A stretch of 50,466 bases of DNA from Bacteroides sp. (GTDB taxonomy: Bacteria; Bacteroidota; Bacteroidia; Bacteroidales; Bacteroidaceae), in the NCBI GenBank assembly GCA_017621035.1, contig JAGATY010000017.1, positions 1 through 50,466 of the forward strand, written 5' to 3'. Both the position numbers and the translations under genes were made by a program. A model generated the notes under the pieces. The model was not told the origin of the DNA and did not search any database. It saw nothing but the letters and a program-made list of their open reading frames with translations. This document shows, in pieces, positions 1 through 50,466 of the stretch (positions are counted from its first letter, which is position 1; each line of letters opens with the position of its first letter).

Positions 1-90
1 CATAAATTAGTAGCCCCTTTGTACAAAATATTTATATTATATATATAATAGTAATTTTTAAATAGAAGCATACACCTACAGAAAAATAAC

Positions 91-114
91 TGTCATTACT
101 GTCATTACTGTCAT
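91..114. repeat. 9-bp tandem repeat, about 2.7 copies
   Basis: The word TGTCATTAC starts at 91 and 100, with a partial copy at 109. It lies in AT-rich sequence upstream of the first promoter-like box. No function can be assigned. Confidence 0.7.
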
Positions 115-159
115 AAATCATACTATCCCATGATACCTATTTCTGTCTTCGTATGGTTG

Positions 160-167
160 TATCTTTG
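160..167 (+). promoter_or_regulatory. Bacteroidales -7 box TATCTTTG
   Basis: This matches the Bacteroides sigma-ABfr -7 consensus TAnnTTTG. No convincing TTTG is seen 19-21 bp upstream. It would start a transcript near 174, leaving a leader of about 265 nt before the small winged-helix gene at 442. Confidence 0.5.
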
Positions 168-173
168 TCGTGT

Positions 174-441
174 AATCGAAAGGGAGGAAAGATAGTAATC
201 TTGGTGCACAAAGATTTAAATCTTTCGGCCGGAAGATTTAGGGAAGTGCACAGCCCGCCATTTTAAATTACTGACTCCACTTTAAGAAGCCGAAAGACTA
301 CTTCTTAAATAAAATCAAAATAGCTTCTAAAAATTGAGTCAATAAAGAATAATCTTTATCCGAATTGGGACACGCCTGCAAACTAAAATCTTCGTTCCTT
401 TGTTGAGCTGAATCAAAAACTAAAACTAAACTCATTGAACC
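174..441 (+). other. Long structured leader before the small wHTH gene
   Basis: No ORF is visible here. The stretch holds a perfect 16-bp palindrome at 210-225 (AAAGATTTAAATCTTT), GTGCAC words on both sides of it, and a 9-bp hairpin with arms at 281-289 and 301-309 (TTTAAGAAG and CTTCTTAAA). It may be a structured 5' UTR or a separate small RNA; the sequence alone does not decide. Confidence 0.35.
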
Positions 442-660
442 ATGAACCTGAATAAAGATGCCAAGGAACTAATCAAGCGCAACAGCATGCTACTATGCAG
501 TCTGATGAAACAAATGTACCACTACACTTTCAACGAGCTGCAACACATCTGTCGACTGGGCGATACCGACCTCTGCCTGGCCATCGTGCGACTACTGCAG
601 GAGGGGAAGCTTCAGCAAAGCCGCAATGGGCAAAACGTCTACTACATGCTGGTTGGATGA
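442..660 (+). CDS. Small winged-helix protein, DUF2582-like
   Basis: A 72-residue protein with no signal peptide or membrane segment. The segment from about residue 31 (NELQHICRLGDTDLCLAIVR) followed by LLQEGKLQ resembles the helix-turn-helix and wing of the short Bacteroidetes DUF2582 winged-helix family, whose members are about 65-75 residues, so the length fits. Those proteins are presumed DNA-binding, but their role is not established. The gene lies 174 bp upstream of rplU and has its own possible promoter at 160. Sequence drift from the usual family pattern is considerable, so the family name is an inference and it could be another small wHTH type. Confidence 0.55.
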   Translation: MNLNKDAKELIKRNSMLLCSLMKQMYHYTFNELQHICRLGDTDLCLAIVRLLQEGKLQQSRNGQNVYYMLVG

Positions 661-711
661 GGCGGAGAGAAGGCGATTTCAAACAACTTCTTAAAAAGAA
701 AACAAGAAATG

Positions 712-743
712 CTTGCGAGTTCCAAAAGAAAGAAGTACTTTTG
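712..743 (+). promoter_or_regulatory. Promoter of rplU-rpmA
   Basis: A CTTG -33 box at 712-715, a 20-bp spacer and a TACTTTTG -7 box at 736-743 match the Bacteroidales promoter pattern. Transcription would begin near 750, giving an 85-nt leader. Confidence 0.65.
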
Positions 744-749
744 TGCCCG

Positions 750-834
750 ATTATTCCGAACCGGGTTCGAGCAAGAGCATTCTGAGTCATCAGAAGCCAC
801 CCGACGGAGCTAACTAAAATACATTATATCATAA
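750..834 (+). promoter_or_regulatory. rplU 5' leader with two hairpins
   Basis: Two small hairpins are visible: CGAAC/GTTCG at 757-761 and 765-769, and TTCTGA/TCAGAA at 780-785 and 790-795. Ribosomal protein operons often carry autoregulatory leaders, so binding by L21 or another ribosomal protein is possible. This is inference from position and pairing only. Confidence 0.3.
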
Positions 835-1152
835 ATGTACGCAATTGTAGAAATTAACGGTCAGCAATTTAAAGCAGAAGCTGGCAAGAAACTGTTCGTA
901 CACCACATGCAAGAAGCAGAAGCCGGTGCAACAGTAGAGTTTGACAAGGTTCTTTTGGTAGACAACGACGGTAACATCACCGTAGGCCTCCCCACCGTAG
1001 AAGGTGCAAAGGTTGTTTGCGAAGTGGTATGCGAACTGGTAAAGGGTGACAAAGTTCTTGTTTTCCACAAGAAGAGAAGAAAAGGTTACCGCAAGTTGAA
1101 CGGTCATCGTCAACAGTTCACAGAGTTAACAGTTAAAGAAGTAGTAGCTTAA
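835..1152 (+). CDS. rplU: 50S ribosomal protein L21
   Basis: The 105-residue protein begins [20 protein letters not shown] and carries the L21 signature near its C-terminus ([20 protein letters not shown]), which binds 23S rRNA in the large subunit. Length is normal for the family. It is followed 22 bp later by rpmA, the standard L21-L27 operon order, and preceded by a good promoter at 712-743. Only the C-terminal tail ([10 protein letters not shown]) is lineage-variable. Confidence 0.97.
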
Positions 1153-1174
1153 TCATTAAAAACAGTAAGAAGAA

Positions 1175-1444
1175 ATGGCACATAAAAAAGGTGTCGGTAG
1201 TTCTAAGAACGGCCGCGAATCAGCAAGTAAGAGATTAGGCGTTAAGATATTTGGTGGCGAAGCTTGCAAGGCAGGTAACATCATCGTACGTCAAAGAGGT
1301 ACTGAATTCCACCCGGGCAACAATATCGGTATGGGTAAAGACCACACCCTGTATGCTTTGGTAGACGGAACTGTAAAGTTCAAAGTAGGTAAAGAGAACA
1401 AGCGTTCTGTATCTGTTATCCCTACAGAAACCGCAGAAGCATAA
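1175..1444 (+). CDS. rpmA: 50S ribosomal protein L27
   Basis: An 89-residue protein beginning [20 protein letters not shown], the conserved L27 N-terminus that reaches towards the peptidyl-transferase centre. The central [32 protein letters not shown] is diagnostic. There is no N-terminal extension of the kind cleaved by Prp in Firmicutes. It is the second gene of the rplU-rpmA operon and is followed 22 bp after its stop by a strong intrinsic terminator. Confidence 0.97.
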
Positions 1445-1466
1445 GATTCTGAACAACAACATAGAC

Positions 1467-1506
1467 AAGGGGCGCAAACCAACACGTTTGCGTCCCTTTC
1501 TTTTTG
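1467..1506 (+). terminator. Terminator of rplU-rpmA
   Basis: A 13-bp stem with arms at 1467-1479 and 1486-1498, containing one G-U pair, has a 6-nt loop and is followed by a T-rich tract (TCTTTTT). Confidence 0.85.
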
Positions 1507-1589
1507 GCTTTGTTTTGCATGAGGGAGGGAGCCATTCTTCCTTCATCGCCATCTATCTTCCCTTTCACACCAAAGTTTACCTGCTAAAG

Positions 1590-1621
1590 TTGAGATTATT
1601 CACAAATAACATGTAACTTTG
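1590..1621 (+). promoter_or_regulatory. Promoter of the NfnAB-like gene
   Basis: A TTG at 1590-1592 is followed 21 bp later by TAACTTTG at 1614-1621, matching TAnnTTTG. The start codon lies 55 bp downstream. Confidence 0.6.
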
Positions 1622-1676
1622 CCCGCAATATCAATCTGAAAGTAAAAACGTAATTATAACTACAAAACTATCAATA

Positions 1677-4055
1677 ATGAATAGAATCGTTAGCAAAGAA
1701 CAGTTTTCGGAGAAGGTGTTCAAACTAGAAGTGGAGGCTCCACTGATTGCACGCTCGCGCAAAGCCGGCCACTTTGTAATTGTACGTGTGGACGAAAAGG
1801 GTGAACGTATGCCACTCACCATTGCGGGAGCTGATACCACCAAGGGAACCATTACGCTGGTGGTACAAACCGTAGGACTCTCTTCCACCAAGCTTTGTCG
1901 CCTGGAACCGGGAGAATATGTGGCCGATGTGGTAGGCCCGCTCGGTCAAGCCACCCACATTGAGAAGTTCGGTACCGTGGTGTGTGCCGGAGGTGGCGTT
2001 GGCGTAGCCCCCATGTTGCCCATCATTCAGGCGTTGAAAGAGGCCGGAAATCGTGTCATCTCCGTCTTGGCCGGACGTAGCAAGGAGCTTATCATCTTGG
2101 AAGAAGAAGTGCGCAAGTCGTCCGACGAGGTCATCATCATGACCGACGATGGCTCTTATGGTAACAAAGGATTGGTGACAGAAGGCATCGAAAGCGTCAT
2201 CAAGCGCGAGAAGGTAGACAAGTGTTTTGCCATCGGTCCTGCCATCATGATGAAGTTCTGTTGCTTGCTGACAAAGAAATATGAAATTCCTACCGATGTA
2301 TCGCTGAACACCATCATGGTGGATGGCACAGGTATGTGTGGTGCTTGTCGTATCACCGTAGGCGGAAAAACAAAGTTCGTATGCGTGGATGGTCCCGAAT
2401 TTGATGGTCATCTGGTGGACTTCGACGAGATGTTCAAACGCATGGGGTCGTTTAAGGATGTGGAACGGGAAGAAGTGGAGAGATACCAGGAACACGCCAA
2501 CAGACCCGGACCCCATCCCAACCTTCCCCAAGGGGAAGGAGTAGATAGCTCAAGTAAAGAGGACATTTCACTCCCCTCCCTTGGGAGGGGTGAGGGGATG
2601 GGTCCACTCCTCGACCGCAAGGCTCCCTGGCGCGAAGAGTTGCGAAAGAGCATGAAGCCGAAGGAGCGCACAGCCATCCCTCGTTGCCCGATGAACGAAC
2701 TAGACCCGGTGTATCGCGCCACCACTCGTACCGAAGAGGTAAACACCGGCTACACCAAGGAGCAAGCCATGACGGAGGCTAAGCGTTGCTTGGATTGCGC
2801 CAACCCCACCTGTATGCAAGGTTGTCCGGTAAGCATCAACATCCCCTCATTCATCAAGAACGTAGAGCGTGGAGAATTTCTGGAGGCTGCTCGCGTATTG
2901 AAACACACCTCTGCCTTGCCCGCCGTATGTGGTCGTGTATGTCCGCAAGAAAAGCAGTGCGAAAGCCAATGTATTCACCTGAAGATGAACGAGCCGGCCG
3001 TGGCCATCGGTAACCTGGAACGTTTTGTTGCCGACTACGAGCGCGAGAGTGGAAACGCCATTCTTCCGGAATTGGCACCACGCAATGGCAAGAAGATTGC
3101 CGTTGTTGGTTCTGGTCCTGCGGGATTGAGCTTTGCCGGCGACATGGTGAAGTATGGCTATGACGTGACGGTATTCGAGGCTCTTCATGAGATTGGTGGC
3201 GTGCTGAAGTATGGCATCCCCGAATTCCGCCTGCCCAACAAGATTGTGGATGTGGAAATCAACAACCTGGAGAAGATGGGTGTAAACTTTGTAAAGGACT
3301 GCATCGTAGGAAAGACCATCAGCGTGGAGGAGCTTCAGCAGGAAGGTTATGCAGGCATCTTCATTGCCAGTGGTGCCGGATTGCCCAACTTCATGAACAT
3401 ACCGGGTGAGAATAGCGTGAACATCATGTCGAGCAACGAGTATCTGACACGTGTCAACCTGATGGATGCTTCCAATCCGGAGACCGACACGCCCATCAAT
3501 CCGGCCAAACGCGTCATCGTTGTGGGTGGTGGCAATACAGCTATGGACTCTTGTCGTACGGCCAAACGTTTGGGAGCCGAAGAGGTTTACATTGTCTATC
3601 GTCGTAGCGAGGCCGAAATGCCTGCCCGTCTGGAAGAGGTAAAACATGCCAAAGAGGAGGGCATCCAATTCCTCACCCTGCATAACCCTCTTGAATACAT
3701 TGCCGACGAAAAGGGTGCCGTAAAGCAAGTGGTACTGCAAAAGATGGAACTGGGCGAGCCGGATGCAAGTGGACGTCGTAGCCCGGTGGCAATCCCCGGA
3801 GCAACCGTTACGTTGGATATCGACATGGCGATAGTAGCGGTAGGCGTGTCTCCCAACCCCATTGTGCCTACATCAGTAAAGGGCTTGGAATTGGGACGCA
3901 AGAATACCATTGCCGTAAACGAACAGATGCAAAGTAACATCCCCACCATCTATGCCGGTGGCGATATTGTTCGCGGAGGTGCTACCGTTATCCTTGCCAT
4001 GGGTGATGGACGACGTGCTGCCCTGAACATGCACGAAAGCTTGCAAGGCAAATAA
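1677..4055 (+). CDS. NfnA/NfnB-like fused flavoprotein (often annotated GltA)
   Basis: This 792-residue protein joins two modules. Residues 1 to about 265 resemble the ferredoxin-NADP reductase/PyrK fold, with a [2Fe-2S] cysteine cluster in TGMCGACRITVGGKTKFVC. Residues from about 320 match the glutamate synthase small-subunit family: paired [4Fe-4S] motifs (CLDCANPTCMQGCP, then CGRVCPQEKQCESQC), an FAD-binding VVGSGPAGLSFAG and an NADPH-binding VVGGGNTAMDSCRTA. The arrangement equals NfnA plus NfnB, the electron-bifurcating NADH/ferredoxin:NADP+ transhydrogenase of anaerobes. No glutamate synthase large subunit is nearby, so I favour that cytosolic redox role over glutamate synthesis. The linker at residues 278-310 is encoded by a repeat element (2508-2605). 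Confidence 0.85.
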   Translation: MNRIVSKEQFSEKVFKLEVEAPLIARSRKAGHFVIVRVDEKGERMPLTIAGADTTKGTITLVVQTVGLSSTKLCRLEPGEYVADVVGPLGQATHIEKFGTVVCAGGGVGVAPMLPIIQALKEAGNRVISVLAGRSKELIILEEEVRKSSDEVIIMTDDGSYGNKGLVTEGIESVIKREKVDKCFAIGPAIMMKFCCLLTKKYEIPTDVSLNTIMVDGTGMCGACRITVGGKTKFVCVDGPEFDGHLVDFDEMFKRMGSFKDVEREEVERYQEHANRPGPHPNLPQGEGVDSSSKEDISLPSLGRGEGMGPLLDRKAPWREELRKSMKPKERTAIPRCPMNELDPVYRATTRTEEVNTGYTKEQAMTEAKRCLDCANPTCMQGCPVSINIPSFIKNVERGEFLEAARVLKHTSALPAVCGRVCPQEKQCESQCIHLKMNEPAVAIGNLERFVADYERESGNAILPELAPRNGKKIAVVGSGPAGLSFAGDMVKYGYDVTVFEALHEIGGVLKYGIPEFRLPNKIVDVEINNLEKMGVNFVKDCIVGKTISVEELQQEGYAGIFIASGAGLPNFMNIPGENSVNIMSSNEYLTRVNLMDASNPETDTPINPAKRVIVVGGGNTAMDSCRTAKRLGAEEVYIVYRRSEAEMPARLEEVKHAKEEGIQFLTLHNPLEYIADEKGAVKQVVLQKMELGEPDASGRRSPVAIPGATVTLDIDMAIVAVGVSPNPIVPTSVKGLELGRKNTIAVNEQMQSNIPTIYAGGDIVRGGATVILAMGDGRRAALNMHESLQGK
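2508..2605. repeat. GC-rich palindromic repeat lying in frame in a gene
   Basis: The roughly 98-bp stretch has outer inverted ends (GGACCCCATCCC against GGGATGGGTCC) and two inner hairpins: CCTTCCCC-AA-GGGGAAGG and CCCCTCCC-TT-GGGAGGGG. Its style resembles the GC-rich intergenic elements at 37.6-38.0 kb. It is read through in frame as a linker rich in Gly, Pro and Ser between the two modules of the NfnAB-like protein. Confidence 0.75.
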
Positions 4056-4088
4056 GAAGAAGCCTCTTTGAGGAAAGAACCATATCAG

Positions 4089-4145
4089 GACACGGATTGG
4101 ACAAGCAGTGTTTCATGCTTCTACACCAATCCGTGTCTTTTTTTA
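4089..4145 (+). terminator. Terminator of the NfnAB-like gene
   Basis: Twelve-base arms at 4089-4100 and 4126-4137 (GACACGGATTGG and its complement) pair perfectly. A second small stem AAGCA/TGCTT lies inside the loop and seven or more T residues follow. Confidence 0.85.
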
Positions 4146-4188
4146 TAAAAATCAAAACAGCTTCTTAGGTAAGAAAAGAAGTTTGCAC

Positions 4189-4196
4189 TATCTTTG
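4189..4196 (+). promoter_or_regulatory. -7 box of serS (TATCTTTG)
   Basis: An exact TAnnTTTG match 46 bp before the serS start codon. The -33 region is not clear. Confidence 0.55.
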
Positions 4197-4242
4197 TGCT
4201 CTCAAACATCAATAACAGGAAACTAAGAGAAAATATAACAAT

Positions 4243-5517
4243 ATGCTTACCATTAAACAAATTACCGAGAACACCGAAGCGGTGATTCGCGGACTGGAAA
4301 AGAAGCACTTCAAGAATGCACAAGAAGCTATCAATCAAGTATTAGCTTGTAACGACAAGCGTAAAAGCAATCAAGCCGTATTGGATAACAATCTGGCAGA
4401 AGTAAACCAACTTTCCAAATCCATCGGCATGCTGATGAAAGAGGGAAAGAAGGAAGATGCCGAATCGGCCAAAGCACGTGTAGCCGAGCTGAAGGAAGCT
4501 AACAAGACACTACAAGCCGATATGGATAATGCTGCTACCGAGATGCAGAACATTCTCTACACCATACCTAACATTCCTTACGACGAAGTACCCGAAGGAG
4601 CTACCGCCGAAGATAACCTCATCGTTAAGACCGGTGGCATGGAAAACGAACTTCCGAAAGACGCACTCCCCCACTGGGAACTGGCTAAGAAGTATGATTT
4701 GATTGACTTCGACCTGGGTGTAAAGATTACCGGTGCAGGTTTTCCCGTCTACAAAGGTAAAGGTGCCCAACTTCAACGCGCACTCATCAACTTCTTCCTC
4801 GACGAAGCCCGCAAGAGTGGCTACACCGAAATCATGCCCCCTACCGTGGTAAATGCAGCTTCTGGATATGGTACAGGACAGCTTCCCGACAAGGAAGGCC
4901 AGATGTATCATTGCGAAGTAGACGACCTCTACCTTATTCCTACCGCTGAAGTTCCCGTTACAAACATCTATCGCGATGTGATTCTGGACGAGAAGCAATT
5001 GCCCATCAAGAACTGTGCCTACACCCAATGTTTCCGTCGTGAAGCCGGTTCATATGGTAAAGATGTGCGTGGTTTGAATCGTCTGCACGAGTTCTCCAAG
5101 GTAGAATTGGTACGCATCGACAAGCCTGAACACAGCAAGCAATCACACCAGGAGATGCTCGACCATGTAGAAGGCTTGCTAAAGAAGCTTGAACTTCCGT
5201 ATCGCATCCTTCGTCTGTGTGGTGGAGACATGAGCTTTACGGCTGCTATCTGCTACGACTTCGAGGTCTATAGCGAGGCTCAAAAGCGTTGGTTGGAGGT
5301 AAGTTCCGTATCTAACTTCGACACCTATCAAGCCAACCGACTGAAGTGTCGCTATCGTAGCGCCGAGAAGAAGACCGAACTTTGCCACACGCTCAACGGT
5401 TCTGCTCTGGCATTACCTCGTATTGTTGCCGCATTGTTGGAGAACAATCAGACACCGGAAGGCATCCGCATGCCGAAAGCACTGGTTCCCTATTGCGGAT
5501 TTGAAGTAATCGACTAA
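4243..5517 (+). CDS. serS: Seryl-tRNA synthetase
   Basis: This class II enzyme of 424 residues charges tRNA-Ser with serine. Residues about 1-110 form the long coiled-coil arm (many Lys, Glu and Ala heptads) that grips the variable arm of tRNA-Ser. The catalytic core shows motif 2 (CFRREAGSYGKDVRGLNRLH) and motif 3 (LNGSALALPRIVAALLENNQ), and TAEVPVTN contributes to the serine site. Length and order are normal. It has its own promoter at 4189 and terminator at 5601, so it is probably monocistronic. Confidence 0.97.
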   Translation: MLTIKQITENTEAVIRGLEKKHFKNAQEAINQVLACNDKRKSNQAVLDNNLAEVNQLSKSIGMLMKEGKKEDAESAKARVAELKEANKTLQADMDNAATEMQNILYTIPNIPYDEVPEGATAEDNLIVKTGGMENELPKDALPHWELAKKYDLIDFDLGVKITGAGFPVYKGKGAQLQRALINFFLDEARKSGYTEIMPPTVVNAASGYGTGQLPDKEGQMYHCEVDDLYLIPTAEVPVTNIYRDVILDEKQLPIKNCAYTQCFRREAGSYGKDVRGLNRLHEFSKVELVRIDKPEHSKQSHQEMLDHVEGLLKKLELPYRILRLCGGDMSFTAAICYDFEVYSEAQKRWLEVSSVSNFDTYQANRLKCRYRSAEKKTELCHTLNGSALALPRIVAALLENNQTPEGIRMPKALVPYCGFEVID

Positions 5518-5600
5518 TCCCTATCCTCGCCCGTCTTGCAACTATGTTGAAGAGAAAAGACGGGCAGATAGCGCATTACAAGCATACAAGCTATAACACA

Positions 5601-5641
5601 AAGGCACAGAGATACTTGACTTCTCTGTGCCTTTTGTTTTT
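5601..5641 (+). terminator. Terminator downstream of serS
   Basis: Perfect 12-bp arms at 5601-5612 and 5622-5633 (AAGGCACAGAGA and its complement) are followed by TTGTTTTT. A second stem, GCCCGTCT/AGACGGGC, lies just upstream without a T-run. Confidence 0.85.
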
Positions 5642-5670
5642 GCTACCCCCATTTCCATACCAATAAACAC

Positions 5671-5702
5671 AAAAAAGGACGGCTTATTACACCGTCCTTT
5701 TC
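5671..5702 (-). terminator. Terminator of the minus-strand small RNA
   Basis: Ten-base arms at 5673-5682 and 5692-5701 enclose a 9-nt loop. On the minus strand the stem ends in six T residues, fitting a transcript coming from the promoter at 5904. Confidence 0.75.
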
Positions 5703-5897
5703 TTATAGAAAGCCGCATCGATGATGTGATGAAACTCCGAAAGACATGATTTGAGTGCTCGTCCTCTTTGTAATCCACCGACTCAAAGGTTACCCCGAAG
5801 GGCGTGGCCCGCCATTGAGAATCGAAGCTTGTCTCGGTATTTCAGATAAATTTGATGAGTTTCCCGATCCAACCAATGCGGCTATTGTTTCTCTTTA
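5671..5897 (-). ncRNA. ssrS: Rod-shaped small RNA, probably 6S-like
   Basis: A minus-strand unit of about 226 nt has its own promoter (5904-5935) and ends in a clear terminator (5673-5701). The RNA folds as a long rod. GCCGCAT near the 5' end pairs with ATGCGGC near the 3' end, and GAAACTC with GAGTTTC. A large open region follows, then ACCGA/TCGGT, CTCAATGG/CCTTTGAG and an apical CCC-TTC-GGG hairpin. A closing stem, a central bubble and an apical stem in about 200 nt is the 6S RNA plan, in which the RNA holds RNA polymerase by mimicking an open promoter. The tmRNA, SRP RNA and RNase P signatures are absent. The 6S name is inference; that this is an RNA gene is better supported. Confidence 0.6.
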
Positions 5898-5903
5898 GCA
5901 CTA

Positions 5904-5935
5904 CAAAGATAACAAGTCTGACGAGAAAATGCAAG
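5904..5935 (-). promoter_or_regulatory. Promoter of the 6S-like RNA
   Basis: Reading the minus strand, CTTG (5935-5932), a 20-bp spacer and TATCTTTG (5911-5904) match the Bacteroidales promoter, in the same configuration as the rplU promoter. Confidence 0.65.
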
Positions 5936-6023
5936 CAAATAAACGATAAAAATTTATCAAACCACGCAAAAAAAATCTCGCTTCTAAGCCAACTTCCTGA
6001 TACAAAGAAGATAGTAAAGGAAT

Positions 6024-6088
6024 AAGTTGACGAGTTAACAAGTTAACGAGTTGACGAGAAACCTTGTGTTTTGCCAACTCGCCAACTC
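6024..6088. repeat. GTTGACGAG/GTTAACGAG dispersed repeat
   Basis: The stretch repeats words such as AAGTTGACGAG and AAGTTAACGAG and then has CCTTGTGTTTTG and CCAACTCGCCAACTC, which can fold back. The same word order (GTTAACGAG ... CCTTGTGTCTTG) forms the apical part of the long hairpin at 49582-49761, so the two are related. Confidence 0.65.
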
Positions 6089-6135
6089 ATATCTAACAAG
6101 ATTTTGGTCTTTATCTCCCTATTAACTTAAAGAGA

Positions 6136-6861
6136 TTATCTATCCAATAGGTCGCTAGATTTCCACACATGCTTGACGAATGCTTCTGCGTGGGTGCAAT
6201 GGAACTCGTGTCCACGCATGCGACCAATAACCTCGTGCCACTTTTCTATGTTAGCTGCCGTGCCTTGACTAACGTGACAAAGGTAAGCCTTACGCTTTTG
6301 CTCCACGGTGGAATCTATGTTTACATACACCGTAGGTGCAAACATCTGTGTCTGCATGCCTGTCATCACCTCGCCATAGTAGAGGTCGAAGGAGTGATCG
6401 CTTCTACGCCAAGCATCGTAAACTAAGATAGAGCAGACTCTGTGGTCACGGTGAGCATCTATCGGCCAGTGAGTTATCACCAAGTCGGGTTGCTCTCGGT
6501 CGATAAGATCCTTCATCTCTTTGTAACGTTCTTTGTTCACCTGACTATCGCCATCTATCTGTGTCATGAAGACCGGACGGATTCCCATCACCTCGCAAGC
6601 GTTGATTGACTCTTGCCGACGTATGGCCGCAGCCTCCTCGGCCGACTTACCGGGGATGCCTCCCTCACCGCAAGTAAAGTAGACGCAAACCACCTCACAA
6701 CCTTGTTCTTTTAACTTCAGCATGGTTCCTCCGCACATCGATTCGGGGTCATCGGGGTGCGCACCTATAACCAGTGCCTTTTTGTACTTTCCCGTGATAG
6801 GCTCTTGAGCCATCAATGTAGCTGCCAGCATGAGCAGCATCAGCGTAAAAAGTTTTCTCAT
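6136..6861 (-). CDS. Secreted PIG-L family deacetylase
   Basis: A 241-residue protein with an N-terminal signal peptide (MRKLFTLMLLMLAATLMAQ) that should place it in the periplasm or outside. The metal-binding motif GAHPDDPESMCGGT (HPDD) lies at about residue 33, and a later HRDH in IDAHRDHRVC supplies the third ligand. PIG-L/LmbE proteins are zinc-dependent N-deacetylases acting on N-acetylglucosamine-type groups, but the substrate here cannot be told. It stands alone, with its own promoter at 6886-6917, and shares no operon with the Maf cluster. Confidence 0.88.
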   Translation of the reverse strand: MRKLFTLMLLMLAATLMAQEPITGKYKKALVIGAHPDDPESMCGGTMLKLKEQGCEVVCVYFTCGEGGIPGKSAEEAAAIRRQESINACEVMGIRPVFMTQIDGDSQVNKERYKEMKDLIDREQPDLVITHWPIDAHRDHRVCSILVYDAWRRSDHSFDLYYGEVMTGMQTQMFAPTVYVNIDSTVEQKRKAYLCHVSQGTAANIEKWHEVIGRMRGHEFHCTHAEAFVKHVWKSSDLLDR

Positions 6862-6885
6862 AGTAGTAATTGTTTAATGACCGAA

Positions 6886-6917
6886 CAAATATACACCTTT
6901 TCATTGGTACAGACAAA
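6886..6917 (-). promoter_or_regulatory. Promoter of the PIG-L gene
   Basis: On the minus strand TTTG (6917-6914), 20 bp, then TATATTTG (6893-6886) match the consensus. The start codon is 25 bp downstream. Confidence 0.65.
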
Positions 6918-7030
6918 CCTCGGAGCGTTTTTTCACAAGAGTCCCTTCCCACCTATTGCAAGCAACCGGTACACGCTTGCGAAACACCTGCTTCTCTTAA
7001 CCTTCTCTGCTTTGACTTTTACTCTTCTCA

Positions 7031-7140
7031 CCCTCCGCATTAAAAGGAACGATGCACAAGATGGCATCTTATGTTGCACAAGATGGCATCTTGTGTAGCA
7101 CAAGTTGGCATCTTGTGCAGAGGAGGTACTAGTGCGGAAG
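7031..7140. repeat. Dispersed element A, copy 1, with 22-bp palindrome array
   Basis: The core holds three units at 7054, 7076 and 7098, exactly 22 bp apart, each an imperfect palindrome of the type CACAAGAT-GGC-ATCTTGTG. CTCCGCA on the left and TGCGGA on the right suggest short terminal inverted repeats. A near-identical copy in opposite orientation lies at 31693-31815. Confidence 0.85.
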
Positions 7141-7246
7141 TAAGAAAGAAGCAGTCCCGCACCTGTCCGGTAACTATCCGAAACATGTGCGGGACTGATG
7201 AAAATGGGGGAAAGTGTGAGTGGGAAGAGTAGGCGGAACAGATGCT

Positions 7247-7834
7247 TTACAGCTTTGCCAGCTCTCTGTACAACCGTTGCACCGGCAAGCCCATGATGTT
7301 GAAATAACTTCCGCTGATGTTCTCTACGCCGATGAAGCCAATCCACTCTTGCACACCATAGGCACCGGCCTTGTCCATCGGGTGATAATTATCTACGTAG
7401 TAGGCAATCTCTTCCTCAGAAAGGCGGGCGAAGTGTACTTCGGTGCGGGCAGAGAAGCTATGTTGCCAGTCGGTTGTGGTAAGACAAACGCCTGTAAACA
7501 CCTCATGTCTCTTGCCCGACATGGCTTGAATCATGCGGATGGCATCTTCTCGGTCGGTTGGTTTTCCCAAGACACGCCCCTCCAGCCACACGATGGTGTC
7601 GGCCGTAATCATCAGTTCGCCGGGTTGGAGAAGGGTGCGATAAGCGTCGGCCTTCTCTTTGCTGATGTAGAGCGGAATGTCTGCGCCTTGCAGGGTGTCA
7701 GGGTAAGATTCATCGATGTCAGGTAGGGTGCGCACCTCATAGTCAACTCCCAGGCCGGTCAGTAACTCTTTCCGTCGGGGGGAGTTACTGGCCAGAATCA
7801 CTTTGTACTTCTTTAGATTGTCTAGCATACTCAT
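7247..7834 (-). CDS. maf: Maf-like nucleotide pyrophosphatase
   Basis: A 195-residue cytosolic protein with the Maf signature ILASNSPRRKELL near residue 14 and the conserved TADTIVWLEGRVLGKP segment. Maf proteins hydrolyse non-canonical or modified nucleoside triphosphates (dTTP, UTP or m7GTP by subfamily) to the monophosphate plus pyrophosphate. The segment GAYGVQEWIGFIGVENISGSYFNIMGLPV is typical of the C-terminal half. It is the last gene of a minus-strand cluster, 21 bp after the KdsC-like gene. Substrate subfamily is not assigned. Confidence 0.93.
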   Translation of the reverse strand: MSMLDNLKKYKVILASNSPRRKELLTGLGVDYEVRTLPDIDESYPDTLQGADIPLYISKEKADAYRTLLQPGELMITADTIVWLEGRVLGKPTDREDAIRMIQAMSGKRHEVFTGVCLTTTDWQHSFSARTEVHFARLSEEEIAYYVDNYHPMDKAGAYGVQEWIGFIGVENISGSYFNIMGLPVQRLYRELAKL

Positions 7835-7855
7835 ATCTTTCTTTATCGTGACTTG

Positions 7856-8386
7856 TTACCATCCGAAGGCTTTCTCGTTGGCCAGCCACAAACCATTCAC
7901 TTTCAGGTATTGTTCCACTATGTCGCGCCCGCATCCGTAACCACCTTCGGCATGGGAGATATACTTGGAAATGGCTTTTACCTCGGGTACGGCATCCCTC
8001 GGACAACAAGGAAGACCGCACAGACGCATCACTTCCAGGTCGGGAATGTCGTCACCCACGTAGAGAATCTCTTCATTGGAGAGGCCATGACGGGCACAAA
8101 AGTCGTGGTAATCTTTTATTTTAATGGAGGAGCCGATATAGATATCCTCGGCCGGAATACCTAGTGAAAGGAAGCGTTTGCGCACCGCTTCTGTCTTGGC
8201 TCCGGTAATGATGCCCAGGCGCACACCTTGCTTGGCGGCCAGATGAATGGCATAACCGTCTTTGATGTTTACCGTACGCATCGGTTCTCCCTCTATGCTC
8301 ATGGGGATGACATTAGCACTAAGCACGCCGTCCACATCGAAAAGCAGTGCTTTTATCTTCTTCAAGTCGTAATTGATGGTGCTCAT
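7856..8386 (-). CDS. KdsC-type HAD phosphatase
   Basis: A 176-residue HAD-superfamily protein with motif [11 protein letters not shown] (residues about 14-23), a Thr in [11 protein letters not shown], and motif IV in [12 protein letters not shown]. The capless short form and the [34 protein letters not shown] tail match KdsC, which dephosphorylates Kdo-8-phosphate to Kdo for lipid A-core synthesis. A KdsA homologue, catalysing the preceding step, lies at 42894, so the pathway is present. The gene sits between a DUF2520 protein and Maf in one cluster. A related sugar-phosphate phosphatase remains possible. Confidence 0.85.
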
Positions 8387-8421
8387 TGTTGTGTATGATT
8401 TAAGTTTGATGATTGCTAAGT

Positions 8422-9249
8422 TTAAGACTTGCGAGAGGCTGGTTCGGAAGATGACGAGCGTGCCATCTGATGAATACTCTCACTCAAGGCTTTGTAAAGG
8501 GATTGAAGATGCGGTTCGTCGGCCAGCATCTGCAAGTGCTTTTCCATGACGTTTACATCGTTGCGCACGGCCGGGCCGGTTTGTGCTTGCCGAGGGTCTA
8601 ACTGGTGCACCTTGCGAGCCGTTTCGTCAATCAGCGAAAGCATGGATGAAAAGGGAAGGTTGTATTTCTCCAGCAATCCGGCACTCAGGGCATACATGTG
8701 ATTGGCAAAGTTACTACAGAACACGGCGGCCAGGTGAAGAGAGCGACGTTGCTCAGAGTCAGCTTCGTAGACATGGTTTGTCAGCTCTCCGGCCACTTCT
8801 TTCAAGAGGCAGACATCGTCAGCGCAACGAGCCTCGACAAAGAGAGGTATCTCGCTGAAGCATACGTCGCGTTGCTTACTGAACGTCTGCATGGGGTAGA
8901 ATACTCCGTAACGGTCGGCACCGTGCTCCTCCCAAATGTTCATCGGGATACTGCCTGCCGTGTGTACCCACAACGACTCTTCCCTACCCTTCAGCAGTGA
9001 AGGAATCAGTTCGGGCAATACGGCATCCTTCAGGGCTACGATGTACAGGCCGGCTTCGGTAGTCAGGCCATCAATCTCTGTCACAGGTTCGGCCTGCAAG
9101 AGTTCGGCCAGTTGGGTGGCACTCTCATTCGTGCGACTATAAACCTGCACAATGGTATAGCCCGCCTGCTTGAGAGCTTTGCCCAAATGGGTAGCCAAGT
9201 TGCCTGCACCTACAAGTACAATGGGGAGAGAATGGGTGAGCTCTTTCAT
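8422..9249 (-). CDS. Rossmann-fold DUF2520 dehydrogenase-like protein
   Basis: I start this 275-residue protein at the ATG at 9249 ([20 protein letters not shown]); a longer reading would overlap the upstream gene. The N-terminus has the dinucleotide motif [11 protein letters not shown]. The C-terminal half carries the helical DUF2520 domain ([20 protein letters not shown], then [15 protein letters not shown]), an arrangement related to NADP-dependent ketopantoate or pyrroline-carboxylate reductases. The reaction is unknown. It follows the membrane-protein gene by 7 bp and precedes the KdsC-like gene. Confidence 0.8.
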
Positions 9250-9256
9250 GGTAGCC

Positions 9257-9586
9257 TCATCTTGTTGCCAACCAATAGAGTATGATGCCCAACACCAGTA
9301 AGGCAATGGGCAACAGATAGGCCGACATGGTTCCTATCAATGCAGATATCAAACCGAAGTTCAGAATGAGCCACAACCCGATGAGGACTAAGCCAACCGA
9401 CTTGTCGTGTTTGAACAACAGGAAGATAATAGCTGTATAAAGCAGGAAGTTGTCTTTGTTCATCACCCACGGAAGGCCGATGGAAGCAAAGTGAATCAAC
9501 TTATCTGCCAGGTATAAGATGCCGAAAACAATCAGCGTGATAGCGGTTGCCTTGTACGTGTCGCGATTATTGTTTGCCTTTGCCAC
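9257..9586 (-). CDS. Small multi-pass membrane protein
   Basis: A 109-residue protein I do not recognise with confidence. After a polar N-terminus (MAKANNNRDTYK) it has about four hydrophobic segments, roughly residues 13-30, 45-58, 64-80 and 86-106, so it is an inner-membrane protein. It is coupled to its neighbours: it starts 2 bp after the nitroreductase stop codon and ends 7 bp before the DUF2520 start. It has a general resemblance to the LiaF/TM1-type small membrane domain of Bacteroidetes, but no clear catalytic residue. Confidence 0.75.
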   Translation of the reverse strand: MAKANNNRDTYKATAITLIVFGILYLADKLIHFASIGLPWVMNKDNFLLYTAIIFLLFKHDKSVGLVLIGLWLILNFGLISALIGTMSAYLLPIALLVLGIILYWLATR

Positions 9587-9588
9587 AG

Positions 9589-10125
9589 TTACTCTCCTCC
9601 GTATTTATTGAGATGAATCTTCTCCCACTGGAGATGCTCTTCGTTGAAAGGTTTACGCTCCATGCCCTTATGACCAATGGCAATCACGCTCAACACTTGG
9701 AGCTGCAAGGGGAGTTCCAGTACATCGTGCACATAATCATTGCTGGGAATACCGCTTACCGTCAGACGTTCGCGCACCTGAACCCAACAGCTTCCCAAAC
9801 CCAGGTCTTCGGCTTGCAATTGAAGGTAGATGGAAGCGATGGCAGCATCTTCAATCCAAACGTCGCTTGCTAACGGATCGGCCGTCACTACCACAGCCAG
9901 AGCGGCATCGGCAATAAACTGAGAAGCCTGCTCCTTACAGAGTGAAAGCTTCTTCAACACTTCTTTATCATCTACTACCACAAACTGCCAAGCATTGCTT
10001 CTCTTGGAAGTTGGTGCCATCAGTGCAGCTTTCAGCAGGCTTACCACCTCTTCCTGAGTCAGTTCCTCGTCAGTAAACTTACGCATGCTGCGGCGATTCT
10101 TAATCAATTCACTAAAACTTTCCAT
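9589..10125 (-). CDS. Nitroreductase family FMN protein
   Basis: A 178-residue protein beginning MESFSELIKNRRSMRKFTDE, the FMN-phosphate-binding RRSxRxF motif of the nitroreductase family. APTSKRSNAWQFVVVDD and GLGSCWVQVRER are also typical. Members use NAD(P)H to reduce nitro compounds, quinones or flavins; the physiological substrate here cannot be told. It is the first gene of a five-gene minus-strand cluster ending with Maf, with a -7 box at 10148. The short length fits the subgroup without extended C-terminal arms. Confidence 0.9.
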   Translation of the reverse strand: MESFSELIKNRRSMRKFTDEELTQEEVVSLLKAALMAPTSKRSNAWQFVVVDDKEVLKKLSLCKEQASQFIADAALAVVVTADPLASDVWIEDAAIASIYLQLQAEDLGLGSCWVQVRERLTVSGIPSNDYVHDVLELPLQLQVLSVIAIGHKGMERKPFNEEHLQWEKIHLNKYGGE

Positions 10126-10147
10126 AATCTTTTAGTTTATTAGGGGA

Positions 10148-10155
10148 CAAAGATA
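10148..10155 (-). promoter_or_regulatory. -7 box of the nitroreductase-Maf cluster
   Basis: Minus-strand TATCTTTG, 22 bp before the nitroreductase start codon. No clear -33 box was found. Confidence 0.55.
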
Positions 10156-10265
10156 GAGAAAAGATACGAAAGTGAATACGAAGCAAGAAATATTTCAAAA
10201 GCGATAGAAATAGAACTCTTTTGGATTTTCTGAATCAAATATTCTCCTATCTCCAATAAAATAAA

Positions 10266-10273
10266 TAACTTTG
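10266..10273 (+). promoter_or_regulatory. -7 box TAACTTTG before the DUF4062 remnant
   Basis: An exact TAnnTTTG match about 71 bp before the start codon. It suggests that the remnant may still be transcribed together with the gene behind it. Confidence 0.5.
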
Positions 10274-10343
10274 CGATAGTTCAATCCAATATTTTTAATG
10301 AGTGCAGATAAAACATCTTTAAATCATTGCAACCTGATATCGT

Positions 10344-10721
10344 ATGAAACGAATAAGAATATTTATAAGCAGTGTGCAAAGTGAATTTGCAAAAGAACGG
10401 GCAATGCTTTGTCAGTACATTAGAACAGATGCTTTGCTGGGTAAGTTCTTTGAACCATTCATTTTTGAAGAAGTTCCGGCAAATGAAAGCGATCCAAAGT
10501 GTTCCAGAGATGTACCAGAGGCGTACCAGAGCGTGCCAGAGCAACTGATTGAACTCATAAAGAAGAACTCCTCTATATCAAGAGCCACACTTTCTAAACA
10601 GTTGAAGATTAGCGAAAGACAAGTAAGAAAAATAATAGAACAGTTACGCAACAGTGGGCAATTAACCCGTGAAGGGGGTGATTATAATGGAAAATGGGTG
10701 ATTCATGAAATAGAACGCTAA
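10344..10721 (+). pseudogene. Internally deleted DUF4062 / HTH protein remnant
   Basis: A 125-residue ORF. Its first about 47 residues (MKRIRIFISSVQSEFAKERA, then FFEPFIFEEVPA) match the start of DUF4062 proteins. Its last about 60 (LIELIKKNSSISRATLSKQL, ISERQVRKIIEQLRNSGQL, then WVI) match the C-terminal winged helix that such proteins carry after an AlbA_2 ATP-binding domain. Full-length relatives are several hundred residues, so most of DUF4062 and the AlbA_2 domain are missing. The joint lies near a hinge where the DNA word ACCAGAG or a variant recurs three times (about 10508-10540), which could have favoured the deletion. The frame is open, so a short product could still be made. Confidence 0.7.
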
Positions 10722-10738
10722 CCAATATTTTGCACGCA

Positions 10739-11722
10739 ATGGCACTGAAACTCACTACATACGTCCGAGGGAGTGAGGTTCCTGAGTTACCGGGAAGCAA
10801 TACTTTTCACTCTACCGAACTGTTTCACGTCTACGAAGCAACGCCGGGATACACTCCTGTACTGATTGTTGCCAGCCAAGACGGGAAGCCGGTTGCCAAG
10901 TTACTGGCGGCCATACGCAAGAGTGTCCGTATGTTTCCGCCCGGCATCATCAAGCGATGTGAGGTGTATGGTAGTGGAGAATACTTTGATTCCGAGATTG
11001 ACAAGGAGACTCTCTTCCAGGAAATGCTCCAACGACTGACGGAAGAAGTGTTACAACATTGCTTCTTGATTGAGTTTCGAAACCTGGAAAACAACATGAC
11101 AGGTTACAAAGCTTTCTGTGCCAACCGTTACTTTCCCATCACTTGGTTGCGGGTAAGGAACTCTCTGCACGGTACTGTAGCTTATGATAGTCGGTTCAGT
11201 CCCTCGCGCATCCGGCAGATTAAGAAGGGATTAAAGGCAGGAGCTGAAGTACGGGAAGCAAGTTCGGAGGAAGAAATCAGGCAGTTTGCCCAGATGTTAC
11301 ACCGTGTTTACTCCTCCAAAATACGACGCCACTTCCCCAGCATTGCCTTCTTTATGCAACTGGAAAAGCATTTCCTGGAGCAACGGATGGGGAAAATCTT
11401 TATCGTTTACTACAAGGGAAAGATTATCGGAGGCAGTGTTTGTGTATATTCCGGTAAGGATGCCTACCTTTGGTTCTCCGGCGGAATGCGTAAAACATAT
11501 GCCCGCCAATACCCCGGCATCTTAGCCGTATGGAAGGCTTTGGACGACGCAACTCGTCAGGGATTCGAACATTTGGAGTTTATGGATGTGGGACTTCCCT
11601 TTCAGAAGCACGGCTATCGTGACTTTGTACTTCGCTTTGGTGGTAAACAAATCAGTACCCGTCGTTGGTTTCGCTTCCGTTGGGAGTGGCTCAACAAGCT
11701 ACTGATAAGGGTTTACAAATAA
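10739..11722 (+). CDS. FemAB/GNAT-like acyltransferase
   Basis: A 327-residue soluble protein starting at the ATG at 10739; an in-frame TTG at 10730 is the alternative. It has two acetyltransferase-like halves, the FemAB arrangement. The second (from about residue 165) shows SPSRIRQIKKGLKAGAEVRE, FIVYYKGKIIGGSVCVY, LWFSGGMRKTYARQYPG and LEFMDVGLPF, resembling FemAB proteins that transfer amino acids or acyl groups. Bacteroides normally lack interpeptide bridges, so the substrate is unclear. It follows the DUF4062 remnant by 17 bp and is terminated by the hairpin at 11786-11825. Confidence 0.75.
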   Translation: MALKLTTYVRGSEVPELPGSNTFHSTELFHVYEATPGYTPVLIVASQDGKPVAKLLAAIRKSVRMFPPGIIKRCEVYGSGEYFDSEIDKETLFQEMLQRLTEEVLQHCFLIEFRNLENNMTGYKAFCANRYFPITWLRVRNSLHGTVAYDSRFSPSRIRQIKKGLKAGAEVREASSEEEIRQFAQMLHRVYSSKIRRHFPSIAFFMQLEKHFLEQRMGKIFIVYYKGKIIGGSVCVYSGKDAYLWFSGGMRKTYARQYPGILAVWKALDDATRQGFEHLEFMDVGLPFQKHGYRDFVLRFGGKQISTRRWFRFRWEWLNKLLIRVYK

Positions 11723-11743
11723 ACACCACGCACTTTTCACCGG

Positions 11744-11825
11744 AAGAGCACGCTGTTACAACCCAAAGAGCACGCAGTTATAAAGAAAAGAGCACGCAGT
11801 TACAACCGTAAATGCGTGCTCTTTT
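11744..11825. terminator. Terminator with three tandem 22-bp left arms
   Basis: The word AAGAGCACGC starts at 11744, 11766 and 11788, exactly 22 bp apart. The last copy pairs over 13 bp (11786-11798) with the right arm at 11813-11825, ending in TTTT. Any of the three left arms could pair with the single right arm. It lies between two convergent genes and can serve both. Confidence 0.75.
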
Positions 11826-11844
11826 GTCAGGTATCAATCGTATA

Positions 11845-14784
11845 TCAGAGAACAACGTAGACTACAAAGCTATGAGCCGGAACGTTAACCGTTGCGCCTA
11901 CGGTTTCGGTTTCACCCGTCATGTAGTTAGTCCAGGTTCCTTCCAAACCGCTCTTAGGCAGACTGACAGCCTTGGTGTCATGGGTGAAGTTACCCAGTAC
12001 CATCAACTTCTTACCGGTTACACTCTCAGAGTAGAGTGAGCGACCTTCCAGCCAGTTACCGGTTTCCACCTGTGTTGTTGAGTTCCAATTGTGGGTAACG
12101 TTAGAGACATTCCAACTGAAGGTTGCTTCGTCGAACAGTTCCGGATAGCCGTTACGCAGCTGCATCAACTTGCAATAAGTGTCATACAAACCCTTGCGGT
12201 CGGCATTATCAAAGTACTCCCAGCGGATGGGCTTCCGGTCTGTACGATGTTCTTCACCATTAACGACCTCGCCTGAAGAGTTAGCATTGATGGAGACATC
12301 GTAGCCCAGTTCACCAAATTGCCATATCATCTTCGGGCCTGGAACGGTGAGGAAGAAGGCGGTATTTACGGCCAATTGCTTCATGCGGGTAGTAAGGTTG
12401 GTCTGCATGTCGTAGTGCCCCCACATAACTTGCTTGTAACCCATGCGTTCTTCATCGTGACTCTCCATGAATCCTACCCAGTTTGGAGTGCTTCTGTACA
12501 TGCTTGCAAAGGAACTGTTTTCACCCCAAGCCATGGCCGACTGGCAATATGCGTTATTCAGGTTGTTCCACATATGGAGACCGTCTGCAGCCAACTCTTT
12601 TTCTTCAGCGTCGGCACAGAAGTGTTCAAGCACAACAAAAGCATCTGCTTTCACCGCTTTGATGGCAGCATTGTAGTCCTTCAAGATGGCAATACGGCTG
12701 GCATCATAAGCACTATTATCGGCAGAGGCAGACTTTCCTGCGTTTTGTGTAAAGCCCTTAGTGAGGTCGAAACGGAAACCATCCAGCTTATATTCTGTCA
12801 GCAAGAACTGCAAATTGCGCTTTACAAACTTGCGGACAAGCTCACTTTCATGGTTGAAGTCGTGGAACACACTGTACGGGTGAGGGGCATCGACGTTGAA
12901 CCAGGGGTTGTTCTTAGCCGTCTTGTTGTTGGCACTGTCCCAATAGAGCTTGGCAAAGGGGTGTGCACCGGTGGCATGGTTATACACAACGTCCAGGATT
13001 ACAGCGATACCATTCTGGTGGCAGATGTCGATAAATTCCTTATACATCTTCTTGGTACCATAGGCCTTATCCATAGCGAAGAAGAAGCAAGGGTTATATC
13101 CCCAGCTATCGTTACCGTCGAACTCTTGTGTCGGCATCAGCTCAATGGCATTCACGCCCATGGCCTTAAGGTAATCCAGCTTAGCCAACGCACCGTTCAA
13201 GTCGCCCGATTTGGTAAAGTCACGCAGGTGCATTTCGTAGATGACCAGATTGTTGGGTTCGGCTATGGTGAAGTCTGACACCTTCCAAGCGTACTCATCT
13301 TCCTGAATTTGGAAGGTTGAAACCACACCCTTGGCACCTTCGGGATAGGTCAGATTGCCGGGATAAGTGGAAGAAGATATCCACTTGTCGTTGTCCGGGT
13401 CGAAGATTTTCTCGGTATAAGGGTCGGCCAGACGCATGGAACCATCCTCTTTGGTGCCCACATAGTACTGGAATGCAACCTCGTCGGTGGAGCTGAGATT
13501 GGTCAACGTAATCCACCAGCATCCGGCAGCATCGTCGCGATACATCTGCGATTGTCCGTTCTCATCGTTGCTCAATGTCCATTTATTGAAGTCACCCACC
13601 ACGTAAGCGTAATCCTTATGGTTGCCATTGAGGTCCTTATCATAGAGCACGAGGGTTACTGTTGAGTTGTCGATGATGTTGATACCCTCCACTACACCGG
13701 CAGGCATGGTGGCATACTTGATGGCAGCAGGCTCGAATGCCTTGTACTTATCATCCTTCACGGTGATGAAGAGGTCGGCTGTTTGTGATTGTGCATCGGC
13801 ACTACGAATCACCACACCTATCTTATTTATAGCCATCTCTCCGCTGGCAAACCACTCGCGAACGGTGGGTGTGAGGTCGAGGCTCCAGGTGTTGTCGCCC
13901 AAGTTGGTCATCTTGAACTTATCTTCGTTTTGTCCCCATGTGGTAATTACATGCTCCCAAGCATCTTCTGTACCGGCACCAATGTGCACATAAAGGGCAC
14001 TTTGGCCGTAGATTTTCTCACCGTTGGTTACTTTGTAGACGATTTTCAGTGCCTCATCTGCGTTGGCTTCGCTCGGAATGGTGGAGAGTCCGGCCGGCAA
14101 CGAAGAGGCGAGACCTTGCTGAGTGATGGTGATGGTCTCTTTCAACGTACCACTCTTAATGATGACTTTAGCCTCGCGAGCCGCCAGTTCCTGGTTGGCA
14201 GCCACGTTCAAAACTACCTCTGTTTCAGTCAGTGCACGGGTATTGACTTGGGTCAGCCAAGCAGCTGCTTCCTTATCAATCTCCACTTCAAAGGCCAAGT
14301 TATGCTTTACCACCAGCTTCACTTCGCCACCTTCGGCACTCACGCTGAAGCTGTTTTTGGTCAGCGTAAGGGCATCTTCCGGCTTTTGTGTAACCTTGAA
14401 AGAGAGGGTTTTGGTACCACAAATGATGGAAACTTCGGCCGAGCGAGTATCTCCGGTACTGTTTTTCTCGGTAGAGATGGTCACCGTATGGTTTCCGGCC
14501 TTACCCGATTGCGGTTCTACTTTGCACCACGATGCGGCTCTGGTGGCCGTTTCGCTAACTACCGCCTTCCAAGCATTGCTTGTTTCAAAGCTGAATGACT
14601 GGGTGGTGGTTGCCGTACCATCGAAGTGCATGCCTTCGGTTATCAGATTCTGGTCTGCATCCGAAAGCTCGATGCTGTCGGGCAGAGGTTCGTCGTCACT
14701 ACTACAAGCCGTGAATGCTCCCAGCAGTGTCACACACATTAAATAGAAAAAGAAAGGGAATTTACGTACATTCATTATGCGCAT
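11845..14784 (-). CDS. Secreted GH13 alpha-amylase/pullulanase-like lipoprotein
   Basis: A 979-residue lipoprotein: the N-terminal signal ends in GAFTACSSDDEPLP, whose Cys and following acidic residues suggest outer-membrane, surface-exposed placement. Two BACON-type beta-sandwich domains follow (about 40-135 and 140-225), then starch-binding and N-terminal GH13-associated beta domains. The catalytic barrel starts near residue 520 (LVIYEMHLRDFTKSG). GH13 motifs are ILDVVYNHATG, GFRFDLTKG (nucleophile Asp), VVLEHFC (acid/base Glu) and FMESHDEER (third acid). It should cleave alpha-glucan linkages of starch or pullulan. No SusC/SusD genes are adjacent. MNVRKF at 14775 is an alternative start. 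Confidence 0.9.
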   Translation of the reverse strand: MRIMNVRKFPFFFYLMCVTLLGAFTACSSDDEPLPDSIELSDADQNLITEGMHFDGTATTTQSFSFETSNAWKAVVSETATRAASWCKVEPQSGKAGNHTVTISTEKNSTGDTRSAEVSIICGTKTLSFKVTQKPEDALTLTKNSFSVSAEGGEVKLVVKHNLAFEVEIDKEAAAWLTQVNTRALTETEVVLNVAANQELAAREAKVIIKSGTLKETITITQQGLASSLPAGLSTIPSEANADEALKIVYKVTNGEKIYGQSALYVHIGAGTEDAWEHVITTWGQNEDKFKMTNLGDNTWSLDLTPTVREWFASGEMAINKIGVVIRSADAQSQTADLFITVKDDKYKAFEPAAIKYATMPAGVVEGINIIDNSTVTLVLYDKDLNGNHKDYAYVVGDFNKWTLSNDENGQSQMYRDDAAGCWWITLTNLSSTDEVAFQYYVGTKEDGSMRLADPYTEKIFDPDNDKWISSSTYPGNLTYPEGAKGVVSTFQIQEDEYAWKVSDFTIAEPNNLVIYEMHLRDFTKSGDLNGALAKLDYLKAMGVNAIELMPTQEFDGNDSWGYNPCFFFAMDKAYGTKKMYKEFIDICHQNGIAVILDVVYNHATGAHPFAKLYWDSANNKTAKNNPWFNVDAPHPYSVFHDFNHESELVRKFVKRNLQFLLTEYKLDGFRFDLTKGFTQNAGKSASADNSAYDASRIAILKDYNAAIKAVKADAFVVLEHFCADAEEKELAADGLHMWNNLNNAYCQSAMAWGENSSFASMYRSTPNWVGFMESHDEERMGYKQVMWGHYDMQTNLTTRMKQLAVNTAFFLTVPGPKMIWQFGELGYDVSINANSSGEVVNGEEHRTDRKPIRWEYFDNADRKGLYDTYCKLMQLRNGYPELFDEATFSWNVSNVTHNWNSTTQVETGNWLEGRSLYSESVTGKKLMVLGNFTHDTKAVSLPKSGLEGTWTNYMTGETETVGATVNVPAHSFVVYVVL

Positions 14785-14813
14785 AATATTTGATTAAAGT
14801 TATACAAACATCG

Positions 14814-14821
14814 CAAAGGTA
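14814..14821 (-). promoter_or_regulatory. -7 box of the GH13 gene (TACCTTTG)
   Basis: Minus-strand TAnnTTTG match about 30 bp before the start codon. Confidence 0.55.
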
Positions 14822-14981
14822 GCGCAATTTGTCTAGAGGGGAAACAGCTAAAGGAAGAAAAGCAAAGATAAAGTACTCGAAAACGTTTGCAACCCAACAG
14901 ATTCCATCCTCACCCACTCCACTTGGCACTTGAATTTCAAGACCGGATGTAAACCTCTTCTCACTTCTCTTGAAAACTCTT

Positions 14982-15016
14982 CTTAACGTCAGTTCGACTT
15001 ATGGCCTGAAAGACCA
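14982..15016. repeat. Partial copy of the long-hairpin repeat
   Basis: The stretch TTAACGTCAGTTCG, then TGGCCTGAAAGACC, matches the left end of the hairpin element at 49572-49604 with a few mismatches. Only this end is recognisable here. Confidence 0.6.
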
Positions 15017-15099
15017 TCTAGCAAATTCAGGTTTCTGATTCTTTTCCATATCCCTTCTCATCCCTCATGAAATCACCACTCATCCCCACCCCCTCCAGA

Positions 15100-15170
15100 A
15101 GTGTTCCTAGGTCATATAACGACCGATGAAAAGAAGAAAGGCTTTCTTCTTTCAGATAAAAGCCTTACTT
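15100..15170. repeat. Dispersed element B, copy 1 (one clear unit)
   Basis: It contains GTGTTCCTAGGTCATATAAC, one copy of the palindrome AAGAAAGGCTTTCTT at 15134, then CTTTCAG and AAAGCCTTACTT. The second copy (21383-21500) is inverted and has three palindromes. The distance between the shared CCTAGG and CTTTCAG marks is 43 bp here and 87 bp there, a difference of exactly two 22-bp units. The rest of the gap 14785-15353 shows no gene. Confidence 0.85.
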
Positions 15171-15321
15171 GTTTTCAACAAACGTAATTTGATGTGGAAT
15201 GAGTGGGCAAATGGGGACGGATGAGTGGGCAACCGAAAGGGCATGAGAAGATGCTTCGGGAAGAATGAAGTGCCAACAAGAAAGGTGGGCACAGGGGAAC
15301 GGAAGATTGAGAAAATCTTGC

Positions 15322-15329
15322 TAACTTTG
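15322..15329 (+). promoter_or_regulatory. -7 box of mazG (TAACTTTG)
   Basis: An exact TAnnTTTG match 24 bp before the chosen ATG at 15354, which supports that start over the longer open frame. Confidence 0.6.
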
Positions 15330-15353
15330 CCTGCAATTAAAAAGAAACAACTT

Positions 15354-16142
15354 ATGCATAGTAGAGAAGAAAAACTGGAAGCCTTCGGGCGTTTCCTCGA
15401 TGTACTGGACGAGTTACGCGAAAAGTGTCCGTGGGACCGCAAGCAAACCAACGAGAGTCTGCGTCCCAACACCATAGAAGAGACTTACGAGCTGTGTGAT
15501 GCACTGATTCGTAACGATAAAAAGGAGATTTGTAAGGAGTTAGGCGACGTGTTACTGCACGTGGCATTCTATGCCAAAATAGGAAGTGAGACGGGTGACT
15601 TCGACATGAAGGACGTATGTGACCGGCTTTGTGACAAGCTCATCTTCCGACACCCTCACGTATTTGGAGACACAGTGGCCGAAACAGCCGGACAAGTATC
15701 GCAAAACTGGGAGCAACTGAAACTGAAAGAGAAGGACGGAAACAAGAGCGTACTGAGTGGAGTACCGGCCTCGCTGCCCTCACTCATCAAGGCTTATCGC
15801 ATTCAGGACAAGGCACGCAACGTGGGCTTCGACTGGGAAGAGCGTACTCAGGTGTGGGATAAGGTGAAGGAAGAGATTGCCGAATTTCAGGCCGAAGTGG
15901 AGCACATGGATCAAAAGAAAGCGGAAGAAGAGTTTGGCGATGTGATGTTCAGCCTCATCAATGCAGCCCGTCTTTATAAAATCAATCCGGACAATGCGCT
16001 GGAACATACCAACCAGAAGTTCATTCGTCGCTTCAACTATGTGGAGGAGCACAGCATCCGTCAGGGGAAAAACCTGCAGGAAATGACGCTGGAAGAGATG
16101 GACAAACTATGGAACGAAGCTAAACAGCTGGAGAAAGAGTAA
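15354..16142 (+). CDS. mazG: Nucleoside triphosphate pyrophosphohydrolase MazG
   Basis: A 262-residue protein with two tandem MazG domains. The first begins LDVLDELREKCPWDRKQTNE and contains EETYELCDAL and ELGDVLLHVAF, giving the ExxE...ExxD magnesium site. The second contains WDKVKEEIAEFQAEV and EEFGDVMFSLINAAR. MazG hydrolyses NTPs and dNTPs to monophosphate and pyrophosphate, cleaning the pool or lowering ppGpp during starvation. I start at 15354 because a -7 box at 15322 would lie inside the longer frame. The gene ends in a strong shared terminator. Confidence 0.95.
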   Translation: MHSREEKLEAFGRFLDVLDELREKCPWDRKQTNESLRPNTIEETYELCDALIRNDKKEICKELGDVLLHVAFYAKIGSETGDFDMKDVCDRLCDKLIFRHPHVFGDTVAETAGQVSQNWEQLKLKEKDGNKSVLSGVPASLPSLIKAYRIQDKARNVGFDWEERTQVWDKVKEEIAEFQAEVEHMDQKKAEEEFGDVMFSLINAARLYKINPDNALEHTNQKFIRRFNYVEEHSIRQGKNLQEMTLEEMDKLWNEAKQLEKE

Positions 16143-16165
16143 TCAGCGGCAGACGTAAAAATACA

Positions 16166-16202
16166 AAAAGGGGAAACATGCAACGGACATGTTTCCCCTT
16201 TT
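16166..16202. terminator. Bidirectional terminator, mazG / Spy-like gene
   Basis: Perfect 15-bp arms at 16166-16180 and 16188-16202 enclose a 7-nt loop, with T-rich sequence on both strands. It lies between two convergent genes. Confidence 0.85.
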
Positions 16203-16218
16203 CAGTTACTTATTATCG

Positions 16219-16698
16219 TTACGGTTGTTGCGATGACTTGCCACCGGGTTTGCCTTTCCCTTTGGGATGCATACCCTTCACCAGGTCACGATGAAACTTT
16301 ACTTCCGCCCGTTGGATGAGGTAAATCTTGCGGAAAGGAAGAATCTTCTTGAACTTTTCATAATAACTCTTCTCCAACCGGTTCATCTCCTGACGGATAT
16401 CATACACACTTTCCAGTATTTTTTCATACTGAGCTTCGGTTACATTCTCACCTTTCCCTTGGTGGAGTTGTTTCCACGATTCGGCATTCAGTTCCTTTTT
16501 CCGGTCTTGCAACTCGAAATAAAGGGGAAAGAAAGCCTCGGCTTCTGCATCAGTCAGTTCGGCTTTCTCGGTCAGAAAGGCCTGCTGCTTTGCCCGAAAT
16601 TCTTGCTCACTCATACGTTTCTGTTCGCAACCGTCGGTAGCCCATAGCCGTACAAACAGCGTAGACATCAGGATGAACAGTACAAATAGTCGTTTCAT
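16219..16698 (-). CDS. Spy/CpxP-like periplasmic protein
   Basis: I choose the ATG at 16698 (MKRLFVLFILMSTLFVRLWA), which gives a 159-residue protein with a signal peptide and a purine-rich AGAGAAAGAGAT just upstream. The mature part is highly charged and helical, with LTDAEAEAFFPLYFELQDRK and YEKFKKILPFRKIYLIQRAE, similar to Spy/CpxP-type LTxxQ proteins that sense or chaperone in the periplasm. The C-terminus is a Gly-Lys-Pro tail. It lies downstream of the ECF sigma factor and a small membrane protein, an arrangement common in Bacteroidetes, so envelope stress control is a fair guess. Confidence 0.7.
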   Translation of the reverse strand: MKRLFVLFILMSTLFVRLWATDGCEQKRMSEQEFRAKQQAFLTEKAELTDAEAEAFFPLYFELQDRKKELNAESWKQLHQGKGENVTEAQYEKILESVYDIRQEMNRLEKSYYEKFKKILPFRKIYLIQRAEVKFHRDLVKGMHPKGKGKPGGKSSQQP

Positions 16699-16723
16699 AT
16701 CTCTTTCTCTCATTAAATTTCCA

Positions 16724-17092
16724 TTACTCTGTTTCAGCATCAGTCAGGTAGACGTATAGGGAGTAGTCATCCATCATTGAGTTATCAACGGCGTTACTGA
16801 TGTACTCCATCTCTTCTTGCTCGGCCTCTTCACGTGCCAAAGCTTCTGATTGGGACTCGGTTGTGGCCGACCCCACACGGATAAGTAGGGCAGCTCCGGC
16901 AAACATGGCTGCCATATAGAGCCAGGGTTTTACCCGCTCCCAACGGGTTGGTTCGCGAGTTAGATAGGCAGGAGTTTCCTTTTCCGGAAGTTTATTCATA
17001 ACCTCGGAAGTGAGCTGTTCGAAATATCCATCGGGTACACGGAACGGATTGCCGGTACCAATGTTTCTTAATAATGCATCTTCTTCTTTCAT
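16724..17092 (-). CDS. Single-pass membrane protein, possible anti-sigma partner
   Basis: A 122-residue protein with a cytosolic N-terminal part (NPFRVPDGYFEQLTSEVMNK, a motif frequent in Bacteroidetes proteins next to ECF sigma genes), one membrane segment at about residues 56-73 and an acidic C-terminal part. It starts 46 bp after the sigma-factor stop codon and ends 25 bp before the Spy-like start. The position suggests a membrane anti-sigma role, but there is no recognisable zinc-binding anti-sigma motif. Confidence 0.65.
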   Translation of the reverse strand: MKEEDALLRNIGTGNPFRVPDGYFEQLTSEVMNKLPEKETPAYLTREPTRWERVKPWLYMAAMFAGAALLIRVGSATTESQSEALAREEAEQEEMEYISNAVDNSMMDDYSLYVYLTDAETE

Positions 17093-17138
17093 TCGCTATC
17101 TCCTTTCAATCAGTTAGACATGATTTCACACTAAAGGT

Positions 17139-17693
17139 TTAAGAACGAGAGGCCAAAAACTGTTCTATCTTCTTGACGGCATGATGGTAAGAAGCCTTCA
17201 GTGCGCCGACAGATGTTCCCAGAATATCAGACATCTCTTCGTATTTCATCTCTTGATAATATTTCAGATTGAAGACAATTCGTTGCTTCTCGGGCAGGGT
17301 AAGTAAGGCTTTCTGTAGCAACATTTGTGCCTCATCGCCGGAGAAATAGACGTCTCCTTCAAGCCGCTGAATGGTATCTGCTGCAGGGTCGTCCAGCGAT
17401 ACGGTTGTTGATGCCCGCTGCTTGTTCAAGAAAGTAAGACACTCGTTCAAGGCTATGCGATAGAGCCAAGTGGAGAGTTTAGCCTCTGCCCTGAAGTAAT
17501 CGATGTTAGTCCAAGCTTTAATAAATGTGTTCTGAAGCAGGTCATTGGCATCTTCATGGGTAAGTACCATACGACGAATCTGCCAATACAGTTGCTCACT
17601 GTACTGAGAAACAATCATTTCAAAAGCACGTCGTTGCGTTTTCTCATCTTGCAAAAGAGCTAACACTTCGCGTTCATTATAGGTAATACTCAT
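17139..17693 (-). CDS. ECF RNA polymerase sigma factor
   Basis: A 184-residue sigma-70 family protein. Region 2 lies at about residues 22-90 (YWQIRRMVLTHEDANDLLQN then TFIKAWTNIDYFRAEAKLST and WLYRIALNECL). Region 4 is at about 125-180 (LPEKQRIVFNLKYYQEMKYE, then EMSDILGTSVGALKASYHHA). Region 3 and region 1 are absent, the ECF plan. It directs RNA polymerase to an alternative promoter set. The following membrane and Spy-like genes look like its regulatory partners. Confidence 0.92.
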   Translation of the reverse strand: MSITYNEREVLALLQDEKTQRRAFEMIVSQYSEQLYWQIRRMVLTHEDANDLLQNTFIKAWTNIDYFRAEAKLSTWLYRIALNECLTFLNKQRASTTVSLDDPAADTIQRLEGDVYFSGDEAQMLLQKALLTLPEKQRIVFNLKYYQEMKYEEMSDILGTSVGALKASYHHAVKKIEQFLASRS

Positions 17694-17747
17694 GACAAAT
17701 CTATTCGCGTTTGGAGTTTAGACTGGATTTGAAAGGGAAGGTTTAAT

Positions 17748-18068
17748 CTAGCGGATGACAACTTTTCTGGCAACGTTACCCACTTTCAGTATATAAAAGC
17801 CCTTCTGAAGGTCGAGGCGAATGGTATCATCAGTAGACTCGATGCGTATGGAAGCTACTTTTACTCCCAGGATGCTATAGACATCCAATAAGGCTCCGGG
17901 TTGGGCATGTTGTACACGCACTTGGCTTCCGATGACGGAAATTACGACCTGAGAGGCGGGCTGTTCGCCAGTCATTGCCCCTTTGATACCGTCATCTTGC
18001 GCCCAAAGCGTGGGATAAGATAGGGATGTGAATGATAAAAAGAGTAATAAGAGTAGCTTTTGCATCAA
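17748..18068 (-). CDS. Tiny secreted protein made mainly of a sorting-type C-terminal domain
   Basis: A 106-residue protein with a signal peptide (MMQKLLLLLFLSFTSLSYPT, cleaved near LWAQ). Almost all the rest (from about residue 40: VVISVIGSQVRVQH, LLDVYSILGVKVASIRIEST, LQKGFYILKVGNVARKVVIR) looks like a type A T9SS C-terminal sorting domain. There is no cargo domain. It sits 54 bp upstream of the ECF sigma gene on the same strand and has its own -7 box at 18125. Role unknown; it may be a degraded or repurposed stand-alone domain. Confidence 0.65.
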   Translation of the reverse strand: MMQKLLLLLFLSFTSLSYPTLWAQDDGIKGAMTGEQPASQVVISVIGSQVRVQHAQPGALLDVYSILGVKVASIRIESTDDTIRLDLQKGFYILKVGNVARKVVIR

Positions 18069-18124
18069 TAGGCTGTTCCTTTTAATAATTCAACAGTAGG
18101 CAATCAAAGTTGCTCTACCAGCCA

Positions 18125-18157
18125 CAAAGATAAAACATTTTTACGGGAAAAACCAAA
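18125..18157 (-). promoter_or_regulatory. Promoter of the sorting-domain-like gene and perhaps the sigma operon
   Basis: Minus-strand TTTG (18157-18154), a 21-bp spacer and TATCTTTG (18132-18125). The sigma factor 54 bp downstream of the first gene may be read from it too. Confidence 0.55.
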
Positions 18158-18179
18158 TCAAAATTAAGGTATTTGTACT

Positions 18180-19094
18180 TTACACCTGCAAGCAAAGCAT
18201 CTCCTTGGCCAAAACAGTGTTCGGAAAGATGTCTGAAGCCTCAGTATAAAGTACGTTTTCATCCTCGTATCGAGCCGAGAAATGGCCTATCAGCAAGCGT
18301 TTTACATCGGCATTGCGTGCCAATGTTGCTGCCTGCGAAGCTGTTGTATGAAAGGTTTCTTTGGCACGCGAAAGTGCATCGTCTGTAAATGTTGCCTCGT
18401 GGAAGAGTAGGTCAACTCCCCTCAGTTGCTCAACCAATTCGGGCAAATAAATGGTATCGGAGCAGTAAGCATACCTACGAGGTGGGTCTGCAGGACGGGT
18501 TAAACGGGTATTAGGTATCACTTCTCCCTCGGGTGTAATGAAATCGGCACCATTCTTAATGCGGTTCAATTCATACACAGGTACCTGATAGAAGTCAACC
18601 ATATCGCGAATGATGTGGTTAGGAGATGGTTTCTCTGCAAACATGAATCCGCAACAAGGCATCCGATGTTGTAAAGGAATGGTAGTAACAGTCAGTGAAC
18701 GGTCGTCATAAATCAGCAACGGTTCCCGCGTATCAAACTCATGGAAGAAGACTTTGTAAGTCATTTGGTGATTGAAGAATTCGAGTGTAGACCGGAATGC
18801 ATCCTCCAAACCACGGGGAGAATGTATATGTAAGTCGGCCGTACGTCCCAATAAATTGAGGGTTGAAATCAAGCCAAACAAGCCAAAACAATGGTCTCCA
18901 TGCAGATGTGACAGGAAGATATGGTTCAACCGAGAGAATTTCAATCGCGCTTTGCGGAACTGTAATTGGGCTCCTTCGCCACAATCAATCATAAACAGTT
19001 TGTCACGCACATTCACTACTTGCGACGTTGGGAAGTGACGTGTTGTAGGCAATGCTGAGCCACAACCCAAAATATATAATTCAAACTTCTCCAT
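18180..19094 (-). CDS. rnz: Ribonuclease Z
   Basis: A 304-residue metallo-beta-lactamase-fold nuclease that trims 3' ends of tRNA precursors. It has the HxHxDH motif in FLSHLHGDHCFGLFGLISTL (residues about 58-77), an N-terminal LGCGSALPT, and later the metal ligands in YCSDT and LIGHFSARYED. The flexible-arm region characteristic of RNase Z is present in the middle. Length is normal. It has its own promoter overlapping the rpsA terminator, so the two are separate units on the same strand. Confidence 0.93.
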   Translation of the reverse strand: MEKFELYILGCGSALPTTRHFPTSQVVNVRDKLFMIDCGEGAQLQFRKARLKFSRLNHIFLSHLHGDHCFGLFGLISTLNLLGRTADLHIHSPRGLEDAFRSTLEFFNHQMTYKVFFHEFDTREPLLIYDDRSLTVTTIPLQHRMPCCGFMFAEKPSPNHIIRDMVDFYQVPVYELNRIKNGADFITPEGEVIPNTRLTRPADPPRRYAYCSDTIYLPELVEQLRGVDLLFHEATFTDDALSRAKETFHTTASQAATLARNADVKRLLIGHFSARYEDENVLYTEASDIFPNTVLAKEMLCLQV

Positions 19095-19164
19095 ATACTG
19101 CTGCTCTATTCTGTAGAATAATCACCTCTCAAAGGGAATTACTTCTCCCCTGAGATGCATGGAA

Positions 19165-19172
19165 CAAAGGTA
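19165..19172 (-). promoter_or_regulatory. -7 box of rnz (TACCTTTG)
   Basis: A minus-strand TAnnTTTG match directly following the rpsA terminator. A TTTG at 19199-19196 lies inside the terminator loop, 23 bp away, slightly long for a -33 box. Confidence 0.5.
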
Positions 19173-19207
19173 CAAAAAAAGGACACTCGCAACAGCAAAT
19201 GTCCTTT
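19172..19207 (-). terminator. Terminator of rpsA
   Basis: Minus-strand arms AAAGGACA (19207-19200) and TGTCCTTT (19185-19178) are followed by a further T-run. The -7 box of rnz directly follows. Confidence 0.75.
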
Positions 19208-19232
19208 CTTTATTTAAAACCAAGAGTTATGA

Positions 19233-21029
19233 TTACTTCTTAGCGGCCTCAAGTTGCTCCTTCAAAGCAGCCAGTGCATCGATGTCACCCAAAGTAGTAG
19301 AAGCTGCCTGGTTCTGAATTACCGGAGTTTCTTCTTTTTCCTTCTTTGCGTTAGCCTTCTTAGCGGCCTTCTTCTCTGCACGTTCTTCTGCCTTAGCAGC
19401 ATCTTCAAATATACGGCTATGAGACAAGATGATGCGTTTTGCATCCTTATTGAACTCAATTACCTTGAAGTCGAGCTTTTCTTCCAACTGTGCTTGAGCA
19501 CCATCCTCCTTAACAAGGTGCTTCGGAGTAGCAAATCCTTCAACACCGTAAGGCAGAGCAACTACAGCACCCTTGTCCAACATTTCGATGATAGTACCCT
19601 CGTGGATAGAACCTACTGTGAATACTGTCTCGAATACGTCCCAAGGATTCTCCTCCAATTGCTTGTGTCCAAGGCTCAAACGACGGTTATCCTTGTCGAT
19701 TTCCAGTACCTGAACCTCGATGTCTGCACCAATCTGAGTGAATTCAGAAGGATGTTTTACCTTCTTAGTCCAAGAGAGGTCTGAGATGTGAATCAAGCCA
19801 TCAACACCTTCTTCGATTTCTACAAATACACCGAAGTTAGTGAAGTTGCGAACCTTTGCAGTGTGCTTGCTACCGATAGGATACTTCTCTTCGATAGTTT
19901 CCCACGGATCAGCCTTCAGTTGTTTGATGCCGAGTGACATCTTACGTTCTTCACGATCCAGTGTCAATACTACTGCTTCTACTTCGTCACCTACCTTCAT
20001 GAAGTCTTGAGCTGAGCGCAAATGTTGGCTCCAAGACATTTCAGATACGTGAATCAAGCCTTCAACACCCGGAGCGATTTCGATAAATGCACCGTAGTCA
20101 GCCATCACAACTACTTTACCCTTTACGTGGTCACCCACCTTCAGGTCAGCATCCAAAGCATCCCAAGGATGCGGAGTGAGTTGCTTCAAGCCAAGAGCGA
20201 TACGCTTCTTCTCATCATCGAAGTCGAGGATAACGACGTTGAGTTTCTGATCAAGCTCAACCACTTCCTTCGGATCGCTAACACGGCCCCAAGAAAGGTC
20301 TGTGATGTGAATCAAACCATCTACGCCACCCAGGTCGATGAATACGCCATAGGATGTAATATTCTTAACGGTACCCTCGAGAACTTGACCTTTCTCAAGC
20401 TTACCGATGATTTCTTTCTTCTGTTGTTCCAGTTCAGCTTCGATAAGAGCTTTGTGAGATACAACCACGTTCTTGAACTCTTGGTTAATCTTAACCACCT
20501 TGAATTCCATGGTCTTACCTACAAATACATCATAGTCACGGATAGGCTTAACGTCGATTTGAGAGCCGGGCAAGAAGGCTTCAATACCGAATACGTCTAC
20601 AATCATACCACCCTTAGTGCGGCACTTGATGTAACCCTTGATAATTTCTTCGTTTTCCAAAGCTGCGTTTACGCGATCCCAAGAACGGGTTGCGCGAGCC
20701 TTGCGGTGAGACAAAACGAGTTGTCCCTTCTTGTCTTCCTGATTTTCGATATACACTTCTACTGTGTCACCTACTTTCAGTTCAGGATTGTAACGGAATT
20801 CGCTCATAGGAATGATACCGTCTGATTTGAAACCGATGTTCACAACTACTTCACGCTTGTTCATTGCAATTACGGTTCCGTCAACAACCTCGCGGTCGCT
20901 AACCTTGTTAAGGGTATTGTCATACGCCTTAGCTTGTTCTTCGAGGCTAACGTTTGATACTGTTTCGCCCTTTTCATAAGCTTCCCAATTGAAATCTTCA
21001 ATCGGAGCTACGTTCTTTAAGTTTTCCAT
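19233..21029 (-). CDS. rpsA: 30S ribosomal protein S1
   Basis: A 598-residue protein with six S1 OB-fold repeats in a row; examples are GTVKNITSYGVFIDLGGVDG, then GLIHITDLSWGRVSDP, and KVRNFTNFGVFVEIEEGVDG. S1 binds mRNA on the small subunit and helps initiation, which matters in Bacteroidetes where Shine-Dalgarno pairing is rarely used. The C-terminus is a Lys/Glu/Ala-rich tail (about residues 545-598). A good promoter (21097-21128) and a terminator bracket it as a single-gene unit. Confidence 0.96.
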   Translation of the reverse strand: MENLKNVAPIEDFNWEAYEKGETVSNVSLEEQAKAYDNTLNKVSDREVVDGTVIAMNKREVVVNIGFKSDGIIPMSEFRYNPELKVGDTVEVYIENQEDKKGQLVLSHRKARATRSWDRVNAALENEEIIKGYIKCRTKGGMIVDVFGIEAFLPGSQIDVKPIRDYDVFVGKTMEFKVVKINQEFKNVVVSHKALIEAELEQQKKEIIGKLEKGQVLEGTVKNITSYGVFIDLGGVDGLIHITDLSWGRVSDPKEVVELDQKLNVVILDFDDEKKRIALGLKQLTPHPWDALDADLKVGDHVKGKVVVMADYGAFIEIAPGVEGLIHVSEMSWSQHLRSAQDFMKVGDEVEAVVLTLDREERKMSLGIKQLKADPWETIEEKYPIGSKHTAKVRNFTNFGVFVEIEEGVDGLIHISDLSWTKKVKHPSEFTQIGADIEVQVLEIDKDNRRLSLGHKQLEENPWDVFETVFTVGSIHEGTIIEMLDKGAVVALPYGVEGFATPKHLVKEDGAQAQLEEKLDFKVIEFNKDAKRIILSHSRIFEDAAKAEERAEKKAAKKANAKKEKEETPVIQNQAASTTLGDIDALAALKEQLEAAKK

Positions 21030-21096
21030 TAAGTTAATAATAAGTTGTTTGTAAATTAATTAAGTGAGACTTTATGTTGACTCAATAAATCGGCCG

Positions 21097-21128
21097 CAAA
21101 GATAATTCTTTTTTTAAACGTGACCAAA
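21097..21128 (-). promoter_or_regulatory. Promoter of rpsA
   Basis: Minus-strand TTTG (21128-21125), a 20-bp spacer and TATCTTTG (21104-21097) match the Bacteroidales consensus. The leader is about 60 nt. Confidence 0.7.
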
Positions 21129-21204
21129 ACATCAGGGCATTAAATATTTGCAAATTCAGCACATTAAGCTTCCCGGCCATGTTTTTGGCAATGTCAAGAG
21201 GGGC

Positions 21205-21365
21205 AACCTTTTCCCTTTTCACCCTTCCACCTTACACCTTCCCCTCTTTCACCTTATTCCTCGCTCCTTTCCACCTTACACTTTTCACCTTTCCGTTCTT
21301 TCCTTTTCACGCCTGTTCATCTACCCACCGTTCCTACCTTGTTTGCCTACTCATCCAACATCAAA
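21205..21365. repeat. Pyrimidine-rich low-complexity tract
   Basis: On the plus strand this is a loose repetition of CTTTTCACC, CTTACACC and CTTTCACC words, with almost no purine runs. ORFs across it have no protein-like composition. No role can be assigned. Confidence 0.6.
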
Positions 21366-21382
21366 TTGCCGTTCATTAGAAT

Positions 21383-21500
21383 AAGTAAGCCTTTTAACTG
21401 AAAGAAGAAAGGCTTTCTTTTGCCTAAAGAAAGGCTTTCTTTTATCATAAGAAAGGCTTTCTTCTTTTCATCAATCGTTATATGACCTAGGAACACTCCT
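21383..21500. repeat. Dispersed element B, copy 2 (three 22-bp units)
   Basis: The palindrome AAGAAAGGCTTTCTT starts at 21405, 21427 and 21449, exactly 22 bp apart, with differing 7-bp spacers. It is followed by TCGTTATATGACCTAGGAAC, the inverse of the sequence in copy 1 at 15100-15170. A further degenerate unit is visible in phase at 21383. The rest of the gap up to 21723 shows no supported gene. Confidence 0.85.
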
Positions 21501-21723
21501 AGATGGGGTTATGATGAGTAGGCATTTGATGGAGGATGAGAAGCGGAACAACCTCACGACAATCCACCATGAGGTACCGGTCACTCTTGCCGAAAGAGAG
21601 GGATTGAAGAGAGGTAAGCAGACTTTTGTGAAGAGACAAATGAACCGGACGGAGAAAGCAAGCGAGTGTTTCTCCGAGAAAAAGTACTATTCTCTGCGAT
21701 AAGAAAAAGCAATCAGTTGAGCA

Positions 21724-23949
21724 TCAGCGATTGAAGAGTTCGAAGGTGAATTTGCATCCTATCTGCTCATACTTCCAGTTGGCAAAGCCCACAAACAGGC
21801 CGAAGTCAAAAATATGTGTGCCTATGCCGTAACCCAGCTCTACATAAGGTTTCAGATGGGGCACGGAGAGCAGATTTAGATACAGACGTTCATTGAGTAC
21901 GTGCTGGGCATACTTCTTCAGGTGAGGCATCAATAAGAAGGGAGCTTCATAGGTTGCATGGGCACGCAGATACTTGCGGGAGGAGTTATACCACTGACCT
22001 TCGAGCAACTGGAATACGCCTCCAATTTCGTCATTCCAGCCCACAGGCAGGTTGGAGCGGGTGAAGTTGGAGAAATCCACAAAGTAAACCTCCTTCTGAT
22101 TGGTGAAGGCACCCCAGCCCAATCGGTAGTAGAAGTTGCGCATCACTCCCAATGGCACACGATGTTGGAAATCCATTTCCCACCTTTCATATTTACCTGT
22201 ACTGCCCAGTACACCACTTATGCCGCGCTCCCAGTCGATGGAAATCTGAGGAAATTTGGAGTACAGATTGACTTTGCGTTTGCCATTCATGTAGTAATAC
22301 TGGCCGGGAGTCCAGGTCAGTCGCACACGTGGAGCAAAGCTCTTGTAGGTATGGCGTATCTTCTGAAGGAGTTCGGAGTTCACCCCATCAGTACTCAGAG
22401 TCTCTTCGGCCGGCTCTTTCACCACCAGTCGCGAGCGTTCAACCTCGGTTCGTCTGTGCATGGAGAATCCTACATCCAGCGATAATCCGTTCACAATCTC
22501 CCAGCTGTGACGAAACTTAAGGTAGAGGTCTTTAAAGTAATCGAGGTGAATCTGACTAAAATCGAAAACACTGTCAGGGATGGCCTTCAGGTCATCCAAC
22601 ACGTCACTGCTGTAGATACGGTTTCCGTTACCCACCTCCAGATGGAGTGCCGCACGCTTGGCCGGCCAATATTCAAAGTCTGCACCCAGTCTCCAATAGA
22701 ACTCTTTCAACTTAAAGTTGTAACCAATGCGGGGAGCTATGTGCAACAAACGGTCACCGGGGAAGAGATGGTTGTAGCGCAGTTCCTGCCGATAGGAGAA
22801 ACCGTTGGTTCCACTATAACTCAACAATAGCGGATTGAGCAGAGGTGAAAAACGCACACTGCCTCGTTGAGAGAGGTCGACGGTGTTACGACTGACCAAC
22901 ACATCGCCCAACCGTCCCCAGAACTGATAGGTACGATTCTGCCTCAAACGTTTCTCGTTCAAAGTATCCCGACGCTGGAAGTACTCTTTATAGAGCTGGC
23001 GTTCGTGGGCAGAAAGGGGATTGGGTCGCAGTGAGTTGAAGTAGGTAGTATCCACTCGGTAACTATTAGTGTCGCATCGTAAGGTATAGCTTTCGGTCAA
23101 GTCGTACTTGCTTCTGCGTTTCAATCGTTGCTGATAGATGTCCGGTTTGCGTTGCGATATGGCATTGTAACGCAGTTGAGCCTGATAACTTCCATCGACA
23201 ACATTACCCAAAAAGCGGAAAGTAGCCTGCATGTCGTATCGGATAGGCAGAAACTCATCCGACTCGCCTACCTTTCCCATCTCAACAAGATTGTCGAAGT
23301 GAAGCATTTCTGATCGTCCACTGAAGCGCATTTCCCTCACGCTCCATACATCTTCACTCACCACCAAATAGCCAGAAACCAACTGATAGCTGCGATATTT
23401 GGGCTCGAAAGCGATACGATAATGCAGATTATGCGCCTCTCCCATGACCGAATCTACCCGATAGTTGTAGTATTTGGAAGCATCGCGTGCCAGTGGAGAG
23501 AGAAGTTTATCACTCAGCAAAGTGGGAGCATATATATTAAGGTGGAAATATTCTGGCAATCGACCGTCCAATTCCCAGAACTCAGATGCCGTACCTACAC
23601 CGGCTTTCAGCTTTTGGTCATAGATGTTGGGGGAAGAATAGTTCAGGTCACTGTAGCTCTCCATCATGTATTCACGCACTCCCTTTCGAACTCGGAACAT
23701 GGAAGGGACAAAACGAAGCAGGATGTTTTTCTTACGCAGATTGACACGACCTTTCACATAAAGCTCGGCTTTATAGCTATCAATCAGCTTCTCGTAATGG
23801 GGGGCAAAGAAGGAAACCTTCTGCATAATGGAGTCTGCCAGCCCCTCTTTTCGCCCATCAGGATGAGAAGTGGCCGCAACAACAGATGCCGAAAACATCA
23901 GCAGTAACAGAACTGTTACACCTATATATATATAATGTAGAGGTTTCAA
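21724..23949 (-). CDS. DUF5686 outer-membrane beta-barrel protein
   Basis: A 741-residue protein with an N-terminal signal segment (about residues 7-26). It contains the DUF5686 hallmarks FFAPHYEKLIDSYKAELYVK, VRKGVREYMMESYSDLNYSS and YRIAFEPKYRSYQLVSGYL, then a long region of alternating beta strands rich in Tyr, Trp and Arg ending in a terminal KFTFELFNR typical of outer-membrane barrels. The usual N-terminal carboxypeptidase-regulatory-like domain is missing, so this is the short version. Function is unknown. It diverges from glnN. Confidence 0.8.
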   Translation of the reverse strand: MKPLHYIYIGVTVLLLLMFSASVVAATSHPDGRKEGLADSIMQKVSFFAPHYEKLIDSYKAELYVKGRVNLRKKNILLRFVPSMFRVRKGVREYMMESYSDLNYSSPNIYDQKLKAGVGTASEFWELDGRLPEYFHLNIYAPTLLSDKLLSPLARDASKYYNYRVDSVMGEAHNLHYRIAFEPKYRSYQLVSGYLVVSEDVWSVREMRFSGRSEMLHFDNLVEMGKVGESDEFLPIRYDMQATFRFLGNVVDGSYQAQLRYNAISQRKPDIYQQRLKRRSKYDLTESYTLRCDTNSYRVDTTYFNSLRPNPLSAHERQLYKEYFQRRDTLNEKRLRQNRTYQFWGRLGDVLVSRNTVDLSQRGSVRFSPLLNPLLLSYSGTNGFSYRQELRYNHLFPGDRLLHIAPRIGYNFKLKEFYWRLGADFEYWPAKRAALHLEVGNGNRIYSSDVLDDLKAIPDSVFDFSQIHLDYFKDLYLKFRHSWEIVNGLSLDVGFSMHRRTEVERSRLVVKEPAEETLSTDGVNSELLQKIRHTYKSFAPRVRLTWTPGQYYYMNGKRKVNLYSKFPQISIDWERGISGVLGSTGKYERWEMDFQHRVPLGVMRNFYYRLGWGAFTNQKEVYFVDFSNFTRSNLPVGWNDEIGGVFQLLEGQWYNSSRKYLRAHATYEAPFLLMPHLKKYAQHVLNERLYLNLLSVPHLKPYVELGYGIGTHIFDFGLFVGFANWKYEQIGCKFTFELFNR

Positions 23950-24022
23950 TACAAATTAGGGTTCAGAGGTTTCAACATGCAATTACTCTAATCCAGTTGC
24001 GGCAAATTTAGAAAAAAACATG

Positions 24023-24030
24023 TACTTTTG
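24023..24030 (+). promoter_or_regulatory. -7 box of glnN (TACTTTTG)
   Basis: An exact TAnnTTTG match 30 bp before the glnN start codon. The possible -33 box (GTTG at 23996) is 23 bp away, slightly long. Confidence 0.55.
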
Positions 24031-24060
24031 CGCCCATCAAACAACAAAAGATAGACATCC

Positions 24061-26253
24061 ATGTCAAAAATGCGTTTTTTTGCCCTCCAAGAGCTTGCCA
24101 ATCGCAAACCTTTGGAAATTTCCAACCCCTCAAATAAGTTGTCCGACTATTACGGTAGTCACGTTTTTGACCGCAAGAAGATGCAAGAGTATCTGCCCAA
24201 AGAGGCATATAATGCAGTCATCAATGCCATCGAAAAAGGTGTTCCCATTACCCGCCAAGTGGCCGACCTAGTAGCCAACGGCATGAAGAATTGGGCAAAA
24301 TCGCTCAACGTTACTCACTATACCCACTGGTTTCAACCGTTAACGGACGGAACTGCTGAGAAACATGACGGATTTATTGAGTTTGGAGAGAACGATATGG
24401 ACGTCATCGAACGCTTCTCCGGAAAGCTATTAGTACAACAGGAACCGGACGCATCGAGCTTTCCAAACGGAGGTATTCGTAACACATTCGAGGCAAGAGG
24501 ATACACTGCTTGGGATGTATCATCGCCTGCCTTCGTTGTAGATACAACGCTCTGTATACCAACCATCTTTATTTCTTACACCGGTGAAGCCTTAGATTAC
24601 AAGACTCCATTGCTAAAAGCACTGGCAGCTGTGGATAAAGCAGCAACCGAAGTGTGTCGCCTTTTCGACAAAAACATCAATCGTGTCTATGCTAATTTGG
24701 GCTGGGAACAGGAGTATTTCCTGGTTGACCTGGCACTCTATAATGCACGTCCAGACCTCTGTTTGACCGGTCGTACACTGATGGGACACTCTTCTGCAAA
24801 GGATCAGCAGTTGGAAGACCACTACTTTGGCTCCATTCCTCCGCGCGTTACAGCCTTCATGAAGGAACTGGAAATAGAGTGTCATAAATTAGGTATCCCC
24901 GTCAAAACCCGTCACAATGAAGTAGCCCCCAACCAATTTGAGCTGGCTCCAATCTTTGAGAACGTCAATCTGGCCAACGACCATAACCAACTTGTGATGG
25001 ACTTAATGAAGCGAATTGCCCGCCGACACAACTTTGTGGTACTGCTTCATGAGAAACCTTACAACGGTGTAAACGGAAGTGGTAAACACAACAACTGGTC
25101 TCTATGTACCGATACCGGCATCAATCTCTTTGCCCCAGGTAAGAATCCTAAGAGCAACTTACTCTTTTTGACCTTCTTGGTGAACGTATTGATGATGGTT
25201 TATAAGAACCAAGACTTACTCCGAGCCTCCATTGTCAGTGCCGGAAACAGTCATCGTCTGGGTGCCAACGAAGCACCACCGGCCATCCTCTCCATCTTCT
25301 TAGGTAGACAACTCTCTAGCATTCTCGACGAAATCACCAGTCACACCAGTCACAAAGAAATGGTTGGAGAGGAGAAAACAACCCTTCAACTAGGGCTAGG
25401 AAGGATTCCTGACATCATGTTGGATACTACCGACCGTAACCGTACCTCACCCTTTGCCTTTACAGGAAACCGATTTGAGTTCCGTGCAGCAGGTTCCTCT
25501 GCCAATTGTGCTGCGGCCATGATTGCTATCAATGCAGCTATGGCACACCAACTGAACGAGTTCCGCCTCTCCATCGAAAAGCTGATAGAAGAAGGAACCG
25601 GCAAAGAAGAAGCTTTCTTCCGCATCCTTAAAGAGACCATCATTGCCTCAGAGCCTATCCGATTTGAGGGAGACGGATATAGTGAAGAGTGGAAACAAGA
25701 AGCTGCCCGCCGGGGACTTACCAACATCTGTCACGTTCCTGAGGCACTGATGCACTATACCGATGCACAATCACGCTCCGTACTCATTGGCGAAGGAGTA
25801 TTCAACGAAACCGAACTCTCTTGCCGACTGGAAGTAGAATTGGAGAAATTCACCATGAAGGTACAGATAGAAAGCCGCGTATTGGGTGACCTTGCTCTAA
25901 ATCACATTGTACCTACAGCCGTCAGCTATCAGAACCGATTGTTGGAAAACTTACGCGGATTGCGGGAAACTTTCGCTCCCGAAGAGTACGAGATACTGAG
26001 TGCTGACCGTAAAGAATTGGTACGCGACATCTCCAAACGTGTTACAGCCATCAAGATGCTGGTGCGCGAAATGACCGAAGCCCGCAAAGTTGCTAACCAT
26101 ATGCCGCACTACAAAGACAAGGCTTTTGCTTATCAAGAGAACGTCCGTCCCTACCTGGATAGCATCCGTGAGCATATCGACAAGCTAGAAATGGAGATTG
26201 ACGACGAGATTTGGCCACTCCCCAAGTATCGCGAGTTGCTTTTCACCAAGTAA
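24061..26253 (+). CDS. glnN: Type III glutamine synthetase
   Basis: A 730-residue protein, the size of the GSIII family and much larger than GlnA. It starts MSKMRFFALQELANRKPLEI. It contains HNEVAPNQFELAPIFENVNL, KPYNGVNGSGKHNNWSL (catalytic Glu/His neighbourhood) and NRTSPFAFTGNRFEFRAAGSSANCAAAM near residue 460. GSIII makes glutamine from glutamate, ammonium and ATP and is the main nitrogen-assimilation enzyme in Bacteroides. A Crp/Fnr-type regulator lies downstream but has its own promoter. Regulation by nitrogen is likely from family knowledge, but no operator is recognised. Confidence 0.96.
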   Translation: MSKMRFFALQELANRKPLEISNPSNKLSDYYGSHVFDRKKMQEYLPKEAYNAVINAIEKGVPITRQVADLVANGMKNWAKSLNVTHYTHWFQPLTDGTAEKHDGFIEFGENDMDVIERFSGKLLVQQEPDASSFPNGGIRNTFEARGYTAWDVSSPAFVVDTTLCIPTIFISYTGEALDYKTPLLKALAAVDKAATEVCRLFDKNINRVYANLGWEQEYFLVDLALYNARPDLCLTGRTLMGHSSAKDQQLEDHYFGSIPPRVTAFMKELEIECHKLGIPVKTRHNEVAPNQFELAPIFENVNLANDHNQLVMDLMKRIARRHNFVVLLHEKPYNGVNGSGKHNNWSLCTDTGINLFAPGKNPKSNLLFLTFLVNVLMMVYKNQDLLRASIVSAGNSHRLGANEAPPAILSIFLGRQLSSILDEITSHTSHKEMVGEEKTTLQLGLGRIPDIMLDTTDRNRTSPFAFTGNRFEFRAAGSSANCAAAMIAINAAMAHQLNEFRLSIEKLIEEGTGKEEAFFRILKETIIASEPIRFEGDGYSEEWKQEAARRGLTNICHVPEALMHYTDAQSRSVLIGEGVFNETELSCRLEVELEKFTMKVQIESRVLGDLALNHIVPTAVSYQNRLLENLRGLRETFAPEEYEILSADRKELVRDISKRVTAIKMLVREMTEARKVANHMPHYKDKAFAYQENVRPYLDSIREHIDKLEMEIDDEIWPLPKYRELLFTK

Positions 26254-26273
26254 AACTATGCTTTCTCATACTT

Positions 26274-26330
26274 AAAACGACGTTTTACCATATCCAAAAC
26301 GACGTTTTCTTATTCACAAAACAAAGCTTT
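26274..26330. repeat. 22-bp array, AAAACGACGTTTT word
   Basis: The palindrome AAAACGACGTTTT starts at 26274 and 26296, exactly 22 bp apart. A degenerate third unit AAAACAAAGCTTT starts at 26318 in phase. The 9-bp spacers differ. Confidence 0.75.
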
Positions 26331-26384
26331 GCATCGTTACAAAATACCGGACTAATATCGGGTTATGTTTTGTAACGATGCAAA
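26328..26384. promoter_or_regulatory. 17-bp inverted repeat between glnN and the Crp/Fnr gene
   Basis: Perfect arms at 26328-26344 and 26368-26384 (TTTGCATCGTTACAAAA and its complement) enclose a 23-nt loop. It could be a glnN transcript-end hairpin or a protein-binding site. It lies about 140 bp before the promoter of the regulator and has no T-run of terminator type. Confidence 0.6.
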
Positions 26385-26523
26385 ATATTTTTCGATATTT
26401 CGTGAGTTTGCAACGCATCTCACCACCTTCTTAAATCCCTTTTTCAAGAATGCGAAACAATGGAAAAAGAAACGGAAAGTGCTATTTTTCTATGTTTTAC
26501 AACATAATTTCAATTATTCTTCC

Positions 26524-26531
26524 TACCTTTG
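26524..26531 (+). promoter_or_regulatory. -7 box of the Crp/Fnr gene (TACCTTTG)
   Basis: An exact TAnnTTTG match 29 bp before the ATG at 26560. It argues against the upstream start codon of the longer open frame. Confidence 0.6.
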
Positions 26532-26559
26532 CCCCCTCAAAACATGTTTTAAAGCAGAG

Positions 26560-27261
26560 ATGGTCAAAACAAACTTAGCAGATTACAAAATTACGGAACT
26601 GATTGCCGACATGTGGGCACCCCTGACAGAAGAACAACGCGAATTCCTCGCCGGGCAATTTATTCTACAAACCTACAAAAAGCATGAAGTTATCTATTGC
26701 GAAGGCGAGAAACCTGCGTACTTGATGTGCCTGCTTAGCGGAAAAGTAAAGATATATAAAGATGGCGTTGGAGGTAGAAGTCAGATTATCCGTATGGTGA
26801 AACCTGTAGAATACTTCGGCTATCGTGCTTACTTTGCCAAAGAAGATTACGTAACTGCTGCCTCTGCATTTGAACCAACCGTACTCTGTTTAATTCCCAT
26901 GACCGCCATTATGACGGTGCTGGCACAAAACAATGCGCTGGCAATGTTCTTCATCGAGCAACTCTCCATCGACTTGGGTGTGGCCGACGAACGCACTGTA
27001 AATCTTACTCAGAAACATATCCGCGGACGCTTGGCCGAGTCTCTCCTTTTCCTGAAAGATAGCTATGGCATTGAAGAAGACGGCTTCACGCTAAGTATCT
27101 ACCTCTCACGCGAAGACTTAGCTAACCTCTCAAACATGACAACCTCCAATGCCATCCGCACCCTATCGCAATTTGCTACCGAGAAACTTATCGCCATCGA
27201 CGGGCGCAAAATCAAACTGATAGAAGAAGAGAAACTAAGAAAGATTAGCAAGATTGGGTAA
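26560..27261 (+). CDS. Crp/Fnr family transcriptional regulator
   Basis: A 233-residue protein starting at MVKTNLADYK; the longer frame would read through a -7 box at 26524. The N-terminal half is a cyclic-nucleotide-binding-type beta roll (VIYCEGEKPAYLMCLLSGKV, KIYKDGVGGRSQIIRMVKPV), and the C-terminal part a winged helix (TLSIYLSREDLANLSNMTTS, NAIRTLSQF). The iron-sulfur Cys set of Fnr is not present, and the cyclic-nucleotide phosphate pocket of Crp is not obvious, so the signal is unknown. It lies between glnN and trxB, so a nitrogen or redox input is possible. Confidence 0.88.
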   Translation: MVKTNLADYKITELIADMWAPLTEEQREFLAGQFILQTYKKHEVIYCEGEKPAYLMCLLSGKVKIYKDGVGGRSQIIRMVKPVEYFGYRAYFAKEDYVTAASAFEPTVLCLIPMTAIMTVLAQNNALAMFFIEQLSIDLGVADERTVNLTQKHIRGRLAESLLFLKDSYGIEEDGFTLSIYLSREDLANLSNMTTSNAIRTLSQFATEKLIAIDGRKIKLIEEEKLRKISKIG

Positions 27262-27270
27262 AAGAAATAG

Positions 27271-27312
27271 AAAAGCCTCACTACGGAAGAATACCGAGTG
27301 AGGCTTTTCTTA
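27271..27312. terminator. Bidirectional terminator, Crp/Fnr gene / trxB
   Basis: Perfect 12-bp arms at 27271-27282 and 27297-27308 (AAAAGCCTCACT and its complement) between two convergent genes. Confidence 0.85.
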
Positions 27313-27322
27313 TTATAACTTC

Positions 27323-28261
27323 TTACTTGTTTGCCAGATACTTTTCAGCTTCCATGGCTGCTTTGGCACCACTTCCGGCAGCTACAATGGCTTGGCGATA
27401 GTGCGGGTCGGCCACGTCACCTGCGGCAAACACACCGGGAACACGAGTACGGGGACTGGCTCCGTCGGTAATGATGTAACCTATTTCGTCTGTCTCTACC
27501 CAAGGCTTAAAGATGTCGGAGTTCGGCTTATGCCCGATGGCGAGGAAGAAACCGTCGATAGCGATGTCATAGTGTTCTTCATCCGGCTCACCCATACGCT
27601 TCACAAGGTGTGCACCTTCTACACCGTCTTCGCCAAAGAGACCTACTGTGTTGTGTTCAAACAGTACCTCAATCTTCTCATTATTCAATACGCGATCCTG
27701 CATGATTTGCGAAGCACGCAAGTAAGGCTTACGCACAATGAGGTAAACTTTCTTTGCCAATCCGGCCAGGTAAGAGGCTTCTTCGCAAGCTGTATCACCT
27801 CCACCTACCACGGCAACCACTTTTTTGCGATAGAAGAAGCCGTCGCAAGTGGCGCAAGCACTTACTCCCATACCGGCATACTTCTTCTCATCGTCCAGCC
27901 CAAGATACTTGGCTGTGGCACCGGTTGCAATAATGATGCTTTCAGCTTCAATCACCTTCTCATCATCAATCGTAATTTTATAAGGAGCCTCACTCAGGTC
28001 AGCCTTGGTTGCCACGCCAAAACGGATGTCGGCACCAAAACGTTCAGCCTGCTTGCGTAAGTCTTCCATCAGTTCCGGTCCGCCAATTCCCTGCGGATAA
28101 CCGGGGAAGTTCTCTACATCGGTCGTGGTTGTCAACTGTCCGCCTAACTGATAACCTGCATAGACCACAGGAGCCAAGTTGGCACGTCCGGCATAGATGG
28201 CAGCAGTATAACCTGCCGGGCCGGATCCAATAATCAATACTTTTACTTTTTCAATTTCCAT
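27323..28261 (-). CDS. trxB: Thioredoxin-disulfide reductase
   Basis: A 312-residue flavoprotein. I start at the ATG at 28261 (MEIEKVKVLIIGSGPAGYTA), because the FAD-binding GSGPAG should lie close to the N-terminus; a longer frame adds 29 residues and runs into the LolA-like gene. The redox-active CATC is in GVSACATCDGFF, and the NADPH site is VVGGGDTACEEASYL. It reduces thioredoxin using NADPH in the cytosol. It lies downstream of the LolA-like gene on the same strand and ends in a shared terminator. Confidence 0.95.
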   Translation of the reverse strand: MEIEKVKVLIIGSGPAGYTAAIYAGRANLAPVVYAGYQLGGQLTTTTDVENFPGYPQGIGGPELMEDLRKQAERFGADIRFGVATKADLSEAPYKITIDDEKVIEAESIIIATGATAKYLGLDDEKKYAGMGVSACATCDGFFYRKKVVAVVGGGDTACEEASYLAGLAKKVYLIVRKPYLRASQIMQDRVLNNEKIEVLFEHNTVGLFGEDGVEGAHLVKRMGEPDEEHYDIAIDGFFLAIGHKPNSDIFKPWVETDEIGYIITDGASPRTRVPGVFAAGDVADPHYRQAIVAAGSGAKAAMEAEKYLANK

Positions 28262-28334
28262 CGTTATGTTGTTTTTAATGTTTCTCGTGAGTGTGAAGTG
28301 TGAATGCTGTAGCACATAAGTCCCGACAAAGGCT

Positions 28335-28946
28335 TCAGCGCAAATCAATCACCTCTGCCTTCGGATAGCGTTTCGGGTTGAAGCTGAAGAACTCCTTAGC
28401 AAACTTTCTCCCCGTCTGACAAGCCGTAATAACTATCTCCAGCGTCTCTCCTCCCTGAGGTTTCAGCACAACCCGAAGGGGTAACAGTGTCTGTTTGCTG
28501 ATGTCCAGCGTGATTTGTTGCAGACTTCCTTTCTTCTCCTCCGTAAGAGAGATGCGATAACGCGAAGCGTCGTTGCACGGCACCTGCACTGCTTTGTACC
28601 CGTGTCGATAGAGTGAGAGCCAGGCATAAGGATTGATACTCTGCAACTCTTCCTGCGTGGGGTGCGAAACGGTTACTTCGTCTGCCGACGGTAAATAGGT
28701 CCACTGAGTCTCTCCATTAAACCACGTGACTGCATCATGCGTATCCAGCACAAAGCTATCACCCAGCAAATCAATCGTTCCCTTGGAGAGTACTGCCCCA
28801 CCCGACTTCACCGTGAAGTCAGCATGAATACCGCCGGCCTTGCGGACAGCTTCCACCGTACGTTCCAGCAGTGTGCGAGCCTCGCCTTGTGCCACTATCG
28901 GCAGAGCTAAGAAGACGAGCAACAGAGAGATTATACCTTTCTTCAT
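28335..28946 (-). CDS. LolA-like outer-membrane lipoprotein carrier
   Basis: A 203-residue periplasmic protein with a signal peptide (MKKGIISLLLVFLALPIVAQ). The mature part has the LolA half-barrel pattern: IHADFTVKSGGAVLSKGTID, LLGDSFVLDTHDAVTWFNGE, then TQWTYLPSADEVTVSHPT. LolA carries lipoproteins across the periplasm from the LolCDE complex. It follows ftsK with a gap of 94 bp, a linkage (ftsK-lolA) also seen in Proteobacteria. It is followed 73 bp later by trxB. Confidence 0.85.
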   Translation of the reverse strand: MKKGIISLLLVFLALPIVAQGEARTLLERTVEAVRKAGGIHADFTVKSGGAVLSKGTIDLLGDSFVLDTHDAVTWFNGETQWTYLPSADEVTVSHPTQEELQSINPYAWLSLYRHGYKAVQVPCNDASRYRISLTEEKKGSLQQITLDISKQTLLPLRVVLKPQGGETLEIVITACQTGRKFAKEFFSFNPKRYPKAEVIDLR

Positions 28947-29040
28947 TACACCTTATATATTATATATACAAGAAGAAGCACCTTCGGAGTGTCGAGCCAT
29001 AACAGTGCGGTCTCTTGTTTTCCCAATCATTAACCACCGG

Positions 29041-31509
29041 TTAAAGAAGATTGTTCAGCCGCTGATCCAAGTCATCCATGCTGACGCAATTAACCTCACG
29101 CGGCTTACTACCTTGTGCCGGTCCCACTATACCGGCCTTTTCCAACTGATCCATCAAACGTCCGGCACGGTTGTAACCTATGGCAAACTTACGCTGAATA
29201 AGAGAGGTTGAGCCTTGCTGACTGGAAACAATCAGTTCGGCAGCATCCCGGAAGAGAGGATCTAAGTGACCCATATCCACATCAGACAAGTCATTGCCAT
29301 CGTTTTCGCTCGGAACTTCAGGAAGCGGAAAGGCAGAAACATATCCTTGCTGGCAACCAATGAAGTGAGCAATGCGTTCCACCTCAGGCGTATCAACAAA
29401 TGCGCACTGCACGCGCACCGGATCATTTCCTTGCAGATAAAGCATATCTCCCTTACCGATAAGCTGGTCGGCACCTGTTGTATCTATTATGGTACGCGAG
29501 TTCATACCATCTGCCACCTTGAAGGCTATACGTGCCGGGAAGTTTGCTTTAATGGTACCGGTAATGATGTTTGCTGTGGGGCGCTGCGTAGCTATTATCA
29601 TGTGGATGCCCACCGCACGTGCCTTCTGAGCGATGCGACAGATAGGCAACTCGATGTCCTTTCCGGCCGTCATGATGAGGTCACCATACTCGTCGATGAT
29701 TACCACGATGTAAGGCATGTAATGGTGTCCCTTCTCCGGATTGAGTTTACGTTCTATGAACTTGGTGTTATACTCAATGATGTTTCTACAGTTAGCCTGC
29801 ATCAGCAGTTTGTAACGATCGTCCATCTCGATACAAAGGGACTGCAAAGTCTGTACCACCTTATCCACGTCGGTAATGATAGCTTTGTCATTTTCGGGTA
29901 ACTTGGCCAGGAAGTGGTTCTCTATGGGAGCGTAGATAGAAAACTCAACCATCTTGGGGTCTACTATCACAAACTTCAGTTCCGAGGGATGTTTCCGGTA
30001 GAGCAGTGAGGTAAGAATGGCATTCAAGCCTACCGATTTACCCTGTCCGGTAGCACCCGCCACCAGCAAGTGAGGCGCTTTGGCCAGGTCGAACATGAAC
30101 ACATCGTTGGAAATGGTCTTACCAATGGCCACCGGAAGTTCCATTTTACTCTCCTGAAACTTCTTTGAATTGAGCACAGAAAGCATAGGCACAATCTTCG
30201 GATTGGCGTTAGGCACCTCGATGCCGATAGTCCCGCGTCCCGGAATAGGTGCAATGATACGGATGCCGAGAGCGGCCAAATTCAGCGCGATGTCATCCTG
30301 CAAGTTGCGGATTTTTGAAATGCGCACACCCTCAGCAGGCGTTATTTCGTAGAGGGTGATGGTAGGTCCCACGCTGGCACGGATACTGCTAATCTCGATG
30401 TTAAAGCTGCGGAGCACCTTGACGATGCTCTCTTTATTGGCATTCTGCTCCTGCATGTCGATGGTAGGAGAGTTGTCTTCATACTGTTTCAAGAGGTCGA
30501 AGCCGGGGAATTTGTAAAACTCCAAATCTAGGCGTGGGTTATACGGTTCCTGTTCAGGAGCTTCATACGCCTCCTCTGTCACTTCGTCGATGGTGAAGTC
30601 CGGCTCATCAGCAGTCGGTTTCTCTGCTTCCGGTTCCGGCTCCGGCAGAGACTCTTCGACCGGTTTCTCCTCTATTTCAAACTCCACGGTTTCAGCATCG
30701 TCCGGCAACAAATCAATCGTCTGCTCCTCTTCCGGCTCATCCGGCTCGGGGGCGGGAGTATCTTCCGGCTCAGGGGTAGCTGTCGGAGCTTCCTCCTCAA
30801 AGGCTGTGGAGTCATCTTCCGGCGTAGAAGAGGCAGCTTCCGTAGCCTCTGCTACCGGTTTCTGTCGTCTCAGGAAGCTCAGCGAAAGCAGTTGGCGCAA
30901 CCAGACGATGGTACGTGCACTGAGGTAGATAAAGAAACAGATGGCCGACGCAAGCAGTATCATCCACACGCCCGGCGCTCCCACTTGCGACTCCAACCAA
31001 CGGCCCACGTTGTAACCATGCAATCCGCCCAGATAAATGAATGAGTCGGCATACTGCTCGGCAAAGGCAAAACCAAAGAAGAGAGAGAACCAAACCAACA
31101 ACAGGGAGCAGACTATGAACCAACGACTCAAGCAAACAATGCGCACGCGCATTAACTTGAGGCCGGCCATTGCCAAGAACAAGACGATGAAGAAAGAAGA
31201 GACGCCAAAGCAATCATTGATTAAATAGCTGGCCAACTGTGCTCCCCGACTGCCGGCATAGTTCTTCACACCGTTGTGTGTCCCTGCCAGTTCGTTGGCG
31301 TCAATCACACTCTGGTCGGCCGCTCCTGTAACAAAGAAAGAGGAGAAGGCTAACAGCAGATAGACCGCAAATATAACCAGCAGCAGTCCCACCACAAACC
31401 GCATCGTTTCATTCTTGTAAAATAGCTTCATCCGCATCCAAAGGCCGGGGCCTTGCGGTTTGGCTTTCTTATCCGGTTCTTTTATTGTAGATTTCTTTAC
31501 CATATACAT
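29041..31509 (-). CDS. ftsK: DNA translocase FtsK
   Basis: An 822-residue septal DNA pump. About four membrane segments occupy residues 35-215. A Pro/Glu-rich acidic linker follows (about 225-330). The motor domain has Walker A GATGQGKSVGLN and Walker B in YIVVIIDEYGDL. The C-terminal gamma winged helix (LIVSSQQGSTSLIQRKFAIG, YNRAGRLMDQLEKAGIVGP) would read directional DNA motifs and activate XerCD at dif. MVKKST at 31503 is an alternative start. A very good promoter lies at 31553-31583. Confidence 0.96.
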   Translation of the reverse strand: MYMVKKSTIKEPDKKAKPQGPGLWMRMKLFYKNETMRFVVGLLLVIFAVYLLLAFSSFFVTGAADQSVIDANELAGTHNGVKNYAGSRGAQLASYLINDCFGVSSFFIVLFLAMAGLKLMRVRIVCLSRWFIVCSLLLVWFSLFFGFAFAEQYADSFIYLGGLHGYNVGRWLESQVGAPGVWMILLASAICFFIYLSARTIVWLRQLLSLSFLRRQKPVAEATEAASSTPEDDSTAFEEEAPTATPEPEDTPAPEPDEPEEEQTIDLLPDDAETVEFEIEEKPVEESLPEPEPEAEKPTADEPDFTIDEVTEEAYEAPEQEPYNPRLDLEFYKFPGFDLLKQYEDNSPTIDMQEQNANKESIVKVLRSFNIEISSIRASVGPTITLYEITPAEGVRISKIRNLQDDIALNLAALGIRIIAPIPGRGTIGIEVPNANPKIVPMLSVLNSKKFQESKMELPVAIGKTISNDVFMFDLAKAPHLLVAGATGQGKSVGLNAILTSLLYRKHPSELKFVIVDPKMVEFSIYAPIENHFLAKLPENDKAIITDVDKVVQTLQSLCIEMDDRYKLLMQANCRNIIEYNTKFIERKLNPEKGHHYMPYIVVIIDEYGDLIMTAGKDIELPICRIAQKARAVGIHMIIATQRPTANIITGTIKANFPARIAFKVADGMNSRTIIDTTGADQLIGKGDMLYLQGNDPVRVQCAFVDTPEVERIAHFIGCQQGYVSAFPLPEVPSENDGNDLSDVDMGHLDPLFRDAAELIVSSQQGSTSLIQRKFAIGYNRAGRLMDQLEKAGIVGPAQGSKPREVNCVSMDDLDQRLNNLL

Positions 31510-31552
31510 ATCTTATTGGGGTGACACTTCCGGCACCCGGTTTATTAGGGAA

Positions 31553-31583
31553 CAAAAGTAGTGAAAAGCCCGTTCCCGACAAA
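31553..31583 (-). promoter_or_regulatory. Promoter of ftsK
   Basis: Minus-strand TTTG (31583-31580), a 19-bp spacer and TACTTTTG (31560-31553): the consensus sequence and spacing. Confidence 0.75.
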
Positions 31584-31692
31584 AAGAAAACAGATGTTTC
31601 TTGCCTGCGTCTCTCATTCCGCCCCGCATCCGTACACTGTCGGAGCCATCGGCAGAGCGTTACTTACCACCCCTCACTCCTATTCTTCTCAA

Positions 31693-31815
31693 CCTCCGCA
31701 CTAGTACCCATCATGCACAAGATGCCAACTTGTGCTACACAAGATGCCATCTTGTGCAACATAAGATGCCATCTTGTGCATCGTTCCTTCTAATGTGGAA
31801 GATGAGAAGAGTAAA
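31693..31815. repeat. Dispersed element A, copy 2 (inverted)
   Basis: Reverse complement of the element at 7031-7140, nearly identical over more than 90 bp. Three palindromic units start at 31715, 31737 and 31759, exactly 22 bp apart. CCTCCGCACTAGTAC marks one end. It lies between the divergent ftsK and DUF5063 genes. The rest of the gap 31510-32045 holds only promoters. Confidence 0.85.
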
Positions 31816-31930
31816 TGCGGAAGGCGGGAGGTTTGTATGCGGAGGACGAAAAGTAGCTGTCCGGAAGAGGCAGACAACGTATGGGGAGCTGTGGCCGAAG
31901 AGGTGCGAAAGCTAAAAAGCACGCTTTTGC

Positions 31931-31961
31931 TTTGCGCTTCGGTCAGTTTGCACTATCTTTG
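31931..31961 (+). promoter_or_regulatory. Promoter of the DUF5063 operon
   Basis: TTTG (31931-31934), a 19-bp spacer and TATCTTTG (31954-31961): the consensus sequence and spacing. The leader would be about 80 nt. Confidence 0.75.
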
Positions 31962-32045
31962 CCGATTGGTAAACAGCCCGACCGCTGTAAGAGAGAAGCT
32001 CTTCGGCTCCTAACGTCGGGGTTGTGAAACTTAAATAAACAAATC

Positions 32046-32654
32046 ATGAAGAAAGATAGTCAAGTGATATTTGAACGTAATGTGGTAGAGTTTGTAACAG
32101 TGGCGGCCGAGTTCTGTAAGTTTCTGGAGCAGGCCGAGGGCATGAAACGCGCCACGTTCATAGACACTTCCCTCAAGATACTTCCCCTGCTCTACCTGAA
32201 AGCATCGCTTCTGCCGGAGTGCAAGACCATGGGCGACGAGCCACTCGAAAGCTTCGTCACCGAAGAAACATATGAAGTTCTGCGCATGAACCTAGCCTCC
32301 ATCCTGGCCGAGCAGGACGACTACCTGGACGTTTTCGTAAGTGAAATGAAGTACAGCGACCAACCTATCACCAAGTTCATTTCCGAAGAACTGGCTGACA
32401 TCTATCAGGACGTACGCGATTTCATATTCGTGTTCCAGCTGGGTCTTAATGAAACCATGCACGACTCGCTTGCCACCTGCCAGGAGAACTTCCGCTTGTA
32501 CTGGGGACAAAAGCTGGTAAACGTGCTGCGTCCCTTACACGAAGTGAAGTATGCACCCACCGACGAGGAGGAAGAAGAAGAGGAGTGCGACTGTTGCGAC
32601 CATGAGGAAGAGCACGAGCACCATTGTCACTGCGGACATCACCATTGCGACTAA
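32046..32654 (+). CDS. DUF5063 protein with a Cys/His-rich tail
   Basis: A 202-residue cytosolic, mainly helical protein beginning MKKDSQVIFERNVVEFVTVA, followed by AEFCKFLEQAEG, a Bacteroidetes DUF5063 signature. Function is unknown. The last about 30 residues run from an acidic stretch into alternating Cys and His (CDCCDHEEEHEHHCHCGHHH), which looks able to bind zinc, nickel or copper. It heads an operon with a 3'-5' exonuclease (21 bp gap) and an rRNA methyltransferase, so an RNA-related role is possible. Confidence 0.8.
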   Translation: MKKDSQVIFERNVVEFVTVAAEFCKFLEQAEGMKRATFIDTSLKILPLLYLKASLLPECKTMGDEPLESFVTEETYEVLRMNLASILAEQDDYLDVFVSEMKYSDQPITKFISEELADIYQDVRDFIFVFQLGLNETMHDSLATCQENFRLYWGQKLVNVLRPLHEVKYAPTDEEEEEEECDCCDHEEEHEHHCHCGHHHCD

Positions 32655-32675
32655 AACAGAAGTATCTTATCAGCC

Positions 32676-33329
32676 ATGCTAATCAGACGAACCATAGATA
32701 AAGAGGAACTTAAGGAGATGCCGAAAGCAGCCTTTCCCGGAACCATCCACCTTGTAAATACTCCCCAAGAAGCCGAACAGGCGGTGGCCTACCTAAAGAG
32801 ACAAACGCTGCTGGGCATAGACACAGAGACCCGCCCCTCGTTCTCCCGTGGGCAGATACATAAGGTAGCACTGTTGCAGGTGGCCGACGAAAAGCATTGC
32901 TTTCTGTTCCGCCTCAACCTGACCGGACTCACACTTCCCATCATTCTGTTGCTGGAAAATCCCGGCATCACCAAGGTGGGGCTATCACTAAAAGACGACT
33001 TCCACATGCTGAAACAGCGTGCACCGTTCAAGGAGAAAGGTATCATTGAACTGCAAGAGTTTGTGCGCCCCTTCGGCATCAGGGAGATGAGTCTGCAAAA
33101 GATTTACGGCATCTTGTTCGGTGAGAAAATCTCAAAGACGCAACGTCTTACCAACTGGGAGGCCGACCGGCTCACACAAGCCCAACAACTCTATGCGGCC
33201 ACAGACGCCTGGTCGTGTTTGCAAATCTACAACCTGCTTCAGGAACTGATGCGCACAGGCGATTTCACCATAGAAGAAGCCCCGGAAGAGGAGAAAAGTG
33301 AGGAAGTCAAACAAGTAAAAGTAGTATAA
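32676..33329 (+). CDS. RNase D-like 3'-5' exonuclease
   Basis: A 217-residue DEDD-family exonuclease domain. Exo I is LLGIDTETRP (Asp and Glu), exo II lies in VGLSLKDDFHMLKQ, and exo III is QQLYAATDAWSCLQIYNLLQ (the DEDDy-type Tyr preceding Asp). There is no HRDC domain as in full RNase D, so it is the single-domain type. It probably trims RNA or DNA 3' ends. It lies 21 bp after DUF5063 and 10 bp before the rRNA methyltransferase, and the Glu/Lys-rich tail has no assigned role. Confidence 0.88.
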   Translation: MLIRRTIDKEELKEMPKAAFPGTIHLVNTPQEAEQAVAYLKRQTLLGIDTETRPSFSRGQIHKVALLQVADEKHCFLFRLNLTGLTLPIILLLENPGITKVGLSLKDDFHMLKQRAPFKEKGIIELQEFVRPFGIREMSLQKIYGILFGEKISKTQRLTNWEADRLTQAQQLYAATDAWSCLQIYNLLQELMRTGDFTIEEAPEEEKSEEVKQVKVV

Positions 33330-33339
33330 AACAATCAAT

Positions 33340-34521
33340 ATGTATAAGGTATATCTCAAACCCGGAAAAGAGGAATCATTGAAACGTTTTCACCCTTGGG
33401 TGTTCTCCGGCGCCATTGCACGTCTGGACGGTGAACCGGAAGAGGGCGAAACAGTGGAAATCTATACAGCAAAGAAAGAGTTCATTGCCAAAGGACATTG
33501 GCAGATTGGAAGCATTGCAGTGCGTGTGCTTACCTTCAAGCAGGAGGAAAGCATCGACACAGACTTCTGGAAACGGAAGTTGGAAACTGCCTACCGGATG
33601 CGCCAAAGCATTGGACTAGCCGGCCGCACAGACAACAATACCTACCGACTGGTACACGGTGAGGGCGACAATCTTCCGGGACTGGTCATCGACATTTACG
33701 GGCGCACTGCTGTGATGCAAGCCCACTCAGCCGGCATGCACCTAGATCGGATGGCCATTGCCGATGCGTTGAGTGAGGTGATGAAGAGCGAGATAGACAA
33801 CATCTACTACAAGTCGGAGACAACTCTTCCTTTCAAAGCTGACCTCTATCCGGAAAACGGCTTCCTGAAAGGCGGCAGTGCCGACAACATTGCCACAGAA
33901 TATGGACTGAACTTTCACATTGACTGGCTGAAAGGTCAGAAGACAGGTTTCTTTGTTGACCAGCGGGAGAACCGCTCCCTCCTGGAGCATTATGCCAAAG
34001 GTCGCTCAGTGCTGAACATGTTCTGTTACACGGGAGGCTTCTCGGTCTATGCCATGCGAGGCGGAGCTAACTTAGTTCACTCGGTAGACAGCTCGGCCAA
34101 AGCCATCGAACTGACTAACAAGAACATTGAATTAAACTTCCCCGGTGACCGGCGTCATGCCGCTTATGCAGAAGATGCTTTCAAGTTTTTGGACCGCATG
34201 GGCGACCAATATGACCTGATTATTTTGGATCCTCCCGCCTTTGCCAAGCATCGCGACGCCCTGCGTAACGCACTGCAAGGCTACCGCAAACTGAATGCAC
34301 GCGCTTTCGAGAAGATTAAGCCGGGCGGAATCTTATTCACCTTCTCCTGCTCACAGGCTGTCAGCAAGGAGAACTTCCGTACCGCCGTGTTCACCGCAGC
34401 AGCCATGTCGGGACGAAGTGTGCGCATCTTACACCAGCTGACTCAGCCGGCCGACCATCCGGTCAACATCTATCATCCGGAAGGTGAATACTTGAAAGGT
34501 TTGGTACTCTATGTAGAGTAA
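33340..34521 (+). CDS. RlmI-type rRNA (cytosine-C5) methyltransferase
   Basis: A 393-residue protein. An N-terminal PUA domain (YLKPGKEESLKRFHPWVFSG) binds RNA. It is followed by the RlmI central segment RLVHGEGDNLPGLVIDIYG and a Rossmann methyltransferase with the SAM motif VLNMFCYTGGFSVYAMRGGA and the catalytic-site motif LDPPAFAKHRDAL. FTFSCSQAV supplies the conserved Cys. Family members make m5C in 23S rRNA (m5C1962 for E. coli RlmI). The site here is inferred from the family only. It is third in the DUF5063 operon. Confidence 0.88.
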   Translation: MYKVYLKPGKEESLKRFHPWVFSGAIARLDGEPEEGETVEIYTAKKEFIAKGHWQIGSIAVRVLTFKQEESIDTDFWKRKLETAYRMRQSIGLAGRTDNNTYRLVHGEGDNLPGLVIDIYGRTAVMQAHSAGMHLDRMAIADALSEVMKSEIDNIYYKSETTLPFKADLYPENGFLKGGSADNIATEYGLNFHIDWLKGQKTGFFVDQRENRSLLEHYAKGRSVLNMFCYTGGFSVYAMRGGANLVHSVDSSAKAIELTNKNIELNFPGDRRHAAYAEDAFKFLDRMGDQYDLIILDPPAFAKHRDALRNALQGYRKLNARAFEKIKPGGILFTFSCSQAVSKENFRTAVFTAAAMSGRSVRILHQLTQPADHPVNIYHPEGEYLKGLVLYVE

Positions 34522-34565
34522 AAGCGCTCTTAAACCTAACAAAAAGCGCTCTTACTCTTAAAAAG
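34520..34565. repeat. 22-bp array, AAAAGCGCTCTTA word
   Basis: The word AAAAGCGCTCTTA starts at 34520 and 34542, exactly 22 bp apart, separated by a 9-bp spacer. AGCGCT inside it is self-complementary. It lies just at the end of the rRNA methyltransferase gene. The gap to 34868 holds this array and two -7 boxes. Confidence 0.7.
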
Positions 34566-34620
34566 AGTTAATAAGCGAAAGAAAAGTGGGAAATAAGTAT
34601 GCTATATAACATAAACCCTA

Positions 34621-34628
34621 TATCTTTG
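34621..34628 (+). promoter_or_regulatory. Upstream -7 box TATCTTTG before the MFS gene
   Basis: An exact TAnnTTTG match about 240 bp before the start codon at 34869. It would make a long-leader transcript and is the first of two candidate promoters. Confidence 0.45.
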
Positions 34629-34762
34629 CACTGTGTTTTTCATGGTATTAGATTTAAGGTTAATAAGGATTGGGTGTCTGGGATAGATACCCTTCTTTTT
34701 TTATATACCCCTTACATCTTCTTTTTTGCCCCTCTACACGTCACACTTCCGATAAATTACAT

Positions 34763-34770
34763 TACTTTTG
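34763..34770 (+). promoter_or_regulatory. Downstream -7 box TACTTTTG before the MFS gene
   Basis: An exact TAnnTTTG match about 100 bp before the ATG at 34869. It argues against start codons upstream of it. Confidence 0.5.
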
Positions 34771-34868
34771 CAAGGAAAAGCAGGAAGCAGCCCTCATCTT
34801 TTCCTGAAAGATACTGGCCGTTTCCTTACAGAAAAACACATCTTTCACTTAAAAAAAAGTTAGATCTT

Positions 34869-36137
34869 ATGAGTATCAAAGTACGCTTGACTATCATGAA
34901 TTTCCTGCAGTTTGCAGTATGGGGCGCTTATCTGACCTCTATGGGGAGTTATTTAGTAAATGTCGGCTTAGCCGGAAACATCGGTATGTTTTATGCCATG
35001 CAGGGCATCGTCAGCATGTTTATGCCTGCCCTGATAGGAATAGTGGCTGACCGGTGGATACCTGCCCAACGTATGTTAGGAATCTGTCACTTGCTGGCCG
35101 GTATGTTTATGCTTTCCGCCGGCTATTACGGGATGAGTGCAGCAGAAGCTCCTGAATTCTCCACCTTATTTACTTTATATGCGCTGAGTGTGGCCTTCTA
35201 TATGCCTACGTTAGCACTGTCGAACTCTGTTGCCTACAACGCACTGGATAAGGCGGGACTGGACACGATAAAGGCGTTTCCTCCCATCCGAATCTTCGGT
35301 ACCATTGGCTTTATCTGCACGATGTTGGCAGTGGATGCACTGGGATATCAGAGCTCGTATGCTCAGTTCTTTGTGTCCGGTGGATTAGGGTTGGTATTGG
35401 CTGCTTACGCTGTTACCCTCCCGCACTGTGCCATCAGTAAGAGTAGTGAGAAGCAATCGTTGGCTGATGCCTTCGGACTGCGGGCTTTCGCACTGTTTAA
35501 GCAAAGGAAGATGGCCGTATTCTTCTGCTTCTCTATGTTATTGGGAGTATCGCTTCAGATTACCAATGGCTTCGCGAACCCTTTCATCACCAGCTTTAAG
35601 GCTATCCCCGAGTTTGCCAACTCTTTCGGTGCCAATCACGCCAATGCGTTGATATCCCTGTCACAGTGTTCTGAGACGTTGTGCATTCTACTGATTCCCT
35701 TCTTCTTGAAACACTTTGGCATCAAGAAGGTGATGCTGATTGCTATGCTTGCCTGGGTATTGCGCTTCGGTTTGTTTGGCGCGGGCGACCCCGGTAATGG
35801 CGTATGGATGTTTATACTATCCATGATAGTGTATGGCGTGGCATTCGACTTCTTCAACATCTCCGGCTCACTATTTGTTGATAAGGAGACAGACAAGGAT
35901 ATCCGTTCCAGTGCCCAAGGCTTGTTTATGCTGATGACTAACGGGTTGGGTGCTACGGTTGGAACCTTAGGAGCACAAGCTGTCGTGAACCGATTTACCT
36001 ATGGAACAGAAGTCGATGGAACCTTCTATACCGTAGGCGACTGGAGTACCGTGTGGTACATATTCGCCGCCTATGCCTTAATAGTGGCTGTTCTCTTTGC
36101 ACTTCTCTTTAAATATAAGCATGTCCCCGAGAAATGA
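34869..36137 (+). CDS. MFS nucleoside permease, NupG-like
   Basis: A 422-residue inner-membrane protein with about twelve membrane segments. I start at the ATG at 34869 (MSIKVRLTIMNFLQFAVWGA), as the first membrane helix begins there and the longer frame covers two promoter boxes. YLTSMGSYLV, GIVADRWIPAQRMLG and the late SGSLFVDKETDKDIRSSAQG match the NupG/XapB nucleoside:H+ symporter group of the major facilitator superfamily. The stop overlaps the start of the next gene by 4 bp (ATGA), so they are translationally coupled. Substrate is from family knowledge only. Confidence 0.85.
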   Translation: MSIKVRLTIMNFLQFAVWGAYLTSMGSYLVNVGLAGNIGMFYAMQGIVSMFMPALIGIVADRWIPAQRMLGICHLLAGMFMLSAGYYGMSAAEAPEFSTLFTLYALSVAFYMPTLALSNSVAYNALDKAGLDTIKAFPPIRIFGTIGFICTMLAVDALGYQSSYAQFFVSGGLGLVLAAYAVTLPHCAISKSSEKQSLADAFGLRAFALFKQRKMAVFFCFSMLLGVSLQITNGFANPFITSFKAIPEFANSFGANHANALISLSQCSETLCILLIPFFLKHFGIKKVMLIAMLAWVLRFGLFGAGDPGNGVWMFILSMIVYGVAFDFFNISGSLFVDKETDKDIRSSAQGLFMLMTNGLGATVGTLGAQAVVNRFTYGTEVDGTFYTVGDWSTVWYIFAAYALIVAVLFALLFKYKHVPEK

Positions 36138-36685
36138 GTAAGAAAAAGATTGAGTTGTTGCTACACAGAGTATATACATGTAGCAAGGAAGGATGTACCT
36201 ATGTCATTTCCTTAGAAGAAGTGGGCGGTTTGCGCAAGATACCCCTGATTGTTGGTACCGGCGAAGCCCAAGCCATCCTCATGGCACAAAGTGGTATCAC
36301 CCCTCCACGTCCGCTGATGCACCAGGTACTTGCATCAGTATTCCAAGTTTTAGATGTACACTATCTGAATGCACTTATCTACAAGGAAGAGAAAGGTGTC
36401 TACTACTCCTATATCTACCTTCGTTTCGAAGATAAGTTGCTGCGTGTGGAATCCCGTCCGAGTGATGCGTTAGCCCTCTCTCTGGTTGCAGATGTCCCCA
36501 TATACGTATATGAGGACTTACTAGAGGAAGCCGACCAGTTTATCCCCGAAGAGATTTCCAACGAGATAGTGAAGGAACGAGAGACCTCACTACTGGAGGC
36601 CGAGTTGAAACGAGCCATTGAAGTGGAGGACTACGAACGGGCTGCCGTCATCAGAGACAAACTGAAGGAGCTGAACGAAAAGTAG
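36134..36685 (+). CDS. Bifunctional nuclease (BFN/DUF151) with UVR motif
   Basis: A 183-residue protein. The DUF151 domain covers about residues 1-135 (VGTGEAQAILMAQSGITPPR, PLMHQVLASVFQVLD, and VESRPSDALALSLVADVPIY). A UvrB/UvrC-type short helical motif closes it (LKRAIEVEDYERAAVIRDKL). Related proteins have been reported to have RNase and DNase activity, though the cellular role is unclear. It overlaps the permease gene by 4 bp and is followed by a seven-unit repeat array before rsmE. Confidence 0.88.
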   Translation: MSKKKIELLLHRVYTCSKEGCTYVISLEEVGGLRKIPLIVGTGEAQAILMAQSGITPPRPLMHQVLASVFQVLDVHYLNALIYKEEKGVYYSYIYLRFEDKLLRVESRPSDALALSLVADVPIYVYEDLLEEADQFIPEEISNEIVKERETSLLEAELKRAIEVEDYERAAVIRDKLKELNEK

Positions 36686-36698
36686 TTTTCTCACCACC

Positions 36699-36848
36699 GG
36701 CCACAAGCTGATGTCATCATTGGCTACAAGCTGATGCCATCATTGGCTACCGGCTGATGTCACCATTGGCTACAAACTGATGTTTTTATCGGCTACCGAC
36801 CGATGTTTTCACCGACTACATGCCGGTGTTTTCATCGGCCGGTGGCTT
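36699..36848. repeat. 23-bp tandem array, seven units
   Basis: Units begin (GGCTAC or a variant) at 36699, 36722, 36745, 36768, 36791, 36814 and 36837, a strict 23-bp period. The unit is of the type GGCTACAAGCTGATGTCATC plus 3 bases, and its GATG-x-CATC core is palindromic. Units drift progressively towards the 3' end. The array fills the space between the bifunctional nuclease and rsmE. Confidence 0.9.
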
Positions 36849-36888
36849 ATGTCGTTATCTGACACAAACTGAAATCATTATCATAATC

Positions 36889-37587
36889 ATGCATGTATTC
36901 TACACACCGGAGATACTGTGTCGTGCCGAGTTGCCCGAGGAAGAGGCAGCTCATGCCATACGTGTGCTCCGACTTCAGACTGGCGATAGTGTGATGCTGA
37001 CCGACGGGGTTGGCAACTTCTATCGCGCCACTATCACTACGGCCACCGGAAAGCGATGTCTCGTCCGCATCGACGAGGTACTTCCCCAGCCGCCCCTATG
37101 GGATGGCCACATTCACATCGCCATGGCGCCTACCAAGAACATGGACCGAACGGAGTGGTTTGCAGAAAAGGCTACCGAGATTGGTTTCGACGAGCTGACG
37201 TTCCTCAACTGTCGCTATTCCGAGCGGCGGGTTATCAAGTGTGAGCGCATCCAGAAGATACTGGTCTCGGCCATCAAGCAATCACTGAAGGCGCGCTTGC
37301 CTCGTCTCAATGAGATGACCGACTTCACCCGCTTTGTCACCCAACCTCACATCGGGCAGAAGTTCATCGCTCACTGCCGCGAGGGGGAGAAGCCCTTACT
37401 AAGGGACGTGCTGGTGGCCGGACAGGATGCTCTTGTGCTGATAGGCCCCGAGGGTGACTTCAGCGAAGAGGAGGTTCTCTTGGCCGAGCAGAACGGGTTC
37501 CAACCCATCTCCCTAGGCCGGTCTCGCCTGAGGACAGAGACGGCTGCGTTGGTGGCGTGCCACGTGGTCAACATAAATAAGCAATAA
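36889..37587 (+). CDS. rsmE: 16S rRNA (uracil1498-N3)-methyltransferase
   Basis: A 232-residue SPOUT-family enzyme. I start at the ATG at 36889 (MHVFYTPEILCRAELPEEEA), since the longer frame reads into the tandem repeat. The N-terminal PUA-like part has HAIRVLRLQTGD. The SPOUT knot shows APTKNMDRTEWFAEKATEIG, LIGPEGDFSEEE and SLGRSRLRTETAA, the SAM-binding trefoil. It methylates U1498 of 16S rRNA. Probably read from the MFS promoter, through the repeat array; it ends before a convergent terminator region. Confidence 0.94.
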   Translation: MHVFYTPEILCRAELPEEEAAHAIRVLRLQTGDSVMLTDGVGNFYRATITTATGKRCLVRIDEVLPQPPLWDGHIHIAMAPTKNMDRTEWFAEKATEIGFDELTFLNCRYSERRVIKCERIQKILVSAIKQSLKARLPRLNEMTDFTRFVTQPHIGQKFIAHCREGEKPLLRDVLVAGQDALVLIGPEGDFSEEEVLLAEQNGFQPISLGRSRLRTETAALVACHVVNINKQ

Positions 37588-37596
37588 GGGACCCTC

Positions 37597-37729
37597 GCCC
37601 CAGAACTCCGGACTCTCCCCCCTGACCCCCTCCCTGGAGGGAGGGGGAGGAGATACCGATGGTAACTTAAGTCCCCCTCCGAGAGGGGGTGCCCAAAGGG
37701 CGGGGGAGGTATATCGGCATAACACTGAA
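37597..37729. repeat. GC-rich dispersed element C, copy 1
   Basis: It contains GAACTCCGGACTCTCCCCCC, a CCCTCC-CTGG-AGGGAGGG type hairpin, AGTCCCCCTCCGAGAGGGGG and the GGGCGGGGGAGGT word. An inverted, longer copy lies at 37834-38036. Confidence 0.8.
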
Positions 37730-37746
37730 GTAATCATTTACAAGAT

Positions 37747-37795
37747 AAGCCCCTCTCAACTTATCCCATACGGATTTGTTGAGAGGGGCTTTTAG
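37747..37795. terminator. Bidirectional terminator, rsmE / SLC13 gene
   Basis: Perfect 14-bp arms at 37747-37760 and 37778-37791 (AAGCCCCTCTCAAC and its complement) between the two copies of element C and between two convergent genes. Confidence 0.85.
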
Positions 37796-37833
37796 TATCT
37801 TTACCCCCTCCCTTCTGGGGAGGGATGGGAAGG

Positions 37834-38036
37834 GGCTTCAGTATTGTGCCGGTGCACCTCCCCCGCCCTGCGGGCACCCCCTCTCGGAGGGGGACTTGGG
37901 ATAGCACCGGTATCTCCTCACCTTCTTTACCCTGAAGTGTTAATGGTAAACCCTACTATCTCCTCCCCCTCCCTCCAGGGAGGGGGCCAGGGGGGGAGAG
38001 TCCGAGGGGGCCAGGGGGGGGGAGAGTCCGGAGTTC
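37834..38036. repeat. GC-rich dispersed element C, copy 2 (inverted, expanded)
   Basis: The reverse complement carries the same blocks as copy 1 in the same order (GAACTCCGGACTCTCCCCCC, the CCCTCC hairpin, AGTCCCCCTCCGAGAGGGGG, GGGCGGGGGAGGTG). It also has an inserted segment of about 50 bp and a tandem duplication of the GGACTCTCCCCCCCTGGCCC block. Confidence 0.8.
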
Positions 38037-38050
38037 GGCTCGGGCTGTTC

Positions 38051-39910
38051 CTAGTACGGAAACAGCAGTGGCAGTGCTAGTACCATCACCACGCCCATAA
38101 TCACTTGTAGGGGCAGACCGACTTTGATGTAGTCCATGAATGAGTATTGGCCGGCGGGCATGACCAGGGCATTGGGCGGTGTGGAGAACGGGGAGGCGAA
38201 GCACATGCTGGCGGCAACGGTCACGGCAAAGAGAAAGGGTGTGGGACTCACGCCGATGCCGATGGCACTCTGCAAGGCAATGGGAGCCATCAGCACGGCA
38301 GTTACCGTGTTGGAGATGAACATCGTCATCAGTGAGGTGGTGAAGTAGATGCCGGCCAGCAGTATCGTGGGACCGTAGTCTCCCAGCCCTTGCACCAGGG
38401 TGGATGAGATGTACTCGCTGGCGCCCGTCTTCTCCAGTGCCAGTGACATGGGTAGCATGCCGGCAAATAGTACGATGGTCTCCCAGTTGATGGTCTTATA
38501 GGCCGCCTCTACGTTGCGGAAGCAGCCGGTCAACACCATCAGCATGGCTGCTATCATTACGGCTGTGACGGGTGCCACGGGTATGAAGTCGCAGACCATC
38601 ATAACGACCATCAGCAGCATGATGGCCGCTGCTATGGGTGCCTTGTAGTCCAGTGTCACCTTGGCCGCCTCATCGAGGGGTTGCCCCAGCACCACCCACT
38701 CTGTGTCTTCCCGACCGAGGCGGGCGATGTCGGCCCAGGCACCCTGCACCAGCAGCACGTCGCCACTAAGCATGCGGGTGTTGCCCAGGTCGTGAAGAAT
38801 GTACTCCTGCTTGCGGCGTATGCCCAGCACATTGACATTGAACTTATCGCGGAAGCCACCCTCTTTGATGGTGTGGTTCAGCAGTTTCGTCGTGGGCATC
38901 AGCACTATTTCGGCAATGCCGATGTCATAGAAGTCCAGCGCCGCATTGCTCCTCGGTGTCAGCTCCTCGGCGTGCCCGTCCAGCATCTCCAGCTGAAAGG
39001 CTTCGGCGAACCATGAGACGGGGTCGGCATCGCCGCGCACATATAGGATGTCGCCGGCATAGATAACCGTGTCGGCCGATGCCAGCTTCTGCGTCACCGT
39101 CTTCAAGAAACGCTTTTGTGACGACTGCCCCCGTCGGAGTTCCAAGATGCTAATATGATAGAGTCTGCGGATGTCCAACTCCATGATGCTCTTCCCCACG
39201 ATGTGACTCTCTAGCGGCACGCGCAATCGGAAGAGGTTGCTGGCCAGACCATACTCTGAGACCAGTTGCTTCAACGATTTCCCACCCAGCTTCCGTTCCT
39301 GTTTCTCCTGTTTCTTCGACAGGAACAGCTTCGTCAGCGGCATCAGTACCACAATGCCCACCGCCAGCGTAACCAAGCCCACGGGCAGAAAGGAGAAGAA
39401 GCCCAGCTCCGGATAGCCTGCCGCTGTCAGTGTGTTCTGTATCACCAGGTTGGGCGGAGTACCAATCAACGTCATCATACCTCCCATACTACTGGCAAAT
39501 GCCAACGGCATCAGTAGGCGCCCCGGATTCATACCCGCACCGGTTGCCAGACTGACGACTATGGGCAGCATCAATGCCACCGTGCCGGTATTGCTGACAA
39601 AGGCTCCGATGCCTGCCGTTACCAGCATCACCAGGAGGAAGAGTTTTCGCTCACTCTGCCCGGCCAACCGTAGGATGGAGGATGAAATCATCTTGGCCAG
39701 ACCCGTCTGGAAGATGGCTCCTCCCACCACAAACAGCCCCACCATCATGATGACCACCGTATTGGAGAAGCCGCTCAGCGCCTCCTCAGGTGTCAGTATC
39801 TGACACACCAGCAACGCAATCAGTGCGCACAGCGCCACCACGTCCGACCGAACCTTGCCCGACACAAAGAAGAGTGCCGACAACACCAGAATAGTAATCG
39901 TAATGCCCAT
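38051..39910 (-). CDS. SLC13-family permease with TrkA-C domains
   Basis: A 619-residue inner-membrane protein of the DASS/ArsB-like ion transporter superfamily. The N-terminal half has about six membrane segments with LIGTPPNLVIQNTLTAAGYP. Two cytosolic TrkA-C (RCK-C) domains follow at about residues 215-300 and 315-395. The C-terminal half has the second pore signature FSTPPNALVMPAGQYSF. This plan is shared by SLC13-type sulfate or anion permeases regulated by ligand binding. The substrate cannot be assigned. It is alone on the minus strand with a -7 box at 39952. Confidence 0.88.
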   Translation of the reverse strand: MGITITILVLSALFFVSGKVRSDVVALCALIALLVCQILTPEEALSGFSNTVVIMMVGLFVVGGAIFQTGLAKMISSSILRLAGQSERKLFLLVMLVTAGIGAFVSNTGTVALMLPIVVSLATGAGMNPGRLLMPLAFASSMGGMMTLIGTPPNLVIQNTLTAAGYPELGFFSFLPVGLVTLAVGIVVLMPLTKLFLSKKQEKQERKLGGKSLKQLVSEYGLASNLFRLRVPLESHIVGKSIMELDIRRLYHISILELRRGQSSQKRFLKTVTQKLASADTVIYAGDILYVRGDADPVSWFAEAFQLEMLDGHAEELTPRSNAALDFYDIGIAEIVLMPTTKLLNHTIKEGGFRDKFNVNVLGIRRKQEYILHDLGNTRMLSGDVLLVQGAWADIARLGREDTEWVVLGQPLDEAAKVTLDYKAPIAAAIMLLMVVMMVCDFIPVAPVTAVMIAAMLMVLTGCFRNVEAAYKTINWETIVLFAGMLPMSLALEKTGASEYISSTLVQGLGDYGPTILLAGIYFTTSLMTMFISNTVTAVLMAPIALQSAIGIGVSPTPFLFAVTVAASMCFASPFSTPPNALVMPAGQYSFMDYIKVGLPLQVIMGVVMVLALPLLFPY

Positions 39911-39951
39911 ATATATAAATAAGGTGTAATGTGAATTGTTAGATTGTAGTG

Positions 39952-39959
39952 CAAAGATA
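39952..39959 (-). promoter_or_regulatory. -7 box of the SLC13 gene (TATCTTTG)
   Basis: Minus-strand exact TAnnTTTG, about 42 bp before the start codon. No clear -33 box was seen. Confidence 0.5.
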
Positions 39960-40046
39960 GGGGATATTAAGGAGGTGGCCTAATAAGGGATAGTTTTTTC
40001 ACAAATATTGAGATAAATAGTCTTTCTAAAAAACTTACACCTATTG

Positions 40047-40077
40047 TTGCATATATAAAATGCTTTTCATACATTTG
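40047..40077 (+). promoter_or_regulatory. Promoter of the HU-like gene
   Basis: TTG (40047-40049), a 20-bp spacer and TACATTTG (40070-40077). Transcription would begin near 40084, so the six-unit array that follows lies within the 5' UTR. Confidence 0.6.
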
Positions 40078-40100
40078 CACCGACACTGAAAAGGTGACTG

Positions 40101-40242
40101 ATGAGACCGTGATGTCATGCAAAATGAGACACGGTGTCTGACCACAAATGAGACACGGGGTCTCACCACTCATGAGACACGGGGTCTCATCACCCATGAG
40201 ACACGGGGTCTCATTACCCATGAGACACGGGGTCTCATTTCA
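40101..40242. repeat. 24-bp palindromic tandem array, six units
   Basis: ATGAGAC starts at 40101, 40124, 40148, 40172, 40196 and 40220: one step of 23 and four of 24 bp. The typical unit is the palindrome ATGAGAC-ACGGG-GTCTCAT plus a short spacer. The last three units are nearly identical. It lies in the probable 5' UTR of the HU-like gene, between divergent genes; nothing else is seen in the gap 39911-40308. Confidence 0.9.
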
Positions 40243-40308
40243 GCCCCCATTTCGGTCGAATTAGTAAAGAGATAGTTATTTTAGTAGTAACCTTAAAATC
40301 AAGAGACT

Positions 40309-40842
40309 ATGGCAAAGTATAAGCTAGTCAAAAGAGGTAAGCCCGGGGATACCCAGGGCGCAAAAAAGTGGTATGCAACCCCTATTAGTGAACGTGCTCA
40401 GAGCACCACTGCGACTACTCGCGCAGCTACTCAGAACACCAGTACAGCCCCCACTGAGATGGACGGTGCGTGCTATCTTTTACGTAAATATTGTGAACAA
40501 CAGCTCCTTCAGGGACACATCGCTACCATCCCCTACTTTGGTACGATGCGCATCACCTTTAAGAGCACCGGTGTGGAGGACATCAGTACCTTCAATGCCG
40601 GGACTATGATTAAGAACCCTCGCCTCATCTTTACCCCTAGTAAGGAGTTCCGCGAGGCAGTTATCAACAACCTTACTTTCGAGAGTGCCGGCGTCATCTC
40701 CGAAGGCATCACCTACGGCAGCGTCAGCAACTATCTGACCGCCACCGGTGCCGCATCGGGTGGCACAACCGAAGATAGCGGCAACACCGACAGTGGCAGC
40801 AGTAGTGGCGGCAGCACGGATGATGAGTATCCGATGGAATAA
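40309..40842 (+). CDS. HU-HIG-like DNA-binding protein
   Basis: A 177-residue protein starting MAKYKLVKRGKPGDTQGAKK, the pattern of Bacteroidetes HU-HIG proteins. These are long relatives of HU with an inserted Ig-like part. The HU-like fold covers about residues 1-130 (CYLLRKYCEQQLLQGHIATI, PYFGTMRITFKSTGVED, NPRLIFTPSKEFREAVINNL). The C-terminal tail is Gly/Ser/Thr/Asp-rich and probably disordered. Such proteins are presumed nucleoid-associated. It starts a plus-strand run with miaA only 9 bp downstream, and its long leader contains a six-unit palindrome array. Confidence 0.8.
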   Translation: MAKYKLVKRGKPGDTQGAKKWYATPISERAQSTTATTRAATQNTSTAPTEMDGACYLLRKYCEQQLLQGHIATIPYFGTMRITFKSTGVEDISTFNAGTMIKNPRLIFTPSKEFREAVINNLTFESAGVISEGITYGSVSNYLTATGAASGGTTEDSGNTDSGSSSGGSTDDEYPME

Positions 40843-40851
40843 GGGGGAGTT

Positions 40852-41790
40852 ATGACCAACTCCCCTCTCCTCACCCTCCTCGGCCCCACGGCCTCCGGTA
40901 AGACGGCACTGGCGGCCGAGCTGGCGGTGCGCCTCGATGCCGAGATAATCAGCGCCGACTCCCGACAAGTCTACAGAGGCATGGACCTGGGTACCGGCAA
41001 AGACCTGTCGGACTACAACGTCCGCGGGCATCAGGTGCCCTATCACCTCATCGACATTGCCGATGCCGGCTATCGGTACAACGTGTTCGAGTATCAGCGC
41101 GACTTCCTCCGTGCCTACGAGGAGATTTGCGCGCGCGGACGCCTGCCCCTGCTCTGCGGAGGCACGGGCATGTACCTGGAATCGATACTGAAGGGATACC
41201 GGCTGCTACCCGTGCCCGAGAATCCCGAACTGCGTAATCGGCTGGCCAACAAGACATTGGAGGAGCTGACCGAGATACTGCGCCGGTACAAGACCTTGCA
41301 CAACAGTACCGACGTGGATACCGCCAAGCGTGCCATCCGCGCCATCGAAATAGAGGAGTACTACCGCACACAGGCACCCGAGGAGCGGTCGTTCCCCAAG
41401 CTGGAGAGCCTCATCATCGGGGTGGACATCGACCGCGAACTACGGCGCGAGAAGATCACCCGCCGGCTCCGGCAACGGCTGGACGAAGGCATGGTGGAGG
41501 AGGTGCGACACCTTATATATAATGGTGTACCTCCCGAAGACCTCATCTACTACGGGCTGGAGTACAAGTACCTCACACTGCATGTCATCGGGCAACTCTC
41601 TTACGATGAGATGTTCCGCCAGCTCGAGACGGCTATCCACCAGTTTGCGAAGCGACAGATGACCTGGTTCCGAGGCATGGAACGACGCGGCTTCACCATC
41701 CATTGGGTGGACGCACGCCTGCCGATGGAAGAAAAGATTGCCTTTGTGGTGGATAAACTCAAAAGTATCACTAACTTTGCGTCATCTTAG
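40852..41790 (+). CDS. miaA: tRNA dimethylallyltransferase
   Basis: A 312-residue enzyme that adds a dimethylallyl group to A37 of tRNAs reading UNN codons. It has the P-loop GPTASGKT (residues about 11-18), the substrate-binding DSRQVYRGMDLGTGK, GGTGMYLESILKG, and late FAKRQMTWFRG. Length is normal. It lies 9 bp after the HU-like gene and is probably co-transcribed with it. The lipid kinase follows after 43 bp. High local GC is notable compared with serS or rplU, but codon choice looks native. Confidence 0.95.
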   Translation: MTNSPLLTLLGPTASGKTALAAELAVRLDAEIISADSRQVYRGMDLGTGKDLSDYNVRGHQVPYHLIDIADAGYRYNVFEYQRDFLRAYEEICARGRLPLLCGGTGMYLESILKGYRLLPVPENPELRNRLANKTLEELTEILRRYKTLHNSTDVDTAKRAIRAIEIEEYYRTQAPEERSFPKLESLIIGVDIDRELRREKITRRLRQRLDEGMVEEVRHLIYNGVPPEDLIYYGLEYKYLTLHVIGQLSYDEMFRQLETAIHQFAKRQMTWFRGMERRGFTIHWVDARLPMEEKIAFVVDKLKSITNFASS

Positions 41791-41833
41791 TGTCAAAACT
41801 AAACAGTCAGTAACCAAGTAACAGCAGAGAGCC

Positions 41834-42757
41834 ATGAGTGTAAAGCCGGAGAAATGGGGCGTCATCTATAACCCCAAAGCAGGCACCCGTAAGGTGCAAA
41901 AGCGATGGAAGAAAATCAAAGACTATATGGATGAGATGGGGGTAGACTACGACTATGTGCAGTCGGAAGGCTACGGCTCGGTGGAACGTCTCGCCGGCAT
42001 CTTGGCTAACAACGGATACCGAACCATCGTCATCGTAGGCGGTGATGGGGCACTGAACGACGCCATCAATGGCATCATGAACTCCACCGCGGAGAACAAA
42101 CAAGACATCTCCCTAGGCATCATACCCAACGGAATAGGCAATGACTTTGCCAAATACTGGGGCATGAACACCGACTACAAAGAGGCCGTGGACATGCTGA
42201 TAACGGGACGACGCCGGCGCATAGACGTGGGTACGTGTGACTACTTCGACGGTACCACGCACCGGCGACGCTACTTTCTCAATGCCATCAACATCGGCCT
42301 CGGAGCACGCGTGGTACAGATAACTGACCGGTGCAAACGCTTCTGGGGCGTGCAGTATCTCTCCTGGGTGATGGCACTGCTCTCAATCATATTCGAGCGC
42401 AAGCTACACCGTATGCACCTGAAGATAAACGGCGAGCATATCCGTGGTCGCATCATGACGGTCTGCATAGGCAGTGCATGGGGATATGGCCAGGTGCCCA
42501 GTGCCGTTCCCTATAACGGTTGGCTCGATGTGTCGGTCATCTACAGACCGGAACTCTTGCAACTCTGGGCAGGCTTGTGGCTGCTGATACAAGGCCGCAT
42601 CCTGAACAGTAAGCTCGTCATGCCCTATCGTACCCAGAGAGTGAAGATACTAAGGGCACAAAACGCCGCTGTCGACCTGGACGGACGCCTGTTGGATCGC
42701 CAGTTCCCCCTCGAAGTGAGTGTGCTGCACGAAGCTATCACACTGATCATCCCATAA
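41834..42757 (+). CDS. Diacylglycerol/lipid kinase family protein
   Basis: A 307-residue protein of the DAGK catalytic family (YegS/BmrU-like). It begins with GVIYNPKAGTRKVQ and has the nucleotide-binding VGGDGALNDAINGIMN near residue 69 and LGIIPNGIGNDFAKYWG near residue 95. A beta-rich C-terminal domain follows (residues about 130-307). It would phosphorylate a membrane lipid such as diacylglycerol at the inner membrane, using ATP; the exact lipid is unknown. It is followed by a short 23-bp repeat and kdsA. Confidence 0.88.
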   Translation: MSVKPEKWGVIYNPKAGTRKVQKRWKKIKDYMDEMGVDYDYVQSEGYGSVERLAGILANNGYRTIVIVGGDGALNDAINGIMNSTAENKQDISLGIIPNGIGNDFAKYWGMNTDYKEAVDMLITGRRRRIDVGTCDYFDGTTHRRRYFLNAINIGLGARVVQITDRCKRFWGVQYLSWVMALLSIIFERKLHRMHLKINGEHIRGRIMTVCIGSAWGYGQVPSAVPYNGWLDVSVIYRPELLQLWAGLWLLIQGRILNSKLVMPYRTQRVKILRAQNAAVDLDGRLLDRQFPLEVSVLHEAITLIIP

Positions 42758-42805
42758 GGGGGCGGCAACTCGGGACATCGGCATCCGGCAAGCCCAGGCA
42801 TCAGC

Positions 42806-42874
42806 ATCCGATGACCCATTTTATCAGCAAGAAACGACCTATTTCATCCGTAAGAAACGACCTATTTCATTAGT
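42806..42874. repeat. 23-bp array, AAGAAACGACCTATTTCAT word
   Basis: The 19-bp word starts at 42829 and 42852, exactly 23 bp apart. A degenerate unit at 42806 matches 13 of 23 positions in phase. Arms GAAA/TTTC give only weak self-complementarity. It lies just upstream of kdsA. Confidence 0.7.
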
Positions 42875-42893
42875 AATAAATCAGAACAGAGAT

Positions 42894-43697
42894 ATGCTAG
42901 AATTGACCAACAACACTACCGGTAACTTCTTCCTATTGGCCGGTCCCTGTGTCATCGAAGGAGAAGAGATGGCACTACGCATTGCAGAACGTATCGTTAA
43001 GATGACAGAACGGTTAGGCATCCCCTACGTCTTCAAGGGCTCGTACCGCAAGGCAAACCGCTCTCGCATCGACTCATTCACCGGCATCGGCGACGAAAAG
43101 GCCCTGAAGGTGCTGCAAAAAGTACACGATGTGTTTGGTGTACCCACCGTTACCGACATCCATAGTGCCACCGAGGCGGAGATGGCTGCCGCATACGTGG
43201 ACATCTTGCAGATACCCGCCTTTCTCTGCCGTCAGACCGACCTGCTGGTGGCTGCTGCAAAGACAGGGAAGACCATCAACATCAAAAAGGGACAATTCCT
43301 ATCGCCACAAGCCATGCAGTTTGCCGCTCAGAAAGTGGTGGAAGCAGGCAACAGACAGGTGATGCTGACCGAACGAGGCACTACCTTCGGCTATCAGGAC
43401 TTGGTAATCGACTATCGCGGCATTCCCCAGATGCAGGCATTCGGCTTCCCCGTATTGCTCGATGTGACACACTCCTTACAACAACCCAATCAGACCAGCG
43501 GCGTTACGGGTGGCATGCCCCAGCTGATTGAGACGGTAGCCAAGGCAGGCATCGCTGTAGGGGCCGACGGTCTCTTCATCGAAACCCACGAGGACCCATC
43601 GGTGGCCAAAAGCGATGGTGCCAACATGCTGAAACTCGATCTCTTGGAAGGCCTCCTCGAGAAGTTGGTACGCATCAGACAAGCCATCAAGGAGTAA
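42894..43697 (+). CDS. kdsA: Kdo-8-phosphate synthase
   Basis: A 267-residue aldolase-type barrel enzyme joining phosphoenolpyruvate and arabinose-5-phosphate to give Kdo-8-phosphate. Signatures: LLAGPCVIEGEEMALRIAER, VFKGSYRKANRSRIDSF, the GVPTVTDIHSATEAE segment and the late DVTHSLQQPN with FIETHEDPSVAKSDGANML. It feeds lipid A-core synthesis together with a KdsC-like phosphatase encoded at 7856. Length is normal. It is followed 76 bp later by the M16 protease gene. Confidence 0.95.
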   Translation: MLELTNNTTGNFFLLAGPCVIEGEEMALRIAERIVKMTERLGIPYVFKGSYRKANRSRIDSFTGIGDEKALKVLQKVHDVFGVPTVTDIHSATEAEMAAAYVDILQIPAFLCRQTDLLVAAAKTGKTINIKKGQFLSPQAMQFAAQKVVEAGNRQVMLTERGTTFGYQDLVIDYRGIPQMQAFGFPVLLDVTHSLQQPNQTSGVTGGMPQLIETVAKAGIAVGADGLFIETHEDPSVAKSDGANMLKLDLLEGLLEKLVRIRQAIKE

Positions 43698-43773
43698 TTT
43701 CTTCCCTATGGGTGTGATTAAATCATCCCCATCGCGACAGATAAGAGAAAACTATCACTTAAAACGAAAGAAT

Positions 43774-46605
43774 ATGAAACAGTTACTTCGCAGCCTAGGT
43801 ATGATGCTGGTCATCATCTGCTGCACCTATCAACCGGCAACATCCCAACAGTTGCCCCCCATCCCCACCGATCAGAATGTACGCATCGGCAAGTTGGAGA
43901 ATGGACTGACATACTACATCCGACACAACGCCCTGCCGGAGCAACGTGTGGAGTTCTACATCGCTCAGAAGGTAGGCTCCATCCAGGAGGAACCGGCACA
44001 GAGAGGCTTGGCTCACTTCTTGGAACACATGTGCTTCAACGGTACCAAGAACTTCCCGGGTGACGAGCGCGGACTCAGTATTGTGAAGTGGTGTGAGACC
44101 AAGGGTATCAAGTTCGGTACCAACCTTAATGCCTACACCAGTGTGGACGAGACGGTGTACAACATCAGCAACGTGCCTACCACCAGTGAAGACGTCGTTG
44201 ACTCGTGCCTCCTCATCCTGCATGACTGGAGCAATGCCGTACTGCTGACAGAGGAGGAGATAGACAAGGAACGCGGGGTGATACACGAGGAATGGCGTCA
44301 GCGTAACAGCGGCATCATGCGCCTCTTCACAGACGCATGCCCCACCCTGTATGCCAACTCTAAGTACACCGACTGTATGCCCATTGGCAGCATCGACGTG
44401 ATCGATAACTTCCCCTACCAGGCAATACGGGATTACTATAAGAAATGGTATCGTCCCGACCTGCAAGGCATCATTGTGGTAGGCGACATCGACGTCGATG
44501 TCATCGAGGCTAAGATCAAGAAGACCTTTGCCGACATACCGGCACCTGTCAATCCGGCAGAACGGGTTTACTATCCCGTTCCTGACAATAAGGAGCCACT
44601 CATCTATATAGGTAAGGACAAGGAGGTAGACCAGCCCAGCATCATGCTCTTCTTCAAGCAAGAGGCAACCCCCGACGCACAGAAAGGCAACCTCGGCTAC
44701 ATGCTGCAAGGCTACATCACCCACATGATAACCAGTATGTTGAACGAACGCTTTAATGAGTTGCGCCAATCTCCCAATCCTCCGTTCCTATACGCCGGTG
44801 CAGGCTATAGCAACTTCTTCCTGGCCAAGACGAAGGACGCACTGCAGGTAAGCGCCAGCAGCAAAGCCGATGGCATCGAAGAAGCCTTCAAGACGGTAGT
44901 GGCAGAGGTAGAACGGGCTCGTCGCTTCGGATTCACCGAATCGGAGTATGAACGCGCACGTGCCAAGTATCTGCAAAGACTGGAATCTGCCTACAACGAA
45001 CGCGAGAAGACCAAGAGTGATGACTACGTGGATGAGTACGTACGTCACTTCCTCGATGCAGAACCCACTCCGGGCATAGAGTTCGAGTACAACACAATGA
45101 ATCAGGTCGCCCCCAGCATCCCCGTTGCCGCCATCAATCAGGCCCTGCAACAGATACTTGCCAACGACGAGAACCAAGCTGTCTTCATAGCAGGTACTGA
45201 CAACGAGCAAGGCGTGCTTCCCACACAAGAAGCCGTACTGGGCTATCTGAAAGGCATGCGCGCATTGGACTTGAAGCCCTACGAGGACAAGGTATCTGAT
45301 GAGCCGCTGATGAAAGAACTGCCGAAGGGCGGAAGCATCGTATCGGAAAAGACCGATGCAATCTATGGCACCACCGAGCTGACACTCTCCAACGGAGTAA
45401 AGGTCTACCTGAAGAAGACAGACTTTAAGGCAGATGAGATCAGAATGAGTGCTCGCAGCTTGGGAGGTACCGCTCAGTTTGAGGACAAAGACGCCTTAGA
45501 CTTCTCTTCCATCGCTAGTATTGTCTCTGCCGGTGGCATCGGTAATCACAGCAAGGTAGAGTTAAGCAAGCTGTTGGCCGGCAAGAAGGTGTCTGTCAAC
45601 CCATTCATCGGTGGTACATTGGAAGGTGTGGCCGGTAATTGCTCGCCGAAAGACTTCGAGACGTTGATGCAACTGACATACCTGACCTTCACCGCTCCTC
45701 GCAAGGATATGGAAGCATTTACCTCCTATAAGAACCGAGTGAAGGCACAGTTGGAAAGCGCCAAGGCCAATCCTTTAGCCTCGTTCAACGACAGCGTTAA
45801 CGCCGTGCTCTTCAATAAGCATCCCCGTAAGGTAATCATGCAGCCCGAGATGGTGGACAGACTGAACTATGACCGCATCTTAGACATGTATAAGGAACGC
45901 TTTGCAGATGCCGATGACTTCACCTTCTTCTTCGTTGGTAACATCGACCTGGAGAAAGTGAAGCCGCTGATTGCTCAATACATAGGCGCACTGCCCGCTA
46001 TCAAGGGAAGTGAGAAGATTATCGACCGTAATGTCGACATCGTAAAGGGCAAGGTGGTCAATGAATACGCAAAGGAGCAACAGACACCGATGGCAACCAT
46101 AGCCATGTTCCACACTGGTAAGTTCGACTATACACTGAAGAACAAGGTGTTGCTCGACTACCTGACCCAGATTCTTCGTGCCCTCTACACCGAAGAAGTT
46201 CGTGAGAAAGAAGGAGGAACCTATGGAGTACAATGTGGTGGAACCATCGAGAAGTTCCCGAAGCCGGAAGTGATGGTACAGATAGTCTACCAGACCGACC
46301 CGGCGAAGAAAGACCACCTAAACAAAGTGGTTGATGCACAGCTGGAGAAACTGGCCGCTGCAGGTCCGACAGAAGAGCAAATCCAGAAGGTAAAAGAGTA
46401 TATGTTGAAGAAGTACAACGATAACCAGAAAGAGAATGGATATTGGATGGGCAACTTGAACGAATACTTCTACACCGGAGTGGACAGAAATGCCGGATAC
46501 GACACACTGGTTAGTGGCATCACAGCCAAAGACATCCAAGAGTTTGCAGCCGAGCTTCTGAAGCAAGGCAACAAAGTCACCGTTGTCATGACTGTACCCC
46601 AATAA
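43774..46605 (+). CDS. Secreted M16 family metallopeptidase
   Basis: A 943-residue protein. I start at the ATG at 43774, giving a signal peptide (MKQLLRSLGMMLVIICCTYQ, then PATSQ). The zinc motif HxxEH is in GLAHFLEHMCFNGTKNFP (about residue 80), with a downstream Glu in GVIHEEWRQR. Both M16 halves are fused in one chain, the pitrilysin-like plan; the second half lacks the zinc motif as usual. It should clip peptides in the periplasm or at the cell surface. A hairpin at 46636-46691 may end the transcript. Confidence 0.92.
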   Translation: MKQLLRSLGMMLVIICCTYQPATSQQLPPIPTDQNVRIGKLENGLTYYIRHNALPEQRVEFYIAQKVGSIQEEPAQRGLAHFLEHMCFNGTKNFPGDERGLSIVKWCETKGIKFGTNLNAYTSVDETVYNISNVPTTSEDVVDSCLLILHDWSNAVLLTEEEIDKERGVIHEEWRQRNSGIMRLFTDACPTLYANSKYTDCMPIGSIDVIDNFPYQAIRDYYKKWYRPDLQGIIVVGDIDVDVIEAKIKKTFADIPAPVNPAERVYYPVPDNKEPLIYIGKDKEVDQPSIMLFFKQEATPDAQKGNLGYMLQGYITHMITSMLNERFNELRQSPNPPFLYAGAGYSNFFLAKTKDALQVSASSKADGIEEAFKTVVAEVERARRFGFTESEYERARAKYLQRLESAYNEREKTKSDDYVDEYVRHFLDAEPTPGIEFEYNTMNQVAPSIPVAAINQALQQILANDENQAVFIAGTDNEQGVLPTQEAVLGYLKGMRALDLKPYEDKVSDEPLMKELPKGGSIVSEKTDAIYGTTELTLSNGVKVYLKKTDFKADEIRMSARSLGGTAQFEDKDALDFSSIASIVSAGGIGNHSKVELSKLLAGKKVSVNPFIGGTLEGVAGNCSPKDFETLMQLTYLTFTAPRKDMEAFTSYKNRVKAQLESAKANPLASFNDSVNAVLFNKHPRKVIMQPEMVDRLNYDRILDMYKERFADADDFTFFFVGNIDLEKVKPLIAQYIGALPAIKGSEKIIDRNVDIVKGKVVNEYAKEQQTPMATIAMFHTGKFDYTLKNKVLLDYLTQILRALYTEEVREKEGGTYGVQCGGTIEKFPKPEVMVQIVYQTDPAKKDHLNKVVDAQLEKLAAAGPTEEQIQKVKEYMLKKYNDNQKENGYWMGNLNEYFYTGVDRNAGYDTLVSGITAKDIQEFAAELLKQGNKVTVVMTVPQ

Positions 46606-46635
46606 TTAAGTATCTACTGAAAGAGTAAGCATATG

Positions 46636-46691
46636 GAAGCCGAGCAGAATCTATTGGAAGAAAACAACCGATACGGTATCTGCTTGGCTTC
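46636..46691 (+). terminator. Possible terminator after the M16 gene
   Basis: Thirteen-base arms at 46636-46648 and 46679-46691 pair with one G-U. Only a short T-run (CTTTAC) follows, so it may act as an mRNA end hairpin instead. Confidence 0.5.
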
Positions 46692-46754
46692 TTTACTATA
46701 CTCACCTCAGCAATAAAACATCTTCTTTTATACAACTAATTCCCTATTCACTCC

Positions 46755-48251
46755 ATGAATCTTTTCTTAGAACTACGACGTCACGGAAAACTGGCAGAGA
46801 AGCGTAATCCCATGTATGAGAAGAGTCGCTTCGCCAAGTTCTGGGGCTACTTTATGGGCATATTCGGAGCCGGCTATCTCATGTTCTTCGGCACCATGTT
46901 CGCCTTTGCCTTTGATGGTGGAGCAGTAGAGCCTTACCATGTGCTGAATGCCGGATTCATCTTCATCATGATACTGGACTTCTTGATGCGTTTTCCCTTT
47001 CAGAAGACACCGACACAAGAGGTTAAGCCCTACCTGTTACTCCCCGTTCGCCGTAATCGTCTGATTGACTTTCTGCTCATTCGTTCCGGGCTGAACGGAT
47101 TCAATCTGATATGGTTATTCTTCTTTGCCCCCTTTGCCCTATTCACCATTACCAAGTTCTACGGTTTCTCAGGGTTGCTGAGTTACTGCATCGGTACATG
47201 GCTACTAATGGTATTCAACAACTACTGGTTCCTTCTGTGCCGCACCCTGTTAAGCGAGCGCATCTGGTGGGTACTGTTACCGGTGGTTGTATATGGCCTC
47301 ATCGGGGTGGGATTGTTTGTCCCGGAAGAGAGTCCTCTGTTTGACCTTTCTGTTGACTTGGGCGAAGGGTTTATCCACGGAAATCCACTCACCTTCTTAG
47401 GCATGCTACTGGCCATCTGCCTGATGTGGTTGATTAACCGAAGCCTCATGCAACGACTTATCTACAGCGAGTTAAACAAGGTAGAAGACACTACGGTGCA
47501 AGTGAAACGAGTATCAGAATATAAGTTCCTAGACCGCTACGGTGAGATTGGTGAATACATTCGTTTGGAGCTGAAGATGTTGTTACGAAACAAGATAACC
47601 AAATCCTCGCTAATCACCATCACCTGCGTAGTACTTGCATTCAGCAGTGTACTGAGTTTTACCGATGTTTACGACGGTGCCGGCATGAAGAGTTTCATAC
47701 AGATATACAACTATGTAGTTTTTGGTATCTTGTTCCTCTCTCCACTGATGAGTTACGAAGGCAACTACATCGATGGCCTGATGAGTCGGAAAGAGTCCAT
47801 CTACAATCTTCTGAGAGCTAAATACCTCCTCTATGCCGCTGCCATCATCATACCGTTGATACTGATGATTCCGGCAATGGTAATGGGTAAGCTCACACCC
47901 CTCTCCTGCATAGCCTGGGCCATCTTTACTGCGGGATGTATCTACTTCGGACTATTCCAACTGGCTGTTTACAATACCAGCACCACCAACCTGAACATGA
48001 AGATGACCAATCGCAACAACGTTGGTACCGGCATGCAGAACCTCATCTCTATGTTTGCATTGGGCATTCCACTCATCTTAGGCATCGTTCTTCCTCTACT
48101 GATTGGAGATACGGCTGCCAACTGGGTACTACTGCTAATCGGTGTAGCATTTATCGCCACCAACAAGCTTTGGCTGAAAAACATATACCTTCGTTTCATG
48201 GCAAGACGCTACAAGAACATGGAGGGATTCCGCAATAGCAGACAACGATAA
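46755..48251 (+). CDS. DUF5687 ABC transporter permease
   Basis: A 498-residue polytopic membrane protein with about ten or more hydrophobic segments. The start MNLFLELRRHGKLAEKRNPM, followed by YEKSRFAKFWGYFMGIFG, and the late YLRFMARRYKNMEGFRNSRQ match Bacteroidetes DUF5687 proteins, which are integral partners of an ABC ATPase. It lies 47 bp before such an ATPase gene, so together they should form an exporter or mechanotransducer. The substrate is unknown. Confidence 0.85.
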   Translation: MNLFLELRRHGKLAEKRNPMYEKSRFAKFWGYFMGIFGAGYLMFFGTMFAFAFDGGAVEPYHVLNAGFIFIMILDFLMRFPFQKTPTQEVKPYLLLPVRRNRLIDFLLIRSGLNGFNLIWLFFFAPFALFTITKFYGFSGLLSYCIGTWLLMVFNNYWFLLCRTLLSERIWWVLLPVVVYGLIGVGLFVPEESPLFDLSVDLGEGFIHGNPLTFLGMLLAICLMWLINRSLMQRLIYSELNKVEDTTVQVKRVSEYKFLDRYGEIGEYIRLELKMLLRNKITKSSLITITCVVLAFSSVLSFTDVYDGAGMKSFIQIYNYVVFGILFLSPLMSYEGNYIDGLMSRKESIYNLLRAKYLLYAAAIIIPLILMIPAMVMGKLTPLSCIAWAIFTAGCIYFGLFQLAVYNTSTTNLNMKMTNRNNVGTGMQNLISMFALGIPLILGIVLPLLIGDTAANWVLLLIGVAFIATNKLWLKNIYLRFMARRYKNMEGFRNSRQR

Positions 48252-48298
48252 GTCTCAGTAACGGAGATTCTCATCACACAACCTTTCACATTAACAAT

Positions 48299-49066
48299 AT
48301 GGATATTATGATACAGATAACAAAACTACAAAAGAACTTCGGCGAGAAAAGAGCTGTTGACATTGCCGACTACACCATAAACCAGGGTGACATGCTGGGC
48401 CTCGTGGGAAACAACGGAGCAGGAAAGACAACCTTGTTCCGACTGATACTGGACTTGTTGCAAGCCGATTGTGGCAACGTAACCATCAACGGCGTGGATG
48501 TATGCAAAACAGAAGATTGGAAACAGTTCACCGGTGCTTTCATCGACGATGGCTTCCTCATCGACTACCTCACTCCCGAAGAGTATTTCTACTTCATCGG
48601 ACGCATGTATGGCCTGAAGAAAGAGGCCGTGGACGAGCGTCTGCAACCTTTCGAACGTTTCATGAACGGCGAAGTCTTGGGACAGAAGAAGTTCATCCGT
48701 AACTTCTCCATGGGTAACAAGCAGAAGATTGGCATCATCTCAGCCATGCTTCACCACCCGCAATTACTCATTCTCGACGAACCTTTCAACTTCCTCGACC
48801 CTAGTTCGCAGGCCATCATCAAGCACCTGCTGAAACACTATAACGAAGAGCATGGAGCCACCGTTATCATCTCCAGCCACAACCTCAACCACACCGTAGA
48901 CGTTTGCCCGCGCATCGCCTTGCTGGAGCATGGTGTCATCCTGCGCGACATCAGCAACGAAAACAACTCGGCCGAGCAAGAGTTGGAAGACTACTTCAAC
49001 GTACGCATCGATGAAGAGGCAGCAGACACTTCCGAAGCCAACCTAGAGAAGGAGGAAGAAGCATGA
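48299..49066 (+). CDS. ABC transporter ATP-binding protein
   Basis: A 255-residue ATPase with Walker A GNNGAGKTTL (about residue 39), signature NFSMGNKQKIGIISAMLHHP and Walker B LLILDEPFNFLDPSS, followed by the switch His in IISSHNLNHT. It powers the DUF5687 permease just upstream. Its stop overlaps the start of the NlpC/P60 gene by 4 bp (ATGA), so the two are translationally coupled. MIQITK at 48308 is an alternative start. Confidence 0.92.
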   Translation: MDIMIQITKLQKNFGEKRAVDIADYTINQGDMLGLVGNNGAGKTTLFRLILDLLQADCGNVTINGVDVCKTEDWKQFTGAFIDDGFLIDYLTPEEYFYFIGRMYGLKKEAVDERLQPFERFMNGEVLGQKKFIRNFSMGNKQKIGIISAMLHHPQLLILDEPFNFLDPSSQAIIKHLLKHYNEEHGATVIISSHNLNHTVDVCPRIALLEHGVILRDISNENNSAEQELEDYFNVRIDEEAADTSEANLEKEEEA

Positions 49067-49575
49067 AATCACTCATCAAACTACTCTTCTCCACCCTCAC
49101 CCTAATGCTTTCGCTAAATGCTTGCCAAGTACTCGAGCCGCAAGTCGATTACCAAGCCCTAGCCAAAGCCTCCATTCGCTTAGGGATAGATATTGCTTAC
49201 GAAGATAATCACGACCTATATCTGCAATCAGCACAATGGTTGGGCACTCCCTATCGCGTGGGAGGCACCGACCGACAAGGCATTGATTGTTCCGGTCTTT
49301 CCCGCCAGCTCTATCGGAAGGTTTACGGCGAACGACTCTCACGCACCACCAAAAAACAGTACCAAGAGGCTCGTCAAATCTATCTGAAAGACTTGGCAGA
49401 GGGAGACTTGCTGTTCTTTTCCAGTCCTGCCTCTCCAAAGAAGGTCGCTCACGTGGGTATCTACCTGAAGAACAATAAATTCATCCACGCCACTACCGGT
49501 AAAGGAGTTATCATCAGCGACCTCGGTGAGGAGTACTACCGAAAGCATTTCCTGCGAGCCGGCCGCATAGATTAA
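49063..49575 (+). CDS. NlpC/P60 cell-wall peptidase lipoprotein
   Basis: A 170-residue lipoprotein: signal MKSLIKLLFSTLTLMLSLNA is followed by Cys (LNACQVLEP). The NlpC/P60 domain covers about residues 50-165, with catalytic Cys in GIDCSGLSRQL and His in KVAHVGIYLK, and the third polar residue as His in FIHATTGKG. It should cleave peptide bonds of peptidoglycan, usually D-Glu-meso-DAP links, at the envelope. The 4-bp overlap with the ABC ATPase suggests a shared task in envelope turnover. Confidence 0.92.
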   Translation: MKSLIKLLFSTLTLMLSLNACQVLEPQVDYQALAKASIRLGIDIAYEDNHDLYLQSAQWLGTPYRVGGTDRQGIDCSGLSRQLYRKVYGERLSRTTKKQYQEARQIYLKDLAEGDLLFFSSPASPKKVAHVGIYLKNNKFIHATTGKGVIISDLGEEYYRKHFLRAGRID

Positions 49576-49581
49576 CGTCAG

Positions 49582-49761
49582 TTCGGCAGATGGTCTGAAA
49601 GACCGGGTGGCAAAGCCACTTTCAATAGCCGCGGACTTAAAATAAAGTTGACAAGGTACAAGTTGACAAGTTAACGAGGCCCTTGTGTCTTGTCAACTTT
49701 ATTTTAAGCCCGTGGCTACTATAGTACCTACGGTACCCGGTCTTTCAGACCATCCGCCGAA
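49582..49761. repeat. 180-bp near-perfect hairpin element
   Basis: Outer arms at 49582-49608 and 49735-49761 match in 26 of 27 positions. Inner arms at 49627-49655 and 49689-49717 match in 27 of 29. Spacers of 18 and 17 bp separate them symmetrically, and the loop is rich in GTTGACAAG/GTTAACGAG words. It lies between the convergent NlpC/P60 and amidase genes and could end both transcripts. Confidence 0.9.
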
Positions 49762-49774
49762 TTCTCCTTTTTTT

Positions 49775-50218
49775 TTAGAGCGTCCGATACTCTTTCCGGG
49801 CATCGAAACAAGGACAGGACTTTCTAATGTACGGACTGAGCTGGCGATGTCCCAGAATGCGGGCGTGAGGATAATCAACCTTCAGTTGACGCAACAAATC
49901 CATCAATGCACATTTCTGTGCCCAGGTTCGTGTGTCAGCAGGAGTTCCGGTTTCGTCCAAACCACCCTCATAACAGACGGCTATACTCTTATCGTTCCAG
50001 CCGACGGCATGAGCACCCATCTGATGAACCGGACGACAGACGTGTATCTCGCCATCACGTGTAATGTAGAAATGATAACCGATACCTGCAAAGCCACGTT
50101 GCTTATGTGAGCGTTCCAATGCTTCCAACGGAAAATCCCGATCACAGCGTGTGGCACTGCAGTGAACTACCAGGAGGTTCACCTCCCGATAGTTCTGATA
50201 GAAACTGCCTATTTTCAT
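49775..50218 (-). CDS. N-acetylmuramoyl-L-alanine amidase, T7-lysozyme type
   Basis: A 147-residue amidase_2 protein that would cut the bond between MurNAc and L-Ala in peptidoglycan. Zinc ligands are visible: His in LLVVHCSATRCD (about residue 19), His in ILGHRQLSP, and Cys in KSCPCFDARKEY. HFYITRDGEIHVCRPVHQMG, followed by AHAVGWNDKSIAVCYEGG, is typical of the T7-lysozyme group. There is no signal peptide, as in phage-derived members. It overlaps the upstream small ORF by 4 bp, so they form one operon. Confidence 0.92.
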   Translation of the reverse strand: MKIGSFYQNYREVNLLVVHCSATRCDRDFPLEALERSHKQRGFAGIGYHFYITRDGEIHVCRPVHQMGAHAVGWNDKSIAVCYEGGLDETGTPADTRTWAQKCALMDLLRQLKVDYPHARILGHRQLSPYIRKSCPCFDARKEYRTL

Positions 50219-50343
50219 AAAATTTTACATGCTTCTAGGCCTAGTGCACCCGCTAAGGCGGAAGCTGCAGCAATAAGTACTTTGATAATGATACTCCAGG
50301 CACTGGGTTTCGATTTCTGATTTTGTTTTTGTTCTGTTACCAT
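50215..50343 (-). CDS. Smalltalk-type 42-residue membrane protein
   Basis: Starting at the ATG at 50343, this 42-residue ORF reads MVTEQKQNQKSKPSAWSIII, then KVLIAAASALAGALGLEACK and IL. It has a polar basic head and one hydrophobic segment (about residues 17-36) with a late Cys. Short proteins of this type, called smalltalk proteins in Bacteroidetes annotations, are commonly found directly before this amidase type, which matches the 4-bp ATGA overlap here. A hole-forming or anchoring role for the signal-less amidase is conceivable but unproven. Confidence 0.75.
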   Translation of the reverse strand: MVTEQKQNQKSKPSAWSIIIKVLIAAASALAGALGLEACKIL

Positions 50344-50361
50344 GATAAAAAAGTTAATTTA

Positions 50362-50466
50362 AAATGAAGAATGAAGAATGATGAATGAAGAATGAAGAAT
50401 AAAGAATAAAGAATAAAGAATGATGAATTCAACTTTCATCTTTCAACTATCAACTATCAATTATCA
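50362..50466. repeat. GAAGAATGAAGAAT low-complexity tract
   Basis: The end of the window is a loose repetition of GAAGAATGA and AATAAAGAA words, followed by CAACTATCAACTATCAATTA. No gene is visible; the upstream gene of the amidase operon may lie beyond the edge. Confidence 0.6.

What the first reader, a model, noticed from the sequence alone, without database searches (positions are those of the whole stretch)
7054..42874. A family of intergenic arrays with a fixed 22-24 bp period and locus-specific core words
At ten intergenic sites I find short arrays whose units repeat at a near-constant spacing. Starts of units: 7054/7076/7098 (22 bp), 11744/11766/11788 (22), 15134 with a degenerate unit at 15156 (22), 21405/21427/21449 (22), 26274/26296/26318 (22), 31715/31737/31759 (22), 34520/34542 (22), 36699 to 36837 in seven units (23), 40101 to 40220 in six units (23 then 24), 42829/42852 plus a degenerate 42806 (23). 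The core words are unrelated between loci except for the two duplicated elements; most are palindromic, some only weakly, and spacers inside a locus can differ while the period does not change. So period, not sequence, is what is shared. About two helical turns per unit would place each palindrome on the same DNA face. Possible explanations: sites for a multimeric nucleoid protein, transcript-end hairpin clusters, or products of an unknown copying process that duplicates 22-24 bp blocks. I know of no description of such a family, but could not search.
Basis: partly seen in the sequence, partly recalled or inferred. Interest (0 to 1): 0.85.

Follow-up and report, generated by a model that had tools for sequence, protein, structure and literature searches.

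The report
Phased site arrays beside HU-like genes
Gut bacteria of the order Bacteroidales carry short DNA arrays between their genes that share one fixed step of about 22 bases but spell different words, and arrays of this kind often stand in front of the genes of a much-expanded family of HU-like DNA-binding proteins, which suggests that each such protein has its own private landing strip.

Summary
All ten arrays are present. In 449 kb of this genome, intergenic self-similarity peaks at exactly 22 bp (33 loci; Markov resamples 0). The peak recurs in three further Bacteroidales samples with unrelated words: 54 word clusters at lag 22 over four samples, against 10 at 21, 14 at 23, 6 at 24. E. 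coli and four genomes of other classes of the phylum gave none; four genomes of other orders gave one.

Units are palindromic more often than chance and keep phase while spacers drift. Lag-22 arrays ignore gene orientation and 3' ends. Several are dispersed: the 7054/31715 word has at least 40 places.

Best explanation: phased binding sites of HU-HIG proteins (PF18291). Matches number 11-34 per genome in nine genomes of the genus and 0-3 in eight outside the order. The window's 24-bp array lies directly upstream of such a gene (40309-40842). Lag 22 is the strongest lag upstream of 16 of 29 HU-HIG genes versus 114 of 1932 others, and of 13 of 15 in a fresh set from named species. One orthologue group shares its word; one orthologue-like pair does not. 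Binding is inferred, not shown.

The parts
7054..7119 (.). F1 array: three 22-bp palindromic units, core GCACAAGATGSCATCTTGTGC
   Evidence: at least 40 places genome-wide; 61 of 61 unit spacings are 22 in the 34 copies found by pattern; one copy lies upstream of an HU-HIG gene at L026:13603
6999..7150 (.). F1 element with flanking degenerate 22-bp-phased units pointing to the centre
   Evidence: 85% inverted copy of 31683-31834; flank logo and phase
31715..31780 (.). F1 array, second window copy, inverted relative to 7054
11744..11807 (.). 22-bp array of AAGAGCACGC between convergent genes; a complementary GCGTGCTCTTTT follows
   Evidence: single in the 449-kb sample
15134..15177 (.). F2 array, short copy (word AAGAAAGGCTTTCTT)
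21405..21470 (.). F2 array, three full units plus a variant unit at 21383
   Evidence: an F2 copy lies upstream of the HU-HIG gene on contig C31
26274..26339 (.). 22-bp array of AAAACGACGTTTT between glutamine synthetase III and a Crp/Fnr-type gene
34520..34563 (.). 22-bp array of AAAAGCGCTCTT
36699..36859 (.). 23-bp array of seven diverged units
   Evidence: single-copy in the genome
40101..40243 (.). F7 array: 24-bp period, core GAGACACGGGGTCTC, directly upstream of the HU-HIG gene
   Evidence: four copies in the genome with differing spacers
40309..40842 (+). HU-HIG protein (177 aa), HU-like DNA-binding domain with Gly/Ser-rich tail; proposed binder of the F7 array
   Evidence: PF18291 E 2.1e-12; a profile of this and four other HU-HIG proteins matches HU/IHF chains of the PDB, best E 5.2e-9
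42806..42880 (.). 23-bp array upstream of kdsA

Best explanation
The arrays are phased binding-site arrays for HU-HIG proteins (PF18291), HU/IHF-like DNA-binding proteins that are expanded in the genus (11-34 matches per genome examined). Each array-linked paralogue reads its own word, often a palindrome. The shared fold fixes the step at 22 bp, about two helical turns (23 or 24 in some families), so that neighbouring dimers sit on one face of the DNA and can bind side by side. The array in front of the protein's own gene would give self-regulation. Copies of the same word elsewhere would be further sites of that protein; around the F1 core, weaker oriented units fade outward over about six units, as expected if binding starts at the core and spreads. 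Arrays change by whole units and some are carried by MITE-like elements. SHOWN (computed): the fixed step, its restriction to Bacteroidales among the groups sampled, phase kept under divergence, association with HU-HIG genes, shared words between an upstream array and dispersed copies for several families. INFERRED: binding, one dimer per unit, self-regulation, spreading.
For: Copy number: PF18291 matches 11-34 in nine genomes of the genus; 0-3 in eight genomes outside the order, which show no comparable 22-bp cluster peak. Association: in the survey loci 5 of 7 HU-HIG genes have a 22-24-bp array within 300 bp upstream versus 69 of 1782 other genes; at lags 16-20 and 26-30 it is 0 of 7. Strongest lag (14-35, 320 bp upstream plus 60 bp) is 22 for 16 of 29 HU-HIG genes versus 114 of 1932 others, Fisher p 1.8e-12; without the three fetched because of their arrays, 13 of 26. 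Fresh test, all 15 plasmid-collection hits fetched: top lag 22 in 13 of 15 (p about 1e-14 at the 5.9% background), a threshold-passing 22-24-bp array in 6 of 15. Three of the 15 are 78-98% identical to genes seen before; of the other twelve (at most 44% identical) 10 have top lag 22. Word sharing: F1, F2, F5 and F7 each have a copy upstream of a different HU-HIG gene of this genome and further copies elsewhere. The word CGTCTGAC is upstream of HU-HIG proteins 74-98% identical to each other in G021, G216, G232 and B. finegoldii, lies beside one in G211, and is also dispersed. Phase: 61 of 61 F1 spacings are 22; the flank motif is in the main phase in 19 of 32, 20 of 35, 11 of 21 and 4 of 9 cases at 8-44, 44-88, 88-132 and 132-176 nt. 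Information per flank unit falls 10.7, 7.6, 6.6, 5.3, 3.5, 2.3, 1.6 bits in 36 flanks of 18 copies, each flank allowed to shift by up to 2. F7: spacers differ, step 24 kept. Palindromic units most enriched at 22-24. HU kinship by sequence.
Against: No binding data. Many HU-HIG genes lack an array: 13 of 29 do not have 22 as top lag, and only 11 of 30 listed genes have a 22-24-bp array at threshold in 450 bp (13 at lags 20-25); the short (<195 aa) class is mostly without (3 of 15 as called, 5 of 17 after correcting two over-long ORFs). The fresh query came from the long class, so 13 of 15 speaks for that class. L127 and L363 are 78% identical yet have unlike upstream words, so words either change fast or are not set by the protein; this took my confidence from 0.77 to 0.75. 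PF18291 also matches 9 of 14 control genomes, E. coli among them, so counts include ordinary HU. G007 has 15 matches but only one lag-22 locus in 120 kb, with 3 at 23 and 2 at 24. For the window arrays 11744, 26274, 34520, 36699 and 42806 and for dispersed families F3 and F4 no cognate gene was found; 3 of the 11 HU-HIG matches of this genome were not located. A single-sequence AlphaFold model failed (pLDDT 42). The L118 array folds well as hairpins in its orthologues.
Confidence: 0.75

Rival explanations
1. RNA or DNA hairpin arrays: the units act as strings of stem-loops in transcripts (leader or 3' region) or as cruciforms, and the spacing reflects stem geometry (22 = two turns of an A-form helix). 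Near HU-HIG genes they would be leader structures.
For: Units are palindromic more often than chance. The L118 array folds in six orthologues: consensus -27.0 against -4.7 (sd 2.2) for column shuffles, two pairs with changes on both sides, one of them a clean A-T to C-G, six pairs broken in at least one sequence. In 31 HU-HIG upstream regions, chosen mostly for having arrays, 24 hold a TAnnTTTG box (recalled motif), upstream of the best 22-bp segment in 18 of the 24, so arrays could be transcribed.
Against: G.T versus A.C mismatches in stems 36 versus 43, transcript strand 14 versus 18. Left and right F1 flanks of one copy are no more alike than those of different copies, 6.39 versus 6.79 of 22. 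No orientation bias, no 3'-end bias at lag 22. No Rfam family on the arrays in the window or in seven 20-kb loci. F1 flank consensus is not palindromic.
Confidence: 0.13
2. Neutral or selfish repeats: MITE-like or REP-like elements that carry minisatellites, with a copying step that favours about 22 bp; the nearness to HU-HIG genes is hitch-hiking.
For: F1, F2 and F7 are dispersed; the L121 element is about 248 bp with terminal inverted repeats and two 95%-alike copies in G021. Unit number differs in whole 22-bp steps between F2 copies. BrickBuilt of P. gingivalis is a 23-nt minisatellite in a MITE (PMC4596501).
Against: Association with one gene family and one orthologue group keeping its word. 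Phase kept in strongly diverged flanks. No RAYT gene in G000, G021, G216, G211, G232 or G007, two in G236. The terminal-repeat search in five genomes gave 13 matches of 17 bases, five of them at MITE copies already known and eight with 2 mismatches, not looked into; no autonomous partner was identified.
Confidence: 0.09
3. The lag-22 peak is a chance or artefact pattern, from one family counted many times or from simple repeats.
For: Dispersed F1 copies inflate raw counts; heptamer arrays exist (lags 14 and 21).
Against: Peak stays after merging related words within each sample and after removing short-period repeats (98 runs at 22, 30 at 23, 10 at 24, 31 at 44, at most 14 at any other lag from 13 to 45). 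Absent or nearly so in control genomes.
Confidence: 0.01

Closest known systems
HU/IHF superfamily, HU-HIG clade (PF18291)
   Same: Proteins beside the arrays match PF18291 over its cut-off, and a profile of five matches HU/IHF chains of the PDB.
   Different: HU is known as a weakly specific architectural protein and IHF as reading one consensus (recalled); here paralogues appear to have separate words in phased arrays. The paper that I recall for this clade (Burroughs and others 2017) is not held, so what it says on sites is unknown to me.
BrickBuilt minisatellite MITE of Porphyromonas gingivalis (PMC4596501)
   Same: Intergenic, 23-nt units without spacers, dispersed (19 copies), in a MITE-like element; predicted long stem-loops.
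   Different: Published as an element of P. gingivalis with homologues in P. gulae and IS5-like terminal repeats; no order-wide step, many-word pattern or protein partner in the sections read. Sequence kinship not tested here.
REP/BIME elements and RAYT transposases
   Same: Dispersed intergenic palindromes, sometimes in arrays.
   Different: No RAYT gene in this genome or in five of six others of the genus searched; direct 22-bp step; many words per genome.
Iteron arrays and polymerising site arrays (ParB/parS, Fur-type operators)
   Same: Phased repeats read by a dimeric or multimeric protein; 22-bp steps occur in iterons (recalled).
   Different: Located genome-wide and upstream of HU-like genes; one step shared by dozens of unrelated words.

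Membership tests
HU-HIG (PF18291) for the gene at 40309-40842 | Score over the Pfam cut-off | tested here: met
   47.6 bits, cut-off 26.2
HU-HIG (PF18291) for the gene at 40309-40842 | HU/IHF kinship by sequence profile | tested here: met
   Profile A1 (5 HU-HIG proteins, window first) matches PDB HU chains, best E 5.2e-9
HU-HIG (PF18291) for the gene at 40309-40842 | HU fold in a structure model | tested here: inconclusive
   Single-sequence model, mean pLDDT 41.9, not searched
HU-HIG operator-like array | 22-24-bp array upstream of HU-HIG genes more often than upstream of others | tested here: met
HU-HIG operator-like array | Word kept among orthologues | tested here: inconclusive
   Kept in a group of four (74-98% identical); not kept between L127 and L363 (78%)
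HU-HIG operator-like array | Physical binding | not testable with these tools
   none
REP/BIME with RAYT | Y1 transposase (PF01797) in the genome | tested here: not met
   0 matches in G000, G021, G216, G211, G232, G007; 2 in G236
REP/BIME with RAYT | GTAG or CGTC tag at the stem foot | tested here: inconclusive
   Not seen at the F1 or F2 stem by eye; the L121 word does contain CGTC; no scan made
BrickBuilt | 23-nt repeat between leader and tail with IS5-like terminal repeats | not tested
   No P. gingivalis sequence was compared
CRISPR array | Repeats of 24-48 bp with unique spacers of regular size | tested here: not met
   Unit plus spacer together are 22-24 bp
Rfam RNA family | Match at the gathering score | tested here: not met
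   No match on arrays in the window or in seven loci of 20 kb
Intrinsic terminator or 3'-end element | Excess near stop codons | tested here: not met
   lag 22: 16 of 61 within 60 bp, 16.9 expected; lags 23-24: 15 of 24, 10.1 expected, a mild excess

The most novel reading that the evidence does not exclude
Bacteroidales run a many-code nucleoid: one genome holds one to three dozen HU-like proteins, many with a private word and all sharing a ruler of about 22 bp. Each protein starts a filament on its own high-affinity array and spreads over fading sites, controls itself, and marks its own set of loci (at least 40 places for F1). Words and proteins co-evolve quickly, so related species carry different code sets.
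Probability: 0.4. Interest if true: 0.93.

Novelty: new variant of a known kind. Interest (0 to 1): 0.86.

Why it matters
It gives a testable role to a large family of HU-like proteins whose sites I found described nowhere in my searches. It also joins two puzzles, the HU-HIG expansion and the abundant 22-24-bp intergenic repeats of Bacteroidales (BrickBuilt may be one), into one system. If binding is confirmed, a site map for each paralogue could be read straight from sequence, and common gut bacteria would have many sequence-coded nucleoid proteins rather than one general HU.

Tried and rejected
Rejected: terminators or 3' elements at lag 22; RNA-only selection; REP/RAYT; one family inflating the peak; simple repeats. 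Led nowhere: autonomous transposon sharing the terminal repeats of the L121 element; identity outside exact repeat runs, which did not separate site conservation from block duplication (means 0.66 at lag 22, 0.72 at 23-24, 0.57 at 13-20, 0.62 at 25-45 without 44); a syntenic block of 60-100 kb in four genomes of the genus, with too few arrays to measure turnover; AlphaFold of the window protein, pLDDT 42, no fold search made; plasmid search with F1, no match. The global autocorrelation stands out clearly at 22 in this genome only; in the other samples codon-like multiples of 3 rank about as high or higher. At the L118 locus six orthologues keep units 1-4 without gaps; the array is missing in G207 and G009 and not recognisable in G169.

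Literature: ten searches. Abstract and sections 5, 7 (part 1 of 2) and 8 of PMC4596501 read; passages by term only of PMC5771137, PMC3733652 and PMC10969869; the HU-HIG paper looked up by DOI is not held. No description of an order-wide 22-bp array class or of HU-HIG sites was seen in these listings and passages; subscription papers are mostly not in the library.

Limits: ORFs were called by length only, so some 'intergenic' DNA is miscalled. Clusters were merged within each sample, not between samples. The long/short HU-HIG split misplaces two genes with over-long ORFs (L026, L342); corrected by reading, 11 of 12 long and 5 of 17 short have top lag 22. Some of the 29 and of the 15 genes are close relatives (21 clusters at 50% identity among the 29, 10 with a top-lag-22 member), so the p-values overstate independence. 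The 5.9% background for one search comes. The 31 regions were chosen, mostly with arrays, and its background includes genes inside operons. Six HU-HIG-like hits in the phage collection were not fetched. In one search only 5 candidates per genome were scored. HU-HIG copies were counted in no Bacteroidales genome outside the genus. One of the 62 'other Bacteroidales' loci bears the title Clostridium sp. (L084).
Full report
WHAT IS THERE. The ten arrays are in the window as described. The genome lies in one Bacteroidales genus: Rfam finds the Bacteroidales-1 RNA at 5705-5883, and a contig of same-genus genome G007 has the length of the Mediterranea massiliensis contig (709,922). Two window elements are pairs of copies. 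Genome-wide the 7054/31715 word (F1) has at least 40 places, two of them weak, with 40 of 52 candidates scored; the 15134/21405 element (F2) about 9; the 40101 word (F7) four; the 36699 array is single.

IS THE STEP REAL. In 449,466 bases of this genome the intergenic lag spectrum peaks at 22: 33 loci against 0.0 in Markov resamples; lags 21, 23 and 24 gave 5, 2 and 4. Raw lag-22 counts elsewhere: 10 in 400 kb of G021, 10 in 336 kb of 18 named Bacteroides loci, 26 in 964 kb of 62 other loci, Bacteroidales but for one title; 4 in 180 kb of G003 and G017, 1 in 120 kb of G007 and 1 in 60 kb of G039. Outside the order: 3, 0, 0 and 0 in 100 kb each of four genomes of the same class, 0 in four of other classes of the phylum, 0 in 200 kb of E. 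coli K-12. Merging related words within each sample leaves 15, 7, 10 and 22 clusters at lag 22 in the four Bacteroidales samples, 54 in all, versus 3, 10, 14, 6 and 2 at lags 20, 21, 23, 24 and 25; the class group gives 1, the phylum group 0 at lag 22 and E. coli no array at any lag tested. Exact runs of 11 or more with short-period repeats removed: 98 at 22, 30 at 23, 10 at 24, 31 at 44, at most 14 at other lags from 13 to 45.

ANATOMY. Units at lags 22, 23 and 24 are good palindromes in 33%, 38% and 33% of 88, 21 and 15 arrays, versus 7%, 0% and 13% of random intergenic pieces; at lags 13-20 it is 6% and at 25-42 18%. Some arrays change word every two units without losing step (L056:12377). 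F1: 34 copies found by pattern, 28 with three units, 61 of 61 spacings exactly 22. Its 91 unit centres are GCC (50) or GGC (41) and nothing else, so the unit reads the same in either orientation or is inverted now and then. Outside the core, both flanks carry degenerate units in 22-bp phase pointing to the centre, with information per unit of 10.7, 7.6, 6.6, 5.3, 3.5, 2.3 and 1.6 bits outward. Left and right flank of one copy are not more alike than flanks of different copies (6.39 versus 6.79 of 22), which speaks against a stem, while neighbouring units of one flank are (8.65 versus 6.68), which points to local duplication. F2 copies differ by whole 22-bp units. F7 keeps its 24-bp step while spacers drift and, in one copy, the word itself drifts in several units. 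A G021 family (CGTCTGAC, array L121:7460) sits partly inside an element of about 248 bp with terminal inverted repeats. At the L118 locus the array is kept without gaps in six orthologues, missing in two other genomes and not recognisable in a third.

CONTEXT. No preference for convergent, divergent or co-oriented gaps, no 3'-end excess at lag 22 but a mild one at 23-24, no strand bias of wobble-type mismatches, no Rfam family on arrays tested, no RAYT gene in six of seven genomes of the genus searched.

THE PARTNER. The gene directly downstream of the F7 array, 40309-40842, is HU-HIG, an HU-like DNA-binding protein. That led to a test. PF18291 matches: 11 (this genome), 34, 34, 33, 26, 34, 15, 21 and 15 in the nine genomes of the genus searched; 1, 2, 2, 2, 0, 3, 3 and 2 in eight genomes outside the order. 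The family also rings in 9 of 14 control genomes, E. coli among them, so ordinary HU is counted too. Arrays of the CGTCTGAC family had already been found at places that proved to lie beside HU-HIG genes in G021, G216, G211 and G232. In this genome 8 HU-HIG genes were located (five listed, three by Pfam or my own profile), and 6 of these have an array upstream, each with another word: F1 (L026, the array 120-190 bp before the start at 13603), F2 (C31), F5 (C57), F7 (window), CTTCGTACAACC (C48) and AAAAGGAGGCTC (C26); the genes on C22 and C37 have no convincing array.

STATISTICS. Listed genes: 11 of 30 have a 22-24-bp array at threshold in 450 bp upstream (13 at lags 20-25). Survey loci: 5 of 7 HU-HIG genes with a 22-24-bp array within 300 bp upstream versus 69 of 1782 others; at lags 16-20 and 26-30 it is 0 of 7 versus 25 and 28 of 1782. 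Strongest lag 14-35 upstream equals 22 in 16 of 29 HU-HIG genes versus 114 of 1932 others (Fisher 1.8e-12). Three of the 29 were fetched because of their arrays; without them it is 13 of 26. Proteins of about 200 aa nearly all have it (13 of 14 as called, 11 of 12 after correcting two miscalled starts), short ones mostly not (3 of 15; 5 of 17). A fresh test was then made: one long-class HU-HIG protein was searched in the plasmid collection and all 15 records hit (Bacteroides finegoldii 6, Bacteroides sp. CACC 737 1, Phocaeicola massiliensis 6, Parabacteroides distasonis 2) were fetched with 600-bp flanks. In 13 of 15 the strongest upstream lag is 22; 6 of 15 pass the array threshold at 22-24; the two misses, L367 and L369, have 21 on top. 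Three of the 15 are 78-98% identical to genes seen before; of the remaining twelve, 10 have top lag 22. The four proteins with the CGTCTGAC word are 74-98% identical to each other, but L127 and L363, 78% identical, have unlike words. A promoter-like TAnnTTTG box (motif recalled) is present in 24 of 31 chosen regions versus 31% of 2570 other genes, upstream of the best 22-bp segment in 18 of the 24.

READING. The simplest account of one step, many words, spread over the order, phase kept under divergence and association with one expanded family of HU-like proteins is that each array is the phased site array of one HU-HIG paralogue, with self-control at its own gene and further sites elsewhere. 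The fading oriented flanks around F1 fit a start at the core and spreading. Binding, packing and regulation are inferred. A transcript-level role of arrays that lie in leaders is not excluded.

NOVELTY. HU-HIG is a catalogued family and intergenic palindromic repeats are known; BrickBuilt (PMC4596501, sections read) is the nearest published repeat. I saw no report of an order-wide fixed-step, many-word array class or of HU-HIG sites in ten searches (listed under Tried and rejected) of an open-access library. I rate it a new variant of a known kind (DNA-binding protein with phased sites), with the many-code reading as the bold case.

Noticed in passing
34633-34705: Rfam match to FopS (family of paralogous sRNAs of Bacteroidetes), about 70 bp after the 34520 array and inside the called start of the nucleoside permease ORF, whose family match begins at residue 91, so the called start is probably too early.
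   Followed up: no
14983-15025 and 49572-49614: A repeat beginning TTAACGTCAGTTCG, 81% alike, resembles the IS5-type terminal repeat ACGTCAGTTCGA listed for ISPg3 in PMC4596501; perhaps remnants of another MITE.
   Followed up: no
37617-38034: G/C-run-rich inverted repeats (39 nt, 97%, and 90 nt, 84%) between rsmE and a citrate-type transporter gene, with a 24-26-bp direct repeat.
   Followed up: no
50360-50466: Two adjoining heptamer arrays (AATGAAG, TCAACTA) at the window end; heptamer arrays also occur elsewhere in this genome and contribute to lags 14 and 21.
   Followed up: partly
G000:C31:490-1209 and window 40966-41676: Two miaA-like (PF01715) genes in this genome; a second match is also present in several relatives.
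   Followed up: no
L359:601-1218: An HU-HIG-like gene of Bacteroides finegoldii, 98% identical to the HU-HIG gene of L331, is annotated 'DsbA family protein', probably a mis-annotation.
   Followed up: partly
Bacteroidales intergenic DNA, lags 41 and 42: A small second excess of exact repeats at lags 41 (11) and 42 (14) beside the 22-24 peak; P. gingivalis has 41-nt repeats in MITEPgRS (PMC4596501).
   Followed up: no
F1 units genome-wide: The 3-bp centre is GCC in 50 and GGC in 41 of 91 units and never anything else, mixed even within one array, as if single units invert.
   Followed up: partly
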